Positions 1-64,000 of a stretch of 64,000 bases of DNA are shown here, piece by piece. Position 1 is the first letter of the stretch. Each line of letters begins with the position of its first letter. The position numbers and the translations under genes were made by a program. Origin of the DNA: Tenacibaculum jejuense (GTDB taxonomy: Bacteria; Bacteroidota; Bacteroidia; Flavobacteriales; Flavobacteriaceae); contig NZ_LT899436.1 of assembly GCF_900198195.1 (NCBI RefSeq), forward strand, positions 372,001 through 436,000, in the 5' to 3' direction. Under the pieces are notes generated by a model. The model was not told where the DNA came from. It ran no database searches and saw nothing but the letters and a program-made list of their open reading frames with translations.

Positions 1-83
1 CAGTCATTTGCTGCATTCTGATTAATGTTCTGACTCCATGAATCATAATCATTGATGCTTTTCCTGTTTTATTTTTGCAGTTT

Positions 84-368
84 CTATCTACTTATAATTG
101 CATTTAACATCATTAGAAGTGGAGTGCTTATTAATAATGAATAACCTATTTTTCGAATTAATATTTTTCTTTTTAAATTTTTAATGACATCACGATTAGA
201 ATTTAAAGAGATTACTTTTCTCATGTGTTTTATCCCATAAAATGGTTTATTTTCTAAAATGTCATTATAGCCTGATTTCTCTATGATTGAAGCTGGACTT
301 GATGCAGATATCAGTATCATACTGAAAGCAAATATGATTGGAATAATAAAAAGTAGTGTTTTTTGCAT
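84..368 (-). CDS. Small two-span membrane protein, unknown
   Basis: I do not recognise this 94-residue protein. Residues about 4-22 and 74-91 are strongly hydrophobic, which suggests two membrane segments around a basic, polar middle. It runs in the same direction as the cassette genes to its right. No attC-like repeat separates it from the next gene, so it may share a fused or decayed cassette at the distal end of the array, or lie just outside it. No function can be assigned. Confidence 0.5.
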   Translation of the reverse strand: MQKTLLFIIPIIFAFSMILISASSPASIIEKSGYNDILENKPFYGIKHMRKVISLNSNRDVIKNLKRKILIRKIGYSLLISTPLLMMLNAIISR

Positions 369-425
369 TTTGTTATGGCTTATTAAGATCAGCAGGTATA
401 GTATTAAAAGTATTGTAACGTATTT

Positions 426-917
426 TCACACTTTATTAGATTGAGTTTTTTTATATTCTTCTATTATTTCATCATTAGAACGATACGATCCTAATCTTAA
501 AGAATCAAATTCATCTTTTTCTTCGTGTCTATACACTCCAATTGTTTTTAAACTCTCATTTATAGAGTTTTCTACTAAAATTGCTCCTAATGGAATTTTT
601 GGGTTTTCAATACCATCAAACGAAATTAAAGGACCAATCATTCTTTCTCCATTAAACCAAACCTCGGATATTTGTGATCCAGGTCCTCCAAAATAATCGG
701 TTTCTATATATGCGCATTTTCCTTTGAATGATAATTCCTTTAGAATTTTACGTGTTTCTTTTGTCAATTCTTCATATGGTTCAAGTACAGAATCTGAATA
801 ATTAGTTCCGTATTTATTTTTAAAAGGAATCAAACAATAATTACCAACTAAAATTACATTTAGAAGTTCTCCATCATATTTAAAACTTGTTATTATTCCG
901 TTATTAGTATGTGCCAT
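426..917 (-). CDS. Cassette protein of unknown function
   Basis: This is a 163-residue soluble protein with no signal peptide or membrane segment. The middle contains a glycine-rich stretch (YFGGPGSQ near residue 75) followed by a beta-rich segment, and the C-terminus is acidic. I cannot name a family. It is the most distal gene with a recognisable attC-like repeat on its upstream side (926-1049). Its own 3' attC is not visible, because only 57 bp separate it from the gene at 84-368. The ATG start lies 9 bp inside the mutated repeat, the usual position for this array. Confidence 0.6.
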   Translation of the reverse strand: MAHTNNGIITSFKYDGELLNVILVGNYCLIPFKNKYGTNYSDSVLEPYEELTKETRKILKELSFKGKCAYIETDYFGGPGSQISEVWFNGERMIGPLISFDGIENPKIPLGAILVENSINESLKTIGVYRHEEKDEFDSLRLGSYRSNDEIIEEYKKTQSNKV

Positions 918-925
918 TTGATTTC

Positions 926-1049
926 AATGTTTTGTGTATTGTAATTTGCAATTTTTTAATTGTTAAACTAATTAAAAGTCATCAGCATTTGGTTTTGCGA
1001 GATTTAGTCCAAGGGAGAAATCTGTAAGTTATTAATAGTATATTTTGTT
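926..1049 (-). repeat. attC-like site A (family 1, decayed)
   Basis: This is a family-1 repeat with many substitutions. The conserved AAC at the crossover end is AAT (926-928), which on the minus strand changes the R' triplet GTT to ATT. The other end still reads TATATTTTGTT. It is probably inactive for recombination at that end. Confidence 0.75.
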
Positions 1050-1094
1050 ATTGAATATTTTTAACCCAATTTTTATCTGTTAGTTCAATAATTA

Positions 1095-1466
1095 TTACGT
1101 TGAAATTAAATTTTTTACTCTTTTTGAATCGTCAATATGTATATCAAAACCAAAAGCTGAAGGGCATTTCGACGAGTCAATTTTTCTAGATTTTAAAACT
1201 TTACGATTTTCCTTTTCGTTTACGATTCGGTTTACTTTTATTGCATAATATTTTAATGTTAGCCCTATCTTTATTTTACTGCGAAAGGAAGTGGCGTAAA
1301 TATGAGTAGTGTTGTGTCCATGACTTTGTAATTCAGTAATTAAATTAAAAGTATCTTTTCGGGTACTTTCAATATCAAATAACTTTGCTATTATATTTCT
1401 ACTTTCAGTTTCAAGTTCACTTCCGTTTGAGATTTAAGTATTGTCAAGATTAAAACTTATATTCAT
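1095..1466 (-). pseudogene. Cassette gene interrupted by a stop codon
   Basis: Reading the minus strand from the ATG at 1464-1466 gives MNISFNLDNT, then TAA at 1434-1436, then an open frame of about 113 codons to the TAA at 1095-1097. The downstream part is protein-like (KLFDIESTRKDTFNLITELQ, then IKIGLTLKYYAIKVNRIV). The simplest reading is a 123-residue gene with one nonsense mutation near its start. A restart further in is possible, but there is no good ATG early in the frame. The family is unknown. It shares a cassette with the mscS-like gene. Confidence 0.6.
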
Positions 1467-1548
1467 TTATAATACTTAATAAGTATTAATAAAATATTAG
1501 ATGTTATTTTGTTTATGATTCAATTGTGTGGTTTTGGTCAGTAGAAAA

Positions 1549-2400
1549 TCAATTTTTATTAATTATAGTTCGAATTGGAAAAGGTATATTGATATTGTTG
1601 TTATCAAATACTTCTTTTATTTTCATAACTGCTTCACTTTTTACTTCTAATGCAGTTAGGTTTTCTTGTGCGTCTACCCAAAACCTTAAAAGAAAGTCTA
1701 TAGAACTATCCCCAAAATCTGTAAAATAGAATTCGATAGATTCTTCAGTACTAGGAGGAAATAATTCTTTAATAGCTTTGACGGAAATTTTTTTTACATT
1801 CTTAAGATCTGATTCATATCCTACTCCACAAGTTATGGTTGTTCTTATCCTTTTCGTAAGTCCATAATTTTTAAATGGTTGGTCTAAAATCAGTTTATTA
1901 GGAACGACCACTATATTATTGTCTGCTTCCTTAATTTTTGTATTACGTAAACCAATTTCAGTTACTCTTCCAGAAAAACCATTAGTCTCAACCCAATCAC
2001 CTATGTTCATTTCGTCTTTTATAGCAATAAATATTCCAGAGAATGTATTTGAAAGCGTGCCTTGTAATGCTAAACTAATAGCAAGTCCAGCGACACCTGC
2101 TCCTGCTAATAAAGATTTAAGAGTTCCATCTAAATTCAGTATAGATAGTGCTAGAAAAGTCCCGAGAATAATTATAATTACAGAAAGTACTGTTGTCACT
2201 AAATCTCTAATTGATGGCTGTTTTATAAGTTTTTTTAGATATTTGTTCGCAAGACTTTTCAAATGCCTTGAAAACCAGTATGCCAATACAAATACTAAAA
2301 GAGCAATTAACATGTTTGGAAGATTCAAAATAAGTGAATCAAACCAACTTGCAAGTTTATTTAATAATTTTGACCAAGCTGAATCTAGCTGTTTTTCCAT
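1549..2400 (-). CDS. mscS: Small-conductance mechanosensitive channel, MscS family
   Basis: This 283-residue inner-membrane protein matches MscS in length and layout. TM1 is at about 29-44 and TM2 at about 66-88. The pore helix TM3 (96-125) has the Gly/Ala-rich pattern LLAGAGVAGLAISLALQG. The conserved beta domain follows (GDWVETNGFSGRVTEIGLR, then VVVPNKLI). MscS channels open under hypo-osmotic stress to release solutes. The gene is in the cassette array, downstream of a truncated attC-like site (2431-2536). MscS is normally a stable chromosomal gene, so a cassette location is unusual. Confidence 0.92.
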   Translation of the reverse strand: MEKQLDSAWSKLLNKLASWFDSLILNLPNMLIALLVFVLAYWFSRHLKSLANKYLKKLIKQPSIRDLVTTVLSVIIIILGTFLALSILNLDGTLKSLLAGAGVAGLAISLALQGTLSNTFSGIFIAIKDEMNIGDWVETNGFSGRVTEIGLRNTKIKEADNNIVVVPNKLILDQPFKNYGLTKRIRTTITCGVGYESDLKNVKKISVKAIKELFPPSTEESIEFYFTDFGDSSIDFLLRFWVDAQENLTALEVKSEAVMKIKEVFDNNNINIPFPIRTIINKN

Positions 2401-2430
2401 TTTTAGATATATTATATAATCTTAATATTT

Positions 2431-2536
2431 AACTGAAACTTTTAATTGTAAAGTTAATTAAAAGTGGTGAGCTTTTGGTTTTGCGAGATTTAGTCCGAAG
2501 GATTAAATGCATAAGCAGTTAATAATACATTTTGTT
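2431..2536 (-). repeat. attC-like site B (family 1, truncated arm)
   Basis: The right two thirds match the family-1 consensus (TGTAAAGTTAATTAAAAG, the GCGAGATTTAGTCC hairpin, then ACATTTTGTT). The left arm is shortened by about 18 bp, so the outer stem cannot pair fully. Length is 106 bp against about 125 for intact copies. Confidence 0.8.
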
Positions 2537-2549
2537 ATGTGCAGTAATT

Positions 2550-2882
2550 TTATTCAGCTTCTATTTTATTGTTCACAATTCTAGTTCGAAATGGATTTCC
2601 ATTTTTAGAAGGTTTCCAGCCCAATTCAAAAGCTTGCTTAATCCAATTTGAAATATCATGCGGCGTTATAGGATTCACTATCTCAGTTTCTATATCATTC
2701 GGATGTTTTCTGTCTGTACAGATAAATAAGTTCGTACCTGGGTTTTGCTCCTACTCAATAGCAACATGTAATTTTCCAATTCCGTAAACCGATTGAGTGT
2801 AGGTTGCTTTTTTTCGAATCAGCCATCTAAATTTTAATCCATCAACATCTATTTTTCTTGTTCCTTTTTTAGGTATTGCCAT
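2550..2882 (-). pseudogene. Cassette gene interrupted by an in-frame TAG
   Basis: The minus-strand frame starts MAIPKKGTRKIDVDGLKFRW, stops at TAG (2751-2753, codon 44), and continues in the same frame to a TAA at 2550-2552 (KQAFELGWKPSKNGNPF near the end). Restored, it would be a protein of about 110 residues, apparently belonging to a family of small conserved bacterial proteins of unknown function. It fills one cassette between sites B and C. The cassette ends still pair approximately (GTTATGTGCA with TGTACACAAC). Confidence 0.65.
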
Positions 2883-2899
2883 TTTTTATTATTGTACAC

Positions 2900-3025
2900 A
2901 ACGGTCTCGTATAACCATCAGTTATGGGTTAAATTAACGATTATTTTCGTTTTAGCACAAGCTTTAGCAGTTCCGAGTGGATTCGGACGTAGTCAAATCC
3001 GCCGTAATTGCGGTTATACATTGTT
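2900..3025 (-). repeat. attC-like site C (family 2)
   Basis: 126 bp, AAC(2900)-GTT(3025). Family 2 has arms GTATAACC / GGTTATAC, an internal stem GGATTCG / CAAATCC (CGAATCC in other copies) around GACGTAGT, and a CCGTAATTGCGG segment. One arm copy (CATCAGTTATGG) has drifted. Confidence 0.88.
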
Positions 3026-3037
3026 GTAATACGTTTT

Positions 3038-3478
3038 TTATTCAACTCTTTTAATATAATCGTTCATTTTCGGTTGGATATACCAAATTCCAATAAAGTA
3101 ATACCAAATCCCGAAAAAGAGTCCAATTCCATTCGATTCTTTTAACCTTTCTCTTTTTTCAAATTTTATTATTGTTCTAGAAGTCAAAATCATCAGTAAT
3201 AAGATATTGAACATTGCGGCAAAATGGAATGGTAAAGTTTTTTCCATATTTATATTTCCAGTAAGTATTAAAATCCATACACTAATCAAATAAAAAGTTG
3301 GATATCCGACAAGAATATTCAGTAGAATTTTATTCATTCTGCTGGATTTCGTGTTCTTTTTATTTAGTTCAATTCCAATTGAGTACATCCAAATCAAATA
3401 AGGAATTCCTAATAATGAAAGCCAAAATATATTCTTAGGTCTTTTACTTAAATATCTTTTAGTCAAATCTGTTTTCAA
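3038..3478 (-). CDS. Cassette membrane protein, unknown
   Basis: This 146-residue protein has about four hydrophobic segments (near 17-35, 49-70, 83-98 and 120-135) separated by basic loops, so it is an integral membrane protein. There is no recognisable motif. It is the only gene in its cassette, which is bounded by sites C and D. The stop codon lies 13 bp from the GTT of site C and the start about 20 bp from site D, the usual tight packing of this array. Confidence 0.6.
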   Translation of the reverse strand: MKTDLTKRYLSKRPKNIFWLSLLGIPYLIWMYSIGIELNKKNTKSSRMNKILLNILVGYPTFYLISVWILILTGNINMEKTLPFHFAAMFNILLLMILTSRTIIKFEKRERLKESNGIGLFFGIWYYFIGIWYIQPKMNDYIKRVE

Positions 3479-3497
3479 AGTTTTTCAAATTAATAAC

Positions 3498-3622
3498 AAC
3501 GTTTTGTGTATTGTTATTTGCGATTTTTTGATTGTAAAGTTAATTAAAAGCGCTGAACTTTTGGTTTTGCGAGATTTAGTCCGAAGGATTAAATCCGTAA
3601 GCAATTAACTATACATTTTGTT
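3498..3622 (-). repeat. attC-like site D (family 1)
   Basis: 125 bp, typical family-1 copy: AACGTTTTGTGTATTG at one end, TATACATTTTGTT at the other, internal hairpin GATTTAGTCC-GAA-GGATTAAATC. Outer flanks belong to different cassettes (AATAACAAC on the left, GTTATGCTTTC on the right). Confidence 0.92.
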
Positions 3623-3634
3623 ATGCTTTCGTTT

Positions 3635-4399
3635 CTATTCAGTTTTTATTTTTTTCCAAGTTTCAATAGCCCAACTTTTATCCTTTTCGTTATCAAAATA
3701 AAAAGCCATTTGAAGAATTTCTTCGTCTATCAATGAAAAAGCATAGATAACATTGTACTTTTTATTTTCATCTTGTTCCTGTATTTCATAACCAATTCGT
3801 TTGACAAAGTCATCTGAAAAATCGAAAGTGTCTAGAGTCTTAGCATTGGATTCGTCTCGATTATTGATTTGCTGTTGATGTTCTTCAAAAATCTGTTGTC
3901 GGTTTTTACCTCTTTCATCCCATATTGCTATTCTTAATGACTTGTCACCAGTTGTATAAAGCAAATCTCCGCTCTCTTCCTTTATTCGTTCAAATAAATT
4001 ATTTATTTCTAGAATCCAATTTTCAGTCAATCTGTGTTTGGTTAGGTAATCATCTTCTAATTCATAATCATCCACTTCATACCAGCTTGATTTATCATTT
4101 TCTCTCTCAAAAACGGAACCGACACCTTTTAGTAATAGCTCTTTTATACTAGAGTCAATTTTCAAAATTGTTGATGGGTTATATATTCCAACATTGTTTG
4201 GGGTATTGGTATAATCTTGAGATTCATATCCCGAAAATATTCTCCAACCACTATCCTCTGGTCTAGTTCTTTTTTCTCTATACATAAAAAGCGGTTTCTT
4301 TTCTTCTTCTGAAACCATTTTTGAAACCATTAAGCCTCCAATGGACGGAAAGTCATCAAAATTTTCTTCCTTTTTCTTTTTTCTGCTAAATATTCTCAT
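3635..4399 (-). CDS. DUF2185 (Imm33-like) domain protein
   Basis: 254 residues, cytoplasmic. Residues about 20-100 match the DUF2185/Imm33 pattern: a start like GGLMVSKMVS, then YREKRTRPEDSGWRIFSGYE, then NVGIYNPSTILKIDSSI and VGSVFER. Members of this family are often found as immunity-type proteins next to polymorphic toxins. The C-terminal half (about 120-254) is unrecognised and acidic. No toxin is next to it here, so it would be an orphan immunity or decoy protein; that role is inference. The cassette ends GTTATGCTTTC and GAAGCATAAC pair. Confidence 0.75.
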   Translation of the reverse strand: MRIFSRKKKKEENFDDFPSIGGLMVSKMVSEEEKKPLFMYREKRTRPEDSGWRIFSGYESQDYTNTPNNVGIYNPSTILKIDSSIKELLLKGVGSVFERENDKSSWYEVDDYELEDDYLTKHRLTENWILEINNLFERIKEESGDLLYTTGDKSLRIAIWDERGKNRQQIFEEHQQQINNRDESNAKTLDTFDFSDDFVKRIGYEIQEQDENKKYNVIYAFSLIDEEILQMAFYFDNEKDKSWAIETWKKIKTE

Positions 4400-4419
4400 T
4401 GTTTTTTTTAATGAAGCAT

Positions 4420-4544
4420 AACGTTTTGTGTATTGTTATTTGCGATTTTTTGTTTATAAAGTTAATTAAAAGCGATGGACTTTTGGTTTTACGAGATTTA
4501 GTCTGAAGGAATAAATCCGCAAGCAATTAATTATACACGTTGTT
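4420..4544 (-). repeat. attC-like site E (family 1)
   Basis: 125 bp, AAC 4420-4422 to GTT 4542-4544. One internal change (GTCTGAAGG in place of GTCCGAAGG). The right end GTTAGGC and the matching GCCTAAC at 5291 fit the classical integron core consensus GTTRRRY / RYYYAAC exactly. Confidence 0.93.
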
Positions 4545-4594
4545 AGGCATTGTTTTTTAATTCCTAGAGTATAAGATGAAACTCAAAATCATTC

Positions 4595-5281
4595 TCATGC
4601 ACTAATCGTATTTCTATTTTTTAGACTTATTACTATTTGATTGATCTCATTATAAATCATATCAAAAATAGTTTTGGTTTTAGAATTGTAAAGATATGTT
4701 TCGTATTCATAAGTGTCATTCTCGTAAATAAATTCTTTATAAGATCCGTGATTATCATATGTTATCATATTTTCATCTGGTCCGTTTAAAATTAAAAGAG
4801 ACCTTCCTCCACAACATTCATCGAATGATATATAATCAATTAGTAGATTTTCTTTTTCATTAGAACTAGTGTAAATTTCTTCAATTCTCTTTGAATTAAA
4901 TGTCTTACTTTCTTTATCGTAATAACCTTCTTCTATTTCAGATTTACTAACTCCATTTTGAATTAGTTTTATTAGAAAGTCCTCTGAAAAAAAAGATTCA
5001 ACAGGATAATATGAAGCTATATTGTGGTTAAATAAATCGAGGAATGAATATCCTTTTGAACCAACAATTTCTAATACTTTCTTTAGCTCTACAGAAAGTT
5101 TAGTGTCAAATTTTTTTTCAAATAAATTAATCTCATAAGAAATGGGATGGAAATAATTAGGCAAGCCATAAAGAATGTGTTTCAAACCTTTATTTTCCAT
5201 TAATATGCTTTTCTTAGCTTCATTGCTTAATTGTGAAACTATATTTTCAAGTTCAGATACTATTGAGGTTATTTGTTCCAT
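4595..5281 (-). CDS. SUKH/SMI1-KNR4-like protein (tentative)
   Basis: A 228-residue cytoplasmic protein. Residues about 48-80 (FEKKFDTKLSVELKKVLEIV) look like the N-terminal helix pair of SMI1/KNR4 (SUKH) proteins, and the later ISFDECCGGRSLLILNG segment fits the beta strands of that fold. SUKH proteins often give immunity to contact-dependent or secreted toxins. The match is by eye and partial. It is the single gene of the cassette between sites E and F, whose ends GTTAGGCAT and ATGCCTAAC are perfectly complementary. Confidence 0.5.
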   Translation of the reverse strand: MEQITSIVSELENIVSQLSNEAKKSILMENKGLKHILYGLPNYFHPISYEINLFEKKFDTKLSVELKKVLEIVGSKGYSFLDLFNHNIASYYPVESFFSEDFLIKLIQNGVSKSEIEEGYYDKESKTFNSKRIEEIYTSSNEKENLLIDYISFDECCGGRSLLILNGPDENMITYDNHGSYKEFIYENDTYEYETYLYNSKTKTIFDMIYNEINQIVISLKNRNTISA

Positions 5282-5294
5282 TTAAATTATGCCT

Positions 5295-5419
5295 AACGTT
5301 TTGTGTATTGTTATTTGCGATTTTTTGATTGTAAAGTTAATTAAAAGAGATGAACTTTTGGTTTTGCTAGATTTAGTCCGAAGGATTAAATCCGCAAGCA
5401 GTTAACTATACATTTTGTT
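5295..5419 (-). repeat. attC-like site F (family 1)
   Basis: 125 bp, AAC 5295-5297 to GTT 5417-5419. Standard family-1 sequence with GCTAGATTTAG in place of GCGAGATTTAG. Confidence 0.92.
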
Positions 5420-5446
5420 AGCTACCGTATTTAATCCATAATAAAT

Positions 5447-6187
5447 TTATTGTTTAATTTCAAGCCCTTGACTAATGAGGGATATTTTTTCTAATATTTT
5501 TCGTAGCTCTTTATGTAGTTTCATATTATCTATTATTACTTTTTCACTTATGACTATATGGTGTGATTTTTCATTTGGTGGTTTTACTTCTAAAACAGGT
5601 GTGAAATTTGGAAATAAAAATGATAAAAAACCGTGAGTATAACAATCTCTGTCGTAAATGTAATTATGTAATTTTTTTGTGAAGCTTTTTCTTTTTTCAG
5701 AGTTATTCAGTTCGTTTATTTGATGAAATATCTTGTCAGTTTTAATTATACAACTCAAAATGTTTCTTAGTTGATTGAATGTTAAATTACCATTTAAAAG
5801 GTATTTTTTTAATTCTTTACATTTACTATTTCTTTCAACAATCTCTGCTATTTCATTTTTCTTTAAATAAAAATTATAAATACTTTCCAGTTGTTTATTT
5901 ATTGTTTCAGATAATCTACTCAATTTTGATATTCTACAAGAGAGAAACTCATATTGATTTATTAAATCGTCAATAATATTTTGATTCAATGCATTTAGTT
6001 CATTTCTTACTTCATATAAAATCTTATGAGGATTTACATTATCTTCATCTTCAATTCTCGCAATTTCAATTAATACTGACATTTCCATTACTTCTGGATT
6101 TTCTTCAAAATTTTTACTTGGAATTGTCAATTGTGCAGAAGTAAATATTTCAATTCTTTCAGGTCGTGCAATTTTTTCAGTTTTCAT
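5447..6187 (-). CDS. Helical cassette protein with HEPN-like RxxxxH motif
   Basis: 246 residues, predicted mostly alpha-helical and cytoplasmic. I do not recognise a named family. Near residue 183 there is an IYDRDCYTHG segment, an Rx4H arrangement on a helix, as in HEPN-domain RNases and their relatives. HEPN proteins act in toxin-antitoxin and anti-phage systems, so this could be a defence cassette, but a single motif is weak evidence. The C-terminal 40 residues are a further amphipathic helix. It is alone in the cassette between sites F and G; ends GTTAGCTACC and GGTAGGTAAC pair with one mismatch. Confidence 0.55.
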   Translation of the reverse strand: MKTEKIARPERIEIFTSAQLTIPSKNFEENPEVMEMSVLIEIARIEDEDNVNPHKILYEVRNELNALNQNIIDDLINQYEFLSCRISKLSRLSETINKQLESIYNFYLKKNEIAEIVERNSKCKELKKYLLNGNLTFNQLRNILSCIIKTDKIFHQINELNNSEKRKSFTKKLHNYIYDRDCYTHGFLSFLFPNFTPVLEVKPPNEKSHHIVISEKVIIDNMKLHKELRKILEKISLISQGLEIKQ

Positions 6188-6226
6188 TTCATTACAGGTT
6201 CAGATTTCTGTTTGGTAATGGTAGGT

Positions 6227-6350
6227 AACGTTTTGTGTATTGTTATTTGCGTTTTTTGTTTGTAAAGTTAATTAAAAGTGGTGAATTTTTGGTTTTGTGA
6301 GATTTAGTCCGAAGGAATAAATCCGCAAGCAATTAATAATACATTTTGTT
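6227..6350 (-). repeat. attC-like site G (family 1)
   Basis: 124 bp, AAC 6227-6229 to GTT 6348-6350. Family-1 sequence with the usual GATTTAGTCCGAAGGA hairpin. Confidence 0.92.
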
Positions 6351-6361
6351 GGCAAATTATT

Positions 6362-6760
6362 TTATTTAAATATTTCTCTGTAACCTTTTTTAGAAATTTC
6401 GTAACATCTTAGTGTTTCTTTCCCCATTTTTTTCAAAATGCTAATTTTTAATTCCTTTTCCATTGGGTATTCCAAAATACTCACAATGAAATCAGTTCCA
6501 ATCAAAGAGGCAATCCCAGAGTTAGGAAAATCCACTAAAACCTTCTCAACTATTCCAAATAATTTATCAGCTACTTTTTCATTTCCATTTTCAGTTTCTC
6601 TCATCATTTTTCTTGCTAATTCCGATAATATAACAATGGCAGAGAAACCGTCGTTTATTTCGTCTTTGTATTCGTCAAAAACCTTTATTTTTCGAAAATT
6701 CGGTAGACTTTTAAAGACCAATTCATAAAATTCTGAATATTTGATTTCTTTTTGATCCAT
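6362..6760 (-). CDS. Small helical cassette protein, unknown
   Basis: 132 residues from the ATG at 6758-6760 (MDQKEIKYSEF). A longer frame can be read from a TTG at 6775, but that codon lies inside the repeat end, so I prefer the ATG. The protein looks soluble and mainly helical (FYELVFKSLPNFR near the start). I cannot assign a family. The cassette ends GTTGGCAAA and TTTGCCAAC pair over nine bases. Confidence 0.6.
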   Translation of the reverse strand: MDQKEIKYSEFYELVFKSLPNFRKIKVFDEYKDEINDGFSAIVILSELARKMMRETENGNEKVADKLFGIVEKVLVDFPNSGIASLIGTDFIVSILEYPMEKELKISILKKMGKETLRCYEISKKGYREIFK

Positions 6761-6773
6761 TTTAATGTTTGCC

Positions 6774-6832
6774 AACGTCTAGTGTAAGGTGTCGTAGCTG
6801 ACGATAGGAAGCTATGCACTTTACACATTGTT
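6774..6832 (-). repeat. attC-like site H (family 5, short)
   Basis: 59 bp only: AACGTCTAGTGTAAGGTG, GTCGTAGCTGACG, then GCTATGCACTTTACACATTGTT. The arms AGTGTAAGGTG and CACTTTACAC pair. It closely resembles site BB at 27578. This is close to the minimum length of classical attC sites. Confidence 0.9.
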
Positions 6833-8035
6833 GTAGGTAGTTTTTCTATTAATTATTACATATCCAATCATTCCAATTCCAATAATTGTCATTCCAACAA
6901 TTCCAATTTTCAGTCCTAACATAGGATTGTCGTATAACTTGTCATTAAACAAACCAAAAATTAGAGAAATTAATTTTGTCGGTAAAAATGCCAAGCTAAT
7001 TAAAATTGCTAAATATTTTGGATTGGAATATTTTGTCAAAATCGAATGAATTATTGGTGCAATATGAATCTCTGAAATTGCGAGAAACAGCAAAGAAAAC
7101 AAGTATATTATTGTATTCTGTTCAGTTGGCACTTCTGGAATTACAAATAATATTCCGAATGAGATTGCTCCAAAAATAAATCCAAGCATTAATTTAAAGA
7201 ATTGACTGCTGTAGAAATAAGTCCACAAAACAATAGCGATTATACTAATTGGTAAAATGAAAATTGAATTAAGAGATTGCCATAAATAACTTGGGATATC
7301 TAAAGTCGATATTTCGCTCAATTGTAATTGTAAGTCAAAAGTTCGAATACTTGATAGTTCGTAAAGCCCCCAAAATAAACCAACAACAATAAATGCAATT
7401 AATATGTTTAAAATTCTTTTACTTATTGAAAACTTATTTTTCTCAATTTCATCCAATCCTTTTTCCTTTGAAAGAAAGATAGGAATTATTGAGATTAGCA
7501 TTAATATTCCAGATATAACGAATCCAATATTGTAGCCATATTTTTCTCCTAAATAACCAATTAATAATATGCCCAAAAATGAACCTAGATTTATTGCTAG
7601 ATAAAATATTGTAAATCCTGAATCTAATAGTTTAGTCTTATTTAGATAAGTCTTTCCAAAATTTGAGATGATATTTGGTGTAAAAAATCCACTTCCTAAA
7701 ACGATAAGAAATAAACCTAAATAAAGTCCAATTGTGGAAGGGATGCACAAACTAAAAGCTCCAATTGCTTGAATAATTCCACCAATTATTATTGATTTTT
7801 TATTTCCGATTAGTAAGTCTCCAAAAAGAGCTCCAACGATTTGAGAAAACACTAATGAAGCTGTAAACCAACCATAAATGCTTAATGCTTCAGTTCTTTC
7901 CATTTTCAGTATCTCTCCAACCATATAGAGAACCACAAGAGCTCTCAAACCATAATAAGATGCTCTTTCCAACATTCTGGAAATAGAGTAGTAGAGAGTT
8001 TCTTTTGTGTGTTTCTGATTTTGAATTTTTTCCAT
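6821..8035 (-). CDS. POT/PTR-family peptide transporter
   Basis: 404-residue inner-membrane transporter of the major facilitator superfamily. Residues about 20-40 (LERASYYGLRALVVLYM) match the first-helix signature of proton-dependent oligopeptide transporters. GSGFFTPNIISNFGKTYL and TIFYLAINLGSF match their later motifs. About 12 membrane helices are visible. These carriers import di- and tripeptides with protons. The last residues (TYNNV) and the TAA at 6821-6823 are encoded by the attC-like site H, so the recombination site supplies the stop codon. Confidence 0.85.
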   Translation of the reverse strand: MEKIQNQKHTKETLYYSISRMLERASYYGLRALVVLYMVGEILKMERTEALSIYGWFTASLVFSQIVGALFGDLLIGNKKSIIIGGIIQAIGAFSLCIPSTIGLYLGLFLIVLGSGFFTPNIISNFGKTYLNKTKLLDSGFTIFYLAINLGSFLGILLIGYLGEKYGYNIGFVISGILMLISIIPIFLSKEKGLDEIEKNKFSISKRILNILIAFIVVGLFWGLYELSSIRTFDLQLQLSEISTLDIPSYLWQSLNSIFILPISIIAIVLWTYFYSSQFFKLMLGFIFGAISFGILFVIPEVPTEQNTIIYLFSLLFLAISEIHIAPIIHSILTKYSNPKYLAILISLAFLPTKLISLIFGLFNDKLYDNPMLGLKIGIVGMTIIGIGMIGYVIINRKTTYNNV

Positions 8036-8064
8036 CCAGTTTATTGCTTTGGTGAATTACCTAC

Positions 8065-8187
8065 AACGGTCTCGGCTATGAGTAGTTGCGTGGGTTAGCA
8101 CGTAACTTTGCAAGTACACACCAAGCTGAAAATCCGCGAGGATTTTCAGAAGTAGTCGGGAACAAGCAATTACTTATAGCCATTGTT
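8065..8187 (-). repeat. attC-like site I (family 4)
   Basis: 123 bp, AACGGTCTCGGCTATGAGTAG to CTTATAGCCATTGTT. The arms GGCTATGAGTAGTTGC and GCAATTACTTATAGCC pair, with an inner hairpin GAAAATCC-GCGA-GGATTTTC. Related to W and Z. Confidence 0.88.
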
Positions 8188-8200
8188 GTGAGTAGTTGTT

Positions 8201-8830
8201 TTATTTAATTTTATCAATTATTACTAAATTCAAATCAGTCAATCTTTTGTTGATTTCATTAGCTTTTTCTTTAATCCCTTTTGAAGTAAATTCTAAATTT
8301 TCGAAAAGCAATTTGTTCGGTTCAACAATTATTTCAGTCCAAGAACTTTTACTTTCAGAAGATTCAATGTTCTTTGCTTTTAGCTTTCCATTTTCAAATT
8401 CAAAAGTTCCTTTTTGGTTTTGCCAAACAGTTGTTAATTTGCATTTTTCAGATGCAAAATTAATGGTTGCCATTCCTAAACTACAAAATTCTTGACCAAC
8501 AGCTAAATGCTTTTTCAGATTCGAACAAGCACCGATTTTTGTCATTATTATTTCTGCGTTTGTCAGGTCTTCATATCTCACAGAAAGTGGCATTCCTGCG
8601 TTGTATTTAAGGGAAAAGGAATTTTTCCAAATAGTCAATTCTATTTCATTACAATTTCCATCAAAATATTCATCGAAAGCGTGACATAAAACCTCAAAAG
8701 GTAGAGAATCAAGTGAGTTTTCTGAAAAACACTTTTCAAAATACATTTTAGGTCTCATTCTGACGTGTTCTCCAGCTTCAAGAGCTTGAATGTTATCTTC
8801 TGTATATTTCTTTTTCATGGTGCTCTTCAA
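8201..8830 (-). CDS. Stand-alone GyrB/ParE-type ATPase domain, degenerate
   Basis: 209 residues aligning along the whole N-terminal GHKL domain of GyrB/ParE and nothing else. Seen: NIQALEAGEHVRMRPKMYF (GyrB VLxGLxAVRxRPGMYIG), FEVLCHAFDEYFDGNCNEI (EVVDNAIDEALAGHCKEI), YNAGMPL (DDGRGIP), AEIIMTKIGA (AEVIMTVLHA) and SLGMATINFASE (HGVGVSVVNALS). The catalytic Glu is kept (about residue 46). The Mg-binding Asn is His (about 50), the adenine-binding Asp is Asn (about 77) and the GLHGVG lid is broken. ATP hydrolysis is therefore doubtful. It may be a gyrase or topoisomerase IV decoy or modulator (inference). A second Met is at codon 5. Confidence 0.8.
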   Translation of the reverse strand: MKSTMKKKYTEDNIQALEAGEHVRMRPKMYFEKCFSENSLDSLPFEVLCHAFDEYFDGNCNEIELTIWKNSFSLKYNAGMPLSVRYEDLTNAEIIMTKIGACSNLKKHLAVGQEFCSLGMATINFASEKCKLTTVWQNQKGTFEFENGKLKAKNIESSESKSSWTEIIVEPNKLLFENLEFTSKGIKEKANEINKRLTDLNLVIIDKIK

Positions 8831-8838
8831 TTACTCAC

Positions 8839-9027
8839 AACGGTGAATATATGCATTCGTGCGAGCGGAAATTCAGGGAATTTCTGGTGGAGCACGAGTG
8901 CATATCTTTTTGTTTGACGCTAACTTAATTCAAACCAGCGACTAATCAAAATTATATGCACGGCTTAGCAAAAAGAAACCATACATTCGCTCAAAAATAT
9001 TACCCCGCATGATGCATATATAGTGTT
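8839..9027 (-). repeat. attC-like site J (family 3, 189 bp)
   Basis: 189 bp: AACGGTGAATATATGCATTC to GATGCATATATAGTGTT. The outer arms GAATATATGCATTCGTGCGAG and CGCATGATGCATATATAG pair. The centre holds further pairing pieces (GAAATTC / GAATTTC, GAGTGCATATCTTTTTGTTT). Almost identical to site T (16252-16440) over the full length. Confidence 0.88.
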
Positions 9028-9093
9028 GTAAAACGTTTTTCTACCAATTGTCTATATCTATTGTATCTAATCATCTTTAGGTAATCCATAGTG

Positions 9094-9342
9094 TTAGATT
9101 AGTACGTCTTCTTTAAACTCAAGTCCTTTAGGGTTAATGATCTCAAATCAATATTGATCTACTTTTTTGACTTTATTATAGAATTCATTATTTAATTCAT
9201 TTACGGGAGAGATAGTAGATATAAATCCTAAACTACTAGCCATTAAAACACCACTATTATGTCTTAATGTATTATCAATTTCTATTCTATATTTAATCAA
9301 ATGATTATAAAAAGGGTAAATTGTAAAACGTTTATTGTTAGT
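9094..9342 (-). pseudogene. Degraded ORF remnant
   Basis: A minus-strand frame open from just after a TAA (about 9343) reads FTIYPFYNHLIKYRIEIDNT, then MASSLGFISTISPVNELNNE, then a TGA at 9148-9150, then FEIINPKGLEFKEDVLI and TAA at 9094-9096. The composition is protein-like on both sides of the TGA. No start codon is obvious at the 5' side. It is probably the remains of a second gene in this cassette. The family is unknown. Confidence 0.4.
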
Positions 9343-9349
9343 GAATTAT

Positions 9350-9900
9350 TTAATTCTTGATTTTACCAAAAAGAGCTAGGTTTATTTGTGGCCGTATTTT
9401 ATTGCTCACTATTTTTTCTTTAAAAGTTTTTTCTATCAAACGTTTTATAGTAATTCTTTCTTTTTTAGGGTGATATCCGAAAAAATGTTTGTAAATATCC
9501 CCTTCTAAAATCTTTAAATTTATAGGCTTGTATACTACTCTTATTTCTTCGTTATCACATAATGTAGAATCTGTATCTAATGTATATTTTTTTTATTTCC
9601 TTTTTTTATTAAAACGAAATCATCTCTATTTATATTTCTAACAGAATTACATTTAGATTTATAAACGATACAGTTACCTCCTTCATTCAACGACTCACTC
9701 ATAAGCCCAAAGGTATAGATCGGAACATTTATACAGTCTATCTTTTCAGGTAAAAAAAGCATAATGTCTTTTTTAGAATTATTATGTATTATAATATCAT
9801 ATTCAGTTTTTTCAATCTTAATTAATTCAATAAACACATCAGATTGAGCGTATGAAAAATCAAAGACAAATACTATTAAAATGAAAACTATTTTATGCAT
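9350..9900 (-). pseudogene. Secreted cassette protein with a frameshift at an A8 run
   Basis: The frame from ATG 9898-9900 encodes a signal peptide (MHKIVFILIVFVFDFSYA) and a beta-rich protein, then stops at 9577 shortly after a run of eight A (minus strand, about 9589-9596). Adding one base there joins it to a second open frame (YTLDTDSTLCDNEEIRVVYK onward) ending at TAA 9350-9352. The joined product would be about 183 residues. A one-base deletion in the homopolymer, a sequencing error or slippage-based switching are all possible. The family is unknown. Confidence 0.6.
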
Positions 9901-9911
9901 AAATGTTTTAC

Positions 9912-10036
9912 AACGGTCTCGTATAACCGTCGGTTACGGGTTAAATTAGCGATTATTTTGGATTAGTACTGAAGTTAGTAATTCCGAGTGGATTCGGACG
10001 TAGTCGAATCCGCCGTAATTGCGGTTATACATTGTT
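9912..10036 (-). repeat. attC-like site K (family 2)
   Basis: 125 bp, AACGGTCTCGTATAACCGTC to GCGGTTATACATTGTT. Stem-loop GGATTCG-GACGTAGT-CGAATCC inside. Nearly identical to L, N and P. Confidence 0.92.
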
Positions 10037-10045
10037 AGCATACGT

Positions 10046-10375
10046 TTATTTCATAATCAAGAAATCTCCTGACATTGGTCTCAATTCAGCATTATTAAGT
10101 TTAACTTCAGTCCAATATTTTTTATCATCAGATTCGTGATCTTCTATTAATCGATATTCAGAAGATGGTGTTTTCGTAATTTGTTCAGGAATAGTAATTA
10201 TATTCAAGTTTGGGTCTATTTGGTTTTCCATTCCCTTTTTCAGCCATTTTATTCCATTTTCAATATTCTTTTTTTCATTTATTAATTCTGAAGTGTTATT
10301 TATTCGAAGTTTTTCTATGACTTTGTTAGATTCCAGTTTTAGAAGTTGAATTATACTTTCGTAATTAATCTCCAC
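10046..10375 (-). CDS. Small cassette protein, unknown
   Basis: 109 residues. The N-terminal 50 are helical and charged (IIQLLKLESNKVIEKLRI), followed by a short proline-containing link and a C-terminal end like MSGDFLIMK. The start appears to be GTG at 10373-10375, as no ATG lies between it and site L. I cannot assign a family. The cassette is 487 bp, the smallest in the array that seems to carry a whole gene. Confidence 0.5.
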   Translation of the reverse strand: MEINYESIIQLLKLESNKVIEKLRINNTSELINEKKNIENGIKWLKKGMENQIDPNLNIITIPEQITKTPSSEYRLIEDHESDDKKYWTEVKLNNAELRPMSGDFLIMK

Positions 10376-10398
10376 TATGATTTGTTTTAATGTATGCC

Positions 10399-10526
10399 AA
10401 CGGTTTCGTATAACCGTCAGTTACGGTTTGTTTTGCACTAAATTTAGTAAAAAATAACTGACCTTTAGCAATTCCGAGTGGATTCGGACGTAGTCGAATC
10501 CGCCGTAATTGCGGTTATACATTGTT
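10399..10526 (-). repeat. attC-like site L (family 2)
   Basis: 128 bp, AACGGTTTCGTATAACCGTC to GCGGTTATACATTGTT. Family-2 sequence with a slightly longer centre (AAATTTAGTAAAAAATAACTG). It supplies the stop codon of the gene at 10515-11168. Confidence 0.92.
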
Positions 10527-11168
10527 AGCAACTGGCTTTATTTTTCTTTTCTTTTTAATTCGCTTTTTCTCATACCTTTTTTCCTTGTCATTAGGATAAA
10601 GAACAATTTTATTTTTAGTAACGACAAATGGCATATCCGTAAAATAATTCGGGACTATATCGGTATCTAAATCACGAATCAGTATTTCAATTTCATTATA
10701 ATTTGGATTGTCGATTTGAATCGTCTCTTCTTGACCTAAGAAATTGTAAGTAACATTTTTTAACATTTCTGATTGAAATATTCCAAATCCTTTATCATTT
10801 GCACCAATTCCAAGTGTCTTATCATTTATCAGAATATTTACATATCCTAAAGCTCCATCTTTGTCTGAAACCTGTATTTTAATTTTTCCATTCATATTCG
10901 GATTTACTTTTCCCTTGTAAGTAGTCTTTGCAATTTTTGGTTGTTCGTATGTATTTAATAGAATGGTGTCTGCGATTCCTTGTCTCCAAGTTCCCTTTCG
11001 AATGAATTCACCTCCCAAACCAGTACAAGCTTCTCTGTATTCAAATGTCTTATTCGGGTTAAGAGTTATTTCCGAACAGTAGTTTCCATATGTTCTCGGA
11101 AATTCTTTTTGTGTAGCACAAGAGGTTGTAATTAAAATTAAAACAAAAAGGATTGTTTGCGGTTTCAT
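10515..11168 (-). CDS. Cassette lipoprotein, unknown
   Basis: 217 residues with a lipoprotein signal peptide: MKPQTILFVLILITTSC has a lipobox-like ITTSC, giving Cys17 as the probable acylated residue. The body is beta-rich; the region near 95-130 (GKIKIQVSDKDGALGYVNIL) resembles a carboxypeptidase-regulatory-like beta sandwich, but weakly. The C-terminus is very basic (KKRIKKKRKIK). The final NNV and the TAA at 10515-10517 come from site L, so the coding frame runs into the recombination site. Confidence 0.7.
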   Translation of the reverse strand: MKPQTILFVLILITTSCATQKEFPRTYGNYCSEITLNPNKTFEYREACTGLGGEFIRKGTWRQGIADTILLNTYEQPKIAKTTYKGKVNPNMNGKIKIQVSDKDGALGYVNILINDKTLGIGANDKGFGIFQSEMLKNVTYNFLGQEETIQIDNPNYNEIEILIRDLDTDIVPNYFTDMPFVVTKNKIVLYPNDKEKRYEKKRIKKKRKIKPVANNV

Positions 11169-11184
11169 TTTTCAGCTTGTTGCT

Positions 11185-11306
11185 AACGTTTTGTGTATTG
11201 TTATTTGCGATTTTTAATTGTAAAGTTAATTAAAAGTGATGGACTTTTTGTTTTGCGAGATTTGTCCGAAGGATAAATCCGTAAGCAATTAATTATACAC
11301 GTTGTT
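11185..11306 (-). repeat. attC-like site M (family 1)
   Basis: 122 bp, AAC 11185-11187 to GTT 11304-11306. Family 1 with GATTTGTCCGAAGGATAAATC in the hairpin. The flanks TTGCTAAC and GTTGCCAA do not pair with each other but do pair across the neighbouring genes. Confidence 0.92.
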
Positions 11307-11871
11307 GCCAACTGTGCTTTTCATTCAGTTCACTCTCAATTATTGATTGTATTTCCTTTATTAAGATTCCTTTTGCTTGGGAAACGTTCCATTCTTTTTT
11401 TCCGTTCAATGTGATAAAGAACGGGTGACATTCCGACTCTCTAAATAAATAACACATTAATGTTTCAACATCATTCACTTTTGAATTTCCACTGTACCAA
11501 ATAAAAAGTCCGTTGTTAGTAAATCCCGAAATATATCTTTTCAGATTGTCCTTGCTCTTTTGGTAAATGTGTAAAATTTTTGGATTTTCCTTTTGCACAT
11601 AATGTTCAGCTATTTTTTGATAAAAGTCGGAAAATTCAACTCGATTTGGATGAAAAGGTGGAATTGTTGTTTCTCCTTTCCAAATTGACAATCCAGACAT
11701 TGTTGTTCCAGAAAACTCCAACCATTTTTCATCAAACCAATTATCTATTCGATTCACGAAAATATCAGTTGGATTCCAAATGTTAATTCGATTCTGAATT
11801 ATTTTTTCGCAATTGAGGATGAAATTTGGATTATCGTTATTCTTTTCTTTCAGCAGTTTCATTTTCGGCAT
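11293..11871 (-). CDS. Cassette protein, unknown
   Basis: 192 residues from the ATG at 11869-11871 (MPKMKLLKEKN). The frame extends three codons further to a TTG, but that lies at the repeat edge. It is soluble, tryptophan-rich (NRIDNWFDEKWLEF, LSIWKGETTIPPFHPNR), with no family I can name. The last codons (WQQRV) and the TAA at 11293-11295 are contributed by site M. The cassette ends GTTGCCAAC and GTTGGCAAC pair. Confidence 0.6.
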   Translation of the reverse strand: MPKMKLLKEKNNDNPNFILNCEKIIQNRINIWNPTDIFVNRIDNWFDEKWLEFSGTTMSGLSIWKGETTIPPFHPNRVEFSDFYQKIAEHYVQKENPKILHIYQKSKDNLKRYISGFTNNGLFIWYSGNSKVNDVETLMCYLFRESECHPFFITLNGKKEWNVSQAKGILIKEIQSIIESELNEKHSWQQRV

Positions 11872-11878
11872 TGTTGGC

Positions 11879-12004
11879 AACGGTTTCGTGTAACTGTCTT
11901 TTACGGGAAAAGTTAGCGATTATTTTCGGTTTAGCACAAACTTAAGAGATTTCAAGTGGATTCGGACGTAGTCGAATCCGCCGTAATTGCGGTTATACAT
12001 TGTT
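11879..12004 (-). repeat. attC-like site N (family 2)
   Basis: 126 bp, AACGGTTTCGTGTAACTGTC to GCGGTTATACATTGTT. The family-2 stem GGATTCG-GACGTAGT-CGAATCC is intact. One arm has drifted (GTGTAACTG). Confidence 0.9.
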
Positions 12005-12016
12005 GCCCACAGTATT

Positions 12017-12496
12017 TTATTCACGTTCTGATTTATAAATCCAACCATCGAGTGCAAATAATTCCGATGAATTTTTATTTGGTTTTATTATCATTTTCAA
12101 TCCGCGACTTTTCAATTCGTAATTTTTATCTATAATCACACAATCTCCGTTCAGAATTTTTTTAGAGTCATTTACTTTGACTAAATCAAGAAAAATATTT
12201 TTCAGCTCTTCAAATTCGACTTGAGTGATTTTAAATTCAGATTTTTTTCCGTCCAGTTTATCACTGTATTTAATTCGATATTCCTTTCCGTTGTTTTTCC
12301 GTTTTATAGTCAGTTTACTAATTCCGATTACGTTTGCTCTAAATCCGCCATGATTTGTGATTCGTATTTCAATTCGGTCATTAGCGAATATTTTTTCCAC
12401 ACTTTGCTTTTCAGTCGGAAGTAAATTTCCAATTGAAATTCCAACAAAACTTGTTAAAATCAGAAAGCTAAATATTAAAGGAATCGTTTTTTTCAT
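12017..12496 (-). CDS. Exported cassette protein, unknown
   Basis: 159 residues beginning with a hydrophobic N-terminus (MKKTIPLIFSFLILTSFVGI), a signal peptide or membrane anchor. The rest is beta-rich (RIEIRITNHGGFRANVIGIS) and basic. I do not recognise a family. It is the only gene in its cassette. The ends GTTGCCCACAGT and TTGTGGGCAAC pair over nine bases. Confidence 0.6.
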   Translation of the reverse strand: MKKTIPLIFSFLILTSFVGISIGNLLPTEKQSVEKIFANDRIEIRITNHGGFRANVIGISKLTIKRKNNGKEYRIKYSDKLDGKKSEFKITQVEFEELKNIFLDLVKVNDSKKILNGDCVIIDKNYELKSRGLKMIIKPNKNSSELFALDGWIYKSERE

Positions 12497-12505
12497 ATTG
12501 TGGGC

Positions 12506-12629
12506 AACGTTTCGTGTATTGTTATTTGCGATTTTTTGATTGTAAAGTTAATTAAATGGATTGAACTTTTGGTATTGCGAGATTTGTCCGAAGGAATAAA
12601 TCTGCAAGCAATTAATTATACATTTTGTT
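12506..12629 (-). repeat. attC-like site O (family 1)
   Basis: 124 bp, AACGTTTCGTGTATTG to TATACATTTTGTT. Family-1 sequence; GATTTGTCCGAAGGAATAAATC forms the inner hairpin. Confidence 0.92.
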
Positions 12630-12641
12630 GTACAATGTTTT

Positions 12642-13247
12642 TCATTTTTTATCAATCCAAATATTCAATTCATTATTAGGTATTTCGTTTTCAAATAATT
12701 TCATTAGAAATAAATTTGAACGTCTTACTTTTAAATCCTTTGGATTTTTAAATTCAATAAAATAAACTCCAGGTTCTTTAATTTCAAATGTCATTATTCT
12801 TTTAGCTCTTTCACCAAGCTCATATGATTGAATTCTCCAATTTGTAACTTTCGGTATTATTACTTCTCTACCTTTCTTATTTATTAATAAGATTGAAAAG
12901 TTACCAAGAAAAACACTCCACCCACCAAGAACGTTAATGCTATAAACTCCGACTGATAATGCGATTGCTTGATTTGAATCATGAATTCGAATTGGAAATC
13001 TAATTTCTGCATACCTCAAATTGGTATTTATTACTTTAATGTCTCTAGGGATATTATTTCTATGGAGAAATCCTGAAATCTTTTTGTCAGGTGTCAATTG
13101 CTTATAATCACTTTTAATATATGGTCTAGCTCCATCAAATGGTTCAAATTCAGTTTGTAGATATTCAATGTCTGTATTATCCAATTCACGAATAGTTCCA
13201 TCGCTTTCAACATAAACAAATTCAAACTTATCTTTTTCTTTCTGCAT
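12642..13247 (-). CDS. Cassette protein, unknown (DGARPYIK-type N-terminus)
   Basis: 201 residues, cytoplasmic. The N-terminal third (FEPFDGARPYIKSDYKQL, then ISGFLHRNNIP) has the look of a conserved domain found in many bacterial hypotheticals, but I cannot give it a name. The rest is beta-rich, with paired strands around GVYSINVLGGWSVFLGNF. ATG start at 13245-13247, 28 bp from site P. The cassette ends GTTGTACAAtG and TTGTACAAC pair. Confidence 0.6.
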   Translation of the reverse strand: MQKEKDKFEFVYVESDGTIRELDNTDIEYLQTEFEPFDGARPYIKSDYKQLTPDKKISGFLHRNNIPRDIKVINTNLRYAEIRFPIRIHDSNQAIALSVGVYSINVLGGWSVFLGNFSILLINKKGREVIIPKVTNWRIQSYELGERAKRIMTFEIKEPGVYFIEFKNPKDLKVRRSNLFLMKLFENEIPNNELNIWIDKK

Positions 13248-13274
13248 TTTTTTAGTGATTATGAAATGTTGTAC

Positions 13275-13399
13275 AACGGTCTCGTATAACCGTCAGTTAC
13301 GGTTTTAAAGTTAATAATTTTCGGTTTAGCAAAGACTTTAGCAATTCCGAGTGGATTCGGACGTAGTCGAATCCGCCGTAATTGCGGTTATACATTGTT
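13275..13399 (-). repeat. attC-like site P (family 2)
   Basis: 125 bp, AACGGTCTCGTATAACCGTC to GCGGTTATACATTGTT. The arms CGTATAACCGTCAGTTACGG and CCGTAATTGCGGTTATAC pair with a few mismatches. Confidence 0.93.
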
Positions 13400-13411
13400 G
13401 TGTAACGTTTT

Positions 13412-13645
13412 TTATTTAAAGAACGGAATTATTTTCGTGTCAACGACTGTTTGATAATCTTTAGCTTTACATTTAAATGTTTTTGCGTCATTCCACTGTT
13501 CCACACTAATTCTATTCCAAAAGAACGAGATTACAATATCATCCGTTCCATCAACAATGTCAACGTGAGCAACTAAATCCGAATATTTAGGTCTTAACAC
13601 TTCAATTAATTCATTCGCTTTTTGTTCCGCTTCTTGTTGCTTCAT
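13412..13645 (-). CDS. Small partner of the DUF4160 protein
   Basis: 77 residues, soluble, unrecognised (KANELIEVLRPKYSDLVAHV, then SFFWNRISVEQWNDAKTF). Its ATG overlaps the stop of the upstream DUF4160 gene (13642-13645, an ATGA junction), so the two are translated together. DUF4160 genes are often paired with small DUF2442 proteins in toxin-antitoxin-like modules. This one does not clearly look like DUF2442, but it takes the same position. The pair is carried as one cassette between sites P and Q. Confidence 0.65.
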   Translation of the reverse strand: MKQQEAEQKANELIEVLRPKYSDLVAHVDIVDGTDDIVISFFWNRISVEQWNDAKTFKCKAKDYQTVVDTKIIPFFK

Positions 13646-13995
13646 GTATTTTTATTTTTCTTATTCCAAATCTTTTCCATAACCATTTTGGTTTTCGGGC
13701 TTTCATAAAAAGCTCTGATTCTTTTTAAATCTTTACTTTTCATTTCGCCGCTTAATAACTCACCATTTTCGATTAAAAATTTGGCATTAATCTTATAATC
13801 GTTTGAAATTACGTGAAAATGAGGTGGATTATGGTCGTTTGAGTATATAATTATTTTCAAATTCTTAATTGTCGTAATCCGTTCTTTAAAATTGTAATCA
13901 GAATTCTGAAGTAAAAAATCAATTTCCGTTTCACTTAATTCCATATAATTTAGAAGTAAATCTGCTAAAATTTTTTCAAGAGTATTTTCGGACAT
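13642..13995 (-). CDS. DUF4160 domain protein
   Basis: 117 residues. The core (KIIIYSNDHNPPHFHV near residue 50, then INAKFLIENGELLSGEM and RIRAFYESPKT) is the DUF4160 signature, with the HNPPHFHV motif fully conserved. An N-terminal helical extension of about 40 residues precedes it. DUF4160 proteins are small cytoplasmic proteins usually encoded with a DUF2442 or similar partner and suspected to be toxin-antitoxin components. A 4-bp overlap with the next gene supports a two-gene operon inside one cassette. Confidence 0.85.
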   Translation of the reverse strand: MSENTLEKILADLLLNYMELSETEIDFLLQNSDYNFKERITTIKNLKIIIYSNDHNPPHFHVISNDYKINAKFLIENGELLSGEMKSKDLKRIRAFYESPKTKMVMEKIWNKKNKNT

Positions 13996-14017
13996 ACGGT
14001 TTTTTCAAATGTTGCAC

Positions 14018-14140
14018 AACGTTTCGTGTATTGTTATTTGCGCTTTTTGATTGTAAAGTTAATTAAAAGGTTGTGAACTTTTGGTTTTGCGAGATTTGTC
14101 CGAAGGAAAAATCCGTAAGCAATTAATAATACATTTTGTT
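14018..14140 (-). repeat. attC-like site Q (family 1)
   Basis: 123 bp, AACGTTTCGTGTATTG to AATACATTTTGTT. The inner hairpin is reduced (GATTTGTCCGAAGGAAAAATC). Confidence 0.91.
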
Positions 14141-14168
14141 GGCTACCGTTTTTATTCTCTAATCTAAT

Positions 14169-14888
14169 TTATAATACAAATTCTATAATAATTAATTGCC
14201 TTACTAATTCATTATTCAAATTTCCTTTTTCCTTAATCAAGTTGAAAACTTCTCTTTTACCAAAACCTATTATTATTTTTGTACTATAAAATAGTTCATA
14301 GAACTCATTTAATTCTCTAATACTTCCTATTGCTTGGATATATTTTCCATCATAAAGGTTTCTATATCTTAAATTCATTGTTTTATTAATTAATGAATCG
14401 ATATTAGTTGTAGAATCAATATGAACATAATGTCTTTCGTAGTCATAAACTATTTTATTAGCCTCACTAAAAAATAAATTCTTTTTTCTTAATTTAATAT
14501 ATGGTTTATTTACATCAAGAAATAATAAAGAATCTTCTTCCACCTTATCGTATGTGCTGTTTTTTAAAACCCAAACTGAATCTGGGTGATAATATATTTC
14601 CTTTTTTAAGTTACTATGATTAAAATCATCTATATTTTTTTTAGGTAAAAAGTATGGTAAATCTTTAAATTCCCCTTTTTCATAATCAATTAAGAATTTT
14701 TTATAGGACTGAGTCAATTCAGAATTAGGATAATGATTTTTCAGGAAATTATTTTCGAAGTTTTTAGTGAGTAATTTTAGAGTTTTACCATTTTCTTTTC
14801 CTAAGACCCTGTTAAATTCAAAAATAGCTTTGTTTTGAGTGCAACTAATAGTCAAAAGAAAAATAATAAGGATATTGATTAATTTCAT
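14169..14888 (-). CDS. Cassette lipoprotein; paralog of 23408-24076
   Basis: 239 residues. MKLINILIIFLLTISC is a lipoprotein signal peptide with the acylated Cys at 16. The first 70 residues share a clear pattern with the protein at 23408-24076: FxRxxGKxN, L.LLxxxFExNFLKxxYP, then SYKKFLxD. The rest is more divergent. The family is unknown to me. The two copies sit in separate cassettes with different attC families (1 and 4), so they were probably captured independently and did not arise by tandem duplication. Confidence 0.65.
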   Translation of the reverse strand: MKLINILIIFLLTISCTQNKAIFEFNRVLGKENGKTLKLLTKNFENNFLKNHYPNSELTQSYKKFLIDYEKGEFKDLPYFLPKKNIDDFNHSNLKKEIYYHPDSVWVLKNSTYDKVEEDSLLFLDVNKPYIKLRKKNLFFSEANKIVYDYERHYVHIDSTTNIDSLINKTMNLRYRNLYDGKYIQAIGSIRELNEFYELFYSTKIIIGFGKREVFNLIKEKGNLNNELVRQLIIIEFVL

Positions 14889-14908
14889 TGTTTTGTTATA
14901 TGGTTGCC

Positions 14909-15033
14909 AACGTTTTGTGTATTGTTATTTGCGATTTTTTTGTTGTAAAGTTAATTAAAAGTGATGGACTTTTGGTTTTGCGAGATTTAGTCCGAAGGAT
15001 TAAATCCGCAAGCAATTAACTATACATTTTGTT
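14909..15033 (-). repeat. attC-like site R (family 1)
   Basis: 125 bp, AAC 14909-14911 to GTT 15031-15033. Full family-1 sequence with the GATTTAGTCCGAAGGATTAAATC hairpin intact. Confidence 0.93.
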
Positions 15034-15036
15034 GTG

Positions 15037-15588
15037 CTACGTTATTTTTTTTAGAAGTTTTTCGTAACTATATTTAATTTTCTTTCTTCTATTTTTTCCT
15101 TTTATATAGCCTTTAACCTCGTTCGTTTCAGGTAAGTATTCTAGCCACTTTTCCGAACATCCACCAATAGCATAATCATTTTCGTCTTCATTAGGTTGAC
15201 TGTACTCAGTTTTTTGAGTTTTGTAAATTCCGAAAATATAGACTTTGTTAATTTTAAATAGATGAATGCTTTCTCGACAATCAACTCCATTACTTCCATA
15301 AATTTCAAAAGTTTTGCGTTCTTCTTGTCCTTTTATTAACTGAATAACTTCAACTTTTATTGATTGATAATATTCTTTGTCGGTTTTGATTAAATAATCT
15401 CCAAAACTCTCCTTACTACTTAAGGTTTTTCCATCTTCAAAATGCCAAAATTTTTCAATAACTTTAGCTTTAATTATTGCTTCAGAATATTTAGAAGATT
15501 TTATAAAATTCCCACCCCATTTACAACTACAAGCAAAAGTCGAGCTTGAAATCATGAATAAAATTATTATTAGAATCTGTTTTTTCAT
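15037..15588 (-). CDS. Exported NTR/TIMP-like cassette protein
   Basis: 183 residues from the ATG at 15586-15588 (MKKQILIIILFMISSSTFAC). A longer frame runs upstream through site S but would be encoded by the repeat, so I reject it. The signal peptide is followed directly by CSCKW, and the mature start with CxC then KYSEAIIKAKVIEKF resembles the netrin/TIMP-like (NTR) fold found in small bacterial secreted proteins. It may be a periplasmic or surface protein. The family call is tentative. The TAG stop is 4 bp from site R. Confidence 0.6.
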   Translation of the reverse strand: MKKQILIIILFMISSSTFACSCKWGGNFIKSSKYSEAIIKAKVIEKFWHFEDGKTLSSKESFGDYLIKTDKEYYQSIKVEVIQLIKGQEERKTFEIYGSNGVDCRESIHLFKINKVYIFGIYKTQKTEYSQPNEDENDYAIGGCSEKWLEYLPETNEVKGYIKGKNRRKKIKYSYEKLLKKIT

Positions 15589-15598
15589 AATGTTGCAC

Positions 15599-15723
15599 AA
15601 CGTATTTGTGTATGATTTTTTGCGGGAAAGGACGCTAGTCGTTTTCCATTGTTTCGGAAAGATAATTAATAAGATTGGATTTCCGTTGAGGAAATTCAGC
15701 CGCAATTAATTATACACCTTGTT
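15599..15723 (-). repeat. attC-like site S (family 6)
   Basis: 125 bp, AACGTATTTGTGTATGATTTTTTGCGG to CCGCAATTAATTATACACCTTGTT. The outer arms are like family 1, but the inside differs (GGAAAGGACGCTAGTCG, TTTCCGTTGAGGAAAT). Close to site X (24097). Confidence 0.9.
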
Positions 15724-15731
15724 GCCCTTAG

Positions 15732-16241
15732 TTATTTTTTTGATTCAACTTTTGTTTCTAAATAAATCTGTTTTCCGACTTCGAAAACTAAAATATTAGT
15801 CAATTCCAAGTCCTCTAGATTATCGCAACATATTCCATATTTATGCTTTTGGGTATATATTTCAGAATAGACTTTGCTTAATTCAATTGTCAGGTCTTTT
15901 TTGTTAAATCCATTTTTATTTTCTATTTCATATCCAATTATTTTATTTAATGGAAAGTCGATAATTAGGATAGCTTTAGTACTGTCAGTTACAATTTGAT
16001 TTGCTCCATACAGTTTTTCTAATTCAGGTATTTTTATGTTTATTCCACCAACGCCACCTTTTTCACGAATGTATCTTTTTCCATTCTCACCCTCAATTTG
16101 AAATGGATTTGCGGACTTTATCATTCCTCCAAACATTAAGTCAGGTTTCTCAACATCAAAAAATCTTTCCGAAATAGTTTTTTTAGCACAACTAACTACT
16201 AATGAAGTAATAAATAAAATAAGCAAACAGGTCTTTTTCAT
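15732..16241 (-). CDS. Cassette lipoprotein, unknown
   Basis: 169 residues from the ATG at 16239-16241. The signal peptide MKKTCLLILFITSLVVSC ends in a lipobox with Cys18. A longer frame upstream is encoded by site T and is rejected. The mature part is beta-rich with a glycine pair motif (RYIREKGGVGGINIKIPELE) and two Cys near the C-terminus (YGICCDNLEDLEL). No family recognised. Probably an outer- or inner-membrane lipoprotein. The ends GTTGCCCTTA and TTATGGGCAAC pair with one mismatch. Confidence 0.65.
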   Translation of the reverse strand: MKKTCLLILFITSLVVSCAKKTISERFFDVEKPDLMFGGMIKSANPFQIEGENGKRYIREKGGVGGINIKIPELEKLYGANQIVTDSTKAILIIDFPLNKIIGYEIENKNGFNKKDLTIELSKVYSEIYTQKHKYGICCDNLEDLELTNILVFEVGKQIYLETKVESKK

Positions 16242-16251
16242 AATTATGGGC

Positions 16252-16440
16252 AACGGTGAATATATGCATTCGTGCGAGCGGAAATTCAAGGAATTTCTGG
16301 TGTAGCACGAGTGCATATCTTTTTGTTTGACGCTAACTTAATTCAAACCAGCGACTAATCAAAATTATATGCACGGATTAGCAAAAAGAAACCATACATT
16401 AGCTCAAAAAGATTAAGTCGCATGATGTATATATAGTGTT
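16252..16440 (-). repeat. attC-like site T (family 3, 189 bp)
   Basis: 189 bp, almost the same sequence as site J (8839-9027), with scattered substitutions (for example GATTAAGTCGCATGATG against ATTACCCCGCATGATG). Ends AACGGTGAATATATGC and GTATATATAGTGTT. Confidence 0.9.
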
Positions 16441-16451
16441 AGCCAAAGTAC

Positions 16452-17018
16452 TTATTCCTCGTTGTCAAGTTTCAACTTTTCTACTATATCATATCCCCAA
16501 AATCCTTTTTTTATTCCAATATTTACTTTACGAGTATGAGTAGCATATTTTGATCTAGATCTATGAAGCTTAAATTCTCTATCTATATTATCAATCTCTA
16601 CAATTATTTTTGGTTTTAAATTACTAGAAATACCTATTTTCTTGCTTGTATCATGAACAAGTCTCATTTCAGAAACCTTATATTTTTTTGTTATTGTTGG
16701 TTCATTAGATAAAATATCATTGCTAAGCATAAAAGCATATACAGCGACTATTCCAATACTTAAATTATGAAAACTGGACCAAATCAATCCTAGTTTGTTT
16801 GAATAGAATTTACGGTAAATTAGAGTAATTATTATTGTTACTATTATAATGATAGCTAGTATCAATTCAATAGGTATCCAGTTTCTTTCTAAATCAATTA
16901 AAAATAGTTTAGCTCCTAAAGCAACTCCAACTAAGAAAATATTTTGGTAGTTAATATTTCCAGCTTCTCTAACTTTTAAGAGGTTTAGAGAATCTATAGT
17001 CTTATCAATATCTATCAA
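16452..17018 (-). CDS. Cassette membrane protein, unknown
   Basis: 188 residues with three hydrophobic segments (about 27-42, 48-68 and 82-98) followed by a soluble basic C-terminal domain of about 85 residues. No family recognised. The only visible start is TTG at 17016-17018, and the upstream sequence has no in-frame ATG before site U, so the exact start is uncertain. The ends GTTAGCCAAAG and TTTTGGCTAAC pair over nine bases. Confidence 0.55.
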   Translation of the reverse strand: MIDIDKTIDSLNLLKVREAGNINYQNIFLVGVALGAKLFLIDLERNWIPIELILAIIIIVTIIITLIYRKFYSNKLGLIWSSFHNLSIGIVAVYAFMLSNDILSNEPTITKKYKVSEMRLVHDTSKKIGISSNLKPKIIVEIDNIDREFKLHRSRSKYATHTRKVNIGIKKGFWGYDIVEKLKLDNEE

Positions 17019-17044
17019 AATTTTTATGGCTTTGTATTTTGGCT

Positions 17045-17167
17045 AACGGTCTTGTATATGAAAAGTAGCGGATTTTATGCACTAATTTTTCGGATTATAA
17101 CCGACCTCTAATTTATTCATTTTGTTACGTTTAAGCGATTAAACCGCTATTTTTTATATACGTTGTT
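17045..17167 (-). repeat. attC-like site U (family 7)
   Basis: 123 bp, AACGGTCTTGTATATGAAAAGTAGCGG to CCGCTATTTTTTATATACGTTGTT. The arms TATATGAAAAGTAGCGG and CCGCTATTTTTTATATA pair. Only site AA is similar. Confidence 0.88.
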
Positions 17168-17290
17168 GTACACTGGCTTTTTTCCGTTCAGATTGTCATT
17201 CAGCGTTGGCTAAAGACATACTCTTTTGCAATTTTTGGATTAAGCTTTGGCTGGTGCGAATTGCAGATGTGTATGGCTTTGTGCGTTGGC

Positions 17291-19300
17291 TTATTCAACA
17301 CTCACAATCGATTCATCTCCACTAATGTTTCTAACTTTAATTCTCAATGATTTTTCTTTTGATGTAATTTTTCCATTCCAAAAGTCTTTCGATTTCTCTC
17401 CATCGTAAATGACATAACCTAATTTGTCAATTTTTATTTCTGTTGAACTAAACCATTCACCCTCTGAATTTTTACAGTCTAAAGAGATTAATTCAATTAG
17501 CTCTAATCCTTCTTCGCTAATATTAATAGGGTCGAATTTCTTTCCTTTGTTTATTGCTTGTAAGTTTCCTTTTTCATTGAACTCATTAATCTTTTGCTGC
17601 AATCTGTCACTTGTAAACTTATCGATTGATACAGTATATTCTCCCTTACCTTCAGTAATTGAAAATTCTAATTCATCATCTACTACAGTTTCGTGAAGAA
17701 GATTCTTTAAATCTTTTAACTCAACATCTGTTGTGGTTGCATTATTTTCTTTGATGAATTTTTTCAGTTCTTTTTCATCATCAATATCTATGTAGTAAAC
17801 AATTACTTTTTTAGCATTAATTGAAAGATTTTGTATTTCTTGATTTATAATACGGTTAATGGTTGGTATATCTAATAATTTTTGTTGACTGTCTATTAAG
17901 TCTGGGACGTATACAGGAACAGTTCCTAATTTACTATCGTTAATAGCACCTAACCAAAAATTAGAAACACCTTCCACTTTTGTCTGCAAACCTGTAATAA
18001 GGGTTGCTAATTTATCCATAGTTTGTTGCGGATTTCTAAAAAGGTTTACACCATCTTTAACTTCTTTTATAGTAAAGTTTGCTTTTTCGGCTACTAAACG
18101 GTCTCTAACTGTTTGAATAGAATTTATACCAACATCGCAATGAATAAACTTTCTACCTAATTTATTAGCTACTTTCGCTGTTACACCACTTCCTCCAAAG
18201 AAGTCAGCCACAATCATTTTTTCATTACTACTTGTTTCAATAATCCTTGTTAGAAGAGCTTCAGGCTTTTGAGTTGCATAGTCAACTCTTTCATTAGAAG
18301 TTGGTGACACTCTATAGACATCATCCCATAAATCGGTAACAGATTTTCCTTTAGCTTCATCTAAATATTTCTTTTGACTTAAACTCTTACCTGTACTACT
18401 TTTTACAACGATACCTTCATCATATAATTTTTGCATTTTTTCTTTTGAAAATCGCCAATATCCACTTATTCCTTCAAATTCATAATAAGGGTTACCCTTG
18501 GAAGCTCCACCAGGTCCATCTACTGGTGCCAACCTATACTTTCTTCCATCCTTTTCCTTGTACTTGTAATCTCTTTTAATTGTTTCTTCAGAATAATCAA
18601 GATATTGAGGATTCCAAACACCTTCAGAACCTAACCTGTAATAAAAAATCATATCTACGACTCTTCCGAAATGAGAAGAGCCTTGACCAGAATCACCGTG
18701 AGCGTGTGACCTCATCCACGAAATATGATTTATAAAATTATCTTCTCCAAAAACTTCATCCATTAATATTTTTCCATAATGCCCAATGTGAGTGTCTAAA
18801 TGCAAATAAATGGATGCATTTTCATTCATTATGCTTCTTATAGCCTGTAAATTCTCGTACATCCAGTTTAGATATTCTTCTTTTTGCCAGATGTCCCCAT
18901 ACATTTTTTCTTCAAAAAATTTAAAATCTTCACTATTAAGTTCTTTTTTAGCGGTTTTAATTTTTTCCGCCAATTTTGGGTTTCTTCTCAAATACACTTT
19001 TTTTGCATAATCTACACCACTGGCAAAAGGTGGGTCTATATACACCAAATCAACTTTTATTCCTTGTTCTTTTAGGTATGCGCAATTTGAGACACACTCA
19101 CCACGCATAATTAAATTATCAGAAGATTCACCTACTTGTTCAACGGTTTCTACTTCGTAGTATGGCATACCACGCTCTAAACGGTTATAAACTTCATTGT
19201 TTTCTCGATAACGTAATACACGTTTTGTGCGTGTAATATTGTCTAATACTGCTTGACCTTCTATGGTATTTGGTGTGTATGGTATATATTTAATTGGCAT
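17291..19300 (-). CDS. mod: Type III restriction-modification methyltransferase (Mod)
   Basis: 669 residues. The catalytic motif DPPF (89-92, in LVYIDPPFASGVDY) precedes the AdoMet motif VADFFGGSGVTAK (about 362-374), the order of beta-class amino-methyltransferases such as type III Mod proteins, which methylate adenine to N6-methyladenine. The middle part (about 190-340) would hold the target recognition domain. The C-terminal 250 residues are Mod-specific. It is the last gene of the xre-res-mod operon, 8 bp after res, all inside one 5.5-kb cassette. The target sequence cannot be read from the gene. Confidence 0.9.
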   Translation of the reverse strand: MPIKYIPYTPNTIEGQAVLDNITRTKRVLRYRENNEVYNRLERGMPYYEVETVEQVGESSDNLIMRGECVSNCAYLKEQGIKVDLVYIDPPFASGVDYAKKVYLRRNPKLAEKIKTAKKELNSEDFKFFEEKMYGDIWQKEEYLNWMYENLQAIRSIMNENASIYLHLDTHIGHYGKILMDEVFGEDNFINHISWMRSHAHGDSGQGSSHFGRVVDMIFYYRLGSEGVWNPQYLDYSEETIKRDYKYKEKDGRKYRLAPVDGPGGASKGNPYYEFEGISGYWRFSKEKMQKLYDEGIVVKSSTGKSLSQKKYLDEAKGKSVTDLWDDVYRVSPTSNERVDYATQKPEALLTRIIETSSNEKMIVADFFGGSGVTAKVANKLGRKFIHCDVGINSIQTVRDRLVAEKANFTIKEVKDGVNLFRNPQQTMDKLATLITGLQTKVEGVSNFWLGAINDSKLGTVPVYVPDLIDSQQKLLDIPTINRIINQEIQNLSINAKKVIVYYIDIDDEKELKKFIKENNATTTDVELKDLKNLLHETVVDDELEFSITEGKGEYTVSIDKFTSDRLQQKINEFNEKGNLQAINKGKKFDPINISEEGLELIELISLDCKNSEGEWFSSTEIKIDKLGYVIYDGEKSKDFWNGKITSKEKSLRIKVRNISGDESIVSVE

Positions 19301-19308
19301 AATTGTAA

Positions 19309-22167
19309 TTAATCTTTGAAAAATTGATTGATACGTAGGTTTACTTCTGCAATATTGTCTAATAGTTTATTGCTATCTTCTAAATACAGAAAGTCGAATT
19401 TTTTGTATCCAAATTTGTCTTCGTTATGTTTTAAGAAGTCTGTTTCTATAAAGTTCTTTTTCTTAATAAAGTCTTTGTTATTAGCGTAGCCTTCTCCTTT
19501 GGTTTCAATAATTAATGCTTTGTATATAGCATCTTTAGCATTGCGTTTAATGATTAAAAAGTCGGTTGTGTATTTACCTACTTTATTCCATCGTTTTCCT
19601 TTTTTAGCAAAGCAGTTTATAATAAACTCTGTAATACCACGTTCGCCATTAAAATAGATTTCTAAATTATTTTCTTTAAAGTCTTTTAGCTTTAATATTT
19701 CATTCAAGAACTGACTTTCAAAACCACTATCGAAATTGTAAGGCAACAGATGAAATGATTTGTCTTTTTGTTCAATTAATGGATTTATGGTTTCTGCTGC
19801 AACTTTTGCAATTTCATCAAACTTACCCTGTTCTGTTAATTTTAAAATTCGCTCCTGCTTTTGTTTATTAAAATCTTCTGATGAAAGTGGGTTACTGTCA
19901 AATTGTAAAATCTGTTCTGTAACCTCTTTATTTGGATATAAGTTTTTATGTTTTGGAATAGATTTTAACTTATCTACAATAAGTAAGTTGGCTTCTTTTG
20001 GAATTATTTCTTCTTCGGTTGTTAATTCTCTTTTAATACTGAAAGCCACTCGAATTTTAGATTCAATTTTATAAGTATCAAATTGTTCATTAAAAAATAG
20101 ATTTCCTTCGTTGTTTAGAGTAATTGCTTTAAATATAGGTTTTAATTGTTCATCAAAGCGATGTAATTCTTTTGCGGAAATTGTACTGAAACTATCTTTA
20201 GAAATATTTGCAATCCATTGATTGTAGTTAGCCAACATGATACCAGAACTGTTTAAAAAAGATAATTCACCTTCGTCTAAAAAGTCTAATCCTTTAGTAG
20301 TTATAGCATAGTTAGCTTTGTAATCTTTTATGTTTTTTAGTAGCTCTTCTAATTTAACTTTGGTGTTTGGCTTTTGTTCTTCCTCAATAGATTGATATTT
20401 TACTTTTAGCTGGTAATAGTCAATTTTTGGAAGTTTAAGAAATTCCATTCTTGAATGACGTTCAATTAAATCAGCACCTTTATTTTTGTCTAAATTGTTA
20501 AGTTCTTCAATAGACGTGTTTTGTTCTTTTTCTAATGCCTTATTAAGTATTGTAGCATTTTCTCTATTTAACCAAATTAAAGCTGATTCATCATTACCTT
20601 TAGTAACTTGTCTTAAACATCTACAAGTTGTTTGAATGATAGCATTTTTGGAAGCGCTCTTACTTTTTTGCGGTAGTATTACAGAAGTTAAACTCTTACA
20701 ATCCCAACCTTCTTTACCAATTGCTACTAACAGAATGTATTTCTTTTTTGAAATTGCCGTGTCTAATGATTTAAATTGTAATTCATTTTCCTTTGGTAAA
20801 CTGTACGTTTTATTACCACCGTGAAATCTTAATATTTCGTCAGGATGAATTTTTAAATCACTTTGAAGAAATGGATAAACTTCTTCTTCTAACATTTCGA
20901 TATTACTGCAATAAATAGCAACTTTTGGAATTGTACCATTTGCGTAAGTTAAATCTCCATACGCTTCATTAAAGTCGTTAATACCTTCTTTTACTATTTG
21001 TAAATGAGTAAGATTATCGGCTATTTTAACTGTTGGATTTTTTAAAAAATCTTCTATTGCATTTGTAAGCGGATAATAATAGACTGTATTTGTAATTTCT
21101 GAAATTCTTAAGGTATCATCTTCTGTAAGCAGAATTTTTTCTGCTGTTGATAAATAAGGCGTACCTGAAAAACCGAGTACAGTGGTTATACTACCTCTAT
21201 CATTCCATCTATTAACTACCTGTCTTAATTTAATGTCTGATTTTGCCGCGTGATGCACTTCGTCTATCAAAATAGATAAGTTTGGTATTTTACCAATCAG
21301 TGCTCTTAATTCGTTAGCCTTTTTGTCCTCATCATCTTCAAATAAGTTTGTTTGACCTGTTGTATCAACTCTGTTTAAGATTACTTTTTCAGCATTTACT
21401 ATAAAAACTTGCCCAAAAGGGTCAGGAAGTATTTCGTTTACTTTTTGAGCATTTGGATTTCGAGCTTTATTACTTTTTTTAGCAGACTTTGCTTCATCTA
21501 ATACATCAAACTTTAGTTGTTTTTTTAGATTAGTTGCTGCTGGTTCTGGAATAACCCAAGATGGGTCAAAATCTTCAATAGTTCTTAAACTTGGTCCAAT
21601 TGATGTTTTTAAACCAGAAGGAATTAAAACCAAAAAATTATGAGCAAAATTTTTATTTTCGGGTTCATTTGAAGCAAAATATAAATCTAAATAGATAAAT
21701 GCAGCCATTAAGTAAGTTTTACCAGAACCCATTGGTAAACTCATTAGATAGTCAGAATAGTTTACATTGTAAAATAACTTTTTAATTATTTCTTGATAAT
21801 CTAACTCTTCTGGTGATTTTATGATTTCCTGTTCAAGGTTAGGTAGTTGCTTTTTGCCTTTCACTTTTTGTCTTGCAAAATCAAATAAAGAAAACGCCTC
21901 TTTATTGTTTTCAAGGAATTCTCTTGCATTTTGGTTAATATCTAATTTTGACAAATCAGTACCATTTGTAAAAAAACCTTCTGCAAATAGCTGCCAAAGA
22001 GGTTTGTTTTGACCTTGAATTTTCAAAAACAAAAAAGTTTCTATTGCCTCAATTTGAGTATCTCTTAACTGACCTTTGTTTTTAATATATGTAATAAGTT
22101 CATTCACACTACAATCAGGTGATTGTAACCATTGAACTGTTTTATTTCTTATTATCTTATCTAGCAT
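19309..22167 (-). CDS. res: Type III restriction endonuclease subunit (Res)
   Basis: 952 residues, the ATP-dependent helicase-nuclease subunit of a type III system. Seen: Walker A PMGSGKT (145-151), DEVHH (about 302-306), VLGFSGTPYLS (motif III), and QTTCRCLRQ (motif VI, about 514-522). Near the C-terminus, YTTDFLIIKR and ALIIETKGEG (about 870-892) form a D...ExK nuclease site of the PD-(D/E)xK type. Res and Mod together cut unmodified DNA away from the recognition site. It overlaps the upstream regulator by 11 bp. All key motifs are intact, so the system looks functional. Confidence 0.9.
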   Translation of the reverse strand: MLDKIIRNKTVQWLQSPDCSVNELITYIKNKGQLRDTQIEAIETFLFLKIQGQNKPLWQLFAEGFFTNGTDLSKLDINQNAREFLENNKEAFSLFDFARQKVKGKKQLPNLEQEIIKSPEELDYQEIIKKLFYNVNYSDYLMSLPMGSGKTYLMAAFIYLDLYFASNEPENKNFAHNFLVLIPSGLKTSIGPSLRTIEDFDPSWVIPEPAATNLKKQLKFDVLDEAKSAKKSNKARNPNAQKVNEILPDPFGQVFIVNAEKVILNRVDTTGQTNLFEDDEDKKANELRALIGKIPNLSILIDEVHHAAKSDIKLRQVVNRWNDRGSITTVLGFSGTPYLSTAEKILLTEDDTLRISEITNTVYYYPLTNAIEDFLKNPTVKIADNLTHLQIVKEGINDFNEAYGDLTYANGTIPKVAIYCSNIEMLEEEVYPFLQSDLKIHPDEILRFHGGNKTYSLPKENELQFKSLDTAISKKKYILLVAIGKEGWDCKSLTSVILPQKSKSASKNAIIQTTCRCLRQVTKGNDESALIWLNRENATILNKALEKEQNTSIEELNNLDKNKGADLIERHSRMEFLKLPKIDYYQLKVKYQSIEEEQKPNTKVKLEELLKNIKDYKANYAITTKGLDFLDEGELSFLNSSGIMLANYNQWIANISKDSFSTISAKELHRFDEQLKPIFKAITLNNEGNLFFNEQFDTYKIESKIRVAFSIKRELTTEEEIIPKEANLLIVDKLKSIPKHKNLYPNKEVTEQILQFDSNPLSSEDFNKQKQERILKLTEQGKFDEIAKVAAETINPLIEQKDKSFHLLPYNFDSGFESQFLNEILKLKDFKENNLEIYFNGERGITEFIINCFAKKGKRWNKVGKYTTDFLIIKRNAKDAIYKALIIETKGEGYANNKDFIKKKNFIETDFLKHNEDKFGYKKFDFLYLEDSNKLLDNIAEVNLRINQFFKD

Positions 22168-22366
22168 TCGTCTCGTTGTCTGTACTTTGAATTAGGTCTT
22201 TAACATCAACGGAAAGTATTTCCGCAATTTTAAAAAGGTCTTCTAAACTTGGTTGCCTTTTGTTTCTTGCGTATTCATTAATTGTCGGATAACTTTTGTC
22301 CATCTTTTCCGCAAGCCAGGTTTGACTAATTCCTTTTTCTTTTAAAATTTCCTTTATTCGGTTCAT
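22157..22366 (-). CDS. XRE-family helix-turn-helix regulator of the R-M operon
   Basis: 69 residues, almost entirely one Cro/C1-type HTH domain (ISQTWLAEKMDKSYPTINEY as the helix-turn-helix, about 13-32). It is the first gene of the operon and overlaps res by 11 bp. Small XRE proteins in this position usually act as controller proteins that time endonuclease expression after entry into a new host, which would matter for a mobile cassette. A candidate operator lies 38-69 bp upstream. Confidence 0.88.
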   Translation of the reverse strand: MNRIKEILKEKGISQTWLAEKMDKSYPTINEYARNKRQPSLEDLFKIAEILSVDVKDLIQSTDNETNAR

Positions 22367-22403
22367 TTTAAACCTTTTTTATTAGAGTTGAAAGATAATA
22401 AAG

Positions 22404-22435
22404 TTCATTGAATAATAATGAAAATATTCATTGAA
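22404..22435 (-). promoter_or_regulatory. Candidate operator: two TTCATTGAA repeats
   Basis: Two direct copies of TTCATTGAA (22404-22412 and 22427-22435) with a 23-bp step, about two helical turns, lie just upstream of the XRE gene. This fits an autoregulatory operator. No promoter hexamers are clear. The remaining bases up to site V (22436-22539) hold nothing else I can identify. Confidence 0.4.
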
Positions 22436-22539
22436 ATATCACGAGTAGTGGTGGGGAAGGCAAGCTCTTTTTATTTTGTGAGGAACGAGCAAAATGAAAT
22501 GTGCTTGACTGTGCGGTTGGCTTTTCAGAGCTTGTGTAC

Positions 22540-22662
22540 AACGTTTCGTGTATTGTTATTTGCGATTTTTTGATTGTAAAGTTAATTAAAAGTGATGGGC
22601 TTTTGGCTTTGCGAGATTTGTCCGAAGGATAAATCCGTAAGCAATTAATAATACATTTTGTT
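22540..22662 (-). repeat. attC-like site V (family 1)
   Basis: 123 bp, AAC 22540-22542 to GTT 22660-22662, family 1 (GATTTGTCCGAAGGATAAATC). Its left flank GTGTACAAC pairs with GTTGTACAC at 17165, 5.4 kb away, defining the R-M operon as a single cassette. Confidence 0.92.
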
Positions 22663-22673
22663 ACCCAATGTTT

Positions 22674-23252
22674 TTATTCAGATTCAGTTAATTTATAAAA
22701 ATCAGTTTCTTTTTGAATATCAGATATAGATTTGTTGAATTTCTTTTTTAGGTGTTTATCTATTAGTTTATTATAACATTCCATTTCTGACCTTAAAATG
22801 CAACCCATTGAATAGTATTCAATATTATATTTCGATCCCAAAATTTCATCCATTCCTATAATAGAGCCAATACCAAAATGAAAGTATTTTAATTCACCCT
22901 TTTTTAAGTCAATAGAGAATCTATTTTTCATTTTTTCACAAGTATCTAATTCATAATATTCAGTAAGTCTCTTTTGTTTTTGTAAAGATTTATAATATTC
23001 AGTCCATAAATGTAAATTTAAAACAAAACAGATTCCAAATGCGCCAATCATTGTTTTTGTCAAGAAATTCCGCCAATCTTTAGCGAGGGAATAAAGTCCA
23101 ACACTCATAAAACCTATGAAAAATAAAACCTTTGAAATTGTCAATTCCAATTTTACATTGTACCAATATTGCATTTTTACTGAATTAAAAATTAATAAAG
23201 TAAATGTGATAATTGATAAAATTAGAAGGATGTATTTTGTTCTTTTTTTCAA
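22674..23252 (-). CDS. Cassette membrane protein, unknown
   Basis: 192 residues. Three hydrophobic segments (about 7-23, 40-57 and 66-83) are followed by a soluble domain of about 100 residues with three Cys (DTCEKM, MGCILR, MECYNK). No family recognised. It is alone in its cassette between sites V and W. The ends GTTACCCAATG and TGTTGGGTAAC pair over eight bases. Confidence 0.6.
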   Translation of the reverse strand: MKKRTKYILLILSIITFTLLIFNSVKMQYWYNVKLELTISKVLFFIGFMSVGLYSLAKDWRNFLTKTMIGAFGICFVLNLHLWTEYYKSLQKQKRLTEYYELDTCEKMKNRFSIDLKKGELKYFHFGIGSIIGMDEILGSKYNIEYYSMGCILRSEMECYNKLIDKHLKKKFNKSISDIQKETDFYKLTESE

Positions 23253-23271
23253 TTTATTGCAAATGTTGGGT

Positions 23272-23397
23272 AACGTTGTTGTGTATGTTTCAGTTGCGGC
23301 GTTTAAGCATTAAATTTAGTAAATAATTACTGAATGGAAAATCCGTAAGGATTTTCCAAAATAGGCTAGAAACTAGCAATTGAATATACACGTTGTT
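23272..23397 (-). repeat. attC-like site W (family 4)
   Basis: 126 bp, AACGTTGTTGTGTATG to ATATACACGTTGTT. Inner hairpin GGAAAATCC-GTAA-GGATTTTCC, as in site I and (altered) site Z. Confidence 0.9.
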
Positions 23398-23407
23398 AGC
23401 AAACGTT

Positions 23408-24076
23408 TTATCTATGAACTATATTCGTTAGTATAATTATTCTAACAAAATAATTATTCAAGTCAACTTTATTATTTAAAATATTACCTGCCAAAACTAA
23501 TGGAGACATAAAGCTTCCACTTATATTCAGATTTTCAACATAAGGTTTTAATAATTCAGATTTTAAAGATGCTCTCTTTAAAGATTCAAAAAATATTCCA
23601 TTCAAATTAGGTTCCTTATATTTTTCAAGAATACTTCTTTTTAAACTTAAATTATTTTGAGATGTTTCAGAAATTGCATAATTAAACTCTCCGTTAGTAT
23701 TTAAGTGTTTGTATTTCGTAATTAAAACTTTCTCATTACTTTCAGAGATTACAGATTTTCCAACCCAGATTGAATCGATTACATTATAAATATGAAACTT
23801 TAAATTATTCTTTTCCAATATTTTTTCTCCATTTTGTAGTAAGCCACTATTCAACTCAATTTCATTTTCAAAAAAATCTTTCAAAAACTTTTTGTATGAA
23901 TTTTGAATGTTTTTATCTGGGTAGTTTTTCTTCAAGAAATTTGTTTCAAAATCCAATAAAAGTAAATCTAAATTTTCAGAATTTACTTTTCCAAAACTAT
24001 CTCTGAATTCACTTTCTTGTGATATTAAAGAAAATGTAAGAAGTAAAAAACTAAATATTATTAACTTTCTTTTCAA
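23408..24076 (-). CDS. Exported cassette protein; paralog of 14169-14888
   Basis: 222 residues with a signal peptide (MKRKLIIFSFLLLTFSLIS) and no lipobox. Residues 22-70 share the pattern of the lipoprotein at 14169-14888 (FRDSFGKVN, FETNFLKKNYP, SYKKFLKD). The function is unknown. The C-terminal end is hydrophobic (YFVRIIILTNIV). The cassette ends GTTAGCAAACG and TGTTTGCTAAC pair over nine bases. Confidence 0.65.
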   Translation of the reverse strand: MKRKLIIFSFLLLTFSLISQESEFRDSFGKVNSENLDLLLLDFETNFLKKNYPDKNIQNSYKKFLKDFFENEIELNSGLLQNGEKILEKNNLKFHIYNVIDSIWVGKSVISESNEKVLITKYKHLNTNGEFNYAISETSQNNLSLKRSILEKYKEPNLNGIFFESLKRASLKSELLKPYVENLNISGSFMSPLVLAGNILNNKVDLNNYFVRIIILTNIVHR

Positions 24077-24096
24077 TTTTTCGTTTAATGTTTGCT

Positions 24097-24222
24097 AACG
24101 TATTTGTGTATGATTTTTTGCGGGAAAAGGACGTGAGTCGTTTTCCGTTGTTGTGGAAAGATAATTAATAAGATTGAATTTCTGGTGAGGAAATTCAGCC
24201 GCAATTAATTATATACGGTGTT
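24097..24222 (-). repeat. attC-like site X (family 6)
   Basis: 126 bp, AACGTATTTGTGTATG to ATATACGGTGTT. Same inner layout as site S (GGACGTGAGTCG, GAATTTCTGGTGAGGAAATTC). Confidence 0.9.
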
Positions 24223-24768
24223 AGCTATAGTTATTTTTTTTATAATGTTATTTTTATGCTCTAGAATTAATCTGCTGCTGAATAGGTTAAACTTAAAATC
24301 ATATAAGTATTTCTTTTTAAATTCAGTGGGTGTCCCAAACGTTTTAAAAAAATCAGAAACTTTAGTTCCCACGGTCAAATTATATTTGAGCGGGAATTCT
24401 TTATTATCAGATTCGAAGAGTTGAATTCTAAGTCCATTGGTTCCAAAAGTCCAAGTCGAATCAGTTTTATATGTTGAAAAACTCATTTCAGCAATCTTTC
24501 TGTTGTCCTTTAAATATTCAACATAATAATTTTCACGAGGGAATATATAAGTTGAGTCATTGGCATTTGTAAGTTGTTTCAAATTAGTCTTGAAATCTAA
24601 GTTTTTTAATGATGAATTATCTCTTGGGTCTAATAGGAAATTCTTAATTAATACTGAATCCAGTTCTGTTTTTTTCTTGTTAATTTCAGTTTTGTTTCCA
24701 GCGTGTTTACAACTCCAGACTGATAGAAGAAGATACATCAAAATCACCAGTTTGTTTGTCTTTTTCAT
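24205..24768 (-). CDS. Cassette lipoprotein, unknown
   Basis: 187 residues. MKKTNKLVILMYLLLSVWSC is a lipoprotein signal peptide with Cys20. The mature part is charged at first, then beta-rich; the segment LTVGTKVSDFFKTFGTPTEF resembles the SmpA/BamE-like G-x-S-x-x-x-V-x-x-x-F-G-x-P pattern of small periplasmic proteins. The final codons and the TAA (24205-24207) lie inside attC-like site X. The function is unknown. Confidence 0.65.
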   Translation of the reverse strand: MKKTNKLVILMYLLLSVWSCKHAGNKTEINKKKTELDSVLIKNFLLDPRDNSSLKNLDFKTNLKQLTNANDSTYIFPRENYYVEYLKDNRKIAEMSFSTYKTDSTWTFGTNGLRIQLFESDNKEFPLKYNLTVGTKVSDFFKTFGTPTEFKKKYLYDFKFNLFSSRLILEHKNNIIKKITIANTVYN

Positions 24769-24778
24769 AATTATAGCT

Positions 24779-24822
24779 AACGTTTTGGCTAAGCTGCGTT
24801 TTAATGCAGTTTAGGTTTTGTT
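24779..24822 (-). repeat. attC-like site Y (family 8, minimal 44 bp)
   Basis: 44 bp only: AACGTTTTGGCTAAGCTGCG then TTTTAATGCAGTTTAGGTTTTGTT. The arms CTAAGCTGC and GCAGTTTAG pair with one mismatch around TTTTAAT-like bases. It is the shortest site here, below the length of most known attC sites. Confidence 0.82.
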
Positions 24823-25350
24823 GGCAGTAGTTTTTCTTTCTTTCCATTCCGATTTCAATATAGACATAATCAATTTATCGTGAAATCCATTATCTCGGAA
24901 AGATGCTTCTCTTAATCGTCCTTCAATTTTAAATCCAGACTTTTCATATGCTTTCAATCCGCCAATATTAGGTTCAGATACTGTTAGCATTATTCTGTTT
25001 AATTTTTTGTCTACAAATCCTATTTTCAAAATCTGTTCAGTAACTTTTGTTCCGATTCCCTTTCCCCATAATTTCTTTTCACCAATGAAAATATAATACT
25101 CACCAGATTTATTTGTCTCTGAAATATCACAAATACCAGCATATCCAATTAATTCATTAGTTGATTCTAAAAATATACCCAGGGTAATATCTTTTTCATT
25201 TTTAAGTAATTCTGAATACCAATTTTCAATTTCCTTTTCGGTATTGATTTTTCTAAATAGTGACAAAGAATATTTAATTACATCATCATCATTAATCCAG
25301 TCATAGAATGGAAAAATGTCTTTCTTTGATAATGTTTTTAATGTAATCAT
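24811..25350 (-). CDS. GNAT acetyltransferase, RimJ/RimL-SpeG type
   Basis: 179 residues from the ATG at 25348-25350 (MITLKTLSKKDIFPFYDW). It has the N-acetyltransferase layout: YDWINDDDVIKYSL (alpha1-alpha2), IGYAGICDI (beta strand), GEYYIFIGEKKLWGKGIGTKV with the acetyl-CoA pyrophosphate loop KGIGTK, then VSEPNIGGLKAYEKSGFKIE. It transfers an acetyl group from acetyl-CoA to an amine on a peptide, polyamine or antibiotic; the substrate is unknown. The ANKT end and stop TAA (24811-24813) come from site Y. Confidence 0.9.
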   Translation of the reverse strand: MITLKTLSKKDIFPFYDWINDDDVIKYSLSLFRKINTEKEIENWYSELLKNEKDITLGIFLESTNELIGYAGICDISETNKSGEYYIFIGEKKLWGKGIGTKVTEQILKIGFVDKKLNRIMLTVSEPNIGGLKAYEKSGFKIEGRLREASFRDNGFHDKLIMSILKSEWKERKTTANKT

Positions 25351-25374
25351 CTTTATTTTTTTCAAATTACTGCC

Positions 25375-25500
25375 AACGTTGTTGTATATGGTTTGTTGCG
25401 TGTTTCAAGCAAATAATTTAGTAAATAAATACCGATCAAGAAAGTCCGAGAGGACTTTCGCAAGTAGGCAAGAAGCCAGCAATAAATTATATACCGTGTT
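25375..25500 (-). repeat. attC-like site Z (family 4)
   Basis: 126 bp, AACGTTGTTGTATATGG to TATATACCGTGTT. Inner hairpin GAAAGTCC-GAGA-GGACTTTC, the same design as W but with compensatory changes that keep the stem paired. Confidence 0.9.
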
Positions 25501-25512
25501 GTGCATTGTAAT

Positions 25513-26220
25513 TTATTTCCAACTTCCATCAATTTCAATAAATAAATTAGTTAAATGTCTTTCTTCTGATTTTTTAATATTTATTTGACTTTCAAGATGT
25601 TCAATTATTCCCTTTAGTTGCTGAATAATTTCGTCAATATTTACTGAAACTTCTTGAAATGTATTATCTAAGTTTCTAATAATTCCAGTATAACAAATAT
25701 TATAAATTTCTTTTTCTTTAAATTTAGAGTTAACACCTAAAATCTTTCCATTCATTTTATTTTTATCAGTAAAAGTTCCTGTTGATACTGCAAATAACTT
25801 TGAGTCATTAGTGTTTTTAATATTTTTTGTCCAAGAAATTACTCCATAAATTGGAAATTCTTTTTCAATTAAGATTTCAGTAATTCTTTTTTCAATATGA
25901 GCAATTGTATTTCTCAACTGCCTAACTTCATAAAAGTTTTCAAAAAGCGGATTGTTTTTCTCAATTCCAAAATGTTCATTTAATAAGTTTGAAAAAATCG
26001 TTAGATTATTAAAAATTGACCATATTTCTAAATAAAGTTCTTGAAATACTAGTCCTTTTGGATTTGGTTTATTGCTAAATTTATTTAATTTTTCTTTTAG
26101 ATTTTTATATGATATTTCACAAATATCTACACTACAAGTAATTGCGTCAAAGACAGGGATTTGTCTAGGTAATAAAATTTTCGGTGGTTTACGAATAAAT
26201 GAGTTTTCCGAGATTATCAT
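25513..26220 (-). CDS. Cassette protein with HEPN-like RNTIAH motif
   Basis: 235 residues, cytoplasmic and largely helical. FYEVRQLRNTIAHIEKRI (about 97-114) has the Rx4H motif on a helix, typical of HEPN and Cthe_2314-like RNase folds. The C-terminal part is beta-rich, then helical (IDEIIQQLKGIIEHLESQ). No exact family is recognised. A role in toxin-antitoxin or phage defence is possible but rests on one motif. It is alone in its cassette. The ends GTTGTGCATTG and TAATGCACAAC pair over nine bases. Confidence 0.55.
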   Translation of the reverse strand: MIISENSFIRKPPKILLPRQIPVFDAITCSVDICEISYKNLKEKLNKFSNKPNPKGLVFQELYLEIWSIFNNLTIFSNLLNEHFGIEKNNPLFENFYEVRQLRNTIAHIEKRITEILIEKEFPIYGVISWTKNIKNTNDSKLFAVSTGTFTDKNKMNGKILGVNSKFKEKEIYNICYTGIIRNLDNTFQEVSVNIDEIIQQLKGIIEHLESQINIKKSEERHLTNLFIEIDGSWK

Positions 26221-26249
26221 ATTATCACTTCGTCTTTTTTATAATGCAC

Positions 26250-26372
26250 AACGGTTCGTGTATGAGTAGTAGTGGATTTCTACTCGCAAACCTTTCGGTT
26301 TTGCACAGACCTTTGTTTTATAACTATACTTTTGTATTATCACTTAAATCACTATTACTTATACACTGTGTT
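26250..26372 (-). repeat. attC-like site AA (family 7)
   Basis: 123 bp, AACGGTTCGTGTATGAGTAG to CTTATACACTGTGTT. Arms GTGTATGAGTAGTAGTG and CACTATTACTTATACAC pair, with an inner AACCTTTCGGTTT-like stem. Confidence 0.86.
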
Positions 26373-26391
26373 AGCAGTAGTTTTATTCAGC

Positions 26392-27549
26392 TTAATCTCC
26401 TAAAATCAACAATTTGATTTCATCATTTTCATCAATATATGAAATATATGTTTTGTCCTCTTTTGCAACTATATTTGACCATTTGTAAAAAGCATTATCC
26501 TTATCGGCAAAAAAGCTGTTTAATTGATTTCCATCAAAGTCATATTCCTTAAAGCAGATATTCATCTCTTCGACGGCAAAGAGAGAATTTTTACTAACAG
26601 CTAAAAATTTTGCGGTACAATCTGTAGTAAGAATCTCAGGTTCTGAACCTTTTTCTATATCATAAACATAGATGCATCCGCTTTCGCTAGCAAGACCTGA
26701 TTTGTGAATACAGAAATATACTTTACCAAGGTGATGAACGATGTTTGAGCATTCTTTTGCACGACCACCCCCTAGTCGGTGATAAGTCATTTTTCCCGTA
26801 AGCAAGTCCAAGATGCAAAATAGGCGAGAGTTGGTAAATTCAGTTTTAATTCTTCTGTGGGCTTCGCATGAACTTACAAAGAAAAAAAGATTGTTTACTT
26901 GAAGTCCGTCACGAAAAAAATAATCATCACAAGCAAAAGGAATTTCTATTGGAGAAGCTAATTCCCCAGTCTCTATGTCACAACTCTCTAAAAAGTATTT
27001 TTCTTTCTTATTGCCTGTCTGTGTATACAACCTATTGCCTAGAATACTCATGCCAGCATATGTTTCTCCCGGCCAATCATCCTTTTGTGTATATTTAGTA
27101 GTAGCCTTATACTTTTTCTTCCCTGTTTTTAAATCAATTCCAGTAATTGCTTTACGATGGCGAAGGTAAACAATATTGTTCTTGATGACAGGTGTGGTCA
27201 AAAATGAATAAAATCTGGGATAATAGAACTTCCAGAGCAATTCTCCATTTATTGGATTTATTGCATATAAGTGATTTTCGCATTGAATAAGTAAAACATT
27301 ATCGAGCAATAACATTTGCCCTCTAATTGTTGCTTCAACTTTCATTTCCCAAACGGTCTGCTTCTTATTCAGATCAACAGATACTACTCCTGCGTCAGTC
27401 GAAATAAATACCATATCGTTATCTACCAGTAATAAGCAATTACTATAAGGTAAAAAGGAAATAGGAATATTAAAACAATCGATGGGTTTCAATTTGGGTG
27501 AGATAATATCAAACTTAAAATTATTGGTAGTTGGATAACTTTTTTCCAT
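26392..27549 (-). CDS. PQQ-type beta-propeller cassette protein
   Basis: 385 residues made of repeated beta blades: VFISTDAGVVSVDLNKKQTVW, LYAINPINGELLWKF, ITGIDLKTGKKKY and similar GxLxW units. This is the PQQ-like (outer membrane assembly BamB-type) propeller pattern. There is no signal peptide, so it is probably cytoplasmic. No catalytic residues can be inferred; it is likely a binding scaffold. It is the second cassette from the integrase. The ends GTTAGCAGTAG and TTACTGCTAAC pair over ten bases. Confidence 0.75.
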   Translation of the reverse strand: MEKSYPTTNNFKFDIISPKLKPIDCFNIPISFLPYSNCLLLVDNDMVFISTDAGVVSVDLNKKQTVWEMKVEATIRGQMLLLDNVLLIQCENHLYAINPINGELLWKFYYPRFYSFLTTPVIKNNIVYLRHRKAITGIDLKTGKKKYKATTKYTQKDDWPGETYAGMSILGNRLYTQTGNKKEKYFLESCDIETGELASPIEIPFACDDYFFRDGLQVNNLFFFVSSCEAHRRIKTEFTNSRLFCILDLLTGKMTYHRLGGGRAKECSNIVHHLGKVYFCIHKSGLASESGCIYVYDIEKGSEPEILTTDCTAKFLAVSKNSLFAVEEMNICFKEYDFDGNQLNSFFADKDNAFYKWSNIVAKEDKTYISYIDENDEIKLLILGD

Positions 27550-27577
27550 ATTATATTGATGAATGGTAATTACTGCT

Positions 27578-27636
27578 AACGGATCGGGTATGTTGTCGTA
27601 GCTGACGTTAGGAAGCTATGCAATATACCCATTGTT
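27578..27636 (-). repeat. attC-like site BB (family 5, short)
   Basis: 59 bp, AACGGATCGGGTATGTTGTCG, TAGCTGACG, then GCTATGCAATATACCCATTGTT. Arms GGGTATGTTG and CAATATACCC pair. Sister of site H, 20.8 kb away. Confidence 0.92.
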
Positions 27637-27650
27637 GTAGGTAGTTATTT

Positions 27651-28706
27651 TTAGTTCCAATTTAGTACATCTTTAATTTCATCACGGATTACGGATTTTG
27701 TCGTTCCATCTGAAGTCATATATGGACTTTCTCCCGAACCCATACCCAATCCTAAACCACCAATCATATAAACCAAAATATCTCGATTATATGGTTCATT
27801 TATTTTGCTCATTATGCTTTTAATTTCAGAGTCATTAGTTGAAAATCCAAAATTTTCTTGAATGAAACTAATTAAAGTTGAGGGGCTTACTGCTCCTCCA
27901 TCAGAATCAAAGTCTTCAAGCAAGTGCATTAATAAACTGTAAGCAATTATTTTGCCTTTGTTATCCGTATTTAAAATGTGTAATTTATGTAAAGGCTCGA
28001 TACTTTTTTCATAATCTTCAATTCTAGTGTAGCATCTTGCTAGATTTATTAATGCGTCATCATTAATCGGCATTATTTGTAAGGCTTGGTTAAAGCTTTT
28101 TATTGCCAATTCTATATCACCATTATTGTATGCTGTTGCTCCTTTGTTATTGACTGTATCTGTTTGCATTGCAATTTGCATTTTATCAGTCATTGTCATT
28201 GAGCTGAATCTTTGAATAAATCCTTTGAAACTGTCTTTTTCAGTAAAGTTATCTAGTTTGGTTGATTGCTCTTTGTTCTCTGCTTTTTCATAAACAATGT
28301 CAATATTCCTATCGTGCATATGCAAAGAAACTTTATCAATTTTATTATTACTCTTGTAAAGAGTTAATCCATAGTCGGCAAAAGAAGAACCCATTGCATC
28401 TTTCCCAAAGCCTCTTAAAACTATTCTTTCGTTAGTTTCCTCTAACATTTTCATTTGTTTTTCAGCCATTTGAATGTTATCTCCCCAAACTGGGTGATTT
28501 CCATCCATATTGTACATTGTTACATAGAAAATTTTATTGTCAGAAGTTTTTACTCTTATTCCTCTCCAAGCTCCTTTATTATTAGCATTTGTCTGATGTC
28601 CGCTTTGTATTCGAGTATGGTCATCCGATAGAAATTTAAAATCTGTCAAATCAATTGATGGATTTTTACTATTTGAATCTGATTTAAAAATGTCAAAAAT
28701 TCCCAT
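27651..28706 (-). CDS. TPR-containing cassette protein (first cassette)
   Basis: 351 residues. The N-terminal 150 form an unrecognised beta-rich domain (AWRGIRVKTSDNKIFYVTMY). Residues about 180-260 form two tetratricopeptide repeats (GATAYNNGDIELAIKSFNQA, then ARCYTRIEDYEKSIEPLHKL). The C-terminal part has a glycine-rich segment (GGLGLGMGSGES). TPRs bind peptides of partner proteins. It occupies the first position after the attI-like site, so by integron logic it is the most recently inserted cassette. The ends GTTGTAGGTAG and TTACCTACAAC pair over ten bases. Confidence 0.7.
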   Translation of the reverse strand: MGIFDIFKSDSNSKNPSIDLTDFKFLSDDHTRIQSGHQTNANNKGAWRGIRVKTSDNKIFYVTMYNMDGNHPVWGDNIQMAEKQMKMLEETNERIVLRGFGKDAMGSSFADYGLTLYKSNNKIDKVSLHMHDRNIDIVYEKAENKEQSTKLDNFTEKDSFKGFIQRFSSMTMTDKMQIAMQTDTVNNKGATAYNNGDIELAIKSFNQALQIMPINDDALINLARCYTRIEDYEKSIEPLHKLHILNTDNKGKIIAYSLLMHLLEDFDSDGGAVSPSTLISFIQENFGFSTNDSEIKSIMSKINEPYNRDILVYMIGGLGLGMGSGESPYMTSDGTTKSVIRDEIKDVLNWN

Positions 28707-28757
28707 TCTCCTTTATTTTGTTTTATGATTTTCGCTTGGTTTTGTCTAATTACCTAC

Positions 28758-28806
28758 AACGTTTGTATATACAGTAATGCAGTATATCTGCATTTATGAT
28801 ATTGTT
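28758..28806 (-). other. attI-like primary recombination site (candidate)
   Basis: Between the first cassette and the integrase stop lies a 49-bp AAC...GTT unit of a different design: AACGTTTGTATATACAGT, a perfect 19-bp palindrome-type element at 28776-28794 (AATGCAG-TATAT-CTGCATT), then TATGATATTGTTG. It resembles no other repeat here. Its place, directly beside the recombinase gene and at the 5' end of the array, is where attI is expected. It could also be one more short attC. Confidence 0.6.
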
Positions 28807-28821
28807 GTTTAAATGTTTGTT

Positions 28822-29925
28822 TTATAGTTCTTTATTGTCTAAAAATGTGTCTAACGGACTTTTGATTTTTGCAAGAGATTTACTAGAAACTCGTGTATAA
28901 ATCTCAGTGGTCTTACTGCTACCATGACCTAAAATATTTTGAATATATCTTAAATCAATACCTTGTTCTAACATATGAGTAGCAAAAGAGTGGCGTAACA
29001 TATGAGGCGTAACATTTTGTGTTATTCCTGCTTTTAAAGCTGCTCTTTTTAAAATTTTAGAAACACTAGAGCTGCTATATTGTTTTCTGTTAATTCCTTC
29101 AATCAGCCAATAATTAGGTTTAAATTCATCTAAATACAAGTGATGCAATTTTTTCATATGCTCAGCAAAAATTGTGACCCTATCTTTGTTTCCTTTTCCA
29201 GACCTAACAAATATAAGATTTTTGTCATATAAAATATCCTCTTTTCTTAAACTCAATAATTCACTTATTCGTAGCCCAGAAGAATAAAGTAGGGCTAGAA
29301 TGAACTTATGTTTCAAATTATCAGAATGTTTAAGTATGGCAAAAATTTGATTTTCACTTAATACTTTAGGCAATTGTTTTGGTTTTTTAGGTCGTTCTAT
29401 GTAATATGTTTTTCGATCTTTTTGTAAAATTTGTTCAAAATAAAATTTAATAGCATTTATAGCTTGATTCTGAGTGCTGATAGCAACCTTTCTTTTATGG
29501 ATTAAATGATCTTGAAAATTACGAACATCATTGTCTGATGCTTCTTCAATAGTTTTAGGATCAAGAAAATGAATAAATTGATGTAAAAAAGAAGTGTAAA
29601 CTTTAATGGTGTTCTTACTGTATCTCTTTCTCTTTAAAGTTTTTTCGTAAGTTTCAGGAATTGTTTTGTCTATTTTTTTTGATTGATGAGGAAGTTGAAT
29701 CAAATTTCTTACGGAAATATTATTTTCTCGTAATAATTTAATGAGAGTATTTAAGTTATCTTTTGATTGTAATAAATACCATGTTTTTAAACTTCTGCTC
29801 CAAGTAGCACCTTTTATAGTTTTTATTAAATGGATGATTTTAGTATCGTACGGAAATTGAATCGCAATCTGTGATTCGTTTTTATGAGTAATTCCTTTCA
29901 GGATTACAATAGTTTTAACTTTCAT
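28822..29925 (-). CDS. Tyrosine recombinase, candidate integron-type integrase
   Basis: 367 residues. Residues 1-80 are an extra N-terminal domain (GATWSRSLKTWYLL); 90-170 a SAM-like core-binding domain (RYSKNTIKVY, AISTQNQAINAIKFYF, the latter strongly like IntI/Xer); 190-350 the catalytic domain with R219, K244, H308, R311, H334 and Y343 all present. The 20-residue IntI-specific insertion between the GKGNKDR strand and the HxxR box is absent. It sits at the 5' end of the cassette array, in the same direction as the cassettes, with the attI-like site after its stop. It probably excises and inserts the cassettes; an Xer-like house-keeping role is the alternative. Confidence 0.85.
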   Translation of the reverse strand: MKVKTIVILKGITHKNESQIAIQFPYDTKIIHLIKTIKGATWSRSLKTWYLLQSKDNLNTLIKLLRENNISVRNLIQLPHQSKKIDKTIPETYEKTLKRKRYSKNTIKVYTSFLHQFIHFLDPKTIEEASDNDVRNFQDHLIHKRKVAISTQNQAINAIKFYFEQILQKDRKTYYIERPKKPKQLPKVLSENQIFAILKHSDNLKHKFILALLYSSGLRISELLSLRKEDILYDKNLIFVRSGKGNKDRVTIFAEHMKKLHHLYLDEFKPNYWLIEGINRKQYSSSSVSKILKRAALKAGITQNVTPHMLRHSFATHMLEQGIDLRYIQNILGHGSSKTTEIYTRVSSKSLAKIKSPLDTFLDNKEL

Positions 29926-30031
29926 AACATTCTTTTTATAGCAGAGCTAAAATAATAATTTAAATGAAATTAGTTTAAAATGAATGCGGTACGGAAGAGT
30001 TGTGGTCTGAGGAATAAAATGAGCTACATAA

Positions 30032-30061
30032 AAAAAAAGTCCAACATTTCTGTTGAACTTT
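30032..30061 (-). terminator. Terminator of the tRNA-Asn gene (copy 1)
   Basis: On the minus strand, GTTCAACA-GAAA-TGTTGGAC is a stem-loop followed by eight or more T, just after the tRNA 3' end. Confidence 0.85.
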
Positions 30062-30064
30062 TTG

Positions 30065-30138
30065 CTCCCCCTCTTGGGCTCGAACCAAGGACCCTCTGAT
30101 TAACAGTCAGATGCTCTAACCAACTGAGCTAAGGAGGA
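30065..30138 (-). tRNA. tRNA-Asn (anticodon GTT)
   Basis: 74 nt on the minus strand. Acceptor stem TCCTCCT / AGGGGGA, D-loop region CTCAGTTGGTTAGAGC, anticodon loop CTGTTAA between TCTGA and TCAGA, T-arm GGTTCGAGCC and discriminator G. The 3' CCA is not encoded (CAA follows). It is identical to the copy at 30337-30410. It lies directly upstream of the integrase. Confidence 0.95.
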
Positions 30139-30305
30139 GTTTGCGACACAAGATTTGTGTTTTGCGAGTGCAAATATATAATCATTTTTTTATTTCACAA
30201 ACGTTATTTTATGTAATTCTTTTTAGTTTTTTAGTCAAATAATTAAATGAATTAAAAATGAATAAGATACAAAGTGAAAAAAAATATAAGGTTTTTAAAG
30301 GCATA

Positions 30306-30334
30306 AAAAAAGTCCAACATTTCTGTTGAACTTT
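30306..30334 (-). terminator. Terminator of the tRNA-Asn gene (copy 2)
   Basis: Same stem-loop as at 30032 (GTTCAACA-GAAA-TGTTGGAC) followed by a T run on the minus strand. Confidence 0.85.
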
Positions 30335-30336
30335 TG

Positions 30337-30410
30337 CTCCCCCTCTTGGGCTCGAACCAAGGACCCTCTGATTAACAGTCAGATGCTCTAACCAACTGAG
30401 CTAAGGAGGA
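30337..30410 (-). tRNA. tRNA-Asn (anticodon GTT), second copy
   Basis: 74 nt, identical to the tRNA at 30065-30138. The duplication unit is about 272 bp and includes the terminator and the upstream segment (ACACAAGATTTGTGTTTTGCG), with small differences outside the gene, so it is a fairly recent tandem duplication. Confidence 0.95.
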
Positions 30411-30561
30411 GTTTGTGACACAAGATTTGTGTTTTGCGAGTGCAAATATATAATCATTTTTTTATTCCACAAACTTTTTAGTGAAAAAAAACGTTTTTTT
30501 TTTAATTAGTGTCTCAAAATTAAAATCTTAAAATTAAAGAATGCTATTTTACTAAAAGTTG

Positions 30562-30569
30562 TACTTTTG
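30562..30569 (+). promoter_or_regulatory. Bacteroidota -7 promoter motif for sucA
   Basis: TACTTTTG fits the TAnnTTTG -7 consensus of Bacteroidota sigma factor promoters, 40 bp before the sucA ATG. A -33 TTG-type partner is not clear. The 140 bp between here and the tRNA are AT-rich with no other feature. Confidence 0.5.
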
Positions 30570-30609
30570 TATTAGTTATTCTTATTACAGAAAAGTACAA
30601 TTGTTTTAT

Positions 30610-33336
30610 ATGGACAAGTTTTCGTTCTTAAATGCAGCACACATTGGTTTTATTTCAGAATTGTATGAACAATATCAGAAAAACCCAGATGCTGTTGAAC
30701 CAAGTTGGAGAAGTTTTTTCCAAGGATATGATTTAGCAAACGAGAATTACTCGTTAACTGATGAAGAAGAGATAGAGATTCCCGAAGAAGTTCGTAAAGA
30801 GTTTCTAGTAATCGATTTAATAAATGGATATCGTACCAGAGGACACCTGTTCACTAAAACGAATCCAGTTAGAGAGCGTAGAAAATATACGCCAACTCTA
30901 GATTTAGCGAATTTCGGATTGACCGATCAAGATCTAAATACGGTTTTTAATGCCGGACAAATTTTAGGTATTGGTCCACAAACTTTATCTGTAATTGTTA
31001 AACATTTACAAAACATCTACTGTGATAGTATTGGTGTGGAGTATATGTACATCAGAAATCCAGAAGAGATTAAATGGTGGCAAGATCGTTTGAATAAAAA
31101 CGACAATCACCCAAGTTATAATTCAGAAGAAAAGAAATATATCTTATCTAAATTAAATCAAGCCTCTACTTTCGAAAGTTTTTTACAAACAAAATACGTA
31201 GGTCAGAAACGATTCTCTGTTGAAGGAGGAGAAACGTTAATTCCAGGTATTAGTGTGGCACTTCGTGATGCCGCTGAAAAATATGGCGTTCAAGAATGTG
31301 TTTTAGGTATGGCTCACCGTGGTCGTTTAAATACATTAGTGAATATCTTTAAAAAACCTGTTCGTGATTTATTTAGTGAGTTTGAAGGTAAAGATTTCGA
31401 AGATGAAACTATCGATGGAGATGTAAAGTATCACTTAGGTCTTACGTTAAGTAAATCATATAGAGGTGGTCAAGAAATGAAAATGAACTTAGTTCCAAAC
31501 CCTTCTCATTTAGAAACTGTAGATGCAGTAGCTGAAGGAATTGTTAGAGCTAAAGTTGATTTAGATTATGATGGCGACGATGCTAAAATTCTTCCAATTT
31601 TAGTACATGGTGATGCCGCAATCGCAGGTCAAGGTATTGTATACGAAGTTGTGCAAATGGCACAATTAAACGGATATAAAACGGGTGGAACAATTCACGT
31701 TGTAGTAAATAACCAAGTTGGTTTTACAACAAATTATTTAGATGCTCGTTCTAGTACATATTGTACAGATGTTGCAAAAGTAACATTGTCTCCTGTTTTA
31801 CATGTAAATGCAGATGATGCAGAAGCTGTTTGTCATGCTATGCAAATTGCTGTGGAATATAGAGCAAAATTCAAAAAAGATGTATTTATTGATTTATTAG
31901 GATACCGTAAATATGGTCATAACGAAGGTGATGAACCAAGTTTTACGCAGCCTAAATTATATCAATTAATCAAGAAGCATAAAAATGCGAAAGAAATTTA
32001 CGTAGCAAAGTTATTAGAAGAAGGAGCGATAACTAAAGATTACGTAAAACAAATTACAGACGAATTCAAAGAACATTTAGAGGCCGAGTTTACAGAATCA
32101 AAAAAGAAAACAACTTCAAAGATTCAAGATTTTATGCCAGATGTTTGGGATGGATTCGTACGTAAGCAATTAGAAGATATGTTACAACCAACAGATACAA
32201 CGTATTCTGTTGAAGCATTAAAAGATATTGCAAAAGTAATTTCATCTACACCAGGCGGACATAAGTTTGTTCGTAAAGCTGAGCGTATTTTAAAAGGACG
32301 TGCAGATATGGTGTTTGAAAAGAATGAGTTAGATTGGGGTACTGCTGAAAATTTAGCTTATGGAACTTTATTAGAAGAAGGTTATAATGTTCGTATTTCT
32401 GGGGAAGATGTAGAAAGAGGAACATTCTCTCACCGTCATGCAATCATGCGTGATGAAAATACTTTAGAGCGTGTAAACTTATTAAACACAAACCCTAAGA
32501 ATAAAGGAGAGTTAACAATTTTCAACTCTCATTTATCTGAATACGGAGTTTTAGGTTTCGATTACGGTTATGCAATGGCTGCACCAAATACGTTAACAAT
32601 TTGGGAAGCACAGTTTGGTGATTTTGCCAACGGAGCACAAATCGTTTTCGATCAATATATTTCTTCAGCAGAAGATAAGTGGAAGTTACAGAACGGATTA
32701 GTAATGTTACTGCCTCATGGATATGAAGGTCAAGGACCAGAACATTCATCAGCAAGAATAGAACGTTTCTTACAATCGTCTTCTACAGATAACTGGACAA
32801 TCGCAAATTGTTCTACGCCAGCAAATATGTATCACATTTTACGTCGTCAGATGAAACGTGATTTTAGAAAACCCCTAGTGGTATTCACTCCTAAAAGTTT
32901 ATTACGTTTACCAGCGGCAGTAAGTACAATTGAAGAATTAGCTGAAGGAACTTTCCAAGAAGTAATCGATGATACAATCGATACGGCCAAAGTGAAGAAA
33001 ATGGTATTCTGTACAGGTAAATTTTATTACGATTTATTAGCTGAACGTAATGAATTAGGTAGAGAAGATGTTGCTTTAGTTCGTATTGAGCAATTATTCC
33101 CATTACATAACGACAAAATCAAAGAAGTTATGGATAAGTATCCAAATATTGAGAGTTATGTTTGGGCACAGGAAGAACCTAAAAACATGGGAGCTTGGTC
33201 GCACATGTTAGAGCGTTTTGAGCATGCAAGATTAGAGTGCGTTTCAGATGCATATAGAGCTGCTCCAGCTGCAGGTTCTAAAAAGCGTTCAGAAGAGCGT
33301 CACAAAGCAATAATCGACAAAGTTTTTGATAAATAA
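30610..33336 (+). CDS. sucA: 2-oxoglutarate dehydrogenase E1 component
   Basis: 908 residues from the ATG at 30610 ([20 protein letters not shown]); the frame extends upstream into the promoter, which I reject. It is a thiamine-diphosphate enzyme that decarboxylates 2-oxoglutarate and passes the succinyl group to E2 in the TCA cycle. Seen: [13 protein letters not shown] (E1 N-terminal segment), [31 protein letters not shown] and [11 protein letters not shown] (ThDP site), and [19 protein letters not shown] in the C-terminal transketolase domain. It is full length for the family. sucB follows after 32 bp as an operon. Confidence 0.97.
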
Positions 33337-33368
33337 AGAATAAAATAAACTCAGAAAAAAAAGAAAAT

Positions 33369-34577
33369 ATGAGTGTTTTAGAAATGAAAGTTCCTTCTCC
33401 GGGGGAATCAATTACAGAAGTAGAAATAGCAACTTGGTTAGTTGAAGATGGTGATTATGTAGAAAAAGATCAACCAATTGCAGAAGTTGATTCTGACAAA
33501 GCTACGTTAGAATTACCTGCGGAAGAAAGCGGAATTATCACTTTAAAAGCAGAGGAAGGAGATGCAGTAGCAGTTGGTGCTGTGGTATGTCATATTGATA
33601 TGAGTGCTGCAAAACCAGAAGGAGGAGAAGAGAAGAAAGAAGCTCCAAAAACTGAAGAGAAAAAAGAGGCTCCAAAAGCTGAACCAGCTAAGGAAACTTA
33701 TGCAACAGGTACAGCTTCTCCAGCAGCTAAGAAAATTTTAGCTGAAAAAGGAATTAGCGCAGCTACTGTTAAAGGAACAGGAAAAGACGGAAGAGTTACT
33801 AAAGAAGATGCAGTACAAGCCGTTCCATCTATGGGAACTCCAGGAATGGGAGCTCGTGGTTCTGAACGTAAGAAATTATCGATGTTACGTAGAAAAGTAG
33901 CAGAGCGTTTAGTTTCTGTAAAGAATGAAACAGCTATGTTAACTACGTTTAACGAAGTTAATATGAAGCCAATTTTCGATTTACGTAACGAATATAAAGA
34001 GGCTTTTAAAGCGAAGCACGGAGTAGGTTTAGGATTCATGAGTTTCTTTACATTAGCTTGTGTGAGAGCATTACAAATGTATCCAGCTGTAAACTCTATG
34101 ATCGATGGTAAAGAAATGGTTTCTTTCGATTTTCAAGATGTTTCTATTGCAGTATCTGGACCAAAAGGTTTAATGGTTCCTGTAATTAGAAATGCTGAAA
34201 ATTTAACGTTTAGAGGTGTTGAAAGCGAAGTAAAGCGTTTAGCGATCAGAGCTCGTGAAGGTCAAATTACTGTTGATGAAATGACAGGTGGTACATTTAC
34301 AATTACAAACGGTGGTGTATTTGGATCTATGTTATCTACACCAATTATTAATCCTCCACAAAGTGCAATCTTAGGAATGCATAACATTGTGAACAGACCA
34401 GTTGCAGAAAACGGAGAAGTTGTTATTCGTCCGATTATGTATGTAGCTTTATCTTACGATCACAGAATTATTGATGGTAAAGAATCTGTAGGTTTCCTTG
34501 TTGCTGTTAAAGAGGCTTTAGAGAACCCTGTAGAATTATTAATGAATGGAGATATAAAGAAAGCTTTAGAAATGTAA
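33369..34577 (+). CDS. sucB: Dihydrolipoyllysine succinyltransferase (2-oxoglutarate dehydrogenase E2)
   Basis: 402 residues. The lipoyl domain (1-75) has [12 protein letters not shown] with the lipoylated Lys44. A Lys/Glu/Pro/Ala-rich linker (about 85-115) follows, then the peripheral E1/E3-binding domain ([20 protein letters not shown]) and the catalytic domain ending [17 protein letters not shown], with the active-site His. It transfers the succinyl group to CoA. Translated with sucA. A strong terminator follows. Confidence 0.97.
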
Positions 34578-34605
34578 GCTAGATTATCATCTTAAAATAT
34601 ATAAG

Positions 34606-34635
34606 TCCTGTATTGTGAAAATACAGGATTTTTTT
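34606..34635 (+). terminator. Terminator of sucAB
   Basis: TCCTGTATT-GTGA-AAATACAGGA stem followed by TTTTTTT, 29 bp after the sucB stop. The following 200 bp (34636-34837) are AT-rich with no clear feature. Confidence 0.88.
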
Positions 34636-34837
34636 ATGGCTAATTATTGATAAAACGAGTTTGTTTAGCTGTAGAAAAAAACTTTTCTAAACTACAATAA
34701 GTTATAAGTATCTAATAAACTAGAATTTCGAGTTCTAAAATTATATTTTTGGGAAAATCATTTTAGTTAGACTTAAAGTAAAAGTTTGTAGAACTAAGAA
34801 TGATAACTGTGGGGTAAATCAAACATAAATAATTCTA

Positions 34838-37048
34838 ATGAATACTTTGATAAACATCAGTATGAGAAAGTTTTTCGTGTACTTAATGTTGCTTTTGAGT
34901 AATGTGTTAATTTCTCAGTCTGCTGTAAAAGAGCTAGATAGTTTAAAGTTAATGTTGTCAAAGCAAGATAATGGAGACTATGCTAAAGTTAATTTGCTGA
35001 ATACCATTTCATATAAGAATTATGGTATAGCACCAGAAGAAATATATAATTACGCAGAAAAAGCGAATCTTTTAGCAAAAAAAATAGGGTTTACTAAAGG
35101 AGAAGCAAGGAGCAAATATTTAATGGGTGTTTATTACTTATCAAAAGGTAATTTTAAAGATGCTTTTGGCGCAATTGAGAAATCCCTTCAACTGTATAAA
35201 AAAATTAATGAATCTCATGGAGAATCTACGTGTTATGATTTGATGGGAACTATAAGTTACTATCAAGGGAATTATAAAAAGGCTATTGTACATTATCAGA
35301 AAGCACTTCAACTTGCTGAAGAATTAGGGTCTAAGAAAAAGCAAGCAGATTTCATAAATAATATTGGGAACATAAACTTAGCTCAAGGAAAATTAGATGA
35401 AGCAATTGAATATTACAATCAAGTGATCGCTATTTATGAAGAATTGAATGATAAAAAATCAATACTTATTCCATTAAATAATATTGCAGTTATTTATACT
35501 AGACAAGGTAAGAATTTAGAAGGTTTAGCGTGTTTTAAAAAGAGCCTTGAGATTAATAGAAAACAAGAAAATAAAAAGAGTATAGCCGATGATTTAATAA
35601 ATATAGGAGCAGTATATTCTGCTATTAAAGATTATGATAAAGCGAAAGAGTCTTATCGTGAAGCTTCTAAAATCTATGAAGAATTAGAGGATAAAAACGG
35701 AATTTCTTTGTGCATTATAAGCATGGCTAATATTTATAGAGATTTAGGAGACCAAAAAAAATCATTAAGTTATTTAAATAAAGCTCTTGAAAATTACAAA
35801 AAAGTTAATGGTAAAAAAGGAACACTAACTTCTTACCATAATATAGGAACTGTTTATTTCAAAGAATCAGATTTTAAAAATGCAGAAAAAAACTTTCAAA
35901 TAGCTTTAAACATTGCAGAAAGCTTAGGGGAGAAACGTATTATAGGAATGTTAAATATTGCATTAGCAAAAGTTTATTTTCATTTCAAAAACTACTCTAA
36001 ATCTTTTAAATATGCTTCTAAAGGAGAAAAAATAGTGAATGAGTTATCATTACTAGAAGAACAAAGAGAAGTTAATTCTATACTAGCCAAGTTATACAAA
36101 AGTAAAGGAGATTATAAAACAGCATTAGAGCATCATATACTTTATAAAAAGTTAAATGATAGTCTCTTCAATAAAGAAAATATAAAAAAAATAGCAGAGT
36201 TAGAATATGAGTATAAATACAAAGAGCAATTACAATCGGCCAATTATAAAGAATTACAACTTACACAAGAGGTTGAAAGAACAGCTTTAGCTTTAGCAAA
36301 ATCTAAACAAAATTTGCTCATAGGTATTATTATTTTCTTACTTGTTTCTGTTGTTTTAGGAGGAATCATTTTATATCAAAAATTGAAAAATATAAAATCA
36401 GTAAATGAGAACATTTTAATGGAACAGAAGTTACTGCGATCACAAATGACTCCTCATTTTATTTTTAATTGTTTGTCTGTACTCCAAGGCGTAATTTTAA
36501 ATAGAGAAATCAAAAATGCAGTGAAGTATTTGTCAAGATTTTCCAAATTATTACGAATTACTTTAGAAAACTCTAGAGATAAAATGGTTCCTTTAAAAAA
36601 AGAATTAGAAGCTTTACAACATTATGTTATGGTTCAAAGTTTAGGGGTAGAAAAACCTTTCGACTATACAATTCATAAAGCAGAAGAAGTTCAAGAAGAA
36701 GAAGTTTTAGTTCCTCCTATGCTTATTCAACCTTTTGTTGAGAATGCTTTAGAACATGCTTTTGAAGAAGAACAAACAGATAGAAAAATTAATGTTAATC
36801 TTGAATACAAAGACAACCAATTGGTTTGTGTAATTTTAGATAATGGAATTGGTATAGCTTCAAAAAAGCAATCAAATATTTTGTTAAAGAAATCATTAGC
36901 AACAACCATAACTAAAGATAGATTAAAAATGCTTTCAAAGGAATTTAAAGTAGATTCGAGTATTAGCATTAAAGATAGAAGAGAGATTAATGAACAAGGA
37001 ACAGAAGTCACATTAAAACTACCATATAAGAAAATTGCAAATGATTAA
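34838..37048 (+). CDS. TPR sensor histidine kinase, LytS type
   Basis: 736 residues. The signal peptide is best placed from a second ATG at 34862 (MRKFFVYLMLLLSNVLIS). Residues about 60-440 hold eight or so tetratricopeptide repeats (ATCYDLMGTISYYQGNYKKA and similar) in the periplasm. A membrane helix is at about 493-513. Then comes a His_kinase domain with QMTPHFIFN (phospho-acceptor His about 538) and an HATPase domain (FVENALEHAF, LDNGIGI). The stimulus is unknown. It overlaps the LytTR regulator by 8 bp, forming a two-component pair. Confidence 0.92.
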   Translation: MNTLINISMRKFFVYLMLLLSNVLISQSAVKELDSLKLMLSKQDNGDYAKVNLLNTISYKNYGIAPEEIYNYAEKANLLAKKIGFTKGEARSKYLMGVYYLSKGNFKDAFGAIEKSLQLYKKINESHGESTCYDLMGTISYYQGNYKKAIVHYQKALQLAEELGSKKKQADFINNIGNINLAQGKLDEAIEYYNQVIAIYEELNDKKSILIPLNNIAVIYTRQGKNLEGLACFKKSLEINRKQENKKSIADDLINIGAVYSAIKDYDKAKESYREASKIYEELEDKNGISLCIISMANIYRDLGDQKKSLSYLNKALENYKKVNGKKGTLTSYHNIGTVYFKESDFKNAEKNFQIALNIAESLGEKRIIGMLNIALAKVYFHFKNYSKSFKYASKGEKIVNELSLLEEQREVNSILAKLYKSKGDYKTALEHHILYKKLNDSLFNKENIKKIAELEYEYKYKEQLQSANYKELQLTQEVERTALALAKSKQNLLIGIIIFLLVSVVLGGIILYQKLKNIKSVNENILMEQKLLRSQMTPHFIFNCLSVLQGVILNREIKNAVKYLSRFSKLLRITLENSRDKMVPLKKELEALQHYVMVQSLGVEKPFDYTIHKAEEVQEEEVLVPPMLIQPFVENALEHAFEEEQTDRKINVNLEYKDNQLVCVILDNGIGIASKKQSNILLKKSLATTITKDRLKMLSKEFKVDSSISIKDRREINEQGTEVTLKLPYKKIAND

Positions 37049-37766
37049 AACATTATTAGTAGAAGATAAACCTTACATCCGAAAAGGTTTAATGTCGTTA
37101 ATAGAAATGCTTGATAAAGGTTTAACTATTATAGGAGAATGTGGAAGTGTTAAAGAAGCGGTAACAGTAGTTCATGCTTGCAAGCCAGATTTGATTTTTT
37201 TAGATATAAATTTATCTGATGGTAATGCATTTGATTTTTTAATGCAAACAGAGGCATTTAATTACAAAGTGATTTTTATCACAGCTTATGATGAGTATGC
37301 TTTACAAGCTTTAAAAATAGGAGCGATAGATTATATTTTAAAGCCTGTAGATGTAGATGAATTAGAAGTTGCTATTGATAAAGTCGTTGCTCGTAACGCT
37401 ACAATAGCTAAAGAACAAATTTCTAAAGTTAGGGAACATATAGAAAATAATCGTTTGGTAATAAGTTTGCAAGATGGCTATCGAGTAATTGAAATTAATC
37501 ATTTGAAATTCTGTAAATCTGATAGAGGATACACGACGTTTTATTTAAATGATGGAAAAACAATTTTAGCTTCCAAACCTTTAAAGTTTTTTATGGAGCA
37601 GTTACCACCTTCAAAGTTTGTAAGGACACATCAGTCGTGTATTGTTAATCTAGATTATGTAGAAAAGTACGACAAAAGCGGAATGATTATCTTAAAATGT
37701 AACACACGGTTACCAGTATCTATCAGGAAAAAAGAAGAATTTTTATCAAAACTATTAAATAAATAA
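37041..37766 (+). CDS. LytTR-family response regulator
   Basis: 241 residues from the ATG at 37041, inside the end of the kinase gene. The receiver domain has acidic residues VED (7-9), phospho-acceptor D55 (LIFLDINLSD), T81 and K101 (YILKPVD). The LytTR DNA-binding domain (about 140-240) includes LKFCKSDRGYTTFYL and FVRTHQSCIVNLDYV. Partner of the TPR kinase. Its target genes are not known; the surface LRR protein downstream is a possible target by position only. Confidence 0.93.
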   Translation: MIKTLLVEDKPYIRKGLMSLIEMLDKGLTIIGECGSVKEAVTVVHACKPDLIFLDINLSDGNAFDFLMQTEAFNYKVIFITAYDEYALQALKIGAIDYILKPVDVDELEVAIDKVVARNATIAKEQISKVREHIENNRLVISLQDGYRVIEINHLKFCKSDRGYTTFYLNDGKTILASKPLKFFMEQLPPSKFVRTHQSCIVNLDYVEKYDKSGMIILKCNTRLPVSIRKKEEFLSKLLNK

Positions 37767-37868
37767 TTACTAGGTCAATACAAATGGAAACCCAATCATT
37801 ACGTATTTACATTTGTTATGTGACATATAATTGGTTATGATTTTCTTTGGTGAAGAAAATTATACCTA

Positions 37869-40001
37869 ATGAAAAAGATTATACTATTTTTTACAATACT
37901 TTCTACAGTATTTTGTGCCGCTCAAACATTTACGATTGCAAATATCAACTATGAAGTAACTTCACATGGTTTGGCTGAAGTTAAAGTAATAGAAAGTCCG
38001 AGTGTTTCGGGAAGTGTAACAATTCCAGATACTATAGTTTACAACGGTAAAAATTACACAGTTACAGCAGTAGGTGATAGAGCATTTTATAATACAAAGC
38101 TAAGTGCTGTTTCAATTGCTGGTACGGTTACTTCTATTGGTGTTTCAGCATTTTCAATTACGGCAATTAAAGAAATTGAAATTCCTGATAGTATAAAAGA
38201 GATCAGTAAATTAGCATTTAAATTTACTTTTTTAGAGAAGATAAAATTACCTGCTTCTATAACTATACTTTCATCAGGATTATTTGATACCACTCCATCA
38301 TTAAAAGAAATAACAATTCCATCAGAAGTAACACAAATTGGAGATCTTGCTTTTAGGAGAAGTGCTATAAATGTAATCACATTGAAGAGTGTAATTCCAC
38401 CATCATTAAACGCTAATGTTTTTTCAGGTGTAGTAACAGATTTAAGTAGTGCTACCTTAATAGTACCTAACGGAACTAAATCACTTTATGCATCAGCATT
38501 AGTATGGAAAGATTTCGGAACAATTAAAGAGGAATTGATTTCACAAAATAATATCAACTATGAAGTAACTTCACATGATTTGGCTGAAGTTAAAGTAATA
38601 GAAAGTCCGAGTGTTTCGGGAAGTGTAACAATTCCAGATACTATAGTTTATAACGATAAAGATTACACAGTTACAGCTATAGGTGATAGAGCATTTTATA
38701 ATACAAAGCTAAGTGCCGTTTCAATTCCTAATACGGTTACTTCTATTGGTGTTTCAGCATTTTCAATTACAGCTATTAAAGAAATTGAAATTCCTGATAG
38801 TGTAAAAGAGATCAGTAAATTAGCATTTAAATTTACTTTTTTAGAGAAAATAAAATTACCTGCTTCTATTACCACGCTTTCATCAGGATTATTTGATACC
38901 ACTCCATCATTAAAAGAAATAACCATTCCTTCAGAAGTGACACAAATTGGAGATCTTGCTTTTAGGAGAAGTGCTATAAATGTGATCACATTAAAGAGTG
39001 TAATTCCACCATCATTAAACGCTAATGTTTTTTCAGGTGTAGTAACAGATTTAAGTAGGGCTACTTTGATAGTACCCAACGGAACTAAATCACTTTATGC
39101 ATCAGCATTTGTATGGAAAGATTTCGGAACGATTAAAGAGGAATTGATTTCACAAAATAATATCAACTATGAAGTAACTTCACATGATTTGGCTGAAGTT
39201 AAAGTAATAGAAAGTCCGAGTGTTTCGGGAAGTGTAACAATTCCAGATACTATAGTTTATAACGATAAAGATTACACAGTTACAGCTATAGGTGATAGAG
39301 CATTTTATAATACAAAGCTAAGTGCCGTTTCAATTCCTAATACGGTTACTTCTATTGGTGTTTCAGCATTTTCAATTACAGCTATTAAAGAAATTGAAAT
39401 TCCTGATAGTGTAAAAGAGATCAGTAAATTAGCATTTAAATTTACTTTTTTAGAAAGGATAAAATTACCTGCTTCCATAACTATACTTTCATCAGGATTA
39501 TTTGATACCACTCCATCATTAAAAGAAATAACAATTCCATCAGAAGTAACACAAATTGGAGATCTTGCTTTTAGGAGAAGTGCTATAAATGTGATCACAT
39601 TAAAGAGTGTAATTCCACCATCATTAAACACTAATGTTTTTTCAGGTGTAGTAACAGATTTAAGTAGAGCTACCTTAATAGTACCCAACGGAACTAAATC
39701 ACTTTATACATCAGTATTAGTATGGAAAGATTTTGGAACGATTAAAGAAATTGGCACTTTAAGAACACCAAGTTTCAGTGAAAAGAGAGCGTTTGAAATT
39801 TTTGTAAAAGATAATGTATTAGAAATACAAGCTTTAGATGAAGCTTATGATTTTAAAGCTTTCAAAGTATTTGATTTTAACGGAATTCAAGTAGCAGAAA
39901 GTAAAGAACAAGAACTAAATATTTCAACATTTTTAAAAGGAATCTATGTAATACAAGTACACACAAGCAGAGGTGTTTTAAGTAAAAAGATATCCTTATA
40001 A
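37869..40001 (+). CDS. BspA-like leucine-rich-repeat surface protein with T9SS tail
   Basis: 710 residues. Signal peptide MKKIILFFTILSTVFCAAQ, then three near-identical 203-residue units (from about residue 25, 228 and 431), each holding LRR_5/BspA repeats (VTSIGVSAFSITAIKEIEIP, LKEITIPSEVTQIGDLAF) and a closing Pro-containing segment (VIPPSLNANVFSGVV). The C-terminal 75 residues form a type IX secretion sorting domain (FKVFDFNGIQVAES, LKGIYVIQVHTSRGVLSKKI). It is probably exported to the cell surface as an adhesin-like scaffold. Confidence 0.9.
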   Translation: MKKIILFFTILSTVFCAAQTFTIANINYEVTSHGLAEVKVIESPSVSGSVTIPDTIVYNGKNYTVTAVGDRAFYNTKLSAVSIAGTVTSIGVSAFSITAIKEIEIPDSIKEISKLAFKFTFLEKIKLPASITILSSGLFDTTPSLKEITIPSEVTQIGDLAFRRSAINVITLKSVIPPSLNANVFSGVVTDLSSATLIVPNGTKSLYASALVWKDFGTIKEELISQNNINYEVTSHDLAEVKVIESPSVSGSVTIPDTIVYNDKDYTVTAIGDRAFYNTKLSAVSIPNTVTSIGVSAFSITAIKEIEIPDSVKEISKLAFKFTFLEKIKLPASITTLSSGLFDTTPSLKEITIPSEVTQIGDLAFRRSAINVITLKSVIPPSLNANVFSGVVTDLSRATLIVPNGTKSLYASAFVWKDFGTIKEELISQNNINYEVTSHDLAEVKVIESPSVSGSVTIPDTIVYNDKDYTVTAIGDRAFYNTKLSAVSIPNTVTSIGVSAFSITAIKEIEIPDSVKEISKLAFKFTFLERIKLPASITILSSGLFDTTPSLKEITIPSEVTQIGDLAFRRSAINVITLKSVIPPSLNTNVFSGVVTDLSRATLIVPNGTKSLYTSVLVWKDFGTIKEIGTLRTPSFSEKRAFEIFVKDNVLEIQALDEAYDFKAFKVFDFNGIQVAESKEQELNISTFLKGIYVIQVHTSRGVLSKKISL
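37941..39750 (+). repeat. Three tandem 609-bp intragenic repeats
   Basis: The units start at 37941, 38550 and 39159, exactly 609 bp apart, and are nearly identical at DNA level (differences such as GGTTTGGCTG / GATTTGGCTG). Such recent amplification allows copy-number change by recombination. Confidence 0.93.
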
Positions 40002-40067
40002 ACAAAGAAAATAGAAAAAGAGAAAAGAACTATTATATAGTTAATAATTGGGGGATTATTAATTTAT

Positions 40068-40100
40068 AACAAGTCTGAAGTAATATTTGGACTTGTTTTT
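40068..40100 (+). terminator. Terminator after the LRR gene
   Basis: AACAAGTC - 13-base loop - GGACTTGTT then TTTT, 66 bp after the stop of the LRR gene. Confidence 0.65.
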
Positions 40101-40127
40101 AATTGAGATTGAAAAGAAATAAATATT

Positions 40128-40769
40128 GTGAAAGAAAATAGTAATACAAGAGTAGCAATTACAAAATCACAGAAACGAATGTTGGCTTTTGGAGCCATAT
40201 TATTTCATACTGAAGGACAAAAGATTTTAAGTGTTTCATTCAAAAATGAATATGAACTTTTTTTAAATGAAATAAAAGATGAGAGTCAAGATCGAGAAAT
40301 TGCTATAAAGAATTTACAACATTTACTTGAGTTAGGTGAAAGTAAAAAAATGGATTATTTAATAGGTAAGCAAGTTTTAGATGCAACTAGTGTGAAAAAA
40401 GAAATTTCAAAAAAAATGAAAGTTTCCTTACAACAAATTAATCCTGTAAATTCTACATACGCATGGGATATTTGTCGGTTGGTTGCTAAGAGCAAATGGT
40501 ACTTTTGGGCAGGCTATATTACTAGAGAAGAAATGTGGAACTTCATAAGTAAAGGTGTAGAACAAGCTTCAGAACATGGAGATGATTGGGAATCATACAC
40601 GATATCATTTTTGATAGGAAGAAAGCTTGCAGGATTTGAAATTGATGGCATAGTAAAACAAGTGAAACAAGTCTTTTTCTCGAGGAGTCCTTTTCTTAGA
40701 AAAATTAAAGACATTGATGTTTACAAGAAATATCAATTTAAATACAACAAAGTCATTTATACAAATTAA
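40128..40769 (+). CDS. DUF1266 domain protein
   Basis: 213 residues, starting with GTG at 40128 (VKENSNTRVAITKSQKRMLA). The C-terminal part YAWDICRLVAKSKWYFWAGY, then ITREEMWNFI and DDWESYTISFLIGRKLAGF fits DUF1266, a cytoplasmic domain of unknown function. The N-terminal half is unrecognised. It is followed 26 bp later by a lipoprotein of the same domain type, and a third small gene; the three probably form an operon. Confidence 0.7.
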   Translation: MKENSNTRVAITKSQKRMLAFGAILFHTEGQKILSVSFKNEYELFLNEIKDESQDREIAIKNLQHLLELGESKKMDYLIGKQVLDATSVKKEISKKMKVSLQQINPVNSTYAWDICRLVAKSKWYFWAGYITREEMWNFISKGVEQASEHGDDWESYTISFLIGRKLAGFEIDGIVKQVKQVFFSRSPFLRKIKDIDVYKKYQFKYNKVIYTN

Positions 40770-40795
40770 ATCAAAACTATAATAAATCATAAAAA

Positions 40796-41431
40796 ATGAA
40801 AATTTTAAGAGTAATAACATTAATATGTATCAGTTCGTTAATGCTTGGCATTCAATCTTGTGGAGAAAAAAAAGAACATTTAGAAGATAAAGAGTTAAGT
40901 AGTTTTATGCTAGGAGGTATTTATTTTTTAAATGGATATGGAGGTGTAGAAGCGGTAACAAAAATGATGAATGATGCAGGATATACTACAGACAAACAAT
41001 TAATTGAAGGATACAAAGAAATTTTTCAATTTGCTTTTGAAAAGTCTCAAGGTAGCGGAATAAAAAGAATGTTTAAGTCAATGTGGGATGTTAGTAATAA
41101 AAAAGAACTATTAGCAAGCATAAACGATTTAAAAACTAGAGATTATAAATATAAATCTTGGGATTACGCAAGAATAATAAATAATGCTTCTATGGGATAT
41201 GCAGCTAGTTGGTTAACAAAAGAAGAAGTAAAAAATATAGTACAGGAAATTCTTCCTTTAGCTCAAGAAAAGTACAAAGATTGGAAAACTTATTATGAAG
41301 ATTTTAATAAAGGAAGAATTGAATGGAATACTGAAGATCCACAAGCAGAATCATTCGAAAAGATATCTAGTACTATTACTACGTATACAAATTCTATTTA
41401 TCAAATTTTACCACTGCATCATAAAGAGTAA
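40796..41431 (+). CDS. DUF1266-like lipoprotein
   Basis: 211 residues. MKILRVITLICISSLMLGIQSC is a lipoprotein signal peptide with Cys22. SWDYARIINNASMGYAASWL, then TKEEVKNIVQEILPLAQ and DWKTYYEDFNKGRIEW match the DUF1266 pattern (WDxxR, GYxxxxLTxEE, W...GR). The function is unknown. It shares its operon with the DUF1266 gene upstream. Confidence 0.65.
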   Translation: MKILRVITLICISSLMLGIQSCGEKKEHLEDKELSSFMLGGIYFLNGYGGVEAVTKMMNDAGYTTDKQLIEGYKEIFQFAFEKSQGSGIKRMFKSMWDVSNKKELLASINDLKTRDYKYKSWDYARIINNASMGYAASWLTKEEVKNIVQEILPLAQEKYKDWKTYYEDFNKGRIEWNTEDPQAESFEKISSTITTYTNSIYQILPLHHKE

Positions 41432-41444
41432 ATAAAAAAATCAT

Positions 41445-41891
41445 ATGGAAGTTAAAACATATTATACAGAAGGAGATATTTTAATAGATCAAGTTGAAGA
41501 CATTCTGGTAGAGAATTTTGGAGATACATACAAATACAAAGTAAATAGAAAAGCTAAAAGTATAGCAGGGAAAATAGCAACTGGTGGCGCAGCAGATCAT
41601 ATAGTTGTTATTAAAAACGCTTATCATCGTATGGTAATTACTTTAGATAAAGTTAAAGACCCTAGAACAATTACAGGAGAAGCAAATACAATAGTTTTTT
41701 CTGAAGCTACTGTAGCAGGATGGTTGGCTTTTTTTAATAAGGAAGTTGGAATTATAGGACATTTTATAATTCGAGCGATTTATGGAAAAGCGAATGAATT
41801 TTATACTGAAGTAGAAAAAGCAGTCAAAGATAATATCAAAGGAAAAGAAGAAACTATTAATGTTGGACTGAGTGCTATCTTCAAAAAATAA
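41445..41891 (+). CDS. Hypothetical cytoplasmic protein
   Basis: 148 residues, no signal peptide. The middle (KIATGGAADHIVVIKNAYHR) and C-terminal helices (HFIIRAIYGKANEFYTEVEK) give no family I know. It lies 13 bp after the DUF1266-like lipoprotein and is probably co-transcribed with it. A terminator follows. Confidence 0.6.
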   Translation: MEVKTYYTEGDILIDQVEDILVENFGDTYKYKVNRKAKSIAGKIATGGAADHIVVIKNAYHRMVITLDKVKDPRTITGEANTIVFSEATVAGWLAFFNKEVGIIGHFIIRAIYGKANEFYTEVEKAVKDNIKGKEETINVGLSAIFKK

Positions 41892-41961
41892 GTAAGATGG
41901 GTATAGTCTAAGCTTCAGAAAGGAAAAAAGGTATCTTTTTCTAAAAAATTTAAAATAAAAA

Positions 41962-41990
41962 ACCCTCCGCATTTACGGAGGATTTTTTAT
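41962..41990 (+). terminator. Terminator, probably bidirectional
   Basis: CCTCCG-CATTTA-CGGAGG followed by ATTTTTTAT. The remaining 200 bp before the next gene (41991-42195) are AT-rich and hold nothing else I can identify. Confidence 0.8.
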
Positions 41991-42195
41991 TTGAAGGCAA
42001 ACGAAATCAAATTTAGTTTCTGTTTTTTAAGATGTTATAAATAAAGTGAGGTTTGTTATTTTAGGTTTGATTATTAGAAAGGCTACAAAGATGCTTAACT
42101 TACAGAAAGCGATTTAAGTTAAAAAGGGGTATTAGATTATATAATTATTTAAGGATTTTATATATTTATCTTTTCACCCTTGTAAATCCCTCGTA

Positions 42196-42843
42196 ATGCA
42201 ACCTAAGCATTTGTTTTTTGCTTTGTTTATTTCTTTTAGTATTGTTGATGTTTCAACAATTTTATTTGGGTTTAAAGATTTATTATGGTTGCCTAGAGTA
42301 TTAAGTTTAATGGCTATAGTTTTTTATGGATACTTTTCAAAAAAACAAGTCAAATTAAGCTTTTGGGTCTTATCTTTTTTTATTGTTTTAACGGGTGTTT
42401 TATTCTCTTTAAATGATTATAACTTATTAGGAATGCTAAGTTTAATTGCTTTGCGTTTTACTTGGTTAAAACTAATTTTCGATTTAAATACTAAAATTGA
42501 CTACACCATTTTTTTTAAAGTCTTAGGAATTACTGCTGCTTTTTTTGGAGTCGTATTGTATGCTTTGTATGTAAATAGTGTATTTTACTATCTATCTATT
42601 GCTACAACTTTGGGTTTATTGATGTTGTTATCAGCAGCTTTTTCAGTATTTACAACAAAAGGAGGGAACTACGGAAATCGCGAAATGCTATTGTCAATTA
42701 TAATTTTTATTATTTCTGATGCTTTATCAGGTTCTAAAAAAATAACTGGAACGTCACTATTTTTTATCATTTTAAGTGTCGTTTTATATAATACAGCATA
42801 TTATTTCTTAATGAGGGCCGTGATAAAAAACACAAAGAAGTAA
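42196..42843 (+). CDS. YhhN-like multi-span membrane protein (tentative)
   Basis: 215 residues with about eight hydrophobic helices and almost no loops. The late segment IIIFIISDALSGSKKITG resembles the conserved end of YhhN/TMEM86 proteins (lysoplasmalogenases that cleave vinyl ether lysolipids), where an SD...A pair is kept. The match is weak. It converges with the lipoprotein gene on the other strand, 3 bp apart. Confidence 0.5.
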   Translation: MQPKHLFFALFISFSIVDVSTILFGFKDLLWLPRVLSLMAIVFYGYFSKKQVKLSFWVLSFFIVLTGVLFSLNDYNLLGMLSLIALRFTWLKLIFDLNTKIDYTIFFKVLGITAAFFGVVLYALYVNSVFYYLSIATTLGLLMLLSAAFSVFTTKGGNYGNREMLLSIIIFIISDALSGSKKITGTSLFFIILSVVLYNTAYYFLMRAVIKNTKK

Positions 42844-42845
42844 GG

Positions 42846-43313
42846 TTATTCTTTAGAAAATTTAATTTTTAAGCTAGGAAAAGTAACACCATCTATAATT
42901 ATTTCAGAAGAGGTTTTATAAGCGTAAATTGAATCTTTCACGGTTGATTTAGATGTAACTAAATCATAATTAATTTTAATTTTTTCGATGGAATCAGATA
43001 TAATTTTAATTTCATTAGTAACTTCAATATTCTGAACTGTAGCTTCTTCAATTTGATTGATTTCTAGTATTCCATTCTGAGATAAATCTTGAAGTTGCGT
43101 TATAATATTATCTTTAAAATCAGGATGAGTGGCTTTCAGTTTCAATAAATCAAAATACTGATTGAACTTCTCTGATAAGAGTTCATATTTTGTAATTTCT
43201 AATGCTGATGTCTTCATATGACTTTCGGTAGTAAAATCATATTTTTTATTCATCTCTTTATTCGCACAAGACATAAATAGTAAAACTAAAATTATGTAGA
43301 TTAACTGTTTCAT
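42846..43313 (-). CDS. Lipoprotein, unknown
   Basis: 155 residues with a lipoprotein signal (MKQLIYIILVLLFMSC, Cys16). The mature part is helical with charged heptad-like stretches, then beta-rich (IIIDGVTFPSLKIKFS). It overlaps the stop of the upstream gene by 4 bp (ATGA) and is translated with it. No family recognised. Confidence 0.6.
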   Translation of the reverse strand: MKQLIYIILVLLFMSCANKEMNKKYDFTTESHMKTSALEITKYELLSEKFNQYFDLLKLKATHPDFKDNIITQLQDLSQNGILEINQIEEATVQNIEVTNEIKIISDSIEKIKINYDLVTSKSTVKDSIYAYKTSSEIIIDGVTFPSLKIKFSKE

Positions 43314-44197
43314 TGTACAATAAATTTAAGTTTAACAATTTTTCCTTGCTCAATAACTTTATCAAGAATTTTAATTTTCTTCAAGGTATTCGTTGGAGTA
43401 GAAATCAGCTGAATAAAGTTTAATTTTGAGTATACTTCTACACCTAAATCATTTCCGTAAAAACGATAGATTTTAGCATTGTTTGCAATTAAATTATTTA
43501 AGTTTTGTTGACGAACCTTCCAGTCTTTCACATTATTATTCGCATAATAGTCTAACATTAAAGAATAATCATCAGAAGCAATTCTAACTTTATTATTGCT
43601 GTTAGACACAATACGACGCGTAATAGTGTCTGTTTTATGATAAGGAGAACTCACAACAAAAGTGATTTGTTCAGCCGTAGTTTTGTATCGAAAACAACCT
43701 AAACTATCAGTTTTAAAATACAAAGGAGATTCTGTTTTCGATAATACGGTAATATTTAAATGCGATTTGGTGATCGGAATATCTGTAATTTGATCTACAA
43801 AACAGAATACAAATTCATTAGTTTTAGGTTTTACTAAAGTCCAACCAATAATACTAATTAAGAGAATTAAAATTCCGAAGAGTAGAGGCTTTTTAGGAAT
43901 TGCACGACTTTTTTCTTTTTTAGTGATAAAATCATTCCAGTTTTCGTAGCCAATATACTTACTTAATAAATTTAAAATATCAATTCTTGGTAATTTATCA
44001 GGAGTCTTTTTACAATAGGTATAAAACCATTTTTCACTGACTTTTCCTTTCACCTTGTCAAATAAATCTTCCTGAAAAAGAACAATATTTTCTCCTTTCC
44101 ATTCTTCAATATTTTTTGGAGCGTTATGTGTTTTTAAAAAAGTAGCAACAAGCTCTTTTTTAAGTAAATCAAAGTGATAAGATTCGGTTTTCTCCAA
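43310..44197 (-). CDS. Single-span membrane protein, unknown
   Basis: 295 residues. Cytoplasmic N-terminal domain (about 1-95, with LLSKYIGYENWNDFITKKEK), one membrane helix at about 104-121 (LLFGILILLISIIGWTLV), then a beta-rich outer domain of about 170 residues. The N-terminal domain looks like a helical DNA- or protein-binding fold common in flavobacterial membrane proteins. Operon with the following lipoprotein. The 5' end is 117 bp from the divergent DUF4349 gene. Confidence 0.6.
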   Translation of the reverse strand: MEKTESYHFDLLKKELVATFLKTHNAPKNIEEWKGENIVLFQEDLFDKVKGKVSEKWFYTYCKKTPDKLPRIDILNLLSKYIGYENWNDFITKKEKSRAIPKKPLLFGILILLISIIGWTLVKPKTNEFVFCFVDQITDIPITKSHLNITVLSKTESPLYFKTDSLGCFRYKTTAEQITFVVSSPYHKTDTITRRIVSNSNNKVRIASDDYSLMLDYYANNNVKDWKVRQQNLNNLIANNAKIYRFYGNDLGVEVYSKLNFIQLISTPTNTLKKIKILDKVIEQGKIVKLKFIVQ

Positions 44198-44313
44198 AAT
44201 TCTAATAGCTTTTTTGTTTTGTAAAATAGTTTACAAAGCTTTTACAAGTGTTTTACAAGGCTATGTATAGCAACAAAAATAGGTTTGTAAAACGAATTAT
44301 TAAATATAAAGTT

Positions 44314-45192
44314 ATGAAAGTTTATTCAATCAAAACCCAATTAAAATGGTGTTGTTTATTTCTTATGTTATTGCAAGTTTTTGCGTGCAGTAAAAAATCT
44401 CCGTCTTACAGAGAAAATATTTCTGTTTCAGAAAGCTACGCAAGTGAAAATGATTTAAAAGCATCTGCTGCTTCAGAAGAAGTAAAATATAAGTCAACTA
44501 TTGAAACTATTGAAAAACAGAAATTAAAAATTATTAAAACGGGTGAGTTAAAACTTAAAGTTAAAAATGTAAAAAGAGCAACTGCTCAAATAAAAACTTT
44601 ACTAGAAAAGTATAATGCTTACATAGCAAATTTACGATATGAAAACACCTCTTATCAGAAGCAAAATAATTTTACCATTAAAGTGCCGAAAGCATATTTC
44701 GATATGTTATTAGATTCGATTAGTACTTATGCTGAAGTTTTAGATTATGAAAATGTGAGTACCCAAGATGTGACTGAAGAATTTCTAGATATAGAAACAA
44801 GACTAGCAACAAAACTTCAAGTTAAAGAACGATACGAAACTATATTGAAAAAGAAAGCTAAAACCGTAGAAGATATTATTTATGCAGAAGAGAAGTTAGG
44901 GGCTATTCAGGAAGAAATAGAAGTAGCACAAGGTCGATTGAAATACTTATCCAATAGAGTGATGTTAAGCACTATTCATGTAAAATTATATGAAGAAATT
45001 CCTTATAAAGTTTCAAAAGTAAAAACAGAAACTTTTGGTAGTAAATTTAAGAGAGCGATTTCCTTTGGGTGGACTTTTCTAGAGAATTTAGTGTTAACTC
45101 TAGTACATATTTGGCCAGTGATTTTAATAGGTGTTGTGGGATTTTTGTTATACAGAAAAAGAAAAAAGACTAAATTAGAGAATATTAACTAA
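44314..45192 (+). CDS. DUF4349 lipoprotein
   Basis: 292 residues from the ATG at 44314 (MKVYSIKTQLKWCCLFLMLL). Lipobox QVFAC, acylated Cys about 25. Residues about 80-240 match DUF4349: IIKTGELKLKVKNV, VPKAYFDMLLDSIS, STQDVTEEFLDIETRLATK, a coiled coil (EDIIYAEEKLGAIQEEIEVA), then LSNRVMLSTIHVKLYEE. A C-terminal membrane helix (VLTLVHIWPVILIGVVGFLL) ends in a basic tail. The role in the envelope is unknown. A longer frame upstream lacks a good start. Confidence 0.85.
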   Translation: MKVYSIKTQLKWCCLFLMLLQVFACSKKSPSYRENISVSESYASENDLKASAASEEVKYKSTIETIEKQKLKIIKTGELKLKVKNVKRATAQIKTLLEKYNAYIANLRYENTSYQKQNNFTIKVPKAYFDMLLDSISTYAEVLDYENVSTQDVTEEFLDIETRLATKLQVKERYETILKKKAKTVEDIIYAEEKLGAIQEEIEVAQGRLKYLSNRVMLSTIHVKLYEEIPYKVSKVKTETFGSKFKRAISFGWTFLENLVLTLVHIWPVILIGVVGFLLYRKRKKTKLENIN

Positions 45193-45203
45193 ATCTTCTT
45201 ACA

Positions 45204-45575
45204 ATGAAATTAGGTGCTTTTTCAATAAGTTTGGCTGTGAAAAGCTTAAAAAAATCAAAAGAGTTTTATGAAACATTAGGTTTTTCAGTATTCGCTGGAG
45301 AAATGGAACAAAACTATCTAATCATGAAAAATAAAAATTCGTTGATTGGTTTATTTCAAGGAATGTTCGAAAACAATATTCTAACATTTAATCCAGGTTG
45401 GGATGAAAACGCAAATAATTTAGAAGAGTTTGATGATGTAAGAACGATTCAAAAACACTTAAAAGAGAATCACATCAAATTAGAAAAAGAAACAGATGAA
45501 ACTACAACTGGTCCTGCAAGTATTGTGTTTTTTGATCCTGATGGAAACACGATTTTAATAGATCAGCATTTATAA
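45204..45575 (+). CDS. VOC (glyoxalase/bleomycin-resistance fold) protein
   Basis: 123 residues with the two beta-alpha-beta-beta-beta units of the VOC superfamily: FSISLAVKSLKKSKEFYETL at the N-terminus and ASIVFFDPDGNTILIDQ at the C-terminus. Such proteins are metal-dependent lyases, dioxygenases or antibiotic-binding proteins; the substrate is unknown. It lies 11 bp after the DUF4349 gene and may be co-transcribed. Confidence 0.88.
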   Translation: MKLGAFSISLAVKSLKKSKEFYETLGFSVFAGEMEQNYLIMKNKNSLIGLFQGMFENNILTFNPGWDENANNLEEFDDVRTIQKHLKENHIKLEKETDETTTGPASIVFFDPDGNTILIDQHL

Positions 45576-45588
45576 GATATACCATTAG

Positions 45589-45631
45589 TTACTCGCTACG
45601 TAAATTCTCCTGACTTTTATGGAGCGAGTAA
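45589..45631. terminator. Possible terminator between convergent genes
   Basis: TTACTCGCT and AGCGAGTAA form a 9-bp stem with a 25-base loop between the VOC gene and the convergent gene. The T run is weak, so the call is uncertain. Confidence 0.4.
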
Positions 45632-45641
45632 AACTGGTTTA

Positions 45642-46343
45642 TTAATGTTTTTTAGTAGCATCAAGTGATTTTCTAATTGTTTTAAAATCAAGATATATGC
45701 ATTTGTAATATTTTCTTTCGTCAACATCTTTTTCACCCATGTCATAATCCCATTCTTCACCAATTCTTACTTGAGAATAATCACAATGCTCAAATAAGAA
45801 ATTTTGTAGAATAAGCTTATTGTTTTTTATTAGCCCATTATACACGAAAACATAATTTTTTTTACCGTGCTTACCACAATTATCTGATGTGTGAATTACA
45901 AGTTCTTTTCCAACAGAGTTTGTATCCGTATTATGAAGAAAAACTGATTTTACTTCGGGTTCATTTCCGCAACCAGAACTTAATTCAAGTATTTTTAAAA
46001 GTTTATATTCTTGTTTAGTATCTGTAGGTTTTAATAAGAATCCAATAACAATAGGAGTTTCTTCGTATGTGTATGAGGCAAATGCTACTATACAGTTTTG
46101 AAAGTCTTTAAGTTTAAAAGCACCATGATGTAAATTAATTTTATCTCCTAAAATCCTTTTAACAAAAGTTTCTATATTTTCATTTTTCAACTGTGTATAG
46201 CTATTACCAAACGAAAATTTTTCATTTAAGTCATTCTTAAATTCTTTTACAGATGACAGGTCTCCATTATCAATGATATCTTGACTAAATGATGAAGAAA
46301 TAAAAATCAGCTTTATACATATACAAAATAAGCGTTTTTTCAT
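45642..46343 (-). CDS. Exported protein, unknown
   Basis: 233 residues with a signal peptide (MKKRLFCICIKLIFISSSFS). Several Cys (SSGCGNEP, SDNCGKHG, FEHCDYSQ, YYKCIYL) could form disulfides. The core is beta-rich (CIVAFASYTYEETPIVIGFL). Family not recognised; it has the layout of FG-GAP-less periplasmic hypotheticals common in Flavobacteriaceae. Probably not in an operon with its neighbours (105-bp gap). Confidence 0.6.
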   Translation of the reverse strand: MKKRLFCICIKLIFISSSFSQDIIDNGDLSSVKEFKNDLNEKFSFGNSYTQLKNENIETFVKRILGDKINLHHGAFKLKDFQNCIVAFASYTYEETPIVIGFLLKPTDTKQEYKLLKILELSSGCGNEPEVKSVFLHNTDTNSVGKELVIHTSDNCGKHGKKNYVFVYNGLIKNNKLILQNFLFEHCDYSQVRIGEEWDYDMGEKDVDERKYYKCIYLDFKTIRKSLDATKKH

Positions 46344-46447
46344 ATGGGTTAAAATTTACTTACAGACAAAATTTTCGAGAAAATAACGTCTTTTCGAGGC
46401 ACGAAGCGATCTGTTTATTGTACCCTATAATTTTATTTTTAATCGTT

Positions 46448-47074
46448 TTACTTCTCGAATTCTTTTCCTGTGTTATCAAGTTGTTCAAATAATTTATTAT
46501 TAATATCATCTATGAATAGCTTCTCTATTTGCTTTTTACCATTAAAATACTGTTTGTTAGTTTTGTCTTCTTGACTATGAGTTGTTTTTGTAACTATATA
46601 TTTTCCTGTTAAAAGGTTGTACGATTTATTTACATATCCGTCATTTAATCTATAGCTAGAATCGTATCCAATAATCTGTATTTTATTTCGATTAGCATTA
46701 AATCTTAATTTTAAAAACCTACCAAAAGCAGCAGTTCCATCTAAAAAATAACCATAGCTAAGCACATTTTTTTTAAGAGTTAAAGGTATTGGATAAATCG
46801 AAAAATCATAGTCATTTATGTAATCGACTTCAAATTGCTTATCTAAACTACTAACATAAATAAGTAATTTAACATCATTAAAAACTTCTTTATTAATTAC
46901 AACTAAGGCATAATCATCTAAAGAATCACTATCAAATTTAAAAGCTATAGTGCTCATCATTCTTCCACTAGCAGGACTATTTGTTATTTTTTTATATCCT
47001 TCAGGAATTTTGAGATGCTGAGCAAAGCATAATTCACAAATAAAATAAAGCAAAGTGATTAATTTGAATTTCAT
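46448..47074 (-). CDS. Exported protein, unknown
   Basis: 208 residues from the ATG at 47072-47074 (MKFKLITLLYFICELCFAQ, signal peptide). The frame extends five codons to a TTG, which I do not choose. The core is beta-rich with DSDSLDDYALVVINKE, similar to the second half of proteins that track calculated beta strands on the cell surface, but without a nameable family. It may be a distant relative of the gene at 45642. Confidence 0.6.
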   Translation of the reverse strand: MKFKLITLLYFICELCFAQHLKIPEGYKKITNSPASGRMMSTIAFKFDSDSLDDYALVVINKEVFNDVKLLIYVSSLDKQFEVDYINDYDFSIYPIPLTLKKNVLSYGYFLDGTAAFGRFLKLRFNANRNKIQIIGYDSSYRLNDGYVNKSYNLLTGKYIVTKTTHSQEDKTNKQYFNGKKQIEKLFIDDINNKLFEQLDNTGKEFEK

Positions 47075-47211
47075 GGTTTTACTTCTCAAATTCTAATAGT
47101 TTATTGTTTTTATAAAATATCATGTGCCATTTGATAAAAATATAATTAAAAAGAATGTGTTTGAAAATGAAATTCATTTTTGTAGATGAATAACGTATTT
47201 ATGCATAAAAA

Positions 47212-47253
47212 ATCACGTTTAAAACAGTTATGAAACAGTTTTAAACGTGATTA
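47212..47253 (-). terminator. Terminator of the first amylase gene
   Basis: AATCACGTTTAAAAC and GTTTTAAACGTGATT form a perfect 15-bp stem, followed on the minus strand by TTTTT, 20 bp after the amylase stop. Confidence 0.88.
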
Positions 47254-47272
47254 TATTTTGTAATTAAGAGAA

Positions 47273-50200
47273 TTATTTCTTAATCACTTTTTTAATCATA
47301 GATTTTCCATTTAGAGTAACTCTACAGAAATAAATTCCGCTAGCTAATCTACTTTGGATTTCATTTAATTTAAATTTATGAACTCCTGAATTTATCTTAG
47401 TGTCAACAATAGTTTGAGAAGTCCCATACACATTGATGAACTCAATTTTAATGAGCGTGTTATCATCAGAATTCGTTACTTCTACTACAGATTTCTCATT
47501 TAATGCATTAGGATAAATGAGCATTTCATTTGAAAGAAGTTTTGTGTTATCAGGAGCAACATTTCTAGATGAAAGTGTATTCGGATTTTGATCGTACCAA
47601 GTTCCGTTGTAATACCAACCTTCAGAACATCTAGATAAATCAGCAGTTTGAGAATTTCCATTATTACTAAAAATTACATTTGCACAATTCGTATCTGTAA
47701 AAGTATAACTATACCAACCGTTAGCTTCTGGTTGCATACTTTCTCCAGGCCAAGATGTAGTCAAATTCGATGGAGATGTGTTCCAGAAGTAAATTTCAGG
47801 ATTACTAAAAGAATCCGATTTGAAATATACTTTTAAATCATTGCTATTTGGTTGTTCATCATACCAAGTTCCATTGAAATACCAACCATCTCCACAACGT
47901 TGTAAATCTGCTGTTTGATTTGCTCCATTATTGCTGAAAATTAAGTTGGTACAATCAATTCCATCAAAAGTGTAAGAAAACCAGCCATTACCAATATCAG
48001 TCATGTTTTCTCCTGGCCAAGATGTAGTTAAAGAAGCAGGACTCGTATTCCAGAAATAAATACTTGGATTTGTAAGATTTCCTTTATAATACACTGTCAT
48101 ACCACTCGATTGTTCAGTAAAAGTGTAAGTTTCTGAAATGATGTTTGAAGCCAAACCTTCTGCATCAAACGCGACTGCTTTTACGGTCGTGTTTGTAGTA
48201 ATGGTTATCGGATCGTTATAAATTGGTGAAGAACTTGTTGGTGTAGAATCATCTAAAGTATATCTAATTACAGGGTTCGGATCACTACTATCTGTAGCAG
48301 TTAAACTAACTTCAACTGTTTCTCCTGTAGTGTATTCACCACCAACTGGACTTACAGATAAACTCGGAGCTTGATTTCCTGTTGTACATGGAACTGGCAT
48401 TTGACTATCTAAGAACAAATCTTCTGTTTGTCCACCACATTGATTGATAATGTAATTTGTACTCAAAATTCCTGGTAATTCATATTTGTACCAGCCTTCA
48501 CAACCTTCACCTAAAGGAGTCATTTCTACTCCAGGCCAAGCTACATTTGGTAATACGTTTGGTTCTTCTAACCAATAATAAACTTTAGGAACTTCGCCAC
48601 AATCAGAAAAAGCATACAGTGTAAATCCATCAATTTCACCAATAGAGTATTTTCTAGTAATTACAGAAGATAATTCTCCGTTTGCATTCTGAGCTACGAT
48701 TTGTACATCTACAGTTTCAGTAAAAGTTACATCGCCAGTATAAACTGTCCAATTGTTTAAATTATCTGTACTTAAGTTTAAGTCAGTAGTGTAATATATC
48801 GTCGGATTTGGATCTTCTTTATCTGTTGCTGAAGCAGTCATCGTGATAGCATCTGGATCATAACTACTTTCAGGTGTAACTGCTAATGAAGGACGATTTG
48901 TAGGATTTGTTTCTTCTATTAAGATGATTCCATTACTATGAGCATTGAAAGTTACAGATCCGTTTGATACTGTTGCTACAGCTTCTGTATAAAAATCACG
49001 TAATTCGGTTCCGTTAGGAAATAGAGAAGATACATTCACTGAAGTGTTACCAGATGCGCCTACAACAACTACAACTCTATCATCATTTAGTGTTCTTGAA
49101 AACGTATATGGACTACTAGATAATCTTTGGTGAGTTCCTCCACCAACAGCTAGGTGATTTCTTCTAAATTGTCCTAATCTTTGCCAGTGGTTTTGAACGT
49201 TGGTGTTTATGTTATTCCAGTTCATAAAAGAACGAGTTCCTTGGTGTGGATCACCACCTCTTGGACCTTCAGGTCTTCCAGTTTCATCTCCATAAAAAAT
49301 TTGTACAGATCCAGGAGCTAATAGTAAACTAGTTCCTCCATTAATTAAGTTTCCTCTGTCAAATAAAGAAGTATCGTGAGAAGAAATATAACTTAAAGCA
49401 TTCCAATCTGAAGCTGAATTGATCGAGTTTGCATAACTAGAATAAATATTTTCTAAATCGTTTATGTTTCCAGCTCTTCCTTGAAAATCAAAGTTGATTA
49501 AACCATCAAAACCATTATCAATATGATATTGAGATCTTCCAAATCCGTAGCCAAAATTTTCTCCAACCATCCAGAATGGTAAATCATCTATTTTTTTAGT
49601 CGGATTATTATTTTTCCAATCTTGCAAAGCAATTACAGCTTGTTCTTTTAAGATTCTCCACGATTCTCCTTCTACATGTTTTTCAGTATCAACTCTAAAT
49701 CCATCAATTCCGTATTCTCTAACCCAGTCCGTTAACCATTTTACGAAGTGGTTTCGTACAGTTCTACGATATCCTGTTCTGTTAAAAAAATCATTTAATT
49801 CTGATTGTTCTTGAGCTAATTTGCTAGAAGACCATTTTCTAAGTAGAATAGGAGGTAATCCAACTTCAGAATTAGATTCGGTAAGGATATCGGGTAAACC
49901 AGCTAAAGTTTGTGTAAGCTCGCTTCCTCCTGGAGAAGGATATCCAGGTAATCCTGCACGCATCCAATCACCAGACCACCAATTTCCCCAGTTATTACAA
50001 CCGTTGGAATAATTGATAAATAAATCGTGAATACTTGCCCAATTTTGACCGTTTGAAGGTCTCCAACCTTTCCAGCTATCGTTAGCGCAACCAAAATTGA
50101 ATTCTTGCATGTCGTGTAAAGTATTGTAACCAACATGATTCATTACTACATCCATAACCAAACGAATACCTCGATTGTGTGCTGCATCTACAAAAGCTCT

Positions 50201-50632
50201 AAATTCATCTTCTGTACCAAAATTAGCATCCATTTCAGTCCAGTCTAATCCATAATAACCATGATATGCGTAATGTCTAAATTCTCCATTTTGTCCACCA
50301 GAAACCCATCCATGGATTTGTTCATACGGAGCAGAAAACCAAATGGCATTAACTCCTAAATCATCAAAATATCCTTCGTTGATTTTTTGAGTTAATCCAA
50401 CGAAATCTCCTCCATAGAAATTACCAACTTCATCAAATCCATAATCATTTCCATTTCCATCTTTTCCTCTTCCATAAGATTGATCATTACTTGTTTTTCC
50501 GTTTTCAAAACGATCTTGAATTACAAAATATACAGTAGAGTTATCCCAACTAAAGGGTTTATCTCGGTTTTCGTTTTGCCCCACTACAAAAAGACTGAAT
50601 AGCAAGAAAAAACTTATTAAAAGTGTTCTCAT
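47273..50632 (-). CDS. Secreted GH13 alpha-amylase with three CBM26-like modules
   Basis: 1119 residues. Signal peptide (MRTLLISFFLLFSLFVVGQ). GH13 barrel (about 25-575): DVVMNHVG (about 160), GFRVDTEKH with nucleophile Asp (about 313), VGENFG with the acid Glu (about 357) and SSHDTS (about 418). Then two chitobiase-like Ig domains and three starch-binding modules of CBM26 type (YYWLEEPN..., YFWNTSPASLTTSWPGE, YFWNTSPSNLTTSWPGE). The C-terminus is a T9SS sorting domain (LASGIYFCRVTLNGKSMIKK). It cleaves alpha-1,4 glucans outside the cell. Paired with the second amylase upstream. Confidence 0.93.
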   Translation of the reverse strand: MRTLLISFFLLFSLFVVGQNENRDKPFSWDNSTVYFVIQDRFENGKTSNDQSYGRGKDGNGNDYGFDEVGNFYGGDFVGLTQKINEGYFDDLGVNAIWFSAPYEQIHGWVSGGQNGEFRHYAYHGYYGLDWTEMDANFGTEDEFRAFVDAAHNRGIRLVMDVVMNHVGYNTLHDMQEFNFGCANDSWKGWRPSNGQNWASIHDLFINYSNGCNNWGNWWSGDWMRAGLPGYPSPGGSELTQTLAGLPDILTESNSEVGLPPILLRKWSSSKLAQEQSELNDFFNRTGYRRTVRNHFVKWLTDWVREYGIDGFRVDTEKHVEGESWRILKEQAVIALQDWKNNNPTKKIDDLPFWMVGENFGYGFGRSQYHIDNGFDGLINFDFQGRAGNINDLENIYSSYANSINSASDWNALSYISSHDTSLFDRGNLINGGTSLLLAPGSVQIFYGDETGRPEGPRGGDPHQGTRSFMNWNNINTNVQNHWQRLGQFRRNHLAVGGGTHQRLSSSPYTFSRTLNDDRVVVVVGASGNTSVNVSSLFPNGTELRDFYTEAVATVSNGSVTFNAHSNGIILIEETNPTNRPSLAVTPESSYDPDAITMTASATDKEDPNPTIYYTTDLNLSTDNLNNWTVYTGDVTFTETVDVQIVAQNANGELSSVITRKYSIGEIDGFTLYAFSDCGEVPKVYYWLEEPNVLPNVAWPGVEMTPLGEGCEGWYKYELPGILSTNYIINQCGGQTEDLFLDSQMPVPCTTGNQAPSLSVSPVGGEYTTGETVEVSLTATDSSDPNPVIRYTLDDSTPTSSSPIYNDPITITTNTTVKAVAFDAEGLASNIISETYTFTEQSSGMTVYYKGNLTNPSIYFWNTSPASLTTSWPGENMTDIGNGWFSYTFDGIDCTNLIFSNNGANQTADLQRCGDGWYFNGTWYDEQPNSNDLKVYFKSDSFSNPEIYFWNTSPSNLTTSWPGESMQPEANGWYSYTFTDTNCANVIFSNNGNSQTADLSRCSEGWYYNGTWYDQNPNTLSSRNVAPDNTKLLSNEMLIYPNALNEKSVVEVTNSDDNTLIKIEFINVYGTSQTIVDTKINSGVHKFKLNEIQSRLASGIYFCRVTLNGKSMIKKVIKK

Positions 50633-50689
50633 TTGTTTTAATTTTTAAATAAAAGGTTAAATAAAAAGAAGCTGTCTAAAAAGTATTTT

Positions 50690-50785
50690 AAAACGTCATT
50701 CTGAATTTATTTCAGAATCTCATTTATTTAATTGTCAGAAACTGAAACAAGTTCAGTCTGACGAAATAATTTCTCTATAGACGGT
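50690..50785. repeat. Two REP-like palindromes between the amylase genes
   Basis: ATTCTGAAATT-like stem (ATTCTGAATTTATTTCAGAAT, 50700-50720) and GTCAGAAACTG / CAGTCTGAC (about 50738-50764) lie in tandem. Similar TCATTCTGAA...TTCAGAATCTCA elements are dispersed in flavobacterial genomes. They may act as terminators. Confidence 0.5.
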
Positions 50786-50795
50786 TTCTTCTATA

Positions 50796-53700
50796 CTATT
50801 TTTTTATCACTTTTTTAATCATAGATTTTCCATTCAAAGTAACTCTACAGAAATAAATTCCGCTAGCCAAACGACTTTGAATTTCATCTAATTTAAATTT
50901 GTGAATTCCAGAATCTATTTTAGAATTAACAATAGTTTGAGATGCTCCATAAATATTGATAAACTCAATTTTTACAAGCGAATTATTTGTCGAATTCGTT
51001 ACTTCTACCACAGACTTTTCATTTAAAGCATTTGGGTAGATTAATAAGTTATCTGAAATTATACCAGTGTTAGTAGTTATACTATTTCTTGAAGCAATAT
51101 TCGGATTTTGATCATACCAAGTTCCATTATAATACCAACCATTAGTACATCTTGATAAATCAGCTGTTTGAGAATTTCCATTATTACTAAAAATAATATT
51201 TGCACAGTCTGTGTTAGTTAAAGTATAGCTATACCAACCATTAGCTTCCAATTGCATAGTTTCTCCAGGCCAACTAGTAGTTAAGTTTGAAGGTGAAACA
51301 GACCAGAAGTAAATTTCTGGATCACTAAAATTATCAGATTTAAAATATACTTTTAAATCATTACTTCCTCCTTGTTGATTTTCTGGATTTTGATCATACC
51401 AAGTTCCATTGAAATACCATCCATCACCACAACGTTGTAAATCTGACGTTTTATTTGCTCCGTTCTGACTAAAAATAAGGTTTGTACATCCCACACCATT
51501 TAAGGTATACGAATACCATCCGTTACCAATATCAGTCATACTTTCTCCAGGCCATGAAGTAGTTTGTGATCCCGGACTTGTATTCCAAAAATATACAGTA
51601 GGATTTGATAAGTTTCCTTTGTAATACACAGTCATTGAATCTGATGTGTCAGGGTTGTCTGGATTGTCAGGGTTATCTGGATTTGAATCCTTAGGATCAG
51701 TATCATACCAAGTTCCATTATCAAACCAACCATCTCTATCTCTAGATAAATCATCAGTTTTAGCATTTCCATTATCATTGAATAATAGATTTGTACTGGT
51801 TACACCATCGAAAATATATTCGTACCAATCTGTATTTCCAATTCTACTCATTTGCGGACCAGGCCAATTACTTGGTGGTAAAACATCAGGTGATTCACTC
51901 CAATAATGTATATTTACTTGAGACCAAGAGTTTGGTTTTTTAAAATATACATGTAATCCTTCAATTGGACCAATAACAAAAGATTTTGTAATTACATCAG
52001 AAGCGATTCCACTACTATCATATGCAATAGCTTTTATAGTTGTAGAGTTATTAATGGTAAATGAACCCGAATATCTAGTGCTAGATCTGCTAGGATTTGA
52101 ATTATCGGTTGTATAAAAAATTTCTAAGTTTCCGTTTCCACCGAAAGCTTCCATAGAAATTTGTATTGGATCTTCAGATCTTGTGTTACTTGGATTAATA
52201 TTTACAATCGGTTTACTTGGTCCGTTTACACAGTTTTCAAAATATCCACCACCACAAGGTCCTATTAAACCAGGTCCGTTTAACACATAAATACCCGCAG
52301 AACCAGAAGTTACAGAAAAATTGATTCTTCCACCAGAAGCAAAAACTTCTCTACCAGTTACTGCGTCTCTGTAAACACCATCACGAACACCAGAAATTGA
52401 AAATGATGCACCACCGTCTTTAGCTAAACCTACAACAACTTCACTGTTTCCATGAACTCTTTTGTACGAAACTGCATTTCCAGGAGCTTCTTTCCATTCC
52501 CAATTTCCTTTTTGTAAAGCAGGAATAGCACGACGCATTGCATTTAACTTTTTAATTTGCTGGTAGATTTTATGATTTGGAGCTTGATCCATCACATCAC
52601 CATAATAGGCTCTACCTGTTTTATCAATAGATTCTTGAATACCAGCTGCATTATGAATATCAGCAAATTCTCCAGCTTTAAAACGCATTTCAGTTCCGTA
52701 ATATACTGTAGGAATTCCACGCCAAGTAAACATAAAGTTCATACAAGCCGCTAAGTTCTCATCTGTACCACCATAACGTCTGTTCCAGTCATTGTTTGGA
52801 CCAAAATCATGGTTATCTAACCATGTAACTAATGTTGACGGATCACTATATAAATTATCATATCTAGCTGCAGCTTTTACTGTAGGAAACGATTGACCTT
52901 CTTCAAAAGTTCCGTGAAAAGTAGCTTCACCATAAAAATCGATTACGGCTAAATCTAAAGGAGCAGAATTATTCACAGCACCACGCCAAGTATAATAGTG
53001 AGGATTTGTTTCTTCCACTGGATGTAACTCATGTCTTTTTTGAGCTACTTCTCCAAAAATGAATAAATCAGGATTTATAGCTTTAAAAGCATCAAAGAAA
53101 TATAAAACATCTTCTTTACTCATATGTTTTAACGTATCCCAACGGAAAGCATCAACTCCCATTTCAATATACTTTCTGTAGGCATTTACTAAGTAATCTC
53201 TTACTTTTTGACTTCCAGTATTTAAATCTGGAGTATCTCCTGCAAGCGCTCTGTTTTGTAAGTTTTCAACATCGTCAAATCCTTGTGCAAAACCGTTTCC
53301 TGAGTGATGATACCAATCAGGATCACTAGTATCAACATAACTTTCTTTTCCTGGAAAATTATAAGCTGCTAAGTTTTGATTATATGGAGCTGGCATCTTT
53401 GCAAGATTTGCTCTACTCCAAATTAATCCGTCGTCTGGATTTGGTGTAATTCCATCATATTCCCAGTTCGGATTATCATCCGCAGCCCAAGGTTTTGTTG
53501 GATCTGTGTTGTACTTAATCTCAGCAACATCTTTAATTCCAAATCGTCCAGCATGATTCGTAACTACATCAAGAACGATTTTCATATCTCTTGCATGAAC
53601 TTCATTAATTAAATCTTGAAAAGTAGCACCTGGAGATTCTAATCTTGGATCAACTTTAGTGAAATCCCAAGCATGATAACCATGATAATCTAACGGACTT

Positions 53701-54020
53701 CGATTATGTACAATAGGAGTTACCCAAATTGCTGTGAAACCTAAATCTTTAATGTAATCTAATTTTTCAATTAGACCTTTAAAATCACCACGCCAAGTTA
53801 CATCGTTTGGATCTGTGATACTTGGATTGATGTCTGGATCAGGATTGTATGAAGACCATTCTGTGGGAGCATTATTGTTGGGGTCTCCATCATTAAATCT
53901 ACTGGTAAGTAGAAAATAAATTGTTTCTTCTCTAAAATCAACTTGAGAGTAAACATTACTAAAAGTCAATGTGGCAATCAACAAAGCCACAAAACTTAAT
54001 TTTTGGTAAGTTTTTTTCAT
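50796..54020 (-). CDS. Secreted GH13 alpha-amylase with three CBM26-like modules
   Basis: 1074 residues. Signal peptide (MKKTYQKLSFVALLIATLTF). The GH13 barrel has DVVTNHAG (about 150), DAFRWDTLKHMS with the nucleophile Asp (about 294), FGEVAQK with the acid Glu (about 325) and LDNHDFG (about 403), closest to cyclomaltodextrinase or alpha-amylase types. One chitobiase-like Ig domain, a first starch-binding module, an Asn/Pro/Asp repeat linker (NPDNPDNPDNPD), two more modules and a T9SS tail follow. The last ~330 residues are nearly the same as in the neighbouring amylase, so the C-terminal half was shared by duplication or gene conversion. Confidence 0.93.
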   Translation of the reverse strand: MKKTYQKLSFVALLIATLTFSNVYSQVDFREETIYFLLTSRFNDGDPNNNAPTEWSSYNPDPDINPSITDPNDVTWRGDFKGLIEKLDYIKDLGFTAIWVTPIVHNRSPLDYHGYHAWDFTKVDPRLESPGATFQDLINEVHARDMKIVLDVVTNHAGRFGIKDVAEIKYNTDPTKPWAADDNPNWEYDGITPNPDDGLIWSRANLAKMPAPYNQNLAAYNFPGKESYVDTSDPDWYHHSGNGFAQGFDDVENLQNRALAGDTPDLNTGSQKVRDYLVNAYRKYIEMGVDAFRWDTLKHMSKEDVLYFFDAFKAINPDLFIFGEVAQKRHELHPVEETNPHYYTWRGAVNNSAPLDLAVIDFYGEATFHGTFEEGQSFPTVKAAARYDNLYSDPSTLVTWLDNHDFGPNNDWNRRYGGTDENLAACMNFMFTWRGIPTVYYGTEMRFKAGEFADIHNAAGIQESIDKTGRAYYGDVMDQAPNHKIYQQIKKLNAMRRAIPALQKGNWEWKEAPGNAVSYKRVHGNSEVVVGLAKDGGASFSISGVRDGVYRDAVTGREVFASGGRINFSVTSGSAGIYVLNGPGLIGPCGGGYFENCVNGPSKPIVNINPSNTRSEDPIQISMEAFGGNGNLEIFYTTDNSNPSRSSTRYSGSFTINNSTTIKAIAYDSSGIASDVITKSFVIGPIEGLHVYFKKPNSWSQVNIHYWSESPDVLPPSNWPGPQMSRIGNTDWYEYIFDGVTSTNLLFNDNGNAKTDDLSRDRDGWFDNGTWYDTDPKDSNPDNPDNPDNPDTSDSMTVYYKGNLSNPTVYFWNTSPGSQTTSWPGESMTDIGNGWYSYTLNGVGCTNLIFSQNGANKTSDLQRCGDGWYFNGTWYDQNPENQQGGSNDLKVYFKSDNFSDPEIYFWSVSPSNLTTSWPGETMQLEANGWYSYTLTNTDCANIIFSNNGNSQTADLSRCTNGWYYNGTWYDQNPNIASRNSITTNTGIISDNLLIYPNALNEKSVVEVTNSTNNSLVKIEFINIYGASQTIVNSKIDSGIHKFKLDEIQSRLASGIYFCRVTLNGKSMIKKVIKK

Positions 54021-54204
54021 GAATAATAGGGTTTGTTTGTAATAAATTGAAGGTTGATAAAAATGTAATTATCTGCAGTATTAATTACATTTTCGACAAT
54101 TTAGTTATTATTTATTGCCTTTTATTCAGTGGTGAGAATCGAAATCGATTTCGTGTTGATAAATAATTAAGATATTTTATTTCATGATAAAAAAGTCAAA
54201 GAAA

Positions 54205-54990
54205 TTACTTTTGGTCATTAAGTTTCCAATTGTAATTCATGTATTTTATCTCGGTATCTGATAGCACTTTTACGTTTGAGTATTTGTTAATAAAAGTGAT
54301 GATGTCTCCCATATTGAAATCTTCTGGATACCATTCAAAAACTTTAGATATTTCTATATCAGTATTTGAAATTTTATTTTTTGTAGTATCATTAATAAAC
54401 TGTTTGGTGAGCTGCTCTAAGTTTTGATCGATGTTAGTTTCTGTAAAGGCATAGTTAACGAATTTTGGTCCTGAATAACTTGCTGCGTTTAATCCTACAT
54501 GTATACGCCCATCATTAAATTGTTTTCTTATTATCCCATGTTCAATTTCATTCAATGTATATACTTTACCACCAATTTTTGCGAAACGATAATTCCAAGC
54601 GTCTTTTCCGTCTACTTTTATAAAAGTTATACTGTTACTTATGGTATTTGTAATAACAAAACTAACAGCATTATTAGAGTTTTGTTTTTTTTCAATATCA
54701 ACTTTCTTCTTAGGAGGGTAATTATCTATTATTATTTTAATAGTGTAAGCATTATATGCATTTATCCAAAATGCTTTTCTTTTATTTTCACTCCAGTCTT
54801 CTGTTGGTATTGTATTCGATAAATATTCTAAATACGTATTTAAATCATCTGGGTTTTCTTGAATTGACTTATAATTTATCTTTCCTTGATTATTTACATT
54901 TTTTTTCAGGATAGTATCATAACTTTCAGTTTGACTAAATAAGGTGTTTGTAATAAGTATAACTGATGCAATGAAAATGATTTTTTTCAT
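54205..54990 (-). CDS. DUF547 secreted protein
   Basis: 261 residues with a signal peptide (MKKIIFIASVILITNTLFS). Matches DUF547: KRKAFWINAYNAYTIKIIID, WNYRFAKIGGKVYTLNEIEH, GRIHVGLNAASYSGPKF. DUF547 proteins have a papain-like or transglutaminase-like fold of unknown substrate. Compared with the neighbouring paralog (55164) it carries an insertion of about 30 residues around residue 100. The two are a tandem duplication, 173 bp apart. Confidence 0.88.
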   Translation of the reverse strand: MKKIIFIASVILITNTLFSQTESYDTILKKNVNNQGKINYKSIQENPDDLNTYLEYLSNTIPTEDWSENKRKAFWINAYNAYTIKIIIDNYPPKKKVDIEKKQNSNNAVSFVITNTISNSITFIKVDGKDAWNYRFAKIGGKVYTLNEIEHGIIRKQFNDGRIHVGLNAASYSGPKFVNYAFTETNIDQNLEQLTKQFINDTTKNKISNTDIEISKVFEWYPEDFNMGDIITFINKYSNVKVLSDTEIKYMNYNWKLNDQK

Positions 54991-55104
54991 AATTAAGAAT
55001 TTTTAGTTAGTCAATCTACTGACTCTAATATACTTAATTATTAATGAGAATATTATATCGAGCACTAAAATTTTAATTTAGATTTTATTTCTTTAAAAAA
55101 ATAA

Positions 55105-55129
55105 AACGAGTAGTTATAAACTACTCGTT
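55105..55129 (-). terminator. Terminator of the 55164-55877 gene
   Basis: AACGAGTAGTT-TATA-AACTACTCGTT, an 11-bp perfect stem, with a T-rich tract on the minus strand side. Confidence 0.8.
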
Positions 55130-55163
55130 TCTAGGAATTATTTTTATTTAGGGTATTTATTTC

Positions 55164-55877
55164 TTATTTGTCGTTTAAGCTCCAATCGTATTCTAAATAA
55201 GAAACTTTAGCGTTATCATTAACCTTAGTTTTAGAATATTTATTGATGTAATCTACTAAAGTAGTATTTGATGTGAAATCTTCTTGATACCATTCAAATA
55301 TTTTTGAAACTTGAATTTCAGTTAAAGAGATTTTATTTTTTGAGGCATCATTTATAAAGTCACTCATTAAACTCTCTAACTTTTGGTCGATATTTTTTGC
55401 AGTAAATGCATAGTTAGGGAATTTTGGACCAGATACAGAACCAGCATTTACTCCTACATGAATTCTTGCATCATCATGCCATCTTCTTAAAATTTTGTGT
55501 TCAATGTAATCTAATGAGTATGTTTTTTTTCCAACTTTAGCAAATGGAAGTTTCCAAGCATTTCTACCTTTAATTTTTATATCAGTTAATTTTTTTAAAG
55601 GATAACTATCTATAATTAATTTTATAGTATAAGCATTGTATGCGTTCATCCAAAAAGCTTTTGCTTTTTTAGAAGACCATTTTTTTGTTGGAATTGTAGC
55701 TTCTAATTGATTTAAGTAGATATCTAATACTGCTTTATTTTTTCTTAAACCTTTGTAGTCTAACATTCCGTCAGAAGTAACATAAGTTTTTAATAAAGCA
55801 TCGAATACTTCGTTAGATTGAGACTGAGCACTGTATGCTAATGCGCTGAATAGTAAAGTAATAAATAGTTTTTTCAT
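55164..55877 (-). CDS. DUF547 secreted protein, paralog of 54205
   Basis: 237 residues with a signal peptide (MKKLFITLLFSALAYSAQS). The same DUF547 landmarks: KAFWMNAYNAYTIKLIID, WKLPFAKVGKKTYSLDYIEH, ARIHVGVNAGSVSGPKF. Without the insertion of its neighbour it has the usual family length. It has its own terminator, so it is transcribed on its own. Upstream (55878-56190) about 300 bp are very AT-rich with no gene; they separate this gene from a divergent protease gene. Confidence 0.9.
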   Translation of the reverse strand: MKKLFITLLFSALAYSAQSQSNEVFDALLKTYVTSDGMLDYKGLRKNKAVLDIYLNQLEATIPTKKWSSKKAKAFWMNAYNAYTIKLIIDSYPLKKLTDIKIKGRNAWKLPFAKVGKKTYSLDYIEHKILRRWHDDARIHVGVNAGSVSGPKFPNYAFTAKNIDQKLESLMSDFINDASKNKISLTEIQVSKIFEWYQEDFTSNTTLVDYINKYSKTKVNDNAKVSYLEYDWSLNDK

Positions 55878-56197
55878 TTTGTATTAATTTGTCCTCAAGG
55901 GGAATTTATTTACAATGATTAAGACGTGATAAAAAGCATCTCATTACATAAACCGAATAAAAAAAAATTAAAAAAGAAATAAAAAGTGTTAAAATTTAGT
56001 CTTTTTTTTATTCCATAAAATCTATTTTTTCGAGTACAAACCAAGGTTTTTATTTTATTTAAAATGTTAACAAAGAGTAAACTAATTAAATTGTAGACTT
56101 TTTTGAGTAGTCACTCGAGTTTTAAATATGTTTTGTTTAATCTTTTTGTTAAAAAGTTAAAAATAATTGTATTTTATTTATAATTTTGAGTAAATAA

Positions 56198-56228
56198 TTG
56201 TATTATTTATCTATAATTTATAGATTTG
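56198..56228 (+). promoter_or_regulatory. Bacteroidota promoter for the protease gene
   Basis: TTG at 56198-56200 and TAGATTTG at 56221-56228 fit the -33 / -7 (TAnnTTTG) layout with about 20 bp spacing, 37 bp before the ATG. The TCTATAATTTATAGA palindrome overlaps it and could be an operator. Confidence 0.5.
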
Positions 56229-56264
56229 TTAAAGAGTAATTAACCAACTATAAACCCTTCAAAA

Positions 56265-58799
56265 ATGAAAAAAATCTTTTTCAAAGTGGCTTTTTTTGCC
56301 ACAATTTTTCTGTGTGCAAATGTTTCTCTTGCACAAAAAGCATTTAAAATTGGAGACGAATTTAATTCTGATATTAAAGTGACAAAAAGTTATCAGAAAT
56401 TAAAAGAATTGAACTTAAAAACTGTCGATGGAAAGCCAGAAATGGTCTTTAAAAAGGAATTTTATTCTCAAAATTCTTCTTACGTAAAGTTGTATTTTAA
56501 AGATTTTGATTTAGCTCCTGGTGACTATGTTGAAATCACAGGTATGAATTCAAATGAAAAAATTATCTATGGTGGTAAAGGAAAAATCGTTGATAGTGAT
56601 ATGACTATGATAAGTGATTTCTGGTCAAAAGTTTTATTTGATGATAAAGTAGAAGTTAAACTATATTCTTACGGAAAGATTGACAATCAAAAAGGTTTTG
56701 AAATTTCAAGAGTGGCCTATGGATATAGCAACGAAAAACTTGCAGAAATTTTTGATAGAAACAAATCTTTACAAAGCAAGGCAATATGTTCAGGTGATAA
56801 TAAAGAGCAAATTGCTTGTTACCAAGGAACAGAAATGTTTGAGAAAGCTAAAGCTGTTTGTCGTTTAATTATTAACGGTAGTAGTAGTTGTACAGGTTGG
56901 TTATTAGGAAGTGAAGGTCATTTAATGACCAATAATCACTGTATTGGTTCTTCTTCTGCTGCTCAAAACACAGATTTTGTTTTTAATTTTCAAAATACAA
57001 ATTGTTCTGGAAGTAGTGCAGCAAGTTCTGATGTTGTAGCTTCTTCTTCAACTTTTATTAAAACAAGTTCTAGTTTAGATTATACTTTAGTTAGATTACC
57101 AACTAATCCAACCGCAACTTACGGATTCTTAAGTTTAAGCTCTGTTTTACCTTCAGCAGGTGATAGAATATATATACCACAGCACCCAGGAGGAAGAAGA
57201 AAAGAAATTTCTGTAAATACAGATAATGGTTTTTCTACAGTGAATTGTGTTGGTAATTGCGCAACGCCACGAGTACCACAAAAAACAATTAACTATTTTG
57301 CTGATACTGAAGGAGGAAGTTCTGGATCTCCTGTAATTGATTTTAATTCTCATTTAGTTTTAGCAATTCATAATACAGGTGAATGTCCTAATGGTTCATT
57401 TGGTAGAAGTGATGATTTAATTTCTTCTATTGGTAATGATATGCCAAATGACGGTGTAGATGGAAACGGTGGTGGAGGAAATCCACCAAATCCAACTCAA
57501 TGTACTTCTACTGTAAATTCTTTTCCATACGGAGAGAGCTTCGAATCTAATGTTGGTTGGACTCAAGCAACTGGAGACGATGGAAACTGGGTTAGAGATG
57601 CTTCTGGTACTCCATCTTCTGGAACAGGACCAAGTGCGGGAGCTGACGGTAATTTCTATCTATTTTTAGAAGCATCTACAAATGGAAGTACAGGTCAAAT
57701 TGGTTCTAACGCAATAGCAATCTTAGAAAGTCCTTGTTTTGATCTTTCTAGTTTATCTTCAGCAACTTTTTCTTTCAGTAATCATATGTTTGGAACTAGT
57801 GTTGGTTCTTTACGTTTAGAAGCTTCTACAGATGGAGCTACTTGGACTAGTTTATGGAATGATTCTGACAATAAAGGAAATCAATGGAATAGTGTTTCTG
57901 TTAATTTAAGCAGTTATTTAGGACAAAGTGAAGTAAGATTACGTTTTGTAGGAACAACAGGTACTAGCTGGTCTAGTGATATAGCAATAGATGATTTATC
58001 ATTAACTGCTGGAGGTGGAGATACTAATCCACCAGCTTGTGCAGCTTTAGATTTTAATGATTTTTCAATTACTTCATTTTCAAACCAAGATTCTGATGGA
58101 AATTTTTCTGTAGCTAATTCTGGGACATCTTTAACGTTAACAAATAATACTTGGAAATATCTTCCAATGAATTATACAGTTACCGCAAACACTGTAATTG
58201 AATTCCAATTCTCAAGTACATCTCAAGGTGAAATTCACGGAATAGGTTTTGAAGATGATAACTCATTAACTTCTACTCGTTACTTTAAATTACATGGAAC
58301 TCAAAATTATGGAGTTACCAATTTTGATAATTACACAAACGGAACTGTAACATATACTATACCTGTAGGAAGTTCTTATACTGGTAATATGGATCGTTTA
58401 GTATTTATTAATGATAATGATGCAGGTTCAGGAAATAACTCTACATTCTCTAACGTTAGGATTTATGAAGGTTCTTGTGAAAACGCTAATGTAGTTGTTG
58501 CAGAATCTTTCGGAACAAGAGTAGATGTATTAGGAGATGAAGATGAAGATTTGTTTACGGCTGTTGAGGTTGCGCCTAATCCATTAAAAAGAGGAAGTGC
58601 TTTACAATTATTTGGTCCTGATAGAAGTTTAAATAATGCGTCTTATGCTGTGATAAATATGTTAGGGCAAGTTGTTAAAAAAGGAAATGTAACATCAAGT
58701 AAAGTCATACAAACAAGTGACCTGAATACAGGAGTTTATATTCTGAGAATAGAAAATAAATCTATAGTAACTAAAAAGAAATTTATTATCAATGAATAA
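56265..58799 (+). CDS. Secreted trypsin-like serine protease with MAM-like domain
   Basis: 844 residues. Signal peptide (MKKIFFKVAFFATIFLCANV). An N-terminal domain (about 25-170) is followed by a trypsin-like protease: CTGWLLGSEGHLMTNNHC (His about 224), SLDYTLVRL (Asp about 271), EGGSSGSPV (Ser about 354). Then a MAM/jelly-roll domain (FPYGESFESNVGWTQATGDD, DIAIDDLSL) and a second sandwich domain. The C-terminus is a T9SS sorting domain (NTGVYILRIENKSIVTKKKF). It is an exported peptidase, lysyl-endopeptidase-like. Confidence 0.92.
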   Translation: MKKIFFKVAFFATIFLCANVSLAQKAFKIGDEFNSDIKVTKSYQKLKELNLKTVDGKPEMVFKKEFYSQNSSYVKLYFKDFDLAPGDYVEITGMNSNEKIIYGGKGKIVDSDMTMISDFWSKVLFDDKVEVKLYSYGKIDNQKGFEISRVAYGYSNEKLAEIFDRNKSLQSKAICSGDNKEQIACYQGTEMFEKAKAVCRLIINGSSSCTGWLLGSEGHLMTNNHCIGSSSAAQNTDFVFNFQNTNCSGSSAASSDVVASSSTFIKTSSSLDYTLVRLPTNPTATYGFLSLSSVLPSAGDRIYIPQHPGGRRKEISVNTDNGFSTVNCVGNCATPRVPQKTINYFADTEGGSSGSPVIDFNSHLVLAIHNTGECPNGSFGRSDDLISSIGNDMPNDGVDGNGGGGNPPNPTQCTSTVNSFPYGESFESNVGWTQATGDDGNWVRDASGTPSSGTGPSAGADGNFYLFLEASTNGSTGQIGSNAIAILESPCFDLSSLSSATFSFSNHMFGTSVGSLRLEASTDGATWTSLWNDSDNKGNQWNSVSVNLSSYLGQSEVRLRFVGTTGTSWSSDIAIDDLSLTAGGGDTNPPACAALDFNDFSITSFSNQDSDGNFSVANSGTSLTLTNNTWKYLPMNYTVTANTVIEFQFSSTSQGEIHGIGFEDDNSLTSTRYFKLHGTQNYGVTNFDNYTNGTVTYTIPVGSSYTGNMDRLVFINDNDAGSGNNSTFSNVRIYEGSCENANVVVAESFGTRVDVLGDEDEDLFTAVEVAPNPLKRGSALQLFGPDRSLNNASYAVINMLGQVVKKGNVTSSKVIQTSDLNTGVYILRIENKSIVTKKKFIINE

Positions 58800-58837
58800 T
58801 AAATAAGTAGTATAATTATTAATTGAATTGACTAGAA

Positions 58838-58866
58838 AACCCTCTTGAAAATCAAGAGGGTTTTTA
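58838..58866. terminator. Bidirectional terminator (protease / sufD)
   Basis: AACCCTCTTGA-AAA-TCAAGAGGGTT with T runs on both sides, between convergent genes. Confidence 0.9.
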
Positions 58867-58894
58867 TTTTGTTCTTAAAATTAAATACTAAAAT

Positions 58895-60208
58895 CTATAA
58901 GTCAAAACCGATGTTAACTCCTAGCTTATTAGCGATTAATTTATTAATTCTTTGTTTTACTTCCGGAATTCTAACACTTTCTAAAACAGTATTTGCAAAA
59001 GCATACATTAAAAGAGCCTTAGCTTCTTTTTTTGGAATTCCTCTTTGTTGCATGTAAAATAATGCTTGATCGTCTAATTGACCGATTGTACAACCATGAG
59101 AACACTTTACATCGTCAGCAAAAATCTCTAATTGAGGCTTTGCATTTATAGTTGCTTTATCACTAATTAAAACATTATTATTTTGTTGATAAGCATTTGT
59201 TTTCTGAGCTTCTTTCTCAACGACTACTTTACCATTAAAAACTCCTGTAGAACGATCACCATAAATTCCTTTATAATCTTGATGACTTTCACAGTTTGGC
59301 TCAATGTGATGTACTAATGTATGATGATCAACATGTTGTTTACCTTCAAGAATAGTAATTCCTTTTTGAATAGAATTAATATGTTCTCCTTTTTGGTAAA
59401 AGTTTAAGTTATTTCTAGTAATATTTCCTCCGAAAGAGAAAGTATGTACAGAACAAACACTCTCTTTTTGTTGTTCTATATAAGTGTTATCAACTAAAGA
59501 AGCATTAATGTTATCATTCTGAATTTTGTAATAATCTACATTTGCATGAGTATCAACAAAAATTTCAGTTACAGAATTCGTTAATACTGTATGGTCAGTT
59601 AAACTTTGATGACGCTCAATAATTTGTACATGAGCATTTCTATCAGCAACAATTAAGTTACGAGGTTGTACCATAGTTGCATTTTCTGCTCCAGTAGTAA
59701 AGTTGATAATTTGTATAGGTTTTTCTACTTCAACGTTTCTAGGAATATGAATGTAAGCACCTTCGTTAGCAAATGCAGTATTTAACGATGTTAAATTGTC
59801 TTCTTTTGCTATTTTATTGAAATAGTTTTCTATTACAGGTTTATATTTTGCCTTATCTAAAGCCGATGATAGTAAGCAAACATCGATATTATCGTGAGTA
59901 GTTTCAGATAAAAAAGAACTATATTTTCCATCTATAAATACGATTTTATACGTATCGATATCGTGTATGAAATATTTCTTTACATCTGCTAATTCAACAG
60001 CTTTTTCAGCTTTAGGAAATAAACTATAATCTTCCTTTAAAACTGAATTTAAAGAAGTGTATTTCCATGCTTCTAATTTTTTCGTAGGGAAACCTAACTT
60101 TTCAAAATTTTGAAGCGCTTTTGATCTAATATCATGAACATCAGAATTCACATCCAATCCATTTTCAAAAGCAACGTATGATGATATTAATTTGTCTTTT
60201 AATTCCAT
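58895..60208 (-). CDS. sufD: Fe-S cluster assembly protein SufD
   Basis: 437 residues, cytoplasmic. SufD forms the SufBC2D scaffold that builds iron-sulfur clusters. The right-handed beta-helix core and the C-terminal landmarks are clear: GDRSTGVFNGKVVVEKEAQK, INAKPQLEIFADDVKCSHG and GCTIGQLDDQALFYMQQRGI. Operon with sufC (25-bp gap). sufB is not in this window. Confidence 0.95.
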   Translation of the reverse strand: MELKDKLISSYVAFENGLDVNSDVHDIRSKALQNFEKLGFPTKKLEAWKYTSLNSVLKEDYSLFPKAEKAVELADVKKYFIHDIDTYKIVFIDGKYSSFLSETTHDNIDVCLLSSALDKAKYKPVIENYFNKIAKEDNLTSLNTAFANEGAYIHIPRNVEVEKPIQIINFTTGAENATMVQPRNLIVADRNAHVQIIERHQSLTDHTVLTNSVTEIFVDTHANVDYYKIQNDNINASLVDNTYIEQQKESVCSVHTFSFGGNITRNNLNFYQKGEHINSIQKGITILEGKQHVDHHTLVHHIEPNCESHQDYKGIYGDRSTGVFNGKVVVEKEAQKTNAYQQNNNVLISDKATINAKPQLEIFADDVKCSHGCTIGQLDDQALFYMQQRGIPKKEAKALLMYAFANTVLESVRIPEVKQRINKLIANKLGVNIGFDL

Positions 60209-60233
60209 TCTCTAGTGTTGTTTTTCAAATGAA

Positions 60234-60986
60234 TTATGAGTTCACTTCTTCCTTAATCCAATCGTATCCTTTAGCTTCTAATTCTAAAGCTAAAGAAGCA
60301 TCTCCAGTTTTAACGATTTTACCATCGTGTAAAACGTGTACATAATCTGGCACGATATAATCTAATAAACGTTGGTAATGCGTGATAACTATAACAGCGT
60401 TGTCTTTAGATTTTAATTTATTTACACCATTTGCAACAATTCGTAATGCATCGATATCTAAACCAGAATCTGTTTCATCTAAAATCGCTAATTTAGGCTC
60501 TAACATTGCCATTTGAAAAATCTCATTACGTTTCTTTTCACCTCCAGAGAAACCTTCGTTTAAAGAACGAGATAAGAATTTACGATCAATTTCTAATAAT
60601 TCAGATTTTTCACGAATTTTTTGTAACATTTCTTTAGCAGGCATTTCTTCTAAACCTTGTGCCTTTCTTGATTCGTTGATAGATGTCTTAACAAAATTTG
60701 TTACGGTTACTCCGGGAATTTCTACAGGATATTGGAATGATAAAAATACTCCAGCGTGTGCTCTTTCCTCAGGTGCTAATTCACTAATATCTTCACCTTC
60801 CAATTCAATAGTTCCAGAAGTTACCTCATACTCTTCTTTACCTGCAATAACAGAAGCCATTGTACTTTTTCCAGCTCCATTAGGTCCCATAATTGCATGT
60901 ACTTCTCCTGCTTTTACTTCTAAATTCAATCCTTTTAAGATTGATTTTTCTTCTACTTCTGCGTGTAAATTTTCTATTTTTAACAT
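60234..60986 (-). CDS. sufC: Fe-S cluster assembly ATPase SufC
   Basis: 250 residues, ABC-type ATPase. Walker A MGPNGAGKST (33-42), signature FSGGEKKR (about 146-153), Walker B LAILDETDSGLDID (with the SufC-typical DETDSGLD). It drives conformational change of the SufBCD complex. First gene of a sufC-sufD pair; the upstream neighbour is a secreted protein gene, 25 bp away, not sufB, which is unusual for the operon. Confidence 0.96.
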   Translation of the reverse strand: MLKIENLHAEVEEKSILKGLNLEVKAGEVHAIMGPNGAGKSTMASVIAGKEEYEVTSGTIELEGEDISELAPEERAHAGVFLSFQYPVEIPGVTVTNFVKTSINESRKAQGLEEMPAKEMLQKIREKSELLEIDRKFLSRSLNEGFSGGEKKRNEIFQMAMLEPKLAILDETDSGLDIDALRIVANGVNKLKSKDNAVIVITHYQRLLDYIVPDYVHVLHDGKIVKTGDASLALELEAKGYDWIKEEVNS

Positions 60987-61011
60987 TGTATATGCTATTA
61001 ATTGTCAGTGT

Positions 61012-62457
61012 TTATTTCTTAATTATTTTATGACTCACAACGTTTCCATTATCTAAATAACTATTTAAAATGTAAACATTGTTTGGTAATTCATCTGTTC
61101 TAATAACATTAGATTCAGAGGATTTTATCAATTTTCCGTTTAAAGCAAAAATATCTAATTTATTAACTTTAGATAATGCTGCTTTTACTTCAACAATATC
61201 TTTTATCGGATTTTCAAAAACGATTTTTTGTGTTTCTATATCTTTTGTAGAAGCTGTTGAGAATACCAATGTATATTTTGAGGAAAAATGTTCAACGTTA
61301 TCACTTGCATATTGGTTTTTACCAGTTACAATGAGATAATCTTCTCTTAAATGTAAGTTTATAGCAAACTGGGTGAAAGTCGTTGGTTCTATAAAAATTC
61401 CATTATCAGCAAAATTAGTATTTGTTGAAGCGTCAACTGAATTAAAAGAAAGGATTTGTGTATCCAAAGTATCAAATTTAATTCCTAACACGTATAAACT
61501 TTGATTCAACAGTTTTAAGTTAGTTAAATAATAATTATCAACAGTTTTTATTCCTGATGTTCCAAAATTATTATCTAATTCTCCATTAGAGTTATACTTA
61601 TATATTTCAGAATATGTGTTCGCTCCAATATTACCAATAGTCATAAATAAGTTATTTTGAGCTTCATTAAAAGTAAAGTATCTGCCAGAAGTATCACCAC
61701 TTCCTGTAAATAAAATACCGTTTGTCCCAAAATCTGTATCTAAAGTTCCATCAGTATTGTGTTTAGATATGGTTAAAGTAGAAAAACTTGAATCAGATCC
61801 TACAATAACAAACTCATTAGATTCTGTTACATAGAATTCATTAATAAAATTATCTATACTAATAATACCTCCAGAACCAAAAGAAGTATCAAAATCACCA
61901 TTTAGATCAAGTCTTTTTATTCCGTATTGGTCACTTGAAGTTGCCCCTGAATAATTTACTCCAACATATATATAATCATCTCTAAAAAAATATCTAAGAT
62001 TGATATATTTCGGATCTATTTCCTTTTTTCCGTTATTACCAAAACTCGTGTCATTTACACCATTAGGAGTAACTTTTACTATAAAATTTTTATCCAAGTT
62101 AAAATCTTGACCAGTAAGAAAAATATTTCCATTACTATCAATAAAAGTATCTAAGCCATTGTCATCATCAATATCAGAAGTATAAATACCGTTATTACCA
62201 AAACTCGTATCGATTTCTCCTTGACTTGTGTATTTAATTATAACTGATTCGTGACTACTCGTAGTTTCGTTGTATTTTAATACTGACATTAATAAGCTAC
62301 CATCAGCTAATAAAATAGATCTAGTAGGGTCATTAGTTGTTTTAGAAGAAATAACTGTAACTCCATTATCTCCATAATTATTATCAATATCTATCGATTG
62401 ACTAAAAACATTTAGACTAAAATTAAGTAATAAAAAAGAAAATAATATTTTTTTCAT
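61012..62457 (-). CDS. Delta-60-repeat secreted protein with T9SS tail
   Basis: 481 residues. Signal peptide (MKKILFSFLLLNFSLNVFS). Eight or so beta-propeller repeats with the delta-60 pattern (GEIDTSFGNNGIYTSD, GTLDTDFGTNGILFTG). The C-terminal sorting domain (KLDIFALNGKLIKSSESNVI, NVYILNSYLDNGNVVSHK) marks it as a type IX secretion substrate. Function unknown; probably an extracellular or surface propeller. It shares its direction with the suf genes and a 25-bp gap with sufC. Confidence 0.88.
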   Translation of the reverse strand: MKKILFSFLLLNFSLNVFSQSIDIDNNYGDNGVTVISSKTTNDPTRSILLADGSLLMSVLKYNETTSSHESVIIKYTSQGEIDTSFGNNGIYTSDIDDDNGLDTFIDSNGNIFLTGQDFNLDKNFIVKVTPNGVNDTSFGNNGKKEIDPKYINLRYFFRDDYIYVGVNYSGATSSDQYGIKRLDLNGDFDTSFGSGGIISIDNFINEFYVTESNEFVIVGSDSSFSTLTISKHNTDGTLDTDFGTNGILFTGSGDTSGRYFTFNEAQNNLFMTIGNIGANTYSEIYKYNSNGELDNNFGTSGIKTVDNYYLTNLKLLNQSLYVLGIKFDTLDTQILSFNSVDASTNTNFADNGIFIEPTTFTQFAINLHLREDYLIVTGKNQYASDNVEHFSSKYTLVFSTASTKDIETQKIVFENPIKDIVEVKAALSKVNKLDIFALNGKLIKSSESNVIRTDELPNNVYILNSYLDNGNVVSHKIIKK

Positions 62458-62474
62458 TTTTTGTAATTGAACTG

Positions 62475-63974
62475 CTATTTTTTAATTATTTTTTTCCTAA
62501 TGATATTTCCATTTTCTAAATAACTATTTAATATGTAGATATTACTAGGTAAATTTTTTGTTTCTATAATGTTTGACTTAGAAGATTTTATTAATCTTCC
62601 ATTTAATGAAATTATATCTAATCGATTAATTTGAGATATTGTAGATTTTACTTCAATTTTATCTTTAATCGGGTTTTCAAAAACGATTTTTTGTTTTTCT
62701 ATTTCATCTATTGAAGCGGTAGCATTTGATAATTTATATTTTTTAGAAAAATGCTTTGTTGGGTTTGTACCATTCTGTATAGTTTTACCTACTATTATCA
62801 AAGCATTTTCAGAAGGAAATATACTAATTGAAAATTCTTTAGTAGTATTTAAGTTTTCAATGTAGGTACCATTATCCTCAAAAGAGCTATTAATTGTCCC
62901 ATCAAAATTCAAAGAAGCTATATGGGTATCAAAAGATTTAAAGTTTAGTCCATGGATATATAATTTATCATTTAGTTCTGTAAATGATTCTTGAACAAAA
63001 ACGTCTTCAATAACTACCGTACTATTTGTGCCAAAATCCATGTCTTTTTCACCGCTATTTGCATCAAATTTATATATGTTGGTTTTTATTTTAGTTTCAC
63101 CATTTACTTCTTCAAAAGAGGTTAAACTAACATATAAAGCATTATTAGATGCTTCATGATAATTTAAATATCCTTCTTTATCAAATAGAACTTGACCATT
63201 ATTCCCAAAAGAATTATCAATATTACCTTTAGGAGATATTTTTATAAATCCTAATGTTCCGCTTTCATACTTTTGGCTTAAAATAAAATCTCCATCATTT
63301 AATTTAAACATTCTACCCTCATAAGGAACAGATAAAATACCGTTATTACCAAAAGTATTGTCTATACTTCCATTAGATGTATACTTTTTTAAAATTCTGA
63401 TTTGTGGATCATCTTTTTTAACAAGTCCTACTATTATACCTTCGTCATATGCTATAACTCTTCCGTTTTTAGAGTTTTCATATTGATCATCAACAGTTAT
63501 TAGATAACCATTAGTACCAAAACTAGTCTCTAAAACACCTTCACTATTTAATTTGACGATAGCATTCTTGAAAGGAGATAGATATAAATAGATATTTTCA
63601 CTTTCATCTAAAAATAGCTCTATTCCGTTATCATCGTATAATACACTAGTGTTTTCTAAATCTATATCAAGAACATAAACTCCATTGTTTGCAAATGAAG
63701 TATCAATACTTCCATCTGGTTTATATTTAACAATTACTTCTTCATGTTTATCTTCAGCCTCTAAATATCTTGAAGTAGAAACTAATAAACTTCCATCATT
63801 TAATTGTTTAGAATATGGTTGAACAGACGTGTTTGAAGTGGATAAAATTTCAGTTAATCCATTTACTCCATAATCTGTGTCAATTTCTATTGATTGACCA
63901 AGAATATTTAGGATAAAAAACATTGATGACAAAAGGGACAATGTTTTTTTTATATAATTGTTGAATTTATACAT
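62475..63974 (-). CDS. Delta-60-repeat secreted protein, paralog
   Basis: 499 residues. N-terminal hydrophobic signal region (about 11-27). Delta-60 repeats (GSIDTSFANNGVYVLD, GSIDNTFGNNGILSV, GNIDNSFGNNGQVLFD) and a T9SS sorting domain (RLDIISLNGRLIKSSKSN, NIYILNSYLENGNIIRKK). Clear paralog of 61012-62457, 17 bp upstream of it. Both may be co-transcribed with sufCD. Only 26 bp of sequence remain beyond its start. Confidence 0.88.
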   Translation of the reverse strand: MYKFNNYIKKTLSLLSSMFFILNILGQSIEIDTDYGVNGLTEILSTSNTSVQPYSKQLNDGSLLVSTSRYLEAEDKHEEVIVKYKPDGSIDTSFANNGVYVLDIDLENTSVLYDDNGIELFLDESENIYLYLSPFKNAIVKLNSEGVLETSFGTNGYLITVDDQYENSKNGRVIAYDEGIIVGLVKKDDPQIRILKKYTSNGSIDNTFGNNGILSVPYEGRMFKLNDGDFILSQKYESGTLGFIKISPKGNIDNSFGNNGQVLFDKEGYLNYHEASNNALYVSLTSFEEVNGETKIKTNIYKFDANSGEKDMDFGTNSTVVIEDVFVQESFTELNDKLYIHGLNFKSFDTHIASLNFDGTINSSFEDNGTYIENLNTTKEFSISIFPSENALIIVGKTIQNGTNPTKHFSKKYKLSNATASIDEIEKQKIVFENPIKDKIEVKSTISQINRLDIISLNGRLIKSSKSNIIETKNLPSNIYILNSYLENGNIIRKKIIKK

Positions 63975-64000
63975 GTTAGTAAGAATTATCCTACACTTCC

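Follow-up and report, generated by a model that had tools for sequence, protein, structure and literature searches.

The 64,000-nucleotide stretch of Tenacibaculum jejuense DNA analysed here (the window) contains an integron-like array that was likely built and reshuffled by a recombinase encoded at its head, which would join folded bottom-strand hairpins to an attI-like site; judging from the sequences compared below, we put the probability of this reading at roughly 0.78. Twenty-seven intact spacer sites bound 26 cassettes (2900-28806, minus strand) and adjoin a tyrosine recombinase gene (Table 1). The array likely represents a separate integron-like lineage that recombines folded single-stranded sites, and Bacteroidota probably possess their own second system for capturing genes. 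In the sequences at hand, the recombinase is tied to the array by position and recurrence only.

The left and right core patterns paired 24 of the 27 window sites and three were placed by eye; these patterns were used in place of a strict exact-stem search, which gave nine candidates, five of them real sites. Site lengths range from 44 to 189 nt. Two decayed sites (926-1050 and about 2440-2540), which match sites of a sister genome (G659) at 75-86%, stretch the array to 926. An earlier note on this DNA had described about 28 units between 926 and 28806, all on one strand and mostly of a single gene, rarely two or three, and this description is borne out. The longest overlapping ORF lies on the minus strand in 26/26 cassettes (ORF list read by eye), or in 22/26 under a stricter rule requiring an ATG start and an ORF wholly within the cassette ends; several cassette ORFs begin with GTG or TTG or extend a few bases into a site. 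Only two of the 26 are multi-gene cassettes (13397-14020 and 17165-22542, with two or three genes).

As for cargo, 27 array proteins were scanned: 16 lack a Pfam family above cut-off, and none has a transposase family. A scan for defence families picked out, in the 5.4-kb cassette, a methyltransferase and regulators. Of seven other proteins, six gave no match and one matched Cas6 weakly (E 0.0028). An Rfam search of the window returned two tRNAs only.

Table 1. Predicted features of the array, listed from the recombinase to the far end; all lie on the minus strand. Ends n/7, agreement between the two ends of a cassette.
Position	Feature	Basis or remark
28822-29925	tyrosine recombinase gene, 367 aa	Pfam PF00589 + PF13495
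28758-28821	predicted attI region, recombinase stop to first cassette	holds site-like palindrome 28758-28806, placed by eye
27634-28760	cassette: TPR protein, 351 aa (27651-28706)	ends 7/7; Pfam
27578-27636	attC-like site, 59 nt	core patterns, ends, fold
26370-27580	cassette: beta-propeller protein, 385 aa	ends 7/7; Pfam
26250-26372	attC-like site, 123 nt	only 1 of 27 with top strand more stable
25498-26252	cassette: 235 aa, no Pfam	ends 7/7
25375-25500	attC-like site, 126 nt	core patterns, ends, fold
24820-25377	cassette: GNAT acetyltransferase	also in second array, 93% including sites
24779-24822	attC-like site, 44 nt	placed by eye; recurs in second array
24220-24781	cassette: 187 aa, no Pfam	ends 7/7
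24097-24222	attC-like site, 126 nt	core patterns, ends, fold
23395-24099	cassette: 222 aa ORF from TTG (23408-24076)	ends 7/7
23272-23397	attC-like site, 126 nt	core patterns, ends, fold
22660-23274	cassette: 192 aa, no Pfam	ends 6/7
22540-22662	attC-like site, family A, 123 nt	core patterns, family alignment
17165-22542	three-gene cassette, 5.4 kb: HTH regulator, ResIII helicase, N6/N4 DNA methylase; restriction-modification-like	ends 6/7
17045-17167	attC-like site, 123 nt	core patterns, ends, fold
16438-17047	cassette: 188 aa, no Pfam	ends; Pfam scan
16252-16440	attC-like site, 189 nt	core patterns, ends, fold
15721-16254	cassette: 194 aa, no Pfam	ends; Pfam scan
15599-15723	attC-like site, 125 nt	core patterns, ends, fold
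15031-15601	cassette: 222 aa, no Pfam	ends; Pfam scan
14909-15033	attC-like site, family A	core patterns, family alignment
14138-14911	cassette: 239 aa, no Pfam	ends; Pfam scan
14018-14140	attC-like site, family A	core patterns, family alignment
13397-14020	two-gene cassette: 77 aa + DUF4160, 117 aa	ends; Pfam scan (DUF4160 protein)
13275-13399	attC-like site, family B	core patterns, family alignment
12627-13277	cassette: 201 aa, no Pfam	ends; Pfam scan
12506-12629	attC-like site, family A	core patterns, family alignment
12002-12508	cassette: 159 aa, no Pfam above cut-off	ends; Pfam scan
11879-12004	attC-like site, family B	core patterns, family alignment
11304-11881	cassette: 195 aa, no Pfam	ends; Pfam scan
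11185-11306	attC-like site, family A	core patterns, family alignment
10524-11187	cassette: 217 aa, no Pfam	ends; Pfam scan
10399-10526	attC-like site, family B	core patterns, family alignment
10034-10401	cassette: 109 aa, no Pfam	ends; Pfam scan
9912-10036	attC-like site, family B	core patterns, family alignment
9025-9914	cassette: 107 aa, no Pfam	ends; Pfam scan
8839-9027	attC-like site, 189 nt	core patterns, ends, fold
8185-8841	cassette: 209 aa, no Pfam	ends; Pfam scan
8065-8187	attC-like site, 123 nt, divergent in family B alignment	placed by eye
6830-8067	cassette: POT/MFS transporter, 404 aa	ends; Pfam
6774-6832	attC-like site, 59 nt	core patterns, ends, fold
6348-6776	cassette: DUF7674, 137 aa	ends; Pfam scan
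6227-6350	attC-like site, family A	core patterns, family alignment
5417-6229	cassette: 246 aa, no Pfam	ends; Pfam scan
5295-5419	attC-like site, family A	left end fits RYYYAAC/GTTRRRY
4542-5297	cassette: 228 aa, no Pfam	also in second array, 96% including sites
4420-4544	attC-like site, family A	right end GTTAGGC fits GTTRRRY
3620-4422	cassette: Imm33-domain immunity-like protein, 254 aa	ends; Pfam scan
3498-3622	attC-like site, family A	core patterns, family alignment
3023-3500	cassette: 146 aa ORF	weakest end match, 4/7
2900-3025	attC-like site, family B	core patterns, family alignment
2538-2902	far cassette beside decayed site, outside the 26	also in second array, 93%; minus-strand ORF of 60 aa sought, none
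2440-2540	decayed site, far array end	76-86% match to G659 sites
926-1050	decayed family A site, core AACG -> AATG	75-81% match to G659 sites; 3 mismatches to family A core

The recombinase beside the array

The recombinase consists of a catalytic domain without the IntI insert of roughly 40 residues and an unassigned extra N-terminal region of about 90 aa. It passes the NF040815 model (235.6 bits, cut-off 220) and fails the IntI model TIGR02249 (228.6 bits, cut-off 265), which all seven insert-bearing proteins checked pass with 389-477 bits and under which three array-bearing Bacteroidota relatives score 191-209. The motif spacing across the insert region is 58 in the window recombinase versus 100-101 in 18 proteins, among them the seven just mentioned, and the alignment to VchIntIA (2a3v) is interrupted where the insert lies (query 257-279, chain 173-237). 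R218, K243, H307, R310, H333 and Y342 (numbered without the first Met), which we take to be the tyrosine recombinase catalytic residues, are invariant in 21 aligned proteins, and the closest solved structures are 4a8e (named XerC-like) and 5hxy (XerA). A 62-row tree places 32 Bacteroidota proteins and 15 IntI on opposite sides, both groups at 100/100; the half that contains IntI also includes XerA-like proteins from other phyla, which lack the insert. PF22823, present in the precomputed Pfam list for many homologues, was not returned in our own scan of four homologues. These comparisons put the window recombinase outside the IntI group and do not support counting it in the integron family as defined. 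The earlier note had called the array built like an integron, which fits its architecture, boundary logic and mobility but not its recombinase, given the absent insert, the score of 228.6 against 265 and the separate tree group.

Two papers describe the IntI insert as essential or decisive for integron function (PMC8138268; PMC7790495), which counts against the reading favoured here; the first, a YR survey, describes it as not fully conserved in an 'integron-like' subgroup (PMC8138268). Could the array then be a true integron, with ordinary attC sites and an IntI that lost or never showed the insert? The subgroup would allow for this, as would the name of NF040815 ('site-specific tyrosine recombinase/integron integrase') and the presence of an attI-like region, attC-like sites and a CALIN-like second array. 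However, we consider it unlikely, given the spacing of 58 against 100-101, the IntI model that seven of seven checked proteins pass and that the array-bearing relatives miss by scoring 191-209 against 265, and a tree in which 100/100 branches split the Bacteroidota proteins from IntI and leave even XerA-like proteins on the IntI half. Moreover, GTTRRRY occurs in only 17 of 176 cassettes elsewhere. True IntI are themselves found in the phylum: the TIGR02249 cut-off is passed in 85 of 296 GTDB-phylum genomes, whereas of the 73 genomes listed at the level of the window's class or nearer, a single one passes (kinship counted by eye). The earlier statement that integrons are rarely reported from Bacteroidota calls for caution.

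Sites, folds and cassette ends

All 27 window sites have GTTR right ends and YAAC left ends. The full consensus is found at one of 27 right ends (GTTRRRY) and one of 27 left ends (RYYYAAC), and at 17 and 18 of 176 elsewhere. The earlier claim that the repeats match attC in this consensus thus fails beyond GTTR and YAAC, while the accompanying remark that they are unlike known attC sequences stands. The boundary AAC and GTT, present in 27/27 window sites because these letters were the search criterion, are invariant in 54 aligned sites.

The bottom strand forms the more stable fold in 26/27 window sites, 137/148 sites elsewhere and 52/176 cassette interiors, the last being a non-neutral control, as the interiors have a strand bias of their own that runs the opposite way. 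In the consensus stem, 15/15 pairs vary on both sides and 91.5% of cells are paired; its covariation is 0.593, versus 0.164 when shuffled (0/500 shuffles) and at most 0.146 in slid versions. Unpaired spacer occupies columns 4-9 and 132-134, in keeping with attC sites, in which such a spacer lies between L stem and R box and the terminal structure varies. The consensus stem contains no conserved one-sided bulge (extrahelical bases), and it has conserved G·T pairs at columns 17-123 (37/54) and 23-118 (45/52).

Each cassette spans GTTR to YAAC. Apart from a single constant exception, its ends are complementary across some 14 nt, and its R-box letters are cassette-specific rather than RRRY. Across the 26 cassettes, the two ends of a cassette agree at 6.35/7 nt versus 2.67 for all other pairings (0/100,000 shuffles), and the two ends of one site at only 3.11/7. 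In a second array of the same genome, where sites were found independently of ends, agreement is 5.06/7 over 16 intervals versus 2.74 across one site (0/100,000). For cassettes of other genomes, which were chosen by end match, position 11 (unscored) is the only one free of selection. Homologous cassettes also differ in concert: between loci L138 and L144 and locus L034 (interiors 89-90% identical), four end positions differ, all at both ends and none at one, and in another L138-L034 pair (79%) both differing positions are compensated. Against this, one compensated cassette pair (L145 and L134) also has four one-sided differences, and copies in L142 have a one-sided difference at position 14. 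L110 and some L142 comparisons were counted neither way, since AACAAC shifts the register and creates false single-sided changes.

These data bear on whether a Xer-like recombinase might act on double-stranded sites, the hairpins serving another purpose such as transcription termination. Although the nearest structures (XerC-like 4a8e and XerA 5hxy) and the absence of the insert credited with single-strand recombination favor such an enzyme, we regard this as improbable. Two-strand exchange needs a common overlap, but across one site the ends share hardly more than GTTR, and one shared cassette passes from one site family to another at AAC|G, leaving little overlap for it. The strand-polar, covarying stem across the phylum sample and the compensatory changes in cassette ends also argue against it.

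Second array, relatives and exchange of cassettes

The second array has the same site families as the window array and three cassettes in common with it (Table 1); no recombinase motif was found within 1000-1055 kb, around this array. For the far cassette (2538-2902), the junction in the second array changes site family exactly at AAC|G. One relative's array holds six 550-nt copies, identical at 550/550 and bounded by GTT, and a member of the genus and Winogradskyella ursingii share a cassette at 94% over 608/608 nt. Sequence comparison thus indicates that cassettes are exchanged as units. In G659, the recombinase and attI region match in one piece (89% over 1309 nt), and the array behind them keeps the site families but has no cassette in common with the window; all other matches of at least 80 nt sit on sites and extend at most 48 nt past them.

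Chains of at least three cassettes lie beside recombinase relatives in 15/20 genus and 8/18 phylum loci; the 5/20 and 10/18 without a chain of three include some cut by contig ends. Controls gave at most two, both in 20 Markov sequences and in 31 real stretches without arrays. The opposite strand is useless as a control for this detector, since the rule is identical on both strands, and IntI loci are an unfair one, as their array often lies on the opposite flank or beyond the end of the contig. The detector itself sees only two in G659 despite at least eight sites. Altogether, 176 cassettes and 148 sites were collected elsewhere. A search of loci in other genomes turned up no match to any of the 26 window cassettes. 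Similar arrays with different cargo beside related recombinases, which the earlier note had proposed as support, therefore exist. Directly after the recombinase, 16/19 genus loci carry the motif ATATAACnnGTT; it is absent from the window, whose predicted attI region differs, and present in 1/18 phylum loci. No claim on the motif is made for eight loci drawn from genome contigs, where the search covered the wrong place.

tet(X3), on an Acinetobacter plasmid, was considered as a cassette of the system because a truncated recombinase relative (49.6%, residues 125-358) immediately precedes it. The idea was rejected, as no matching cassette ends were found around the gene.

Homologous recombination between repeated spacers, with the recombinase gene as a bystander, could in principle shuffle genes, since the array contains many copies of both site family A and site family B. 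The AAC|G junction, however, joins unlike site families, the six identical units are bounded at GTT, and neither the matching cassette ends nor the motif after the recombinase in 16/19 genus loci would be explained, which makes this reading very improbable. The family A core has 27 matches genome-wide (control, 0), all in two clusters, the window array and one at 1012-1034 kb; because they fall in these clusters only, the repeats are not dispersed. The earlier note had named dispersed repeats with no genes between them as evidence that would speak against its own reading. For all the superficial likeness of inverted ends around single genes, it is scarcely credible that the spacers are REP-like or terminator repeats or the terminal inverted repeats of small transposons, given this clustering, one site per gene in one orientation, the intervening site shared by neighbouring units, the lack of a transposase family in the 27 scanned proteins and the absence of solo units outside arrays in a genome-wide search with two site patterns.

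Proposed mechanism and comparison with known systems

If a head-encoded recombinase built the array from folded bottom strands, how would it recognize them? An excised cassette would be a circle in which the two ends meet and close the outer hairpin stem. Cleavage by the recombinase would fall inside the GTT core on the bottom strand, with insertion of the cassette at attI; new cassettes would thus arrive beside the recombinase, while old ones would decay at the distal end. As the enzyme lacks the IntI insert (I2 helix region), other means of holding the folded strand would be needed, perhaps involving the extra N-terminal region. The G·T pairs of the stem, which correspond to A·C mismatches in the complementary strand, would signal strand choice as the extrahelical bases do in attC. 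We lean slightly towards the proposal in its fullest form, a second Bacteroidota integron lineage with N-terminally extended XerA-like recombinases, single-strand recombination without the I2 helix, G·T strand choice and 14-nt cassette-specific ends that are closed only once the cassette is excised as a circle. Such a lineage would supply cassettes to recombinase-less arrays elsewhere in the genome and to other genera.

PMC7790495 assigns gene capture by integrons to one enzyme family and credits the use of folded single-strand substrates to one insert. A widespread cassette system without the insert would make this claim directly testable: either the insert is unneeded or the step was taken twice. 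A definition of IntI by its insert, as in PMC2426708 and PMC9668308, would miss these arrays, so that a reservoir of mobile genes may have gone uncounted in an abundant phylum. The 176 cassettes and 148 sites suffice to start a detection model.

The array resembles a sedentary chromosomal integron in its mostly one-gene cassettes of one orientation, the recombinase and attI-like region at one end, the GTT core, the bottom-strand-favouring hairpins, the largely unknown cargo and the far-end decay. It differs in that its recombinase lacks the IntI insert, falls outside the IntI group and has an extra N-terminal region, in that cassette-specific R-box letters replace RRRY and G·T pairs replace extrahelical bases, and in that the window recombinase gene is oriented in the same way as the cassettes. 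The second array, which has its site families and three cassettes in common with the window array, is like a CALIN in that no recombinase motif was found within 1000-1055 kb, and unlike one in that its sites are of the Bacteroidota type. The recombinase shares its catalytic domain and nearest structures (4a8e and 5hxy) with XerA and NF040815 recombinases; it is set apart from these by some 90 additional residues at the N-terminus and by an accompanying cassette array that has sites of its own. Finally, pdif modules are genes between XerC/XerD sites that are likewise exchanged between recombinase sites; unlike them, the system described here has hairpin sites of ~120 nt and a dedicated neighbouring recombinase.

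Cassette ends and folding of the sites

The array in the window (positions 372001-436000 of a complete 4.61-Mb genome) contains 26 cassettes bounded by 27 sites, of which 24 were paired through their cores and 3 were positioned by eye; two decayed sites lie at its far end, distal to the recombinase. Site bodies are 44-189 nt long and fall into several families, including family A (nine window sites, mean column identity 92%) and family B (six sites, 83%). Genome-wide, the 27 family A matches are confined to two clusters (control matches, 0), and the 8 family B matches belong to these clusters as well. Each of the 27 sites has a YAAC end and a GTTR end; GTTRRRY fits just 1/27, on either side. 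The longest ORF overlapping each of the 26 cassettes, read by eye, is on the - strand throughout, and 22/26 cassettes have this orientation when only ATG ORFs wholly within the cassette ends are counted. Since the 5.4-kb cassette combines a regulator, a helicase and a DNA methylase (Table), it seems to carry an entire restriction-modification-like system that moves as one cassette.

Locations of features in the window and in other loci
Feature	Location	Strand	Description
Tyrosine recombinase gene	window 28822-29925	-	beside the array
5.4-kb cassette	window 17165-22542		HTH regulator, ResIII helicase, N6/N4 DNA methylase
Two tandem tRNA-Asn genes	window 30064-30410		near-identical surroundings; just upstream of the recombinase gene
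Second array, same genome	G000:C1:1012000-1042000 (about 1012-1042 kb; L197-L199)	- (listed ORFs >=90 aa)	
Short repeated cassettes	L132 (oriented) 2177-14054		
Short repeated cassettes	L127 2171 onward		
Short repeated cassettes	L142		
Short repeated cassettes	G659 C9 (L177)		
Truncated recombinase relative	L205 3552-5573		plasmid p80-1-2-tetX3, Acinetobacter indicus; 49.6%; directly before tet(X3)

In an integron, the R-box halves that meet in a circular cassette come from the same cassette, and the ends of an arrayed site come from two neighbors. The ends of the window cassettes follow this boundary logic: agreement in the letters after GTT is 6.35/7 within one cassette, 3.11/7 across one site and 2.67/7 over all other pairs, and the within-cassette match was reached in 0/100,000 shuffles. 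The match extends to positions 12-14 and breaks at position 11: A at the cassette start stands against G in the reverse-complemented cassette end, giving a G·T pair on the bottom strand and an A·C mismatch on the top strand. The same exception is present in 163/176 cassettes from 28 other loci, position 11 being outside the criteria by which these cassettes were selected. Classical RRRY follows GTT at 17/176 of their starts, and RYYYAAC is found at 18/176 of their ends.

Comparison of homologous cassettes shows that the matching ends are under compensation. Between cassettes of L138 and L144 and their homolog in L034, with interiors 89-90% identical, the ends differ at positions 6, 7, 8 and 14; all 4 are altered on both ends, with 0 one-sided. 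Another L138-L034 pair (79% identical) has 2 two-sided and 0 one-sided positions, and a pair from L145 and L134 (82%) has 3 two-sided positions plus 4 one-sided differences. Several L142 copies have a one-sided difference at position 14.

Folding and sequence comparison show covarying, strand-polar hairpins at the sites. The bottom strand is more stable in 26/27 window sites and 137/148 other sites; since cassette interiors are biased the opposite way (bottom strand more stable in 52/176), they are no neutral control. We aligned 54 diverse sites, drawn from the 77 left of 127 once near-copies were dropped, plus the window sites. The consensus stem has 15 pairs, all with two-sided changes, with 91.5% of cells paired and a covariation of 0.593 vs 0.164 when shuffled. 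Once pair 23-118 is added, G·T is the commonest pair at two positions, 17-123 (37/54) and 23-118 (45/52).

Cassette turnover and a second array

Copies within and between genomes, as sequences, show the cassettes to be units with GTT-type boundaries. At L132, in a genome of the same genus, a 550-nt unit is present in six copies, identical at 550/550, and identity stops at GTT on both sides, save for a few chance letters. Among 164 cassettes compared, L132 and Winogradskyella ursingii have one in common end to end (608/608 nt, 94%), and L138, L144 and Algibacter onchidii have ~850 nt in common end to end (89-92%); none of the window's 26 cassettes is among those shared between genomes.

Comparison with a sister genome, G659, shows cassette turnover. 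In G659 the recombinase gene together with the attI region is retained at 89% over 1309 nt, and the site families are the same. Since all remaining matches of at least 80 nt sit on sites and extend at most 48 nt past them, the 40 kb of G659 compared showed none of the window's cassette genes.

Interspersed in some arrays (Table) are short repeated cassettes that lack an ATG ORF of more than 32 aa and whose copies are identical or near-identical (550 nt, six copies; 417 nt, three; 332 nt, nine; ~287 nt, four). One copy lies directly behind the recombinase in each array concerned. Such cassettes may have a regulatory role or act as selfish filler.

The second array of the window's own genome forms a chain (consecutive cassettes picked by matching ends) of 18 cassettes under the default rule and 23 under the relaxed rule. 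Its end match, taken between independently found sites, is 5.06/7 (16 intervals, including some that run across missed sites; 0/100,000 shuffles). Three cassettes are common to both arrays at 96, 93 and 93%, sites included, and a fourth matching stretch reaches 72%. For one shared cassette, identity ends exactly at AAC|G, and the next site belongs to family B in the window and to family A in the second array. No recombinase motif was found within 1000-1055 kb around this array.

The recombinase and its distribution

The window recombinase (367 aa) has a phage-integrase domain and a SAM-like domain, and its nearest named relatives come from an uncultured Tenacibaculum sp. (P0001, 92%) and from Tenacibaculum sp. 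ZS6-P6 (P0003, 77%). Scans of the N-terminal 90 residues of five proteins gave no Pfam family above its cut-off. Alignment shows that the window recombinase lacks the ~40-residue insert specific to integron integrases (IntI): its match to VchIntIA (2a3v) is in two stretches, leaving the insert out. Motif spacing, readable in 69/126 loci, is 100-101 in 18 and 57-65 in 51, and the window protein (58) falls in the latter group. The curated IntI model TIGR02249 (cut-off 265 bits) is passed by 7/7 of the wide-spacing proteins checked (389-477 bits); the window protein scores 228.6 bits and three array-bearing Bacteroidota relatives (L034, L030, L016) score 191-209, all below the cut-off. In a 62-row tree, 32 Bacteroidota proteins stand apart from 15 IntI-type proteins, with 100/100 support for each; XerA-like proteins from archaea and other bacteria, which lack the insert, join the tree on the IntI side, at an open fork.

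At the position of the predicted attI, directly behind the recombinase stop, ATATAACnnGTT is present in 16/19 genus loci, with its GTT at most ~45 nt from the stop in 15/16 and ~160 nt away in L144. It lies behind the recombinase in 1/18 phylum loci, and the window and G659 have a different sequence at this place.

Relatives at E 1e-60 or better occur in 71/116 genus genomes and 115/392 genomes of the phylum sample. Judged from sequence, arrays are associated with this recombinase family: chains of at least 3 cassettes were found at 15/20 genus and 8/18 phylum loci inspected, and at 5/8 further loci preselected for chains of at least 2, and controls (20 Markov sequences and 31 real stretches) gave at most 2. 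Two loci, L188 and L196, are from genomes that do not belong to the class of the window. On a Chryseobacterium plasmid, a chain of three starts ~0.3 kb behind a recombinase of window type. True IntI (TIGR02249 over cut-off) is present in 85/296 phylum genomes, 1/73 of the same class or closer vs 84/223 outside it (kinship counted by eye); this looks like a complementary distribution, with true IntI common outside the class and almost absent within.

The matching plasmid records for the tet(X3)-linked relative (Table) are from Acinetobacter in 50/68 cases, and no cassette-like ends were found around that locus.

Relation to integrons

We infer that the window recombinase moves the cassettes, recombining the bottom strand in its folded form at attI. 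If so, it would serve the second array in trans. The system would work like an integron, yet we do not class it as one, because the features that define the enzyme were tested and are absent. A 2008 survey made the additional domain a condition for calling intI (PMC2426708), and a survey of tyrosine recombinases describes the insert as incompletely conserved within the integron-like subgroup (PMC8138268). The IntegronFinder 2.0 paper gives one complete integron in Bacteroidetes proper, that of Salinibacter ruber M1 (PMC9024848). Titles and abstract openings among the matches listed in the open literature contain no description of such arrays, which may have been described before in subscription journals or preprints.

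The sites themselves also differ from those of classical integrons. One arm of a classical attC site carries extrahelical bases, and the first of these directs strand choice (PMC2727003). The Bacteroidota-type consensus of 54 sites shows no conserved one-sided bulge of this kind and has two G·T-dominated positions.
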